Below are positions 1 to 26,286 of a DNA stretch of 26,286 nt, in pieces. The stretch is from a bacterium (GTDB taxonomy: Bacteria; BMS3Abin14). Every line of letters starts with the position of its first letter. The first letter of the stretch is position 1. The stretch lies in contig JARGFV010000029.1 in assembly GCA_029210545.1 (NCBI GenBank), forward strand, positions 1 to 26,286. Reading direction: 5' to 3'. Below the pieces are notes generated by a model. It ran no database searches, had not been told where the DNA came from, and saw nothing but the letters and a program-made list of their open reading frames with translations. The position numbers and the translations under genes were made by a program.

Positions 1-777
1 ACAGTTAGTGCATCTGGATTCAGTGATACATGGGATTACAGCCGCATCGGCGTCGATACTTCTCCAGGAGGTCGATGCGGCTTTTTCACTGTTGATCCTG
101 CGGGTAATCGTACCGGAATGGATCCATTATCGGGAAGAATTTTAGTAGAGATTCCCCATTCTGGTTTCGGTGATGAGAGCGTTGAGAAAGCAACACCATA
201 TTACGTGTTGCTCATAAAAAGTCCCGTATCAGGCATCTTTGAAACTCATACTATAGGCATTACCGAAGGACAATTTGGAGTTAATTTTACCCTGATAAAC
301 CGTAGTGGAACAAAGAACAAACAAGCATTTGATTTCGAAGGCATTATCAAACCGGGAAGAGAGTATATATATCAGATTCAATACTCACCGGAGGTTGGTT
401 CTGTAAATAGCGTAATACCGGCGACATATTTTTTTGGAGGATTCAAAAGTTCATCAGAAAAACGTGAAATTAACGTTTTTAATCGTAGAACTTCAGTGCC
501 GGTAGCATTTACACTCTCCCGCCGGGATGGTAAACCAGCCAACGATATCAAGGCCAGACTTCACGTTCAAAGGATTTTTTCCATGAAGCCTTTCGGGGAG
601 CCATTCGATGCCAGGCCTGCATCAGGAAAAAACGATGGCAACACCTTCCGCTTCGATCCTGAAAAGGAAGAATATATTTATTTGATGGACGCAAGTGATT
701 TAGAGCGCGGAGTGTGGAAGCTGATCGTTCTCCTGGACGATGGATCACGGCAGACGACCTGGATTGGGATTGAATAG
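1..777 (+). CDS. PxKF-like domain surface/secreted protein, C-terminal part (5' end outside window)
   Basis: The reading frame is open from the first base, so the ATG at 118 is probably internal and the gene starts left of the window; 258 residues are visible. It is beta-rich and has no membrane segment in view. The last ~95 residues resemble the PxKF-type repeat of secreted proteins: a VPVAFTL strand (the family's P-x-K-F position), then GNTFRFDPEKEEYIYLMDAS, a G-W-K-L strand and a LLDDGSRQTTWIGIE end. Such domains usually sit at the C-terminus of large extracellular or cell-surface proteins; substrate and partners are unknown. The gene is visibly AT-richer than everything right of about 2900, which suggests accessory or transferred DNA. 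The domain assignment rests on a remembered pattern and is moderate; the presence of a real gene is likely because the frame is long in AT-rich DNA. Confidence 0.6.
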   Translation, partial: TVSASGFSDTWDYSRIGVDTSPGGRCGFFTVDPAGNRTGMDPLSGRILVEIPHSGFGDESVEKATPYYVLLIKSPVSGIFETHTIGITEGQFGVNFTLINRSGTKNKQAFDFEGIIKPGREYIYQIQYSPEVGSVNSVIPATYFFGGFKSSSEKREINVFNRRTSVPVAFTLSRRDGKPANDIKARLHVQRIFSMKPFGEPFDARPASGKNDGNTFRFDPEKEEYIYLMDASDLERGVWKLIVLLDDGSRQTTWIGIE

Positions 778-899
778 ACAATACATAAATATTCAAATTT
801 ACCTGGGCACCTGGCGACAATACGTGCCTTCCGTCCCATCGCCCACTCCATCTTTTTCCAGAGAGACCTTGATGGGATCTGGCGGATCAGGGAGTACTG

Positions 900-1481
900 A
901 TGAATCCAAAGGCCAAAAAATACATCAGAAATTCGCTCATCCTGGCCTCATTGGTTGGGGTTTTCTGGGCGGTCCCGTTCATGAACATCATGCGGCTATA
1001 CCCAGAATACCGTGGCCTTGTAGTTGACAGTGAAACTGGCAGGCCTATCGAGAAGGCGCAGGTTATAGCTATATATGAGTTTGAGATTGGAAGTCCGGGC
1101 GGACCGAGCTCTGCTTTCCTGAATTATTTTGCAACCTGGACGGATGGAAAGGGCAGGTTCAGGATCCCCCGGCGCCTTTATTTCAAGCTGCTCCTTTTCG
1201 GGTGGTTCGCGGAACACCCGAAAGTGGAAATTTTTAAAAATGGATATGGAAACTATCCCATGATTCTGCACGCTAGCGATTCCAAGGGTGAACTGGTTCA
1301 GGGGCCTCCCGGTTGGGATTATCCGGCTGCATGGCTTCCACCGAACAGAGACGTGGTCTTTCGCCTGCACATCTCAGAGACTCCTGATGATGAAAAAAGG
1401 CGGGAAAGGTCTGCGATATTCCTTTCTCACATTCCGTTGAAGGTGAGGCAAATACTTCAAGAAAAGGGTTTTGACATCTAG
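900..1481 (+). CDS. membrane-anchored carboxypeptidase-regulatory-like domain protein, hypothetical
   Basis: This encodes 193 residues. A basic N-terminus (MNPKAKKYIRN) is followed by a hydrophobic segment at about 12-30, so an N-terminal signal anchor is likely. Residues ~37-80 fit the start of a carboxypeptidase-regulatory-like (transthyretin-like) fold: GLVVDSETGRPIEKAQVIAI, then TDGKGRFRIP, the usual 'modified-self, then developed with age' strand pattern of these domains. The rest is rich in aromatic residues and Pro and is not recognised. An AGGGAG stretch 6-8 nt upstream supports the ATG at 900. It probably faces the periplasm; no enzymatic motif is visible. The gene stands alone, 122 nt after its left neighbour, with no operon partner. 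Function unknown. Confidence 0.65.
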   Translation: MNPKAKKYIRNSLILASLVGVFWAVPFMNIMRLYPEYRGLVVDSETGRPIEKAQVIAIYEFEIGSPGGPSSAFLNYFATWTDGKGRFRIPRRLYFKLLLFGWFAEHPKVEIFKNGYGNYPMILHASDSKGELVQGPPGWDYPAAWLPPNRDVVFRLHISETPDDEKRRERSAIFLSHIPLKVRQILQEKGFDI

Positions 1482-1516
1482 CTTCAGCTGTCGAATCCCC
1501 TAATTGGGAGGTAAAA

Positions 1517-1570
1517 ATGCATATTTCCTTGCCAAACAAATTGCTGACATCTCATCACCATCATGAATAA
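1517..1570 (+). CDS. possible 17-residue His-rich leader peptide
   Basis: A strong Shine-Dalgarno (GGGAGGT, 1506-1512) stands 4 nt before an ATG that opens a 17-codon frame ending in four consecutive His codons, Glu and TAA. An inverted repeat (CGGGATA 1573-1579, TATCCCG 1609-1615) follows directly. The arrangement recalls a histidine attenuator leader, but no histidine gene follows within 300 nt, so it may be a relic, a truncated gene start or chance. Seen: the ribosome site and the His run. Inferred: any regulatory role. Confidence 0.25.
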   Translation: MHISLPNKLLTSHHHHE

Positions 1571-1825
1571 TGCGGGATAGGTGGGGCAAAAAAACGTGAG
1601 ACCTGAATTATCCCGTTACCTGGAGAATCCTCCCGTTTAAAGAGCGAGAGATCCTTGGGGGACATCAACCCACAACGCTCGATCCATCCCCTGGAACCGT
1701 GATTGTGAACGGTGAGCAGGAGATCAACCCCTGTATGTATTGTGAATACACTTTGTGAAAGTTCCCATTAGTACCAGGTCTTTTGGCTTTAAATATACCT
1801 TGTGCATATTTTCTCAAGAAAATCC
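1571..1825. other. intergenic stretch without recognised gene
   Basis: Between the possible leader peptide and the promoter at 1826 I see a weak 7-bp inverted repeat (1573-1615) and an unassigned open frame of about 50 codons ending near 1760 that has no ATG. Nothing here can be assigned. Confidence 0.5.
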
Positions 1826-1854
1826 TTGACAGGGGGAGGGAAGCTTGTTATATA
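1826..1854 (+). promoter_or_regulatory. sigma-70 promoter of the 45-aa membrane protein gene
   Basis: A perfect -35 TTGACA (1826-1831) is followed after 17 nt by TATATA (1849-1854; TATATT at 1851 is an alternative). Transcription should begin near 1861, about 48 nt before the ATG at 1909. Confidence 0.75.
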
Positions 1855-1908
1855 TTACACAAGCTCGGAAGACGAAACCCGGTTCAGATGGTTAGGGAGG
1901 TAAATAAA

Positions 1909-2046
1909 ATGCTGGAATTCATCACAATGCTTTCGGTTATCGCCATGGTTTTCTGCGCCGCGACAGTCTTCGTGGCCCTCCTGGCCGGCGGCCTCCTCAA
2001 GGTCAGCCGGGCTCTCAAGAGGAAAGAGGCGAAAGAGACGGCATAG
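1909..2046 (+). CDS. small single-span membrane protein (45 aa), hypothetical
   Basis: The frame is open from 1783, but the ATG at 1909 is preferred: AGGGAGGT at 1894-1901 lies 7 nt upstream, and the promoter at 1826-1854 sits inside the longer version. The product begins MLEFITMLSVIAMVF, forms one transmembrane helix (about residues 3-30, with a small-residue GG patch) and ends in a short basic/acidic tail containing KRKEAKE, so N-out/C-in topology is likely. It forms a complete one-gene transcription unit: consensus promoter, ideal ribosome site and a perfect terminator stem 20 nt after the stop. No family is recognised. The clean unit argues that it is real and well expressed, perhaps as a small regulator or accessory subunit of a membrane complex. 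Confidence 0.7.
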   Translation: MLEFITMLSVIAMVFCAATVFVALLAGGLLKVSRALKRKEAKETA

Positions 2047-2066
2047 CCATCTCGCCCCAGGCGATG

Positions 2067-2102
2067 GCAAAACGGGGAAGCCTTGCGGCTTCCCCGTTTT
2101 GC
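2067..2102 (+). terminator. Rho-independent terminator, perfect 16-bp stem
   Basis: Arms 2067-2082 and 2087-2102 are perfectly complementary around a TTGC loop (2083-2086). The stem runs from a GC-rich core to an outer A4/T4 block, so the T run lies in the descending arm and termination could work on either strand. It closes the 45-aa gene unit. Confidence 0.8.
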
Positions 2103-2126
2103 TGTGGGGTGAAGGAGGGGTAATCG

Positions 2127-2196
2127 GGAGGTAAGAGATAAGAGATAGGGGATAAGTGATAAGAGACAAGGACTAAGAACCAGGAACCCGGAACCA
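2127..2196. repeat. heptanucleotide quasi-tandem tract (10 units)
   Basis: Ten consecutive 7-mers in strict register. The word drifts stepwise along the tract: it starts near GGAGGTA, passes AGAGATA (twice), GGGGATA, AGTGATA, AGAGACA and AGGACTA, and ends at AGAACCA, GGAACCC, GGAACCA. Non-coding. Confidence 0.85.
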
Positions 2197-2301
2197 GTTC
2201 CTGCGGTCCGATATTCAGCCCAACTGACATTTTCTGACGCAATTTTTTCACTCTTTTCAGACCTATAAAAACTGACAACCCGATTCGGGGCACTAAAGTG
2301 A

Positions 2302-2330
2302 TGTAATTTCAGAAAGTTACAAAAATGTAA
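2302..2330. promoter_or_regulatory. paired palindromic half-sites upstream of the sigma-54 promoter
   Basis: TGTAA (2302-2306), TTACA (2317-2321) and TGTAA (2326-2330) form two overlapping inverted repeats: TGTAA-N10-TTACA and TTACA-N4-TGTAA. They end 13 nt before the sigma-54 element. They could bind a dimeric regulator; enhancer sites usually lie further upstream, so a repressor is equally possible. Confidence 0.35.
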
Positions 2331-2343
2331 TAATCGCCGTTTT

Positions 2344-2360
2344 TTGGCATCGGGGTTGCA
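2344..2360 (+). promoter_or_regulatory. sigma-54 (RpoN) promoter
   Basis: TTGGCAT (2344-2350) and TTGCA (2356-2360) reproduce the -24/-12 element, with exactly 10 nt between the invariant GG (2346-2347) and GC (2358-2359). Compared with the consensus TGGCACG-N4-TTGCW only two less-conserved positions differ. The start should be near 2371, about 40 nt before the ribosome site of the 42-aa gene. Confidence 0.7.
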
Positions 2361-2423
2361 GATACAATACCGTAATCTGTTTGTATCGCATCGCACAGTC
2401 AGCAGAGTTCGGAGGATCATGAA

Positions 2424-2552
2424 ATGGAAACCAGGACAGCAGCCTTTGATCGGAAAAGGGAAATCCTCATCGGGATGGGCTGGTTGTTTGCAGCCGGCGG
2501 CTACTTTCTCGCGTACCATCTCTTCTGGGATGTCCTGACTTCCCTCAGGTGA
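2424..2552 (+). CDS. small membrane protein (42 aa) under sigma-54 control, hypothetical
   Basis: The ATG at 2424 has GGAGG at 2411-2415, 8 nt upstream. The 42-residue product has a charged N-terminus (METRTAAFDRKRE), one hydrophobic segment at about 14-35 containing GMGWLFAAGGYFLAY, and a short aromatic tail. A competing frame opening with the ATG at 2419 gives a sequence without structure and is rejected. The gene stands alone behind the RpoN-type promoter at 2344-2360, so expression probably depends on an activator ATPase responding to nitrogen, envelope stress or a two-component signal. No family is recognised. It resembles the 45-aa gene 500 nt upstream only in size and single-helix design. 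Confidence 0.55.
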   Translation: METRTAAFDRKREILIGMGWLFAAGGYFLAYHLFWDVLTSLR

Positions 2553-2605
2553 CGATAACGGGCTGACAGCCCGATCGAAACTTGTTTTACCCCCACCCCA
2601 CCCCC

Positions 2606-2635
2606 GGCCCGGGGCCGGTTTTCCGGCTCCGGGCC
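2606..2635. terminator. strong GC-rich hairpin after the 42-aa gene
   Basis: Arms 2606-2618 and 2623-2635 pair over 13 positions with one G-T wobble around a TTTT loop. No T run follows on the + strand, so it is only terminator-like. It lies 54 nt after the 42-aa gene stop. Confidence 0.45.
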
Positions 2636-2655
2636 AACTTCGTTAAAATAGTCCG

Positions 2656-2727
2656 GAGTGCAGAACTGAAGCAGTGCAGAGTGCAGAGGACTGAGCCTCG
2701 GACTCTAAACTCTAAACTCTAAACTCT
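2656..2727. repeat. heptanucleotide quasi-tandem tract
   Basis: Units include GAGTGCA, GAACTGA, CAGTGCA, GAGTGCA, GAGGACT, GAGCCTC, GGACTCT and then AAACTCT three times. The register is 7 nt except for a 2-nt slip at 2670-2671. A CCCCCACCTT decamer is repeated twice just after (2732-2751). Confidence 0.8.
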
Positions 2728-2752
2728 GTTTCCCCCACCTTCCCCCACCTTC

Positions 2753-2871
2753 TTGCGAAGCCATCAAATTAGGATAGATTCGCAAAAAGTCCAGGCGGGA
2801 CTTTTCCTGGCTCGTTAATGTCCTGGGCGCCCCGCGCGGGGCGCATTGATGACTTTTTGTGAAGCCATCAA
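2753..2871. repeat. modular hairpin repeat element, copy A (upstream of mraZ)
   Basis: The element is bounded by direct repeats of TTGYGAAGCCATCAA (2753-2767, 2857-2871). Inside are an AAAAGTCC/GGACTTTT 8-bp stem with a 5-nt loop, a linker reading CTGGCTCGTTAATGTCCTGG (2806-2825), and the 18-bp palindrome GCGCCCCGCGCGGGGCGC (2827-2844). The same modules occur inverted and in the same relative order at 4499-4821. Confidence 0.8.
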
Positions 2872-2974
2872 TTATCGTTCCAAAATGGAATTCCCGGCCC
2901 ATTTTCCCCTTCCCTATGGAGAATCCGGACATGTAGGTGATTCGCCATAACCATTTGAAAACCTGTTTGTTTCC

Positions 2975-3003
2975 TTGACAATAGGGTACCTCGACCGTAT
3001 ATT
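2975..3003 (+). promoter_or_regulatory. main dcw promoter (Pmra), sigma-70
   Basis: TTGACA (2975-2980), exactly 17 nt, then TATATT (2998-3003). The predicted start near 3010 falls inside the MraZ boxes, so a bound repressor would cover it. A longer mraZ frame beginning at 2975 would start inside this -35 element and is therefore not used. Confidence 0.85.
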
Positions 3004-3033
3004 GTGGGGCGAAGTGGTAGAAAGTGGGGAAAG
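3004..3033 (+). promoter_or_regulatory. MraZ operator: three 10-nt direct repeats
   Basis: GTGGGGCGAA (3004-3013), GTGGTAGAAA (3014-3023) and GTGGGGAAAG (3024-3033) are in exact 10-nt register. MraZ of E. coli binds TGGGN repeats spaced by 5 nt, and mollicute MraZ binds AAAGTG-type boxes; these repeats match both descriptions. They lie between the -10 and the mraZ ATG, the expected autoregulatory site. Confidence 0.85.
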
Positions 3034-3040
3034 TCGGCAA

Positions 3041-3493
3041 ATGAGCCAGGCACCTTTCCGCGGTCGATTCCAGCATGCCCTGGATGACAAGGGACGCCTC
3101 AGCATCCCCTCCAGGTTCCGGGATATCCTTGTCCAGGAGCACGACGGCCGCCTTGTTGTGACCAATCTGCCCCATTGTCTGGTGGCCTACACGCCAGGCC
3201 AGTGGGAGGCCATCGAATCCAGGTCCGACAAGCTCTCCACTGTCAAAAGCAACGTCCAGAGCTTTCTCCGCTTCTTCTACTCCGGTGCCACCGAGTGCGA
3301 ACTGGATCGCCAGGGACGGATCCTCATCCCTCCCTCTCTCAGGGAAGCCGTCGGCCTCGATCGCCAGGTCGTGGTGGCCGGGATGCTGAACCGCCTCGAG
3401 ATCTGGAGCCAGTCCAGGTGGGACGACGAGATGAAGAAGGCGGTGGAGAACTTCGACAATATCTCGGACGAACTGGCCGATTTCGGCCTGTAG
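3041..3493 (+). CDS. mraZ: transcriptional regulator MraZ
   Basis: MraZ is a ring-forming DNA-binding protein of the AbrB/SpoVT fold that regulates the dcw operon through repeats in its own promoter. The product is 150 residues, close to the usual 140-155. Both halves of the duplicated fold are visible: FRGRFQHALDDKGRLSIPSR (about 6-25) and ATECELDRQGRILIPPSLRE (about 84-103), each with the family's D-x-K/Q-G-R-hydrophobic-x-I-P core. The start at 3041 gives the usual short N-terminus before FRG; GGGGA at 3026-3030 serves as ribosome site and overlaps the third MraZ box, so a bound repressor could also affect translation. It is the first gene of the cluster, 3 nt before rsmH. Confidence 0.95.
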   Translation: MSQAPFRGRFQHALDDKGRLSIPSRFRDILVQEHDGRLVVTNLPHCLVAYTPGQWEAIESRSDKLSTVKSNVQSFLRFFYSGATECELDRQGRILIPPSLREAVGLDRQVVVAGMLNRLEIWSQSRWDDEMKKAVENFDNISDELADFGL

Positions 3494-3496
3494 ATC

Positions 3497-4444
3497 GTGA
3501 CCGGAATCGAGGCAACAGGAAGCCACTTTCCGGTCCTGCTGGAGGAGATCCTCGAGGGTCTCAATATCCGTCAGGGCGGAGTGTATCTCGACGGCACGGT
3601 GGGCGCCGGCGGGCATGCTGATGCCCTCCTGTCCAGGTATTCCGGAACCCGCCTCATCGGTCTTGATCGGGATCCCGCCGCGCTGGAAGCAGCCGGCGCC
3701 CGACTTGCGGTTTACGGCGACCGCGTGATCCTGGTTCACCGGGATTTCCGGTTCCTTAGCGATGCCCTCGACGAGACGGGGACCGGGGTGGTGGACGGCA
3801 TCATCCTCGACCTCGGTGTGTCGTCCATGCAGCTGGATCAGGGCGACAGGGGGTTCTCTTTCACCCATGACGGCCCCCTTGACATGAGAATGGATCCCGG
3901 CAGCGGATCGCCGGCATCGGAACTGGTCAACGGGATGGATCCGCGAGATCTCGCCAATCTCCTTTTCCGCTACGGGGAAGAGAGGCGGAGCAGAGCCATT
4001 GCCGCGGCCATCGCCAGGGCGAGGGATGCCGGTCCCGTCGAGACGACGGCGCGCCTCGCGTCCATAGTCGCCGCCGTGCCGGGTATGGGGAGGATAAGGA
4101 ATATCCACCCTGCCACCCGCACCTTCCAGGCTCTGAGGATCGCGGTCAACGACGAGTTGGCCGCCGTCGAGGATGCAGTGCCGGCAGGAGTAGGGCGGTT
4201 GGCGCCGGGAGGGCGGATGGCCGTCATCAGTTTCCATTCTCTCGAGGACAGGATCGTCAAGAGAGGGTTTAAGGGACTGGAAAAGCCGTGCCGGTGTCCC
4301 AAGGAGATGCCCGAGTGCCGGTGCGGCCTTGTCAGCGCGGGGAAGGTGATCACCAGGCGCCCCATCGTCCCGACGGAGCGGGAGGCCAGGGAAAACCCCC
4401 GCAGCCGGAGCGCGAAGCTGAGAGTGTTCGAGAAAAAACAGTAG
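3497..4444 (+). CDS. rsmH: 16S rRNA (cytosine-1402-N4)-methyltransferase RsmH
   Basis: RsmH methylates N4 of C1402 in the decoding centre of 16S rRNA with S-adenosylmethionine, in the cytoplasm. The product is 315 residues, typical for the family. Seen: HFPVLLEEIL at 10-19, the SAM-binding loop DGTVGAGGHADALL at 32-45, LDRDP at 56-60, LDLGVSSMQLD at 104-114 with RGFSF and GPLDMRMD after it, ISFHSLEDRIVKR near 250, a short Cys-rich loop (CRCPKEMPECRCG), and the C-terminal PTEREARENPRSRSAKLR. The start is GTG, 3 nt after the mraZ stop. The last codon and the TAG stop are supplied by the first unit of a CAGTAGN heptamer tract. A 420-nt repeat-filled gap then separates it from ftsL. Confidence 0.95.
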   Translation: MTGIEATGSHFPVLLEEILEGLNIRQGGVYLDGTVGAGGHADALLSRYSGTRLIGLDRDPAALEAAGARLAVYGDRVILVHRDFRFLSDALDETGTGVVDGIILDLGVSSMQLDQGDRGFSFTHDGPLDMRMDPGSGSPASELVNGMDPRDLANLLFRYGEERRSRAIAAAIARARDAGPVETTARLASIVAAVPGMGRIRNIHPATRTFQALRIAVNDELAAVEDAVPAGVGRLAPGGRMAVISFHSLEDRIVKRGFKGLEKPCRCPKEMPECRCGLVSAGKVITRRPIVPTEREARENPRSRSAKLRVFEKKQ

Positions 4445-4469
4445 TCAGTAGCCAGTAGGCAGTAGCCAG
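4439..4469. repeat. CAGTAGN heptamer tract overlapping the rsmH stop
   Basis: Four perfect-register units (CAGTAGT, CAGTAGC, CAGTAGG, CAGTAGC) plus CAG. The first unit provides the final Gln codon and the TAG of rsmH. Confidence 0.9.
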
Positions 4470-4498
4470 AATAAAACCTGAAATTCGCGATTTAACGG

Positions 4499-4821
4499 TG
4501 ATGGACCCGCAAAAAGTCCATCAACGCGCCCCGCGCGGGGCGCCCAGATCAATGAACAGCCGCGCCTGGGAAGGGCGCCCGGATCGATGACCCGTGAAAA
4601 CTGCCGCGCCTGGGAGAGGCGCCCGGATCGAGTGCCAATGGCTGTGTGTTCGATCCGTGAGGGAACCGAAAACCACGCTTTTCGGTTCCCGTTGAGCCAA
4701 AGTCTCGCACAGACTTTGGTGATCTATCAGCAGTCATTGTGAGGAAAGGGAAAACGACGCTTTTCCCTTTCCCCAGGACATTAATGAGCCAGGAAAAGTC
4801 CCGACTGGACTTTTTGCGACC
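4499..4821. repeat. modular hairpin repeat element, copy B (between rsmH and ftsL)
   Basis: This is an inverted and expanded relative of the element at 2753-2871. The outer modules are shared: a CGCAAAAAGTCCATCAA edge, the same 18-bp palindrome (4526-4543), and at 4773-4820 the inverse of 2782-2829 with only two or three differences. About 230 nt of extra modules are inserted: two direct copies of a ~29-nt block (4559-4587, 4603-4631) and three perfect stem-loops, 4661-4690 (12 bp), 4697-4719 (9 bp) and 4743-4772 (12 bp). No open frame of note lies inside. It splits the dcw cluster after rsmH. Confidence 0.8.
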
Positions 4822-4823
4822 AT

Positions 4824-4865
4824 ATCAACTGTGAACTGTAAATCGTGAACTGTGGACTGAAATCA
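4824..4865. repeat. GTGAACT heptamer tract running into the ftsL start
   Basis: Six 7-mers in register (ATCAACT, GTGAACT, GTAAATC, GTGAACT, GTGGACT, GAAATCA). The last unit contributes the A of the ftsL ATG. No Shine-Dalgarno is recognisable in front of ftsL. Confidence 0.85.
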
Positions 4866-5188
4866 TGACAGTCGCCGCCGAAGCAAAAGCCAGACAGACC
4901 GAGCGCCTGAGCGCCAGGGGCGGCCTCCGGGATTTCGCCTTTCTCCTGCTTCTGGCCGCCCTGATCGGATGTGCCGTGTTCATGACGGCATTAAGGCGTG
5001 TGGCCTTCATCGAGATGGGTTACGAGATCAGGCAGCTCGAGAGGAAAGAGACGGAGCTCCTCCATCTCAAGAGCGAGATGGAGATTGAAAAGGCCATGCT
5101 TTCAAGCCCGGAGCGTATCGAGAGGGAGGCCCGGTCCAGGTTCGGATTGAGAGAGCCAGAACCCGGGCAGCTCAGGATCCTGCCATGA
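4865..5188 (+). CDS. ftsL: cell division protein FtsL
   Basis: FtsL is a small bitopic protein that forms the FtsQ-FtsL-FtsB core of the divisome and activates FtsW/FtsI. The 107-residue product has a short cytoplasmic tail, one transmembrane helix at about 22-42, and a periplasmic leucine-rich coiled coil at about 48-80 (IRQLERKETELLHLKSEMEI), followed by the typical SPERIEREARSRFGLREPEP end. Sequence conservation in this family is low, so the call rests on architecture plus position between rsmH and ftsI. Its stop overlaps the ftsI ATG (ATGA). It has no clear ribosome site because the heptamer tract abuts the start codon, so initiation may be weak or the true start may differ. Confidence 0.88.
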   Translation: MTVAAEAKARQTERLSARGGLRDFAFLLLLAALIGCAVFMTALRRVAFIEMGYEIRQLERKETELLHLKSEMEIEKAMLSSPERIEREARSRFGLREPEPGQLRILP

Positions 5189-7152
5189 GACGGGATCATG
5201 GAAATGGCTGCCGGTGGGACGGGAATGTCCGGGCGCGCATCCGTTTCCTCGGATTCGTTCTTCCCCTGCTGCTGGTGCTGCCGGCAGCCAAGGCGTTCTA
5301 TCTCCAGGTCTACCAGCAGGACGCTCTCTCCCAGTGGGCTGCCCGCCAGAGCCATATGGTCGAAAAGGTGGCCCCGTACCGCGGCGCTATCATCGACCGG
5401 AACGGACAGCCCCTGGCTATCAGCGTTCCCGTACCGTCCATCTACGCGGTGAGAGAAGAGGTGCAAACCAAGGCGGACGCGGCCGGAAGACTGTCAAGGG
5501 TCCTGGAGATGGACAGGAAGGCCCTGCTGCAGCGGCTTTCCAGGGGAAGCGGTTTCGTCTGGCTCAAGCGGCTCGTTGAGCCTGAGGTCGCCGAAAAGGT
5601 CCGGCAGATGGAGATCGCCGGCGTGGCCATCAGTACCGAGTCGAGGCGCTACTACCCCAATATGGATCTCGCCGGTGCCGTCCTGGGTTTTGTCGGAACC
5701 GACGGCGGACTCGAAGGCCTGGAACGCTCCCTGGAAGAGCATCTGCGCGGAGGGGACGGGATCAGGGTCCTGGATATGGACGCCAGGGGTAAAAGTCTCA
5801 CTTCCGCCGATCCGTGGGAGCGCCATCCCGCCGCGGGAAACGCCGTTCAACTGACCCTGGACCGGAATATCCAGTTTTTCGTGGAGCAGAGTCTCAGGGA
5901 GGGCTGCGGCGGCGCCGGGGCGAAAGCCGGTGCCGCGGTCATCCTCGAATCGGCCACGGGCCGGATCCTCGCCATGGCGAGCTACCCGGGGTTCAACCCC
6001 AACGATTTTTCAAGTTACAGCCAGTCCCGTTATCGCAACCGGAGCATCAACTCCGTTTACGAACCGGGCTCGACCTTCAAGGTGATCACCGTGGCGGCCG
6101 CCCTGGATGAGAACGTCTTCGACGAGATGGACATCCTGTTCTGCGGCAACGGGAAGTTCGAGGTCGCCGACGTCGTGATCAACGATCACGTACCCCACGC
6201 GTGGCTTACCCTCATGGGGATCATCCGGAAATCCAGCAACATCGGGGCCAGCAAGATCGGCCTCGAGCTCGGGACCGAACGCCTGGGCAGGTACGTGAAC
6301 GGTTTCGGGTTCGGACAGAAAACGGGGATTCTCCTCACCGGGGAGGGAAACGGGATCCTGCGCGGCGACAGGGAGTGGACCCAGGTGGACCTCGCAAACA
6401 TCTCCTTCGGCCAGGGGCTTGGAGTGACCCCCCTCCAGATGGTCAACGCGGTCAATGCCATCGCCACCGGCGGCGAACTGCTGAGCCCCTACATCGTGGA
6501 CCGGATAACCGCGCCGACGGGGGAACTGATCCTCAGGAACAGGCCTGGGATCGTGAGGAGGGTCATCACCCGGGACACGGCAGAAAAGTTGACCCGGATG
6601 ATGGAGACGGTGACGGAACCTGGAGGTTCCGGGACCAGGGCGGCCATCGAAGGTTACGGAGTCGCGGGAAAGACGGGCACCGCCCAGAAGTTTGACCTCG
6701 AGGCCGGACGTTACTCCCTGGAGACTTTTACCGCTTCCTTCGTGGGGTTCACGCCGTCCCGGAAACCCGCGATCACGGCTATCGTGATCGTGGACGAACC
6801 GGAGATAGAGACCTACGGCGGTACCGTGGCGGCTCCCATCTGGGCCGACATGGTGAGCAAGACCCTCAAGTACCTGAACATCTCGCCCGACAGGGACGGA
6901 GGTGAGGGTCCCGATGGCGCGAAAAACGAGGGAAGATGGGCAGACGCCGTCAAGGATCGGGAGACGCCGGACCCGGCGGCCATGCCCGATCTCGCGGGGC
7001 TTACCCTGAGAGAGGCTCTTTCCAGGCTGGGAGCGTCCGGCGCGAAGGTCCAGGTCACCGGGACCGGGCTGGTCGTGAGCCAGGACCCGGGTCCCGGTGT
7101 CGACATCGGCGATGCGGTTTTACTGAAACTTCTGCCGAGGGCAGCGGGATGA
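5185..7152 (+). CDS. ftsI: septal peptidoglycan transpeptidase FtsI (PBP3, class B) with PASTA domain
   Basis: FtsI crosslinks septal peptidoglycan in the periplasm, working with FtsW. The product is 655 residues. Seen: an N-terminal membrane anchor at about 20-38, the PBP dimerisation/pedestal region (YRGAIIDRNGQPLA near 70), and the three transpeptidase motifs: S296-T-F-K (in YEPGSTFK), S350-S-N and K496-T-G-T. A C-terminal PASTA domain (about 600-654) begins MPDLAGLTLREAL; PASTA-bearing class B PBPs are common in Gram-positives and in deltaproteobacteria but absent from E. coli FtsI. It overlaps ftsL by 4 nt, so translation is coupled. A 277-nt repeat-bearing gap follows before murE. Confidence 0.95.
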   Translation: MRRDHGNGCRWDGNVRARIRFLGFVLPLLLVLPAAKAFYLQVYQQDALSQWAARQSHMVEKVAPYRGAIIDRNGQPLAISVPVPSIYAVREEVQTKADAAGRLSRVLEMDRKALLQRLSRGSGFVWLKRLVEPEVAEKVRQMEIAGVAISTESRRYYPNMDLAGAVLGFVGTDGGLEGLERSLEEHLRGGDGIRVLDMDARGKSLTSADPWERHPAAGNAVQLTLDRNIQFFVEQSLREGCGGAGAKAGAAVILESATGRILAMASYPGFNPNDFSSYSQSRYRNRSINSVYEPGSTFKVITVAAALDENVFDEMDILFCGNGKFEVADVVINDHVPHAWLTLMGIIRKSSNIGASKIGLELGTERLGRYVNGFGFGQKTGILLTGEGNGILRGDREWTQVDLANISFGQGLGVTPLQMVNAVNAIATGGELLSPYIVDRITAPTGELILRNRPGIVRRVITRDTAEKLTRMMETVTEPGGSGTRAAIEGYGVAGKTGTAQKFDLEAGRYSLETFTASFVGFTPSRKPAITAIVIVDEPEIETYGGTVAAPIWADMVSKTLKYLNISPDRDGGEGPDGAKNEGRWADAVKDRETPDPAAMPDLAGLTLREALSRLGASGAKVQVTGTGLVVSQDPGPGVDIGDAVLLKLLPRAAG

Positions 7153-7429
7153 TGGGCTTTCTGAACGTCCATCAGGCAGCTCCCGCCGCAAGGCGGGAGC
7201 CGGGGTGGGGCTCAAAACAGCCCTCTTTCATTATTCTTTCCCTCCCCTGGGGGGAGGGAACTGAAGGGAGGGGGAAAACACCCCCCCTCACCCCGGCCCT
7301 CTCCCCTTCGACGCACTTTGTTTGCTCAGGACTGCGCCATGATTGGGAGAGGGAGAATGAGGTGGAAAGCGATCGTATTAGCCCCGCCTCGCAAACGGCT
7401 GGCGGAGAATTTTTTCGAGGTTATCATCG
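7153..7429. repeat. intergenic hairpin and REP-like repeat region between ftsI and murE
   Basis: A perfect 9-bp stem capped by a GCAA (GNRA) tetraloop lies at 7179-7200 and could act as an RNA stability or pausing element. It is followed by a long imperfect inverted repeat of C-rich then G-rich blocks (about 7236-7362), of the CCCTCACCCCGGCCCTCTCC / GGGAGAGGGAGAATGAGG type that recurs between genes in many proteobacteria. No gene is visible. Confidence 0.65.
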
Positions 7430-8899
7430 ATGATGACCCTGGCAAAGCTCATGGAGGGGATCGAGGGGATCAGGATCCTCGGTGACGGGTCGATCCCGGT
7501 CCGTTCCATCCGGTACGACTCCAGGAGGGTGTCGCCCGGGGACCTTTTCGCGGCTATCAGGGGTGAACATTTCGACGGGACACGGTTCATAAAGGATGCC
7601 GCCGACAGGGGAGCCGCGGCTTTCCTCGTACCTGAGGGGGCAGACCGCCGCGTGGAGGGAACCTACGCTTTTGCCGGGGACGTTCGCCGGGCCCTCGCGC
7701 TGGCCTCGAGGAACCTGTTCGACGATCCTTCCTCCAGGCTCAAGGTCGTGGGGATCACGGGCACCAACGGCAAAACGACCACCTCCTACATAATCCACGG
7801 CATCCTGGAGGGAAACGGGATCTCCGCCGGACTCATCGGAACGGTTCAGTACCTCGTGGGCGGGCAGGTCATCAGCGCCGCCAGAACGACACCCGAGGCG
7901 CCCGACCTTTACGGCCTCATGGACGGGATGGTCAAGGCCGGAAGTTCCGCCTGCGTCATGGAAGTTTCTTCTCACGCCCTGACACTTAGCAGGATCCAGG
8001 GGGTGAGCCTGGAGGTCGCCGTTTTCACGAACCTCACACGTGACCACCTTGATTTTCACAGGGACATGGAGGCGTACTTCCGGGCGAAGGCGGCCCTGTT
8101 CGAAACCCCGGGAGTCCGCCACCGGGTGGTGAACCGGGACGACACTTACGGGAAGCGTCTTCTGGACGAGCTCGGTGTACAGGTCCTGACCTACGGAATG
8201 GCCGATGCCGACATCGTTCCCGTCGGTGAGATCCGGGGAGGGGACCGGGGCACCAGGTGTACCCTCTCGACTCCCTGGGGACAGGTGGAGGTGAACACGT
8301 CCCTTCCGGGCGATTTCAACCTCTACAACGTCATGGCGGCCACCGCGGCGTGCGGTCTCCTCGGCCTTACCAGTGAACAGATCGGGCGGGGGCTGGCCGT
8401 GGTGGGAAACGTCCCTGGAAGGTTCGAAAAGGTGGATCGAGGGCAGCCCTGGGCGGCCATCGTGGACTACGCCCACACACCGGATGCCCTGGAGAACCTC
8501 CTGGCAAACACCAGGAAGCTCACCGCTGGAAGGGTCCTCGTGGTGTTCGGCTGCGGCGGGGACAGGGACAGGAGCAAACGGCCCCTCATGGGAGAAGCCG
8601 CAGGGCGCCTCGGAGACGTCGTCTACGTGACCTCCGACAACCCCAGGAGCGAGGACCCGTCGGCCATCATCGACGACATCATGGAGGGCCTGGCTCATCC
8701 CGCCGGCAAGGTCGTGAGGGTCGAGGACAGAAGAGAGGCCATCGCAATGGCGGTGGCGGAGGCCAGGGAAGGGGACATGGTGGTGGTTGCCGGCAAGGGT
8801 CACGAGAACTACCAGATCATCGGCCAGCGCGTTCTGCCCTTCTCCGACGTGGACGAACTTTCCCACGCCATCGGGAAGGCTGCCGGGGGAACGTCGTGA
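7430..8899 (+). CDS. murE: UDP-MurNAc-L-Ala-D-Glu:meso-diaminopimelate ligase MurE
   Basis: MurE adds the third stem-peptide residue to UDP-MurNAc-dipeptide in the cytoplasm, using ATP. The product is 489 residues, usual for the family. Seen: an N-terminal domain with YDSRRVSPGDLFAAIRG (29-45), the ATP loop GITGTNGKTTT (108-118), the EVSSHAL stretch, TNLTRDHLDFH, and D403-N-P-R in TSDNPRSEDP. DNPR at this position is the known signature for meso-diaminopimelate specificity rather than lysine, which supports a Gram-negative envelope. Two ATGs are adjacent (7430, 7433); CGAGG at 7416-7420 suits either. The stop overlaps the murF GTG. Confidence 0.96.
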   Translation: MMTLAKLMEGIEGIRILGDGSIPVRSIRYDSRRVSPGDLFAAIRGEHFDGTRFIKDAADRGAAAFLVPEGADRRVEGTYAFAGDVRRALALASRNLFDDPSSRLKVVGITGTNGKTTTSYIIHGILEGNGISAGLIGTVQYLVGGQVISAARTTPEAPDLYGLMDGMVKAGSSACVMEVSSHALTLSRIQGVSLEVAVFTNLTRDHLDFHRDMEAYFRAKAALFETPGVRHRVVNRDDTYGKRLLDELGVQVLTYGMADADIVPVGEIRGGDRGTRCTLSTPWGQVEVNTSLPGDFNLYNVMAATAACGLLGLTSEQIGRGLAVVGNVPGRFEKVDRGQPWAAIVDYAHTPDALENLLANTRKLTAGRVLVVFGCGGDRDRSKRPLMGEAAGRLGDVVYVTSDNPRSEDPSAIIDDIMEGLAHPAGKVVRVEDRREAIAMAVAEAREGDMVVVAGKGHENYQIIGQRVLPFSDVDELSHAIGKAAGGTS

Positions 8900-10320
8900 T
8901 CCGTTTTCACCTCAGGGATATCCTCAGGGGGACAGGGGGCGCCCTGATCACCAGCGCCGTGGGGCCCGAAATGTACACGGGGATATCGACGGACAGCCGG
9001 ACCGTTGCCCCGGGCGAGGTGTTCTTCGCCCTGAGGGGCGAGAAGCACGACGGTCACGACCACCTCAAGGATGCGTGGAAAGCAGGAGCGGTCCTGGCCG
9101 TGGTGGATCGCCGGTTTCCCATGAATGCCGGGATGATGGCCCCCATACCCCTCGTGGTGGTGGACGATACGGTAAAGGCGCTCCAGGGCCTCGCCGCCCT
9201 GTGGCGTGTCCGCCACCCGATGCCGGCCCTGGCGGTGGTGGGCAGCGCGGGGAAGACGACGACCAAGGAGATGACGGCGGCCGTGCTGGGGACAGCGGGA
9301 CCGTGCCTGAAGAACATCGGGAACCTGAACAACCACATAGGGCTCCCCCTTTCCATCCTGGAGATGGCCGATTTCCACCGTTACGCAGTGCTGGAGATCG
9401 GGACCAACATGCCGGGGGAGATCAGGCAGCTGGCGTCGATCCTCGGGCCGGAAGGGGCGATCCTGACGCGGATCGGCTGGGCCCACCTCGAAGGGTTCGG
9501 GGACCACGAGACGCTGCTGGCTGAAAAGCTGTCGATCCTGGATGCCCTTCCGGGGGACGGATGGTGTGCCGTCAACGCCGGGGATCCCAACCAGGCGTCG
9601 GTCCCGGCAAGGGCGGCGTGCAGGGTCGTTACGTACGGTATCGGCACGGGGGAGGTGCGGGGGAAAGACCTGGTTATTTCGGAATGTGAGAGCGCCTTCA
9701 CCCTGGTGAGCCCCTCGGGGAGCGAGCGGGTGCGGCTTTGTGCCTTCGGCGTCCACTTCGTAGAGAACGCGCTGGCTGCGGCGGCCGGTGTCCTCCCCCT
9801 GGGGATCCCGATAGAGCAGGTGGCCGGCGGGCTGGCTGGATGGAGGCCGGCCCGGCAGCGCGGCGGGATCATCTCCCCCATGCCGGGAGTGCGCTTTATC
9901 GACGACACCTACAACGCCAACCCGTTGTCAGTGGAGACGGCCCTGGCGAACCTGGCCCGTCTGAGCAGCGAGGGGGTGACGGTGGCCGTTCTCGGGGAGA
10001 TGAAGGAACTGGGGGCTTACCACGAAGAGGGCCACCGCCTCGTGGGGCTCAAAGCCGCCCGGATGGGTATCGATTACCTCATCGCTGTAGGCGAGGTCGC
10101 TCCCCTGATCGTGGAAGGGGCCTTGCGCGGCTCCATGGAGCGTTCACGGGTGATGGAATGCGGCACCATCGGAGAGGCGGTCAAGGCCGTCGAACCGCTG
10201 CTGACGAGCGGTGTATGGGTCCTGTTCAAGGGATCAAGGGCGGCCAGGGTCGAAGAGGTCATGGAGCCGTTTGTCGGCAGCGGGGACAACGGGGCGCTGG
10301 CCGGATCGGGAGGCATCTGA
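8896..10320 (+). CDS. murF: UDP-MurNAc-tripeptide:D-alanyl-D-alanine ligase MurF
   Basis: MurF adds D-Ala-D-Ala to complete UDP-MurNAc-pentapeptide in the cytoplasm. The product is 474 residues. Seen: STDSRTVAPGEVFFALRG (31-48), the ATP loop GSAGKTTTKE (116-125; the Thr that usually precedes GS is Val here), NIGNLNNHIGLPL, EIGTNMPGEI, and the C-terminal domain with DDTYNANPLSV and GEMKELGAYHEEGH. The start is GTG inside a GTGA overlap with the murE stop, so the two are translationally coupled. The stop at 10318 is followed after 1 nt by the mraY TTG. Confidence 0.95.
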   Translation: MIRFHLRDILRGTGGALITSAVGPEMYTGISTDSRTVAPGEVFFALRGEKHDGHDHLKDAWKAGAVLAVVDRRFPMNAGMMAPIPLVVVDDTVKALQGLAALWRVRHPMPALAVVGSAGKTTTKEMTAAVLGTAGPCLKNIGNLNNHIGLPLSILEMADFHRYAVLEIGTNMPGEIRQLASILGPEGAILTRIGWAHLEGFGDHETLLAEKLSILDALPGDGWCAVNAGDPNQASVPARAACRVVTYGIGTGEVRGKDLVISECESAFTLVSPSGSERVRLCAFGVHFVENALAAAAGVLPLGIPIEQVAGGLAGWRPARQRGGIISPMPGVRFIDDTYNANPLSVETALANLARLSSEGVTVAVLGEMKELGAYHEEGHRLVGLKAARMGIDYLIAVGEVAPLIVEGALRGSMERSRVMECGTIGEAVKAVEPLLTSGVWVLFKGSRAARVEEVMEPFVGSGDNGALAGSGGI

Positions 10321-10321
10321 G

Positions 10322-11404
10322 TTGCTCTATAAACTGTTCACCAGCTTAAGGGCGGTCGACCCCGGGTTCGACGTGTTCCGGTACATCACTTTCCGGACCG
10401 CCCTTTCGGTGCTGACCGCCCTCGGACTGAGCTTCATCCTGGGTCCCTGGATCATCGGCCGCCTGAAAACCGTCCAGCCCGGCAACTACGTCCGGGAGTA
10501 CCTGCCCGAAGGACACGTCCTCAAGGCGGGGGTCCCCACCATGGGCGGGCTGCTCATCTTCCTGGCCATCGTCTTTTCGACCCTCCTGTGGGCGGACCTT
10601 TCCAACCGCATGGTGTGGGTGGTCCTGCTGACCTTTACCGGGTTCGGGCTGCTGGGCCTCGCGGACGACATGCTCAAGCTCTACGGCAGGAAGAAAAAGG
10701 GGCTGGCCATCAGGACCAAGTTCACGGCGCAGCTGGTCCTGGCTGCCCTCATAGGCTTTTACCTTTACGCCTATCCCACGGGCAAGTGGGGCCACTTCCT
10801 GCAGCTGCCCTTCTTCAAGGAGGCCCTGATCGACCTCGGCTGGATCTATATTCCCTTCGTGGTCCTGGTCATCATCGGCACCTCCAACGGAGTGAACCTG
10901 ACGGATGGGCTCGACGGCCTTGCCATCGGCCCGGTGATGTTCGCTTCGGCGGCCTTCGCCCTGCTCGTCTACCTGACGGGCCACGCCAGGTTCGCCGAGT
11001 ATCTCCAGATCGTTTTCGTGCCCGAGGCGGGTGAACTGGCGATCTTCGCGGGGGCCATGGTGGGAGCCAGCCTCGGGTTCCTGTGGTTCAACACCTACCC
11101 GGCCCAGGTGTTCATGGGGGACATCGGTTCCCTGTCCCTCGGTAGCGCCCTGGGCGTGCTGGCCGTCATCGGGAAGCACGAGATCCTCCTGGTCCTGGTA
11201 GGGGGGCTGTTCGTCCTGGAGACCCTGAGCGTCATCATCCAGGTCATCAGCTTCCGCCTGTTCGGCAAAAGGGTCTTTCTCATGGCCCCGCTCCATCACC
11301 ATTTCGAGAAGAAGGGGTGGCCGGAACCCAAGATCATCGTCCGGTTCTGGATCATCTCCATTATCCTGGTGCTCATCTCCCTGAGCACCCTGAAGCTGAG
11401 GTAG
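10322..11404 (+). CDS. mraY: phospho-MurNAc-pentapeptide transferase MraY
   Basis: MraY transfers phospho-MurNAc-pentapeptide to undecaprenyl phosphate in the inner membrane, giving lipid I. Starting at TTG 10322, the product has 360 residues, matching the family length; GGGAGG at 10308-10313 lies 8 nt upstream and the N-terminus becomes the usual MLYKLF...FRYITFR. An in-frame upstream ATG would extend it 37 codons into murF and is rejected. Seen: about ten membrane helices, GVPTMGGLLIF (70-80), the Mg-binding D115-D116, N192-x2-D195 in NGVNLTDGLDGL, D267 in MGDIGSLSLG, and the HHH of PLHHHFEKKGWPEPKI (324-339). Confidence 0.95.
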   Translation: MLYKLFTSLRAVDPGFDVFRYITFRTALSVLTALGLSFILGPWIIGRLKTVQPGNYVREYLPEGHVLKAGVPTMGGLLIFLAIVFSTLLWADLSNRMVWVVLLTFTGFGLLGLADDMLKLYGRKKKGLAIRTKFTAQLVLAALIGFYLYAYPTGKWGHFLQLPFFKEALIDLGWIYIPFVVLVIIGTSNGVNLTDGLDGLAIGPVMFASAAFALLVYLTGHARFAEYLQIVFVPEAGELAIFAGAMVGASLGFLWFNTYPAQVFMGDIGSLSLGSALGVLAVIGKHEILLVLVGGLFVLETLSVIIQVISFRLFGKRVFLMAPLHHHFEKKGWPEPKIIVRFWIISIILVLISLSTLKLR

Positions 11405-11412
11405 GCGCCGGC

Positions 11413-12807
11413 GTGAGCTTGAGAGACCGAAGAGACCCCATGGGCGGGATCATCGAACAGGGCGGGCCTGTCCTCGTGGCGGGCCTGGGGCGATCCGGCA
11501 TGGCGGCGGCCAACCTGCTGGTACGTCACGGCTGCCGGGTGGAGGTGAGCGAACGGGCCGCGCGCGACAACTTCACCCTGGACCTTTCCGGGCTGGATCC
11601 CGCCGTGACGGTCCACTGGGGCGGGCATCCCGAAAATCTGTTCGGGCGGTTTCCCCTGGTCGTGGTCAGCCCGGGCGTTCCCGGGGACCTGGCGGCCCTG
11701 GAGCATGCGTCCGGCAAGGGAGCCCTCGTCATCGGGGAGATGGAACTGGCCTACAGGCTGACCACCGAGCCGTGGGTGGCTGTCACCGGCAGCAACGGAA
11801 AATCCACCACGGTGACCCTCATCGACCTCATGGCAAAGGAGGCGGGTCTCCGGGTGGCCACCGGCGGCAACCTCGGCACACCCGTGACCTCCTTTGTAGG
11901 CCAGACCGGGGTATACGCATTCATCGTGGCGGAGGTGTCCAGCTTCCAGCTCGAGACGGTTGACACCTTCCACCCCGCCATCGGAGCCCTGCTCAACCTC
12001 TCGCCGGACCACCTCGACCGGCATCCCGGGCTTACGGAGTACGTTGAGGCCAAGGCCAGGCTGTTTGCCAACATGGGGGCCGGCGACTGGGCAGTCCTCA
12101 ACGCGGACGACAGCCGGGTGCTGGAAGAGACGGGAAAGATCGCTGCTGGCCGGTTCCCCTTCAGCCGGACCAGGCTCCTCGACGAGGGCGGTTTCGTCCG
12201 GCAGGGCCGCCTGGTGATCCGGGACGAAGGGAAGGAACACGGGATCATGAAATCGCGGAACATCCTGATCCCCGGTCACCACAACCTGGAGAATGCCCTC
12301 GCCGCGTCCGCCATCGCCTGGAAAATGGGAGTTCCGGTCACGGCCATGGAGAAGGCCCTGAGGGCTTTTGCCGGTCTCGAGCACAGGATGGAGCTCGTCG
12401 GCTATTTCCGCGGAGTCCCGGTCTACAACGATTCCAAGGGCACCAACGTGGGGGCCACCGTGAGATCCCTCGAAGGGCTCGGGGGCAGGGTCGTCCTCAT
12501 CCTGGGAGGCAAGGACAAGGGGACCTCCTACGAGCCGCTGGTGGAACCGGTGCGGCGCAAGGTCAGCCACCTTATCCTCCTCGGTGAGGCTGCCGACAGG
12601 ATGGAAGAGGCGCTGAAGGGGGCGGCTCCCATCACCAGGGTAGACACTGTCGAGGATTCGATGAGGATCGCGGTCCAGCACGCCCGCCCCGGCAGCGAGG
12701 TCCTGTTCTCGCCGGCCTGCTCGAGTTTCGACATGTTCAGCAGCTATGAAGAGCGCGGGCTGGTTTTCAAGGAAGCGGCGCGGAAATACATGGGGATGGG
12801 GGTATGA
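11413..12807 (+). CDS. murD: UDP-MurNAc-L-alanine:D-glutamate ligase MurD
   Basis: MurD adds D-Glu to UDP-MurNAc-L-Ala in the cytoplasm with ATP. From the GTG at 11413 the product is 464 residues; an ATG at 11440 would give 455. GTG is preferred because GAGG at the mraY end stands about 10 nt upstream, but the choice is not secure. Seen: the Rossmann start VLVAGLGRSGMAAANLL (20-36), the ATP loop VTGSNGKSTT (124-133), GNLGTPV, EVSSFQLE, NLSPDHLDRH, YNDSKGTNVGATVRSLE, LILGGKDKG and the C-terminal SPACSSFDMFSSYEERG. Its stop overlaps the ftsW ATG. Confidence 0.95.
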   Translation: MSLRDRRDPMGGIIEQGGPVLVAGLGRSGMAAANLLVRHGCRVEVSERAARDNFTLDLSGLDPAVTVHWGGHPENLFGRFPLVVVSPGVPGDLAALEHASGKGALVIGEMELAYRLTTEPWVAVTGSNGKSTTVTLIDLMAKEAGLRVATGGNLGTPVTSFVGQTGVYAFIVAEVSSFQLETVDTFHPAIGALLNLSPDHLDRHPGLTEYVEAKARLFANMGAGDWAVLNADDSRVLEETGKIAAGRFPFSRTRLLDEGGFVRQGRLVIRDEGKEHGIMKSRNILIPGHHNLENALAASAIAWKMGVPVTAMEKALRAFAGLEHRMELVGYFRGVPVYNDSKGTNVGATVRSLEGLGGRVVLILGGKDKGTSYEPLVEPVRRKVSHLILLGEAADRMEEALKGAAPITRVDTVEDSMRIAVQHARPGSEVLFSPACSSFDMFSSYEERGLVFKEAARKYMGMGV

Positions 12808-13901
12808 GGCACCTGAGGCTGGACCCCACCATTGTCATCGCCGTCCTGGCCCTCGCGGTCCTCGGGACGGTGATCGTGTTTTCCGCCAGCGCGGTCCGGG
12901 CCGACAACGAGCATGGAGGAGACGGGTACTATTACTTCAAGCGCCAGCTCTTTTTCCTGGGGGCGGGCCTCGTCGCCCTCCTGGTGGGCGCCGCGATCCC
13001 CTACCATTTCTGGGAGGCCGGAGTGATCCCGCTCCTCGGGGCGACCATCCTGCTCCTTGGGCTTGTGCTGACTCCCCTCGGGCACACGGCCAACAGCGCG
13101 TCGCGCTGGTTCCGGGTCGGGCCCGTATCTCTCCAGATCGCCGAGTTCGCTAAAATGGTCGTGGTGATCTACCTGGCCCGTTACCTTTCGTCGAGGGGTG
13201 ACCGGATCCGTGAGGACCCGAAAACCCTCCTGCCGCCCCTGGCGGTCATGGCCGTCATCTTTTTCCTGGTCGTACGCGAGCCGGACCTGGGAACAGCCAT
13301 CTTCATCGGCCTGCTCGGATGCGCCATGCTCTTCCTCTCGGGCGCGACGATGCGTGTCATGACAGGGCTGGGGCTGGCCGCGGCACCGGTGGTGGCCTAC
13401 CTCATCTATACGCAGAATTTCCGGGTCCAGCGGATGAAGGCGTTCCTCGACCCCTTCAAGGAGTACGACGGCTCCGGGTTCCAGCTTGTGCAGTCCTACG
13501 TGGCCTTCGGCGACGGTGGACTTTTCGGCAAGGGCCTCGGCGCGGGGAAGAGCAAGCTGTTCTTCCTGCCGGAGTCCCACACGGACTTCATCCTGGCCGT
13601 TATCGGGGAGGAGTTGGGGTTCATCGGGGTTGCCGCGGTCCTGTGCCTCTTCGCGGTGTTCATCGTCAAGGGGATGGGGGCGGCTTCATCGGCCCCGGAC
13701 GGTTTCGGCTCCATGCTGGGAGCGGGGCTGACCCTGATGATCGGGATCCAGGCCCTCATCAACGGCATGGTGGTCCTCGGCCTCCTTCCCACCAAGGGGC
13801 TGCCCCTGCCGTTCATCAGTTACGGAGGGTCCTCCCTGCTGACCTCCATGATGGCGGCGGGGATCATCCTGAACGTCGCGGGAAGGAGCCGGGAGCTGTG
13901 A
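12804..13901 (+). CDS. ftsW: septal peptidoglycan glycosyltransferase FtsW (SEDS)
   Basis: FtsW is the SEDS-family polymerase that builds septal glycan strands from lipid II in the inner membrane, paired with FtsI. The product is 365 residues with about ten membrane helices. Seen: FSASAV in the first helix, SRWFRVGPVSLQIAEFAKM (about 100-118), REPDLGTA, YVAFGDGGLFGKGLGAGKSK, the conserved loop PESHTDFILAVIGEELG whose Asp (D261) is the putative catalytic residue, and PFISYGGSSLL near the end. ATGA overlap with murD and GTGA overlap with murG couple all three. RodA is the alternative SEDS protein, but the place between murD and murG marks FtsW. Confidence 0.95.
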   Translation: MRHLRLDPTIVIAVLALAVLGTVIVFSASAVRADNEHGGDGYYYFKRQLFFLGAGLVALLVGAAIPYHFWEAGVIPLLGATILLLGLVLTPLGHTANSASRWFRVGPVSLQIAEFAKMVVVIYLARYLSSRGDRIREDPKTLLPPLAVMAVIFFLVVREPDLGTAIFIGLLGCAMLFLSGATMRVMTGLGLAAAPVVAYLIYTQNFRVQRMKAFLDPFKEYDGSGFQLVQSYVAFGDGGLFGKGLGAGKSKLFFLPESHTDFILAVIGEELGFIGVAAVLCLFAVFIVKGMGAASSAPDGFGSMLGAGLTLMIGIQALINGMVVLGLLPTKGLPLPFISYGGSSLLTSMMAAGIILNVAGRSREL

Positions 13902-15004
13902 GGCTCGTGATCGCCGGAGGCGGGACCGGCGGACACCTGTTCCCGGGCGTGGCGCTGGCAGCCGAGTTTACGCGGCGCGCGGGGGACGTGGAGGTCGTTT
14001 TCATCGGTGCCAGGCACGGCCTGGAATCCAGGGTGATCCCAGCCCTCGGGTACGAGCTGGTCACCCTCCCTGTCCGCGGCGTCGTGGGCGGCGGGTTCTT
14101 CCGGGGAATGACGAGGGCCATGGCCCTTCTCTGGGCGGCCCTGAGAGCTTACCTGGTCCTCGGCCGTCTCAAGCCGGACCTGGTGGTGGGTGTGGGAGGG
14201 TACGCGTCGGTGCCGGCCGTGATGGCGGCCGCCGCCAGGGGCATCCCCAGGTCGATCCTGGAACAGAACGTCATGCCGGGGAAGGCCAACCGCGTCCTGG
14301 CCCACATGGTCCAGAGGATCTACCAGGGATTTGCCAGCCGCACCGAGGTGTTCCCCGTGGAGAAGACGGTGGTGACCGGCAACCCGATCAGGGAAGAGGT
14401 GCTCCCCCCGGCGGGCATGGTCCGGCCGGCCGGCCGCCGGAACCTCCTCATCCTGGGAGGGAGCCAGGGAGCCAGGCAGGTCAACGGACTCGCCCTCGGG
14501 TTCGTGCCCAGGCTCCTCGCGGATTTTCCGGGCATGAAGGTCATCCACCAGACCGGCCCGGCCCACGAGGAGATCGTCCGGCAGGGGTACCGGGAGGCGG
14601 GGGCGGAGGTGGAGATCGTCCCGTTCATCACAGAGATGGCCGACGCCTACGCCAGGGCCGACCTGTGCCTGTCGCGGGCGGGAGCCATGTCGATCTCCGA
14701 ACTGGCCGCCGCGGGGCTCCCGGCGCTCCTCATACCGTACCCCGACGCGGCGGGCGGCCACCAGGAAGCCAACGCGAGGTGGTTCGAGGAACGAGGCGGC
14801 GCCATCGTTGCCAGCCCGGAGGAGGCGACCTCCGAACTGGTTTACAAAAAGCTGGCCCGCCTGATGGGCACGACCGGCCGCCTGGAGGAGATGGCCGACG
14901 CCTCCCGGCGGGCCGGGACAAGGGACGCCGCGAAAAGGATCGTGGAAGAGGAACTGGGGAGGATCGGGTTCCCGGGCCGCGGGGGCGCGGGGACGGAACG
15001 ATAA
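13898..15004 (+). CDS. murG: UDP-GlcNAc:lipid I N-acetylglucosaminyltransferase MurG
   Basis: MurG converts lipid I to lipid II at the inner face of the cytoplasmic membrane (GT-B fold). The start is the GTG inside the GTGA overlap with ftsW, giving 368 residues. The frame is open far upstream inside ftsW, but only this start places the glycine-rich loop GGGTGGH at residues 7-13, as in the family. Seen also: VGVGGYASVPAVMAA, EQNVMPGKANR, VTGNPIREEV, LILGGSQGARQVN (second glycine loop), and the UDP-GlcNAc site SRAGAMSISELAAAGLPALL with PYPDAAGGHQEANA. A 335-nt repeat-filled gap follows. Confidence 0.95.
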   Translation: MRLVIAGGGTGGHLFPGVALAAEFTRRAGDVEVVFIGARHGLESRVIPALGYELVTLPVRGVVGGGFFRGMTRAMALLWAALRAYLVLGRLKPDLVVGVGGYASVPAVMAAAARGIPRSILEQNVMPGKANRVLAHMVQRIYQGFASRTEVFPVEKTVVTGNPIREEVLPPAGMVRPAGRRNLLILGGSQGARQVNGLALGFVPRLLADFPGMKVIHQTGPAHEEIVRQGYREAGAEVEIVPFITEMADAYARADLCLSRAGAMSISELAAAGLPALLIPYPDAAGGHQEANARWFEERGGAIVASPEEATSELVYKKLARLMGTTGRLEEMADASRRAGTRDAAKRIVEEELGRIGFPGRGGAGTER

Positions 15005-15339
15005 GACGGACGCGGAGACACGGGGACACGGGGACACGGAGACACGGGGCGAAAAACCTCGGCTGGCCGACTGGGAGATTTGGAGAAAAATACGTCCGTC
15101 ATTGCGAGCCGGTTCCAAGCGAAGCAATCTCAGGCTCTATGGCACTGAGGCCCGGATTTTAACGCAGAGTACGCGAAGGAACGCAGAGGGAAACCTGGAT
15201 CCAGGGGGAAGAACAGGGAAAAACAGGGAGATGGGAGAAAAGGGTGGGGAGAAGCAGAGAGCAGAGAGCAGGGAATAGCAGGTCTTTTGACCTTTCCCTC
15301 CTCCCTTCTGCCTGACGACCGTTTATTGAGGAGTCATCA
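15005..15339. repeat. repeat-filled gap between murG and murC
   Basis: It contains: four GGRGACAC octamers in register (15014-15045); a copy of the widespread bacterial repeat CGTCATTGCGAGC...GAAGCAATCT (15097-15130); an ACGCAGAG-type repeat (15162-15189); and a purine-rich heptamer tract at about 15223-15278 (ACAGGGA, GATGGGA, ..., AGAGAGC twice). Most of its right half reads as G/A-rich 7-mers. No gene is visible, and no terminator. The last 14 nt carry the murC ribosome site. Confidence 0.75.
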
Positions 15340-16716
15340 GTGGTCAAACTGAGAAAGACAAAGCACCTTCACTTCGTCGGGATCGGCGGCATCGGGATGT
15401 CGGGCATCGCCGAGGTGCTGGCCAACCTGGGCTACACCGTCAGCGGTTCGGACCTGGTTTCCGGTGACACGATTCGGCGGCTTACCGGGTGTGGCTGCCT
15501 GGTGTCCGTGGGCCACAGCGCCGGCAACATCGAAGGGGCCGACGTCGTGGTGATCTCGTCGGCGGTAAAAAGCGACAACCCCGAGGTGCAGGCCGCCAGG
15601 CAGGCCGGCATCCCGGTGATCCCAAGGGCCACCATGCTAAACGAACTGATGCGCATGAAGTACGGCATCGCCGTCGCCGGTTCCCACGGCAAGACCACGA
15701 CCACCTCCATGGTGGCCGGGATCATGGCCGAGGCGAAACTTGATCCCACCGTCGTGATCGGCGGCAAGCTGGACAGCCTGGGGACCAACGCCCGCCTGGG
15801 CGAGGGCGATTACCTGGTGGCGGAGGCGGACGAGAGCGACGGCTCCTTCCTCCAGTTGACCCCGACCATCGCCGTCGTCACCAACATCGACAACGAGCAC
15901 ATGGACCATTACGGCACCTTCGACGCCCTGCGGGCTGCGTTCCGGAAGTTCCTGGACAAGGTCCCCTTCTACGGGAGGGCCGTCCTCTGCCTGGACGATG
16001 CGGAGGTGGCCGGGATGCTCTCCGACCTGGAGCGGCCCCACGTCACCTACGGCCTTTCGGCGCAGGCCAACGTCTGTGCCTCGGACATCCGGTACGAGGG
16101 GTTTGCCTCCTCCTACACCGCCTCCCTGGACGGGAGAGCGCTCGGCCGGGTCTCTCTCCCCGTCCCGGGCCTGCACAACATTTACAACTCCCTGGCCGCC
16201 ATCGCGGTGGGCCTGGAGCTGGAGGTCCCCTTCACCGTCATCGCTGCGGCGCTTTCCGGCTACGCGGGGACCCAGCGCCGGTTCCAGAAAAAGGGGGAGG
16301 CCGGGGGCGTGGCCGTCTACGACGATTACGGCCATCACCCCTCGGAGATCAAGGCCACCCTCGAGGCGGCCAGGCAGGGCTGGAAGGGGAGGGTCGTGGC
16401 CATGTTCCAGCCCCACAGGTTCAGCAGGACCCGGGACCTGCTCCCCGATTTCGGAACGGCCTTCCACAACGCCGACAAGGTCCTGGTGTGTGATATCTAC
16501 GCGGCCGGCGAGGACAGCATCGGGAACCTGACGGGCAGGGACGTGGCCGGGTGCATCTCCAGCCACGGTCACCGGGGGGCGGAGTTCGTGGGAAGCTGTG
16601 CCGCCGCGGTGGATCGGGTCATGGAGATCCTCGAGGACGGTGACATGGTGATCACCCTGGGAGCCGGGGATATCTGGAAAGCGGGAGAGATCCTCCTCGA
16701 AAGGATGAAAGTATAA
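15340..16716 (+). CDS. murC: UDP-MurNAc:L-alanine ligase MurC
   Basis: MurC attaches L-Ala to UDP-MurNAc, the first step of stem-peptide assembly, in the cytoplasm. The product is 458 residues. The start is GTG with GAGGAG at 15328-15333, 6 nt upstream. Seen: the nucleotide-binding HFVGIGGIGMSGIAEVL (11-27), the ATP loop GSHGKTTTT (114-122), EADESDGSFLQ, TNIDNEHMDHYG, GHHPSEIKATLEAAR, and FQPHRFSRT. It reopens the cluster after the repeat gap and may need its own promoter, though I see no convincing one. Confidence 0.96.
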   Translation: MVKLRKTKHLHFVGIGGIGMSGIAEVLANLGYTVSGSDLVSGDTIRRLTGCGCLVSVGHSAGNIEGADVVVISSAVKSDNPEVQAARQAGIPVIPRATMLNELMRMKYGIAVAGSHGKTTTTSMVAGIMAEAKLDPTVVIGGKLDSLGTNARLGEGDYLVAEADESDGSFLQLTPTIAVVTNIDNEHMDHYGTFDALRAAFRKFLDKVPFYGRAVLCLDDAEVAGMLSDLERPHVTYGLSAQANVCASDIRYEGFASSYTASLDGRALGRVSLPVPGLHNIYNSLAAIAVGLELEVPFTVIAAALSGYAGTQRRFQKKGEAGGVAVYDDYGHHPSEIKATLEAARQGWKGRVVAMFQPHRFSRTRDLLPDFGTAFHNADKVLVCDIYAAGEDSIGNLTGRDVAGCISSHGHRGAEFVGSCAAAVDRVMEILEDGDMVITLGAGDIWKAGEILLERMKV

Positions 16717-16726
16717 AGGAGTGAAG

Positions 16727-17659
16727 GTGGAAGAGATCAGGGGAAGGATCATCGGGAGCGGGTTTACCGGCGAGTTGAGGCTGGATGAACCCCTGGCCGG
16801 CCACACCTCCCTGCGGGTGGGCGGTCCGGCATCCCTGTTCGCCCTTCCTGCCGGGGTCGGGGACCTGGTCCTCATCCTCGCGCTCCTTGCCGGGGAGAAG
16901 GTCCCGTGGATGGTCCTCGGGGGCGGCACCAACGTGGTTTTTGCCGATGAAGGTTACCACGGATGCGTGATCCACCTTTCGCGGGAGGTCCGTGGGTGGG
17001 GCGGTATCCGCAGGGACAAGGAGATGCTGGAGGCGGGAGCCGCGGCTTTGATGCCCAATGTGGTCTCCCGCGCCGCCCGGGAGGGGCTTGCGGGCCTCGA
17101 GTGCCTGGCGGACATCCCCGGCACGGTGGGAGGCGCCTTGCGCATGAACGCGGGGACCAGGTCGGGACAGATGGCTGACGTCGTGGAGCAGGTCCGGCTG
17201 CTCGAAGGAACCGGCGACAGCGATGGCGGCGGACAGGGCGCACGCTGGGTGCCCGGTTCCGGGATCGGTTTTGCCTACAGGAGTTCGGGACTGACTGCCG
17301 GCCAGATCGTCCTGGCGGTGAGGTTCCGGCTCAAGCCCGACGATCCCGACGCTGTCCGCGCCAGGGTGACGGAACAGGCCCGGCTGAGGAGGAAAAGCCA
17401 GCCCCTGGGAGCGGCCAGCGCTGGGTGCTGGTTCAAGAACCCGGCGGGGGACAGCGCGGGACGGCTCATCGACGCGGCGGGCCTTATCGGGATGACCTGC
17501 GGCGGAGCCCGGGTTTCCGACGTCCACGCGAACTTTCTCGTCAACACCGGGTCGGCCACAGCGGCGGATTTCCTCGAGCTTGCCGAGATGGTCAGGCAGG
17601 GTGTCCGCGAGCGGTTCGGGATCGAACTGGAGGACGAGGTAAGGGTGATCCATGGATAA
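16727..17659 (+). CDS. murB: UDP-N-acetylenolpyruvoylglucosamine reductase MurB
   Basis: MurB is a cytoplasmic FAD enzyme that reduces UDP-GlcNAc-enolpyruvate to UDP-MurNAc with NADPH. Two GTG codons are possible (16721, 16727). The second is preferred because AGGAG at 16717-16721 lies 5 nt before it and overlaps the first. The product is 310 residues. Seen: HTSLRVGGPA (26-35), the FAD-binding VLGGGTNVVFAD (63-74), GLECLADIPGTVGGALRMNAG (as two blocks, 120-143), GFAYRSSG (181-188) and AGCWFKNPAGDSAGRLID (232-249). The residue equivalent to E. coli Ser229, the proton donor, is Cys (C234). The gene sits 10 nt after murC; its end overlaps the ddl start by 8 nt. Confidence 0.94.
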   Translation: MEEIRGRIIGSGFTGELRLDEPLAGHTSLRVGGPASLFALPAGVGDLVLILALLAGEKVPWMVLGGGTNVVFADEGYHGCVIHLSREVRGWGGIRRDKEMLEAGAAALMPNVVSRAAREGLAGLECLADIPGTVGGALRMNAGTRSGQMADVVEQVRLLEGTGDSDGGGQGARWVPGSGIGFAYRSSGLTAGQIVLAVRFRLKPDDPDAVRARVTEQARLRRKSQPLGAASAGCWFKNPAGDSAGRLIDAAGLIGMTCGGARVSDVHANFLVNTGSATAADFLELAEMVRQGVRERFGIELEDEVRVIHG

Positions 17660-18563
17660 GAATCTCGCAAAAGTCGCGGTTCTCATGGGCGGGAATTCCG
17701 CGGAGCGGGAGGTCTCCCTGGTCACGGGAAGCTCGATCCTGGAGGCGCTGGGGGAAGGCGGGCGCGAAGCCGTCGGGATCGACACCGCCGGCCCCTGGGC
17801 CGAGGAGATGCGCCGGGAAGGGGCCGGTGTCGCCTTCATCGCCCTTCACGGCAGGGGCGGGGAGGACGGCACGATCCAGGGAGCCCTGGAACTCATGGGG
17901 ATCCCCTTCACGGGCCCGGGGGTCCTGGCTTCGGCTCTGGCCATGGACAAGATCATGACCAAACGGGTCCTTATGGCCTGCGGGATCCCGACCCCCGGTT
18001 TCGTGGAGCTGGGGCCGGGAAGCTACGACATGCCCATCATGATGGGATTTCCCGTGGTGGTCAAACCCAACCGTGAGGGTTCCACCATAGGGATCTCGGT
18101 TGTCCGGGAGGCAAGGGACCTTCCGGGGGCGATCCGCACCGCCGCCGCCCACGACCCCGACGTCCTGGTAGAAGCTTTCGTGGAAGGGGACGAACTCACG
18201 GTGGGAGTCCTCAACGGTGAACCCCTGGCCGTGGTGCAGATCGTTACGGCCACCGGTTTTTACGATTACGAGACCAAGTACGTCACGGGCGCGGACGATT
18301 ACCGGGTTCCCGCTCCCATCGGCTTTGAGGCTACGCTGAAAGTCCAGGAGATGGCCGGCCTCTCCGCGCGGGCGCTGAGGTGCTGCGGTGCGGTGCGGGT
18401 GGATATCCGGGGCGCCGGAGAGCGGTACGAGGTGATCGAGGTGAACACGATCCCGGGGATGACGCCCACGAGCCTGCTGCCGAAATCGGCGGCGGGGGCC
18501 GGGATCGATTTCGTGAGCCTGGTCCTCGGGATGCTGGACGCGGCGGGAGAGGGCAGCCGGTGA
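17652..18563 (+). CDS. ddl: D-alanine--D-alanine ligase Ddl
   Basis: Ddl joins two D-Ala with ATP to supply MurF, in the cytoplasm. The product is 303 residues, the short DdlB type usual in dcw clusters. Seen: VLMGGNSAEREVSLVTG (10-26), HGRGGEDGTIQG (66-77), the ATP-grasp lysine region VVVKPNREGSTIGISV (135-150), VEAFVEGDELTVGVL, DYETKYVTG, and the Mg/D-Ala site EVNTIPGMTPTSLLPKSA (263-280). The ATG lies inside the end of murB, and its TGA overlaps the ftsQ GTG, so translation is probably coupled on both sides. Confidence 0.96.
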   Translation: MDKNLAKVAVLMGGNSAEREVSLVTGSSILEALGEGGREAVGIDTAGPWAEEMRREGAGVAFIALHGRGGEDGTIQGALELMGIPFTGPGVLASALAMDKIMTKRVLMACGIPTPGFVELGPGSYDMPIMMGFPVVVKPNREGSTIGISVVREARDLPGAIRTAAAHDPDVLVEAFVEGDELTVGVLNGEPLAVVQIVTATGFYDYETKYVTGADDYRVPAPIGFEATLKVQEMAGLSARALRCCGAVRVDIRGAGERYEVIEVNTIPGMTPTSLLPKSAAGAGIDFVSLVLGMLDAAGEGSR

Positions 18564-19459
18564 AGACGAAGCTAACCAGGACGAACAGGAAGGCGGTCGC
18601 CGCGGCCGGGAAAAGGCCGTCGGTGAAGGGCAAAAAGCCGGTCAATACCGGCGCCGTCACCCGCCACTACGTGGTGCGGACCTGGTGGGTCCTCCGGGGC
18701 ACGGTCCTGGGAGCCGTGTTCCTGGGAGTCCTGTACGGCGGCTACCTCGGCGTCCTTCGGTTCGTCGGCCTGGAATCCCTCTCGGTGAAGAACATCACCA
18801 TCGAAGGGTGCCGGAAGATGTCCCCGGAAAGCATCCTCACCCTGTCGGGCGTCAACAGGGGAGAGCCTCTTCTCAAGGTCGACCTGGCCGAGGTCCGGGC
18901 CCGGGTCCTGCGCCACCCTGCTGTCAGGGACGCCACGGTCGTGCGCGAGCTCCCCGACACCCTGAGGATCTCGGTCCAGGAGAGGTCCCCCGTGGCCGCC
19001 CTCATGGGCTACGACTATTCCCTGGTGGACGCCGAAGGGGTCGTCGTGGAGCGTGTCCCGGTCTACCCGGGCGGGTATCCGCTGATCACGGGCTCGGCCG
19101 GATCCGCACAGCCCGGCCGCAAGGCGGCGGAGACTCTCCCGGCCCTCGAGGTGCTCGGCAGGCTCACGGCCTCCGGGCTCGTGGGAGCGGACCGGATCAG
19201 CGAGCTCATGACGGGAGAGGACACGGTCAGGGTCTCCCTCATGGGGAGCGGCACCGTGCTGGTCTTCTCGAAGAAAAACATCCAGGCCCAGGTGGGCAGA
19301 CTCGCCCGCCTCGTCGAGGCAGGCGCCTTCGACCCGCGATCGGCAGGCTACGACCTGAGGTTCGAGGGACGCGTCATCGGCATGGCGGAAAAAAAGGAAC
19401 ATGCGGGGAGCGGACGGACAGCTTCCCCCGCGGGAGGTAGATCTTATGGCCAAGGGTAG
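18560..19459 (+). CDS. ftsQ: cell division protein FtsQ
   Basis: FtsQ is a bitopic divisome scaffold that holds FtsL/FtsB. Starting at the GTG in the GTGA overlap with ddl, the product is 299 residues: a ~45-residue basic cytoplasmic tail rich in Lys/Arg, a transmembrane helix at about 46-67, a POTRA domain at about 73-143 (LSVKNITIEGCRKMSPESIL, then HPAVRDATVVRELPDTLRIS), and a beta domain reading YSLVDAEGVVVE then VSLMGSGTVLVF. This is the normal FtsQ/DivIB layout. An open frame continues 60 codons upstream inside ddl and is rejected. Its last 14 nt overlap ftsA, whose ribosome site lies within ftsQ. Confidence 0.9.
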   Translation: MKTKLTRTNRKAVAAAGKRPSVKGKKPVNTGAVTRHYVVRTWWVLRGTVLGAVFLGVLYGGYLGVLRFVGLESLSVKNITIEGCRKMSPESILTLSGVNRGEPLLKVDLAEVRARVLRHPAVRDATVVRELPDTLRISVQERSPVAALMGYDYSLVDAEGVVVERVPVYPGGYPLITGSAGSAQPGRKAAETLPALEVLGRLTASGLVGADRISELMTGEDTVRVSLMGSGTVLVFSKKNIQAQVGRLARLVEAGAFDPRSAGYDLRFEGRVIGMAEKKEHAGSGRTASPAGGRSYGQG

Positions 19460-20681
19460 GGAAAGGATCGTCGTTGGCCTTGATGTCGGCACCACCAAGA
19501 TCTGCGCGGTGGTGGCAGCTGTGGCCGACGGCGGGAGATGCGAGATCGTGGGTATTGGGACCACGCCGTCCAAGGGACTTCGCAAGGGAGTGGTGATCAA
19601 CATCGATTCCACCGTGGACTCCATCAAGAAGGCGGTGGAAGAGGCCGAACTCATGTCCGGTGTCCCCATACAGGGGGTCTACGCGGGGATCGCGGGCGGA
19701 CACATCAAGGGGTTCAATAGCCACGGCGTGGTGGCGGTCAAGAACAGGGAAGTCTCCCGGAAGGACATCGAGAGGGTCATCGATGCGGCCCAGGCGGTCG
19801 CCATGCCCCTGGACCGCGAGGTCATCCACATCCTGCCCCAGGAGTACATCGTCGACGACCAGGACGGCATCGTCGATCCCCTGGGGATGTCGGGTGTCCG
19901 CCTCGAGGCCCGGGTGCACATCGTCACCGGGGCCGTCACTTCGGCCCAGAACATCATCAAGAGCTGCCACCGCGCGGGCCTGGACGTGCTGGACATCGTC
20001 CTGGAGCCCCTGGCGGCCGCCGACGCGGTGCTGACCGAGGAAGAGAAGGATCTCGGGGTCGCCCTCGTGGACATCGGCGGCGGCACCACCGACGTGGCCA
20101 TCTTCGGGGGCGGGAGTATCAAGCACACCGCGGTGCTGGCGCTGGGAGGCGTCAACCTCACCAACGACATCGCCTACGGCCTGAGGACGCCGGCCACCGA
20201 GGCGGACAAGATCAAGAGGCTGTACGGCTGCGCCCTGGTGGAGATGGTGAAGGAAGACGAAATGGTCGAGGTCCTTTCCGTGGGCGGCCACAAGCCGAGG
20301 TCGGTCTCGCGGGTCGCCCTCGCGGAGATCATCGAGCCGAGGGCCGAGGAGTTCTTCGACCTCATCAACAGGGAGATCCTCAAGTCCGGCTACGACGACC
20401 GCATCGCCTCGGGGGTGGTCCTCACCGGCGGGACGGTGATCATGCCGGGGATGACCGAACTGGCAGAGCAGGTCTTCAACCTGCCGGTGCGCCTGGGCAA
20501 CCCCATGAACATCGGCGGCCTCGTGGACGTGGTGAACAGCCCCATGTACGCCACGGCCGTCGGTCTCGTGAAATACGCGTCCACCCATACCAGCGAAGGG
20601 GGCGGGTTCGGGACCAACGAGTCCCGGATCTTCGAGAAGATCCTCGTCAAGATGAAGGGGTGGCTGAAGGAGTTTTTCTAA
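19446..20681 (+). CDS. ftsA: cell division protein FtsA
   Basis: FtsA is the actin-like ATPase that tethers FtsZ filaments to the cytoplasmic membrane. The ATG at 19446 has GGGAGG at 19432-19437, 8 nt upstream; an earlier in-frame ATG at 19401 lacks such a site. The product is 411 residues. Seen: the phosphate-1 motif VVGLDVGTTKICAVVAA (9-25), the 1C-domain region around 85-165 (GIAGGHIKGFNSHGVVAV), phosphate-2 VDIGGGTTDVAIF (208-220), LTGGTVIMPGM, and a C-terminal amphipathic helix FEKILVKMKGWLKEFF that would insert into the membrane. It overlaps ftsQ by 14 nt and is separated from ftsZ by a heptamer-repeat spacer. Confidence 0.96.
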   Translation: MAKGRERIVVGLDVGTTKICAVVAAVADGGRCEIVGIGTTPSKGLRKGVVINIDSTVDSIKKAVEEAELMSGVPIQGVYAGIAGGHIKGFNSHGVVAVKNREVSRKDIERVIDAAQAVAMPLDREVIHILPQEYIVDDQDGIVDPLGMSGVRLEARVHIVTGAVTSAQNIIKSCHRAGLDVLDIVLEPLAAADAVLTEEEKDLGVALVDIGGGTTDVAIFGGGSIKHTAVLALGGVNLTNDIAYGLRTPATEADKIKRLYGCALVEMVKEDEMVEVLSVGGHKPRSVSRVALAEIIEPRAEEFFDLINREILKSGYDDRIASGVVLTGGTVIMPGMTELAEQVFNLPVRLGNPMNIGGLVDVVNSPMYATAVGLVKYASTHTSEGGGFGTNESRIFEKILVKMKGWLKEFF

Positions 20682-20683
20682 CA

Positions 20684-20760
20684 ATTTCAAATTTCAAGTT
20701 TCAAATTTCAAGGAGGGAACGCGGACTGTTTGAAATCTGAAATGTGAATTTTGAAATCAA
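20684..20760. repeat. paired inverted heptamer tracts between ftsA and ftsZ
   Basis: Four ATTTCAA-type units (20684-20711) face four AAATCTG/AAATGTG-type units (20733-20760). The second set approximates the reverse complement of the first, so the RNA could fold back. The tract starts two bases after the ftsA stop. A small hairpin (GAGCGG 20764-20769, CCGCTC 20777-20782) lies just before the ftsZ ribosome site. Confidence 0.85.
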
Positions 20761-20803
20761 CGAGAGCGGTTCGGGGCCGCTCGAGTTCACGGGAGGTGAA
20801 CGG

Positions 20804-21952
20804 ATGTTTACATTTGTGGAAGACAGCAGGGACCTCAAGGCCCGGATAAAGGTCGTTGGGGTGGGGGGCGGCGGCGGGAACGCCCTGAATACGATGATAA
20901 CGTCCCGCCTGAAGAACGTGGAGTTCATCGCGGCCAACACCGACGCGCAGGCCCTCAAGACGTCCCTTGCGGCCACGAAGATCCAGCTGGGCCTGGAGGT
21001 GACGCACGGCCTGGGCGCCGGGGCCGACCCGGAGGTCGGCCGGAGGTCGGCCGAGGAGAGCGAGAGCTTTCTCCGCGAGAGCCTGGCCGGGTGCGAGATG
21101 GTCTTCGTCACCGCCGGGATGGGCGGCGGCACCGGCACCGGCGGGGCCCCCGTGGTCGCGAGGATCGCGAAGGAGTCGGGGGCGCTAACGGTGGGGGTGG
21201 TCACGAAGCCCTTCGGCTTCGAGGGCAAGGTGAGGCTGAGGAACGCCGAAGACGGCCTGGAGGAGCTGCGCAAGGCCGTGGACACCCTCATCGTCATCCC
21301 CAACGACAGGATCTTCTCGGTCATCAAGCACGGCGCCAGGGCGGGGGACGCTTTCGCCATCGTGGACGACGTCCTCAACTGCGCCGTCAAGGGGATCAGC
21401 GACCTCATCACCAAGCCGGGCCGGATCAACCTGGACTTCGCCGACGTCAAGAGGGTCATGGAAGGCAAGGGCAGGGCCCTCATGGGGACCGGCATCGCGG
21501 GCGGCGACGACCGTGCCGCCGAGGCCGCGCAGACGGCGATCTCCAGCCCCCTCCTCGAGGACAACAGCATCGACGGGGCCACCGGCGTCCTCATCAACAT
21601 CACGGCCAGCAAGGATGTCGGGATCCAGGAGATACAGCATGCCTCCTCCATCATCCAGAGCGCCGTCCACGAGGAGGCCGAGATCATCTTCGGCTGGGTG
21701 GAGGACGAAACCATCGGCGACGAGCTCATGGTCACCGTCATCGCCACCGGTTTCGGGCGGGAGCCCGGGAGCCGCGGGGGCGTCACCGCGACGGGTTACC
21801 GCAAGGAGCGCCGGAACGACATGGAGATCCCGGCCTTCGTGCGCAAGTCCGAGTTCGAGCAGAAGTCCGACACGGTCAGGCGCCCGTCCGTGGCCCTTAT
21901 CGAGGAGGAGGAGTTCGAGGTGCCGGCCTTCCTGAGGCGCCAGGCGGACTGA
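20804..21952 (+). CDS. ftsZ: cell division protein FtsZ
   Basis: FtsZ is the tubulin-like GTPase that forms the Z ring. The ATG at 20804 follows GGGAGGTGA (20791-20799); an in-frame ATG at 20744 lies in the repeat tract and is rejected. The product is 382 residues. Seen: the GTP-binding start IKVVGVGGGGGNALNTM (15-31), NTDAQAL, the tubulin signature GMGGGTGTGG (105-114), TKPFGFEGKVR, the catalytic T7 region NLDFADVKRVM, and an acidic linker with two copies of the FtsA-binding peptide type: MEIPAFVRKS and, at the very C-terminus, FEVPAFLRRQAD. The radical SAM gene follows after 5 nt. Confidence 0.97.
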   Translation: MFTFVEDSRDLKARIKVVGVGGGGGNALNTMITSRLKNVEFIAANTDAQALKTSLAATKIQLGLEVTHGLGAGADPEVGRRSAEESESFLRESLAGCEMVFVTAGMGGGTGTGGAPVVARIAKESGALTVGVVTKPFGFEGKVRLRNAEDGLEELRKAVDTLIVIPNDRIFSVIKHGARAGDAFAIVDDVLNCAVKGISDLITKPGRINLDFADVKRVMEGKGRALMGTGIAGGDDRAAEAAQTAISSPLLEDNSIDGATGVLINITASKDVGIQEIQHASSIIQSAVHEEAEIIFGWVEDETIGDELMVTVIATGFGREPGSRGGVTATGYRKERRNDMEIPAFVRKSEFEQKSDTVRRPSVALIEEEEFEVPAFLRRQAD

Positions 21953-21957
21953 CCCAG

Positions 21958-23451
21958 GTGTCGTCCGGGACCGCCGAGGCGGAAACCTGGATCTCGCCGC
22001 CCCCCCGAGGCGGCGGGGTGCCGGTGGCCGTGGCCTACCCCAACAGCTACCGGGTGGGCATGTCGAACCTCGGGTACCAGGCGGTCCTGGGGGCGTTCCT
22101 GCGGCACCCGGGCTTCGACGCCAGAAGGGTGTTCTGGGACGGCCGGGCCCTCACCTTCCCCGACGGGGGCCGAAACCTGGATGACTTCGCAGCGGTAGCC
22201 TTTTCCGTTTCCTACCAGCCGGACCTTGTTCACCTCCCCCGGATGCTGGAAACGGGAAAGGCCCCTTCAGGAAAGGCCGCCCACGGGCCGATCGTCATCG
22301 GCGGCGGCGTCGCCCTGACCATCAACCCCGAAACTTCGGCCTCCTGGTTCGACCTGGTGGTCCTCGGCGACAGCGAGCCGGTCCTGCCTGCCATCATGGA
22401 CGGGATCCTGGCCTCGCACCGGGACGGCGCCGGCCTTAACGAAAAGCTCTCCTCCCTTGACGGCATCTACATCCCCGATCAGCGCCCGCGCACCGTGAAG
22501 CCGATCTTTCTCAAGGACCTGGACACCCGGCCGGCCCGCCCGGCCGTGCTCTCGAAAAGCTCGGAGTTCGGGGAGCTGTATCCCGTCGAGATCTCCAGGG
22601 GGTGCTCAGCCGGCTGCCGGTTCTGCGCCGCCGGGACCGTGTGCGGGCCCGTGCGGTTCCTGGGGTTTGACACCTTTGTCCGGGAAGCGGGCAGAGGGCT
22701 TACGTTCCGACACAAGATAGGCCTCGTAGGTACGGCCGTCTCTTATCACCCCCGTCTCGAAGAGATGGCCGTCTTCACACTGGAGGAGGGAGGAACCTTC
22801 TCTCCCTCCTCCATCCGCGCCGAGAGGATCACCCCCCGGCTCGCGGCCCTGCTGGCAAGGGCCGGGCACCGCACGGTGTCCCTCGCGCCCGAGGCGGGAA
22901 CCGAGAAGCTCCGGTCGGCGGTGGGAAAAGGTTTTTCCGACGGCCTTTTCCTCGAAAAGGCGGGGATCCTCCTCGAAGCAGGCATCCCCAACATCAAGCT
23001 TTACTTCATGGCGGGGCTCCCAGGCGAGGAGGACGCGGACATGGCCGGGATCGTGGATCTCGCTGCACGGCTGCGCGACCTCATGGTCCGGCACGGCCGG
23101 AGCCGCGGCAGGGTCGGGACGGTCACGGTGAGCGTCAACCCCTTCGTGCCCAAACCCCGCACGGCTTTCGAGCGGATGCCCATGGCGGAAGAGTCGGCCC
23201 TGACCCGGCGGCTGAAGATGGTCCGGAAAGGGCTCGGACCGGTGGGCGGGGTCAGGGTCCAGACGGGCTCCGTGAGGGGGGCCTGCCTGGACGCGCTGCT
23301 CTCCCTGGGCGGCCGGCAGGTGGCCACCGTGCTGGACAAGCTGCCTCCCGGCGGTGTATCAATAAAACGCCTGGTTAAGATCTTCCCCGAAGCGGAGCAG
23401 GTTCTGTTCGGCCGCGGAGAAGGGGAGATGCCCTGGAGTTTTATAAAATAA
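21958..23451 (+). CDS. B12-binding-type radical SAM protein, uncharacterised
   Basis: The frame is open far upstream inside ftsZ; the GTG at 21958, 5 nt after the ftsZ stop, gives 497 residues and is the best start, though its ribosome site is weak. The N-terminal ~200 residues resemble the Rossmann-like B12-binding domain found ahead of radical SAM cores (YPNSYRVGMSNLGYQAVLG, then PIVIGGGVALTINPE and FDLVVLGDSE). The 4Fe-4S site is C216-x3-C220-x2-C223 in SRGCSAGCRFC. Later SLAPEAGTEKLR and KLYFMAGLPGEEDADM fit the SAM barrel. No conserved His of a base-off cobalamin motif is obvious. Reaction unknown. A radical SAM gene directly behind ftsZ is, from memory, also seen in Geobacter-type genomes, which supports the taxonomic guess. 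Confidence 0.85.
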   Translation: MSSGTAEAETWISPPPRGGGVPVAVAYPNSYRVGMSNLGYQAVLGAFLRHPGFDARRVFWDGRALTFPDGGRNLDDFAAVAFSVSYQPDLVHLPRMLETGKAPSGKAAHGPIVIGGGVALTINPETSASWFDLVVLGDSEPVLPAIMDGILASHRDGAGLNEKLSSLDGIYIPDQRPRTVKPIFLKDLDTRPARPAVLSKSSEFGELYPVEISRGCSAGCRFCAAGTVCGPVRFLGFDTFVREAGRGLTFRHKIGLVGTAVSYHPRLEEMAVFTLEEGGTFSPSSIRAERITPRLAALLARAGHRTVSLAPEAGTEKLRSAVGKGFSDGLFLEKAGILLEAGIPNIKLYFMAGLPGEEDADMAGIVDLAARLRDLMVRHGRSRGRVGTVTVSVNPFVPKPRTAFERMPMAEESALTRRLKMVRKGLGPVGGVRVQTGSVRGACLDALLSLGGRQVATVLDKLPPGGVSIKRLVKIFPEAEQVLFGRGEGEMPWSFIK

Positions 23452-23583
23452 AGTGGAAAGTGGAATAAAGAGCTGGAAGATGGAAGGTGGAAGGTGGAAG
23501 AAATCGTTTGAACCTTGCCTTGCTTCCCCATTCCGACTTCCCTGTTCCCTCTTCCTCATTCCCAATTCCCTTTGCCCTCTTCG
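23451..23583. repeat. two heptamer tracts between the radical SAM gene and maf
   Basis: First tract, 23451-23499: AAGTGGA twice, ATAAAGA, GCTGGAA, GATGGAA, GGTGGAA twice. Second tract, 23521-23583: nine units in register, of which seven share the form NNNTTCC (TGCTTCC, CCATTCC, GACTTCC and so on). The GGAA-bearing and TTCC-bearing halves are roughly inverse, so a fold-back is possible. The first tract begins with the final A of the radical SAM stop codon. Confidence 0.9.
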
Positions 23584-23593
23584 AGGAAAAACA

Positions 23594-24202
23594 ATGCCTG
23601 TAAGTTTTACCAAGCGCCTGTTCCGACGCAAGAAGCTCATCCTGGCCTCCGGTTCGCCCAGGCGGAAGGAGCTCATGGACCTCACGGGCCTGAAATACCA
23701 GGTCATTACCCCCACTGTGAGCGAGAGGGTCCACCCCGAGGAGGCGCCCAGGGACCACGTGCAGCGCCTGGCCCTGGAAAAGGCCATCAGCGTGGCGGCC
23801 AACAACCCGGACGACGTGGTGTTAGGGTGCGACACCATCGTCGTGGTGAACGGCCGCGCCATCCTCGGAAAGCCCCGCAACAAGAAAGAGGCCAGGGAGA
23901 TGCTGACTCAGATCGCCGGGCGGGAGCACACCGTGCTGTCGAGCGTGGTGGCCGTGTGGCACCGCAGGGGCAAGCAGCGCGCGGTGACGGTGGAAACCCG
24001 CGTGCGGGTCAAGCAGATCGAGGAGTGGGAGATGAACTGGTACCTCGACAGCGGCGAGCCCATGGACAAGGCGGGGGCGTATGCCATCCAGGGGAAGGGG
24101 GCGATCTTCATAGAGGGGATCGTGGGGAGCCATACCAACGTCATAGGGCTGCCGCTGATGGAGACGGTGATGTTGCTGAGAAGTTTCGGGGTACGGCTCT
24201 AG
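23594..24202 (+). CDS. maf: Maf-family nucleoside triphosphate pyrophosphatase
   Basis: Maf proteins hydrolyse non-canonical or selected NTPs (the YhdE group: dTTP, UTP) to the monophosphate; overproduction affects septum formation in Bacillus. The ATG at 23594 (GAGG 11 nt upstream) gives 202 residues. The frame extends upstream through the heptamer tract, which is not family sequence. Seen: LILASGSPRRKELM (15-28), then VVLGCDTIVVVNGRAILGKP (75-94) with the catalytic-base Asp at D80, and DKAGAYAIQGKGAIFIEGI with GSHTNVIGLPL near the end. The intact DTIV...GKP and the Gln of YAIQG fit the dTTPase/UTPase branch. Flanked on both sides by NNNTTCC heptamers. Confidence 0.92.
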   Translation: MPVSFTKRLFRRKKLILASGSPRRKELMDLTGLKYQVITPTVSERVHPEEAPRDHVQRLALEKAISVAANNPDDVVLGCDTIVVVNGRAILGKPRNKKEAREMLTQIAGREHTVLSSVVAVWHRRGKQRAVTVETRVRVKQIEEWEMNWYLDSGEPMDKAGAYAIQGKGAIFIEGIVGSHTNVIGLPLMETVMLLRSFGVRL

Positions 24203-24203
24203 G

Positions 24204-24224
24204 CAATTCCAGATTCCGAATTCC
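24204..24224. repeat. NNATTCC heptamer tract after maf
   Basis: Three units (CAATTCC, AGATTCC, GAATTCC) begin one base after the maf stop and share the word of the tract upstream of maf. Confidence 0.75.
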
Positions 24225-24288
24225 AATTAAAAGCATTTACCGCAGGGTACGCAGCGCGGCCAGCTTAAGGCCGCTCCGCCCGGCTTCA

Positions 24289-24305
24289 TCACGCCAAGGG
24301 CGTGA
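24289..24305. repeat. TCACGCC/GGCGTGA hairpin element at the brnT truncation point
   Basis: A perfect 7-bp stem with an AAG loop. Its right arm supplies an in-frame TGA directly before the surviving brnT frame. A related element (TCACACC-TGC-GGCGTGA, one mismatch) lies at 24873-24889 on the other side of brnA. Confidence 0.65.
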
Positions 24306-24560
24306 CTCCGCCAAAATCAAGCCAGGCATGGAGTCTCTTTCGGCCTGGCTCAACGGGCCTTTCTTGATTCGAAGCGCGTCATTGCGCAGGATGTCAGCCA
24401 TAGTACGGTTGAAAAGAGGTTTTATTGCATGGGCCGAGTGCAGGGAGGCATCCTCACGGTGCAGTTCACTTACAGGGAAAAGCTGATCCGCATCATCGGC
24501 GTTGGATACTGGAGGAAAGGCAGAAAATTTTATGAAGAAGAAAATAAAATACACAGATGA
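24306..24560 (+). pseudogene. brnT: BrnT-family toxin, 5'-truncated remnant
   Basis: A frame of 84 codons without any ATG/GTG/TTG near its beginning reads like a BrnT ribonuclease toxin lacking its first ~10 residues: QARHGVSFGLAQRAFLD, then STVEKRFYCMGRVQGGILTV, QFTYREKLIRIIGVGYWRKG and RKFYEE. The blocks KHGVSF, EKRF.x.GR, and the RIIxAxxxxKxERxxYE end are family hallmarks. The missing part should be the M-x-F-E-W-D-x-x-K start. Instead, a hairpin repeat with an in-frame TGA (24303-24305) abuts the frame. The first usable ATG (24429) would leave under half the protein. BrnT cleaves mRNA and is neutralised by BrnA, so this copy is probably dead. It overlaps brnA by 29 nt, as in intact brnTA operons. 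Confidence 0.8.
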
Positions 24561-24813
24561 GCCGTTGGGCGATCTGGCGGTCATCGAAGACTTCCTGCCC
24601 CCGCCGGAGGAACTGGTGCTCAAGGAGGATAATGTCAAAGTCACCATTTCCTTGAGCAGGTCGAGCGTCGAATATTTCAAGTCCGTGGCCAAGGACAATC
24701 AAACCCAGTACCAGAAGATGATCCGGAGCGTACTGGACCATTACGCTTCAAAATATCGACAGGGCAATGAGGCCGGAAGTTCCGGCAAGAAGAAACAGCA
24801 CCGGATTGGCTGA
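24532..24813 (+). CDS. brnA: BrnA-family antitoxin (ribbon-helix-helix)
   Basis: The ATG at 24532 gives 93 residues; an in-frame ATG at 24502 would add ten unrelated residues. An N-terminal toxin-binding half (YTDEPLGDLAVIEDFLPPPE, about 7-26) is followed by a ribbon-helix-helix DNA-binding domain: VKVTISLSRSSVEYFKSVAK (35-54), then TQYQKMIRSVLDHYA (58-72), and a basic tail ending HRIG. This is the BrnA/CopG layout. The antitoxin normally binds BrnT and represses its own operon. Its toxin gene is truncated, so it survives as an orphan, perhaps neutralising other BrnT copies in the cell. The ribosome site is poor (GGAGGAAAGG about 11-12 nt upstream). Confidence 0.85.
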   Translation: MKKKIKYTDEPLGDLAVIEDFLPPPEELVLKEDNVKVTISLSRSSVEYFKSVAKDNQTQYQKMIRSVLDHYASKYRQGNEAGSSGKKKQHRIG

Positions 24814-25027
24814 CAGGCCCTGTCCTGGGGAGGCAAACCGCAGACTCTTGACCCTGGCATGCCACGCCTCAGTCACACCTGCGGCGTGACTACGGCGGGA
24901 CCCTGGACCCCGGTCTTCCCTTAATGCGTACGTGAGTGATGGCGTAAGGTCTGATCTCTGCTGCGCACGCACGCTTCACGCACACATGGCAAACCTTTGG
25001 AACTGCCATTCCCTCCGGGGCTACATG
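24814..25027. other. intergenic region between convergent brnA and the lysine-rich gene
   Basis: Apart from the imperfect hairpin at 24873-24889 I see nothing recognisable. No T-tailed terminator is visible for either convergent gene. Confidence 0.5.
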
Positions 25028-25138
25028 CTACCCTTTCTTTTTCGGCTGCTTGTCCCTGGCGTTTTTGATCTTCTGGTCATGTTTCTTGTTCAGCTGTTTC
25101 TTGTTCTTGTCCTTGTCTTTCTTGCCCTTGTCTCCCAT
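25028..25138 (-). CDS. lysine-rich small protein (36 aa), hypothetical
   Basis: On the minus strand AGGGAG (25145-25150) stands 6 nt before an ATG at 25138 that opens a 36-codon frame ending TAG at 25028. Fifteen of the 36 residues are Lys, with Asp, Asn and Gln making up most of the rest; it begins MGDKGKKDKDKNKK and ends KQPKKKG. No hydrophobic core is possible, so it is probably disordered, soluble and nucleic-acid or polyanion binding. I have an impression of similar small MGDK-lysine-rich proteins in deltaproteobacteria but cannot name a family. It is the only minus-strand gene I support left of the intron. The clean ribosome site and uniform composition argue for a real gene. Confidence 0.6.
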   Translation of the reverse strand: MGDKGKKDKDKNKKQLNKKHDQKIKNARDKQPKKKG

Positions 25139-25197
25139 TGCCTGCTCCCTTTCTGTCTGGAAGTTATTAATCCGCCGGGCTCTTCATGATGTCGGCC

Positions 25198-25218
25198 CCC
25201 GGATTCTTACTATCCGGG
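25198..25218. repeat. small perfect hairpin
   Basis: CCCGGAT (25198-25204) and ATCCGGG (25212-25218) pair around a 7-nt loop. It lies about 60 nt upstream of the lysine-rich gene (which reads leftward), with an AT-rich stretch to its right. Confidence 0.5.
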
Positions 25219-25249
25219 AAGATTAAAGGAAAATGGATGAGGATGATAG

Positions 25250-25406
25250 ACCCGAAATCCGCGATTGGTTTTAAACAGTCCCCGGTCGGGGGGTCTGAGT
25301 GGTCATATCTTCCCTTCGTGGTGATCGGGCAGCCCGGTTCGCCGCACGGTGTCACCAATTTGGTCCGGAGCCCCGACCGGGAAGGCCCAATCGGCGGATT
25401 TCGGGT
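25250..25406. repeat. 157-nt long inverted repeat / candidate structured RNA or MITE
   Basis: The outer arms ACCCGAAATCCGCGATTGG (25250-25268) and its inverse (25387-25406) match over 19 positions with one extra G. After unequal spacers (12 and 5 nt) an inner arm CCCGGTCGGGG (25281-25291) pairs perfectly with 25371-25381. The interior has a further nested stem, GGTGA (25320-25324) with TCACC (25352-25356) around a CGGGC-A-GCCCG hairpin (25326-25336). Short frames crossing it have no recognisable product. Confidence 0.7.
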
Positions 25407-25575
25407 ATGGCATCACGAACCGGAAAGGACGACAACCGGTCCCGCTACCGGGCAACGGCAGTTGAATGTTCTTCATCCGGATTGGCCCTTATCTTGCTGG
25501 ATACCGTAGTCAGGGTCGCGGTTATCAATCGAGGATCAACGCTGTCTTGAGAAAGTACGTGGAAGCGCAGACGCA

Positions 25576-25998
25576 GTGATCCGAGTAGTAAAAGCGTGGG
25601 GTCTACCTGAGGCAGTTGCTTTCACCACCGATCCCGCCTACGATCCGGCGGGACGGGCCAACCCGGTGGGGCTCCACATCGACCGTTACGTGGACCACTG
25701 GGCTTACTGGAACCCGGCGGCCGCCCCGGCGACGGCCGACACTGCCGACGACGAGCCGTTTCTGCCCCTGGGCGACCCCCTCCTCAAGCAGCTCGGGGAT
25801 GTCTTTGACAACGACGTGGCAAGTACAGTCTCCAGTCTTATCGTGTGCACCACCTGCCACAACCCCCACGGGACGGATCTGTATGTTACCGGTAAAACCC
25901 CCGGTCGCCTGGATAGCCAGATCATGGTTCCGGATAATGACATGCTCAGGATAAGAGATGATGGCGGGGGCCTGTGTGTCGCGTGCCATGAGGATTAA
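25576..25998 (+). pseudogene. multihaem cytochrome c family protein, C-terminal fragment
   Basis: The frame is open from 25510 with a possible GTG at 25576, giving 140 residues. Two haem c attachment sites are seen: CTTCHNPHG (about 92-100) and CVACHED at the C-terminus. A stretch reading DPAYDPAGRANPVGLHIDRY with a following VDHWAYW resembles the spacing segments of large periplasmic multihaem cytochromes. There is no signal peptide, which haem attachment in the periplasm requires, and no further CxxCH upstream. It is therefore most likely the tail of a larger gene whose 5' part was lost. The first ~15 residues do not look like part of the family. The group II intron end 175 nt downstream fits a rearranged zone. 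Confidence 0.65.
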
Positions 25999-26173
25999 TT
26001 GCAGTGTAAAGTGCGGGGTAATGCTAAAAACAGCCAGTGCCAAGGGATTTTGTACTGAACGCACCTCGCACATTATATGGAAGTTATTGGCCGGAGGGGA
26101 AAAACCATCTGGACATGTTTGCAGGGTGGCTGGGTGACCTGTGATCGCCTGAACAAAGAACCAGGTGCTATCA

Positions 26174-26286
26174 ATCGAGTCGGAGGGGGAGTCACATCCC
26201 CCGTCCTCTCACACCACCGGGCATACGGTTCCGTACCACGGCGGTTCACGCAGCACATTGAAGCTTTCGCAGTTGACTTTGCAGCG
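26174..26286 (-). mobile_element. group II intron 3' end (domains V and VI), cut by window edge
   Basis: Read on the minus strand, 26247 to 26208 gives a domain V-like hairpin: GAACCGCCGTGGTACG, a GAAC tetraloop, CGTAT, a 2-nt bulge and the closing CCGGTGGTGTG. The following AGAGGACGGGGG / CTCCCCCTCC hairpin is domain VI, and the intron should end ...ACTCGAT at about 26174. This CCGGTGGTGTGAGAGGACGG run is characteristic of bacterial group II introns just downstream of the reverse transcriptase gene. The intron body and any RT/maturase lie to the right, outside the window. Confidence 0.75.

Follow-up and report, generated by a model that had tools for sequence, protein, structure and literature searches.

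Heptamer arrays of many words, often in inverted pairs, between the genes of a bacterial genome and its relatives

Many of the gaps between genes in one bacterial dcw cluster are occupied by short words repeated in tandem at a pitch of seven nucleotides, the word itself differing from gap to gap. Heptameric repeats are known from many bacteria, but to our knowledge no cause for them has gained acceptance, and the locus raises the question of whether the period is real, where in the genome it holds, how free the words are and what kind of process could write and keep them.

The window – the whole stretch of 26,286 nucleotides analysed here – is a dcw cluster, in which Pfam backs MraZ, RsmH (MraW, assigned by Methyltransf_5), FtsI with a PASTA domain, the Mur ligases, MurG, FtsA, FtsZ and Maf. 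For the FtsL/DivIC-like protein the Pfam FtsL match falls below the cut-off, and the remaining gene names were taken from gene order and from similarity in relatives; an Rfam scan of the window gave no match. Gene calls in the analysis came from a simple hexamer model built for the purpose. The phylum is represented here by 12 genomes, all of one family.

Period seven in the window and across the genome

A preliminary description of the window listed eight tracts as periodic at seven. When each was scored against its own dinucleotide shuffles, period 7 gave the best score in 8 of 8 (P <= 0.0015 each), the weakest being 24204-24224 and 15223-15278; the latter is heptameric at 15253-15274 only, the remainder not. 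Several of the entries, listed as single tracts, resolved into inverted arms (2673-2688/2702-2727, 20683-20711/20731-20755 and 23471-23500/23538-23578), and an octamer array at 15009-15047 had been overlooked (Table 1). Octamer GACAC arrays are also present in the murG-murC gap of the relative G003. The inverted pair at 23450..23578 sits between maf and a gene whose end is at 23451 and which, judged by eye, may be radical-SAM-like.

Table 1. Repeat arrays and arms in the window
Position	Strand	Feature	Basis
2128..2195	+	~10-unit single heptamer array, gradient from AGAGATA to GGAACCA	period-7 score 31 vs <=4 at periods 3-12
2673..2688	+	AGTGCAG, left arm of inverted pair upstream of mraZ	period-7 tract; fold of 2650-2730, z -1.6
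2702..2727	+	ACTCTAA x3.7, right arm of inverted pair upstream of mraZ	period-7 tract; fold of 2650-2730
4439..4469	+	CAGTAGN array; first unit contains rsmH stop codon (4442-4444)	period-7 score
4827..4859	+	GTGAACT array, ends just before ftsL start (4865)	period-7 score
15009..15047	+	octamer array, GACACGGG type, murG-murC gap	period score
15253..15274	+	AGCAGAG heptamer array upstream of murC	P 0.001 vs shuffles; 0.018 allowing any period 5-9
20683..20711	+	AATTTCA x4, left arm of ftsA-ftsZ hairpin	predicted stem, z -3.8; whole gap z -5.5
about 20731..20757	+	TGAAATN x4, right arm of ftsA-ftsZ hairpin	predicted fold
23450..23500	+	left arm region: AAAGTGG x2, then GGTGGAA x4 (arm 23471-23500)	period-7 score; fold z -1.9
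23538..23578	+	NNNTTCC x6, right arm of inverted pair upstream of maf	period-7 score
24206..24224	+	short NNATTCC array directly after maf, weakest of set	P 0.0015 vs shuffles

Across the gaps of the window, identity at lag 7 reaches 0.329 against 0.254 after shuffling (z 8.2), with harmonics of z 6.1 at lag 14 and z 3.3 at lag 21 and z <= 3.2 at other short lags. Sampling of the host genome (G000; 0.8 Mb, ~29% of the total) gave a gap identity of 0.2942 at lag 7 vs ~0.257 at neighbouring lags, followed by 0.2768 at lag 14 and 0.2649 at lag 21, and the coding sequence of the same sample carries no lag-7 excess. Counted by period in 115 kb of G000 gaps, 95 tracts have period 7 against 0.0 in shuffled gaps and 45 have period 8 against 0.2, with 0-6 at each of periods 2-6 and 9-13. 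A genome without such an excess, or with an equal one at neighbouring lags, which would have spoken against the preliminary description, is therefore not what was found; the results support a genome-wide, period-locked process. Nor are the tracts confined to the dcw cluster: at a score of at least 14, they are spread across G000 at 10.7 per 100 kb, and three genomes of genus g4 have 21-30 per 100 kb, against 0.5 per 100 kb in 20 other families (390 kb).

Units, words and inverted pairs

Within an array, the unit of the clearest families consists of six kept positions and one free. In 48 TGAGAT-N tracts (consensus at most one letter from TGAGATC), position 7 varies in 38, and positions 1-6 vary in 3, 3, 5, 12, 2 and 1 tracts, respectively; in GTGAACA tracts the last position is variable in 25 of 30. 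These are unconditioned counts, mismatch rates conditioned on the hexamer having been left out as evidence. The six-plus-one unit is a trait of the clearest families (TGAGAT-N, GTGAAC-N) rather than a universal one, because variation elsewhere extends to two or three positions, GCAGAAC, TTTGGAC and CTGATTA showing at least two per unit. The pitch is kept closely, exact TGAGAT copies being spaced 7 nt apart 121 times and 6 nt and 8 nt once each. As to size, runs of 3, 4 and 5 units number 25, 37 and 4 for TGAGAT and 13, 19 and 1 for TTGGAC, and in four of six hexamers (TGAGAT, GTGAAC, TTGGAC, TTCCAC) the distribution peaks at four and falls sharply at five; GCAGAA and GATTAC run lengths lack this peak. 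Such hexamer runs are less sensitive to the detection threshold than the tract-length histogram.

The drift from unit to unit that had been described is present in some tracts, as in the ten-unit gradient at 2128-2195, and in tracts of at least 5 units identity declines with separation (0.85, 0.79, 0.71, 0.65, down to ~0.54); the clearest families, by contrast, vary at one position. Copying of seven bases at a time with errors, as then proposed, agrees with the greater likeness of nearer units and with changes by whole units, but leaves the fixed-polarity inverted pairs and the four-unit peak unexplained. Nor are the words unrelated between tracts: the vocabulary is limited, recurrent and common to more than one genus. 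Word collisions within G000 number 138 against 18.9 expected from letter shuffling, and, among its 137 tract words, 45 are found exactly in G003, a member of another genus, and 46 as exact tract words in G011 (10.6 and 6.0, respectively, for letter-shuffled words). With words recurring far above chance and the clearest families holding six of seven positions between loci, the idea of free sequence, or of selection on spacing rather than on sequence, finds no support.

A reverse-complement partner (match score >= 12) lies within 200 nt of 30% of 130 tracts; the control, in which each tract was compared with flanks taken from other tracts, gave 4%, and matches in direct orientation reached 6%. 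For ~70% of tracts no inverted partner was detected in that range. Inverted tract pairs in the same gap stand at 30% vs 3.5%. Polarity is constant in each of the four words that form at least two pairs (TGAGAT 10:0, GTGAAC 0:6, TTGGAC 4:0, GCAGAA 0:3). Since the arms are inverted, with polarity fixed per word, two paired arrays are able to form an imperfect stem-loop or cruciform, and mismatches in the stems recur at 7 and 14 nt. Hexamers of opposite arms pair at 95%, whereas their free bases are complementary in 4 of 32 cases – fewer hairpins than cases, because units that share an arm do not count independently – and this disfavours the copying of arm from arm; an origin by fold-back copying was rejected on the same mismatches. 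Hairpins occur at 3.4 per 10 kb in codirectional gaps, 2.8 in convergent and 1.4 in divergent ones, while the density of tracts differs little (15.6, 15.0 and 11.9 per 10 kb, respectively); in codirectional gaps, tracts tend toward either gap end.

Orthologous sites and genome dialects

Dozens of words are in use, and the favoured ones differ from genome to genome. Three tandem copies of TGAGATC (<=3 mismatches) give 265 matches in G003, 239 in G008, 90 in G000 and 79 in G011, with 0 in G001, G004, G005, G006 and G010, and CTGATTA x3 gives 99 in G011, 68 in G000 and 10 in G003; these totals are not array counts, because matches overlap along an array. Outside the family, TGAGATC x3 with at most 1 mismatch occurs in 2 of 374 genomes.

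Words are also replaced at orthologous sites, as the ftsA-ftsZ gap shows among G000, G003, G008, G009 and G011. Its hairpin arms carry TGAAAT in G000, TGAGAT in G003 and G008 and a TCTGGAC-like word in G011, with a fold of z -5 to -6 in all four, and the gap of G009 has no hairpin with heptamer arms. G003 and G011 are ~92% identical in coding DNA, and in the 40 nt that precede ftsZ their identity is 95%, so that a conserved flank adjoins arms and a loop that differ. The word changes likewise at two further sites, L098:6731-7021 and L098:10273-10475; some of the arms there lie on either side of hairpins resembling intrinsic terminators. Replacement as fast as this, between 92%-identical species, means that the process should be observable in present-day strains.

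The number of units shifts by whole units, too. Unit gain and loss, anticipated for orthologous gaps, was found in the RsmH-FtsL gap, in which two arrays each show a difference of exactly one 7-nt unit between G003 and G011; these are the only clean 7-nt indels within tracts and form a single clear locus in a comparison of 23 gaps from a single species pair. Indel-length statistics from raw BLAST gap alignments are unusable, since arrays in orthologous positions are often non-homologous. Several tract-free orthologous gaps are of equal length (109/109, 149/149, 804/804, 66/66) and others unequal. Similarity between the flanks of same-word arrays is dominated by partner arms and duplicates.

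Candidate causes and known relatives

Arrays of about four heptamers between genes, often inverted with a polarity fixed by the word, have a counterpart in the GGGNATC repeats of Xanthomonas, which form 70-75 convergent pairs, always with one repeat per strand and few between divergent genes, and most of which stay in the same gene context (PMC4692102). Both are dispersed intergenic heptamers with four units preferred, one free base and convergent inverted pairs (PMC4692102). Over-representation in gaps (95 tracts against 0, as counted above), inverted pairs of fixed orientation and, for the four words named, the four-unit size are all found here, while a G-rich, quadruplex-capable unit is not, the main words having no G runs. 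Unlike GGGNATC and the Nostoc repeat GGGGA(C/T)T, each a single G-rich word per genome (PMC4692102), the arrays here comprise dozens of words, mostly not G-rich; word frequencies are specific to the genome and words are replaced at orthologous sites, in contrast to the gene context that most Xanthomonas repeats keep (PMC4692102). What goes elsewhere with a single word in each genome appears here with many words, dialects and replacement at orthologous sites, and these set the present arrays apart.

The reading to which we give a probability of about one half takes the arrays for heptamer-array repeats dispersed between genes, a multi-word relative of the GGGNATC kind. A putative sequence-recognising factor would read the repeated hexamer and so spread and maintain word families, slippage would add or remove 7-nt units, and word families would overwrite one another over time, leaving each genome with its dialect. 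No such factor was found. Spread by DNA copying meets a counterpoint, in that sister copies should share strings of free bases: for TGAGAT-N, 3-base strings collide between loci 26 times against 27.8 expected, as if independent, whereas sharing is slightly in excess for GTGAAC-N and TTGGAC-N and in excess for TTCCAC-N, GATTAC-N and CTGACT-N. That one machinery of fast-changing specificity writes or keeps four-hexamer arrays at a pitch of 7 nt, paired and oriented along the borders of genes throughout the genome, and thereby creates species dialects, appears distinctly unlikely.

Selection on regulatory sites – with the arrays as multi-site targets for a protein that binds DNA or RNA, or the pairs as intercistronic RNA hairpins for termination, processing or stability – would make sense of conservation that depends on position, of arrays four units long, of arms that come in pairs with a fixed polarity, of the long ftsA-ftsZ folds in four species, of the arms beside intrinsic terminators and of the sparser hairpins in divergent than in codirectional gaps. 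It nonetheless strikes us as a possible but rather doubtful account: single tracts are little biased by gap type, words at orthologous genes differ between species that are 92% identical, and many unrelated words would require many regulators. Moreover, sense-strand G-T mismatches in codirectional gaps (69) equal A-C mismatches (73), and so there is no sign of selection for transcript pairing. Neutral simple sequence repeats, made and drifted locally by slippage and inverted through template switching at quasi-palindromes, could yield both the decay of unit identity with separation and the one-unit differences between orthologues; such an origin is improbable, however, given a period of almost only 7 (and 8) with nearly none at 5 or 6, an array size that peaks at four instead of decaying, and opposite arms whose hexamers pair while their free bases do not, and it is already weakened by words common to different loci and genera.

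Two further mechanisms are very improbable. Telomerase-like synthesis by a reverse transcriptase on a short RNA template would suit six templated positions and one free, given slippage, but G000, G001, G002, G008 and G011 all bear arrays and contain no RVT_1 protein, such proteins being present only in G003 and G009; templating of the RVT_1 type is largely refuted. The G-quadruplexes proposed for GGGNATC repeats have in their favour the four-unit preference common to both sets of arrays. Since words without G runs (TGAGAT-N, GTGAAC-N, TTCCAC-N) show the same four-unit peak and pairing, quadruplex formation cannot be the general reason for that preference and is untenable as a general explanation. 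Dozens of words have in common a 7-nt pitch, about four units and pairs of fixed polarity, with six-plus-one units in the clearest of them, and, because pitch, size and pairing are kept by so many words, causes tied to a single sequence are excluded as the general one.

Other known repeats resemble the arrays in part. REP/BIME elements are dispersed intergenic palindromic repeats, often paired, which differ in being built on a core of fixed sequence, 20-40 nt long, and not on tandem heptamers; a conserved palindromic core was not found here, where words differ between loci. STRRs of filamentous cyanobacteria are dispersed heptanucleotide tandem repeats, with, unlike here, few words per strain, and inverted pairing lies outside their definition; variation of unit number between relatives, an STRR trait, occurs here at the one clear RsmH-FtsL locus. 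STRRs are mentioned in PMC4692102. Marine Beggiatoaceae share intergenic tandem heptamers, in the form of TAACTGA direct repeats with 169 sets in one genome, but with one word, related heptamers that are rarely repeated, a single indirect repeat and a position mostly just upstream of start codons (PMC4679880). In the part of the Geobacter metallireducens account drawn on here (PMC2700814), paired putative regulator-binding sites of classes 1-3 are described together with GGACCGG elements; the sites fall into a few classes by word, each numbering 8-24 pairs, and were proposed to bind IHF/HU or other regulators. They share with the present arrays 3-5 tandem heptamers or octamers, pairs on opposite strands and variable distance; word replacement, seen here, is not described in that part of the source, and the class 3 word MTYCTGA (five tandem units) is like the words here in part only. 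Octamer and heptamer classes stand side by side in both (PMC2700814, same part).

Palindromic elements and a possible filled site

An interspersed palindromic element lies in the window at 2780-2862 and 4507-4819; it has TCGCAAAAAGTC ... GACTTTTTGCGA as its boundaries and contains hairpins such as GGGAACCGAAAA-CCACGC-TTTTCGGTTCCC. In 826 kb of the same genome, its boundary motif has 129 matches with at most one mismatch, while the 100 kb searched in each of two compared genomes, G001 and G002, contain none.

This element also interrupts a heptamer array of another compared genome, G011, whereas the counterpart array in G003, which belongs to another genus than the window's genome, is continuous and lacks the element; the two look like the filled and the empty state of one site. 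G003 also has a palindromic repeat, dispersed and about 165 nt long, to which G011 shows dozens of matches.

Coordinates of the palindromic and hairpin features and of the compared arrays
Feature	Stretch	Positions
Interspersed palindromic element	window	2780-2862; 4507-4819; also at 212 and 7407
Interrupted heptamer array	L155 (G011)	~2555-2740
Continuous counterpart array	L093 (G003)	4363-4455
Dispersed palindromic repeat	L091 (G003)	1540-1700; 4093-4258
Intrinsic-terminator-like hairpin	window	2079-2100

Surroundings of the tandem tracts

Immediately upstream of the heptamer array at 2128-2195 lies a hairpin resembling an intrinsic terminator (GGGGAAGCCTTGCGGCTTCCCC, then GTTTT). At the array of CAGTAG words, the first unit includes the rsmH stop codon (TAG, 4442-4444); in codirectional gaps, 16 of 84 tracts begin no more than 15 nt from the stop codon of the preceding gene.

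Octamer arrays

Eight is the second commonest tract period in the window's genome, and octamer arrays of GACAC words occupy the murG-murC gap in two genera (window 15009-15047; G003, stretch L075).

Follow-up and report, generated by a model that had tools for sequence, protein, structure and literature searches.

The window analyzed here (26,286 nucleotides, positions 1 to 26,286 of contig JARGFV010000029.1 in assembly GCA_029210545.1, from a bacterium of the BMS3Abin14 lineage) contains the start of a division-and-cell-wall cluster. Its mraZ gene (positions 3041 to 3490) is followed on the 3′ side by rsmH-, ftsL-, ftsI-, and mur-like open reading frames (ORFs; these names were given by reading). 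mraZ has a candidate promoter of its own, TTGACA-17-TATATT at 2975 to 3003, which is conserved in the lineage. Between the −10 box of this promoter and the start codon lie GTGGGG-N4-GTGGTA-N4-GTGGGG repeats (3004 to 3031), which are conserved in all relatives seen and are probably MraZ boxes. Farther upstream, and all on the + strand, we found a candidate enhancer, a predicted sigma-54 promoter, an ORF of 42 codons, a C-rich tract, and a GC hairpin.

The comparison set comprised the 12 genomes of the phylum in the collection, all of a single family, with the window's own genome designated G000 (public records for three of the compared genomes are CP070682.1, CP070698.1, and JALHUC010000157.1). 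mraZ was located in 11 of the 12, and the DNA upstream of it was compared. DNA similarity searching alone matched relatives at the 3′ hairpin only; the promoter and the ORF have diverged too far for such a search and were therefore picked by position. Two contigs (G006 and G005) begin too near mraZ for the promoter to be judged, and the promoter and ORF region of G008 is a run of N. In G009 the region upstream of mraZ differs, and the unit has apparently been lost. No copy was found in the viral contigs searched.

The sigma-54 −24/−12 promoter predicted at 2344 to 2360 (TTGGCATCGGGGTTGCA) is well supported by its conservation upstream of mraZ and by pattern counts. As proposed in the initial annotation, it is near consensus with exact spacing (GG-N10-GC), and compared with TGGCACG-N4-TTGCW the only mismatch is in the two bases after TGGCA. 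Within the window, TTGGCATCGGGGTTGC (2344 to 2359) is the single match to TTGGCAYN5TTGC, a pattern found in 0 of 100 shuffles. Genome-wide there are seven sites of this type, versus one for the reversed control pattern; among the other six, one precedes a type IV pilin gene and another a TlpA-like gene. Transcription is predicted to start at ca. 2371, 12 nt past the −12 GC, in agreement with the earlier placement. Upstream of mraZ, a sigma-54 site is present in seven genomes from six genera (G000, G001, G002, G003, G004, G007, and G011). RpoN (PF04552) occurs in all 12 genomes of the lineage, and a PF00158 search of the window's own genome returned 16 near-full-length enhancer-binding ATPase domains.

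Immediately before the promoter, TGTAA (2302 to 2306), TTACA (2317 to 2321), and TGTAA (2326 to 2330) can be read from the sequence as TGTAA-N10-TTACA-N4-TGTAA. These palindromes lie where the initial annotation had placed them, and TTACAAAAATGTAA (the TTACA-N4-TGTAA part) is unique in the window and absent from the shuffles, but among the relatives it is exact in G003 and G011 only. Given that another motif, TGACR-N5-TGTC, recurs lineage-wide farther upstream, the palindromes were dropped as the enhancer, and we regard them as a possible binding site for a second regulator (2302 to 2330).

The candidate enhancer (UAS) of the unit is a PilR-type site, TGACATTTTCTGACGCAATTTTTTC, at 2225 to 2249, a degenerate copy of TGACR-N5-TGTCA; such sites were assessed by a search for a position-shared motif and with a pilA matrix. 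The motif search recovered TGTGACGCAA-like sites near −111 in 5 of 10 upstream regions, a result as good as this being reached by 0 of 200 shuffle sets, and the enhancer position of the unit is about −110 to −140. Each of the eight pilA promoters of the lineage that were examined and had a recognizable sigma-54 site contains TGACR-N5-TGTCA; counted from the −24 GG, it stands at −113 to −125. A matrix built from the pilA sites alone (single p values floored at 1/501) gave p values of 0.002 to 0.004 for the mraZ-upstream promoters of G003, G002, G007, G001, and G004, and a combined p of about 3e-9 for the mraZ-upstream promoters of six genera. For the enhancer of G000 alone, where the site is degenerate, p was 0.06. 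As a group, four other sigma-54 sites of the same genome showed no match (0.25). The tlpA promoters were borderline (combined p, 0.04), and the TGTC/GACA density was raised in the mraZ-upstream promoters, not at tlpA; these values point only weakly to tlpA as a member of the same regulon. The pilA loci (L168 to L174 and L187) carry TGACR-N5-TGTCA as a clean candidate PilR enhancer in their own right.

pilA is a classic target of PilR/sigma-54 control (PMC6058289; for the Geobacter RpoN regulon, see PMC2725144). Since the enhancer is common to the unit and to pilA, we infer that PilR is the likely activator. From the enhancer match with the pilus genes of the lineage, the unit probably belongs to the pilus regulon. 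What it shares with PilR/sigma-54 control of pilA is the sigma-54 site and a TGACR-N5-TGTC enhancer like that of the lineage's pilA; on the other hand, its product is neither a pilin nor the product of a pilus gene, and it lies upstream of mraZ.

The ORF (2424 to 2552, stop included) would be translated as METRTAAFDRKREILIGMGWLFAAGGYFLAYHLFWDVLTSLR, a 42-aa protein with one predicted membrane helix. Its ribosome-binding site, GGAGG at 2411 to 2415, can be read 8 nt before the ATG at 2424 and is as good as originally described. ORFs of 35 to 42 aa with a basic N terminus and one hydrophobic segment were found between promoter and hairpin in G000, G003, G011, G002, and G001 (four genera). The description as a one-helix membrane protein thus stands as far as position, topology, and a frame-specific signal are concerned, but the best 19-residue hydropathy of the window's own product is modest (1.32, versus 2.07 to 2.33 in its homologues). 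Between G000 and G003, 35 codons align without a gap from the start codon, with 16, 25, and 17 identities (of 35) at codon positions 1, 2, and 3. The BLOSUM score for this pair was 63 in frame, versus 34 and 7 in the shifted frames, and the amino acid score was the best among all frame pairs. These measures give a protein-level signal for the ORF between G000 and G003. Across distant genera the protein signal is weak (G000 versus G002 was not significant), and a Pfam search with the small proteins returned no family. The short message of the unit probably encodes a tiny membrane protein.

The best-conserved DNA, however, is at 2585 to 2645, outside the interval of 2302 to 2552 to which the unit had initially been assigned. 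That interval was too short, missing both this 3′ element and the pilA-type enhancer at 2225 to 2249. The element begins with a C-rich tract, UUUUACCCCCACCCCACCCCC (2585 to 2605), near-identical in six other genomes; fold predictions for the window and for G007 leave it unpaired. The genomes with a near-identical TTTTACCCCCACCCCACCCCC tract are G000, G003, G011, G008, G002, G007, and G001, whereas the versions in G006 and G004 are looser but still C-rich. In seven genomes for which the distance was measured, the C-rich element is located 284 to 534 bp upstream of the MraZ boxes. It is followed by a GC hairpin of 13 bp (2606 to 2635), a probable terminator. In the hairpin alignment, 96.7% of the pairs are standard and 5 of the 13 have changed on both sides; 0 of 500 shuffles, which do not remove the relatedness among the genomes, reached the covariation score, and every slid control was lower too. 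G-U pairs occur when the hairpin is read on the + strand, which is therefore likely to be the strand of the RNA.

An RNA model of the element (R1) matched upstream of mraZ in 9 of the 12 genomes. G006 has one extra copy (L075, 1400 to 1560), located after an enhancer-binding-protein gene and the receiver-domain gene next to it. Outside the family, the model gave only two weak matches among 278 genomes, and these were not treated as relatives. An Rfam search yielded no credible family for the element; its one match, on a neighboring terminator, was at chance level and was discarded. The window's hairpin was not called in a terminator scan. Since the tail after the hairpin is clearly U-rich in G007 and G001 only, the hairpin may be a weak intrinsic terminator in the other genomes. 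Full complements of the C-rich tract were rare and scattered, several of them inside genes (e.g., those for P-loop ATPases) and none at conserved start sites; no conserved target emerged from them, and none is claimed. A tract that is unpaired and conserved in sequence could act in trans by base pairing to ribosome sites rich in G or, equally, by being bound by a protein.

The space between promoter and 3′ element is occupied differently among the relatives. In G007, a draft metagenome-assembled genome (MAG) and the only one with this form, the ORF is missing and the promoter leads directly into the 3′ element, with 24 nt between the −12 GC and CCCACCCCACCCCC (with the CCCACCCC core) and then the hairpin. 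In G004 a TlpA-like gene occupies the slot, while in G001 a sigma-54 tlpA adjoins the small-ORF unit, and both are present. Promoter and RNA are thus constant and the ORF is variable, as indicated by G007 and G004. Conservation of promoter plus ORF in sister genomes, which the initial annotation had proposed as a check, was borne out for the promoter in seven genomes and for the ORF in five, the latter being gone from G007 and replaced in G004. The initial annotation had also reasoned that a promoter retained with the frame lost would point to a small RNA. This is in part the situation here: G007 retains the promoter with no ORF, G004 has another gene in the slot, and conservation is far higher in the C-rich tract than in the protein. 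The ORF-less version in G007 speaks for an independent role of the RNA part, and the frame-specific signal speaks for a role of the protein in the genomes that have it. Overall, the unit seems to be more than a small-protein gene, namely an RNA element whose payload is an ORF.

We consider it slightly better than an even chance that the locus produces one PilR/sigma-54 mRNA that encodes a small membrane protein and has a 3′-terminal C-rich regulatory RNA. The proposed single sigma-54 transcription unit would span about 2225 to 2645. PilR is the likeliest candidate for the enhancer-binding protein from the pilin regulon that would bind TGACR-N5-TGTC-type sites ca. 130 bp upstream and switch on sigma-54 RNA polymerase at 2344 to 2360. 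The first part of the transcript (about 275 nt in all) would be translated into a short protein crossing the membrane once, and the unpaired C-rich tract and the strong hairpin would follow. The 3′ element would be the constant part, with the ORF slot usually filled by a small membrane protein, empty in G007, and taken by the TlpA-like gene in G004. The element may itself be a C-rich regulatory RNA or give rise to one by processing, with pairing to G-rich sites (e.g., ribosome-binding sites) or binding by a protein as its mode of action, and the hairpin would end the transcript, keeping sigma-54 transcription out of mraZ.

The strongest competing explanation, which we rate as rather unlikely, is a plain sigma-54 small-protein gene whose C-rich tract and hairpin form a terminator insulating the essential division cluster, with the tract aiding termination (e.g., as a Rho loading site). 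The good ribosome site, an ORF topology kept in four genera, the U-rich tails of G007 and G001, and the fact that G006 and G004 keep the composition of the tract rather than its exact sequence are all in keeping with such a gene. Nevertheless, it would leave the tract better conserved than the protein and the tail, and G007 retains promoter and C-rich hairpin without any ORF; moreover, full-length copies at other genes are limited to the one in G006.

It appears improbable that the unit is a long leader for the division cluster, with occasional sigma-54 read-through into mraZ and the hairpin as an attenuator. Such a leader would have a precedent in UpsM, a small RNA (sRNA) upstream of mraZ in Rhodobacter sphaeroides that is made by attenuation from the only mraZ promoter (PMC5089854), and would account for an element just upstream of mraZ in nine genomes and for a hairpin without a strong U-tract. 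However, mraZ here has its own conserved, predicted TTGACA/TATATT-type promoter some 280 to 530 bp downstream, unlike the UpsM arrangement, and the DNA between the hairpin and this promoter is poorly conserved. That the ORF is a relic, the signal-peptide remnant of a former tlpA-like gene in the slot, with the RNA alone functional today, is very improbable: the TlpA-like protein in the G004 slot, the sigma-54 tlpA beside the unit in G001, the sigma-54 promoters of tlpA orthologues elsewhere, and the resemblance of the small proteins to N-terminal signal anchors would agree with it, but the gapless protein-level constraint from the start codon between G000 and G003 and the coexistence of tlpA and small ORF in G001 speak against it.

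Under the preferred reading, the unit is probably a sigma-54 mRNA with a 3′ regulatory RNA, a kind for which there are partial parallels. Like UpsM, it is situated directly before the dcw cluster, includes a terminator-like hairpin from which a short RNA could result, and has a short ORF close by; the differences are the sigma-54 promoter, the separate predicted mraZ promoter, and the lack of an Rfam match. GlnZ, the 3′UTR sRNA of the sigma-54 (NtrC) glnA mRNA in enterobacteria (PMC9731577), resembles the candidate noncoding arm in forming the 3′ part of a sigma-54-driven mRNA and in ending in a hairpin, whereas the unit described here would be under a different activator, with a tract rich in C and an ORF that is tiny and can be replaced. 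In Rhodobacter and rhizobia, C-rich anti-Shine-Dalgarno sRNAs of the CCUCCUCCC "cuckoo" type carry CCUCCUCCC in loops. The comparison with these sRNAs serves as a lead only: here, too, an unpaired C-rich stretch lies beside a stable stem and might base-pair to ribosome sites rich in G, but it consists of ACCCCCACCCCACCCCC before a single hairpin rather than CCUCCUCCC in loops.

More tentatively, and in our view possible rather than probable, this could be a lineage-wide dual-function locus, in which a C-rich regulatory RNA under PilR/sigma-54 control, combined with a coding slot of changeable content (small membrane protein, TlpA-like gene, or nothing) and fixed in place before the division cluster, links surface or pilus signaling to gene control elsewhere. 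If the unit is as proposed, the pilus regulon would gain a small-protein gene and an RNA that have no match in Pfam or Rfam, in a lineage represented here by MAGs only. Comparison of the natural variants (ORF present, replaced, or absent) would by itself allow the function of the RNA to be told apart from that of the protein. The constant position of the element upstream of mraZ makes a connection of pilus control with the division cluster a testable idea.

Several other features of the window and of its relatives were recorded. A second unannotated one-helix protein, MLEFITMLSVIAMVFCAATVFVALLAGGLLKVSRALKRKEAKETA, is encoded at 1909 to 2046 of the window, with a TTGACA/TATATT-like promoter near 1826 to 1854 and a terminator-like hairpin near 2072 to 2098; by eye it is conserved better than the 42-aa ORF, and copies occur at the same place in G003, G002, G007, and G001. 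Sigma-54 promoters also precede, at several places in the lineage (L096, L095, L098, L061, and L058), genes for TlpA-like proteins whose active-site motif has the first cysteine only (e.g., CSRS, CSTS, and CSFE). Finally, intergenic runs of degenerate short repeats, often of about seven bases (AGAGATA, AAACTCT, CAGTAGC, and CCAGTAC), are found at 2130 to 2165, 2655 to 2730, and 4440 to 4475 of the window and in L039 (1105 to 1190); they differ by place yet recur between genes across the lineage.
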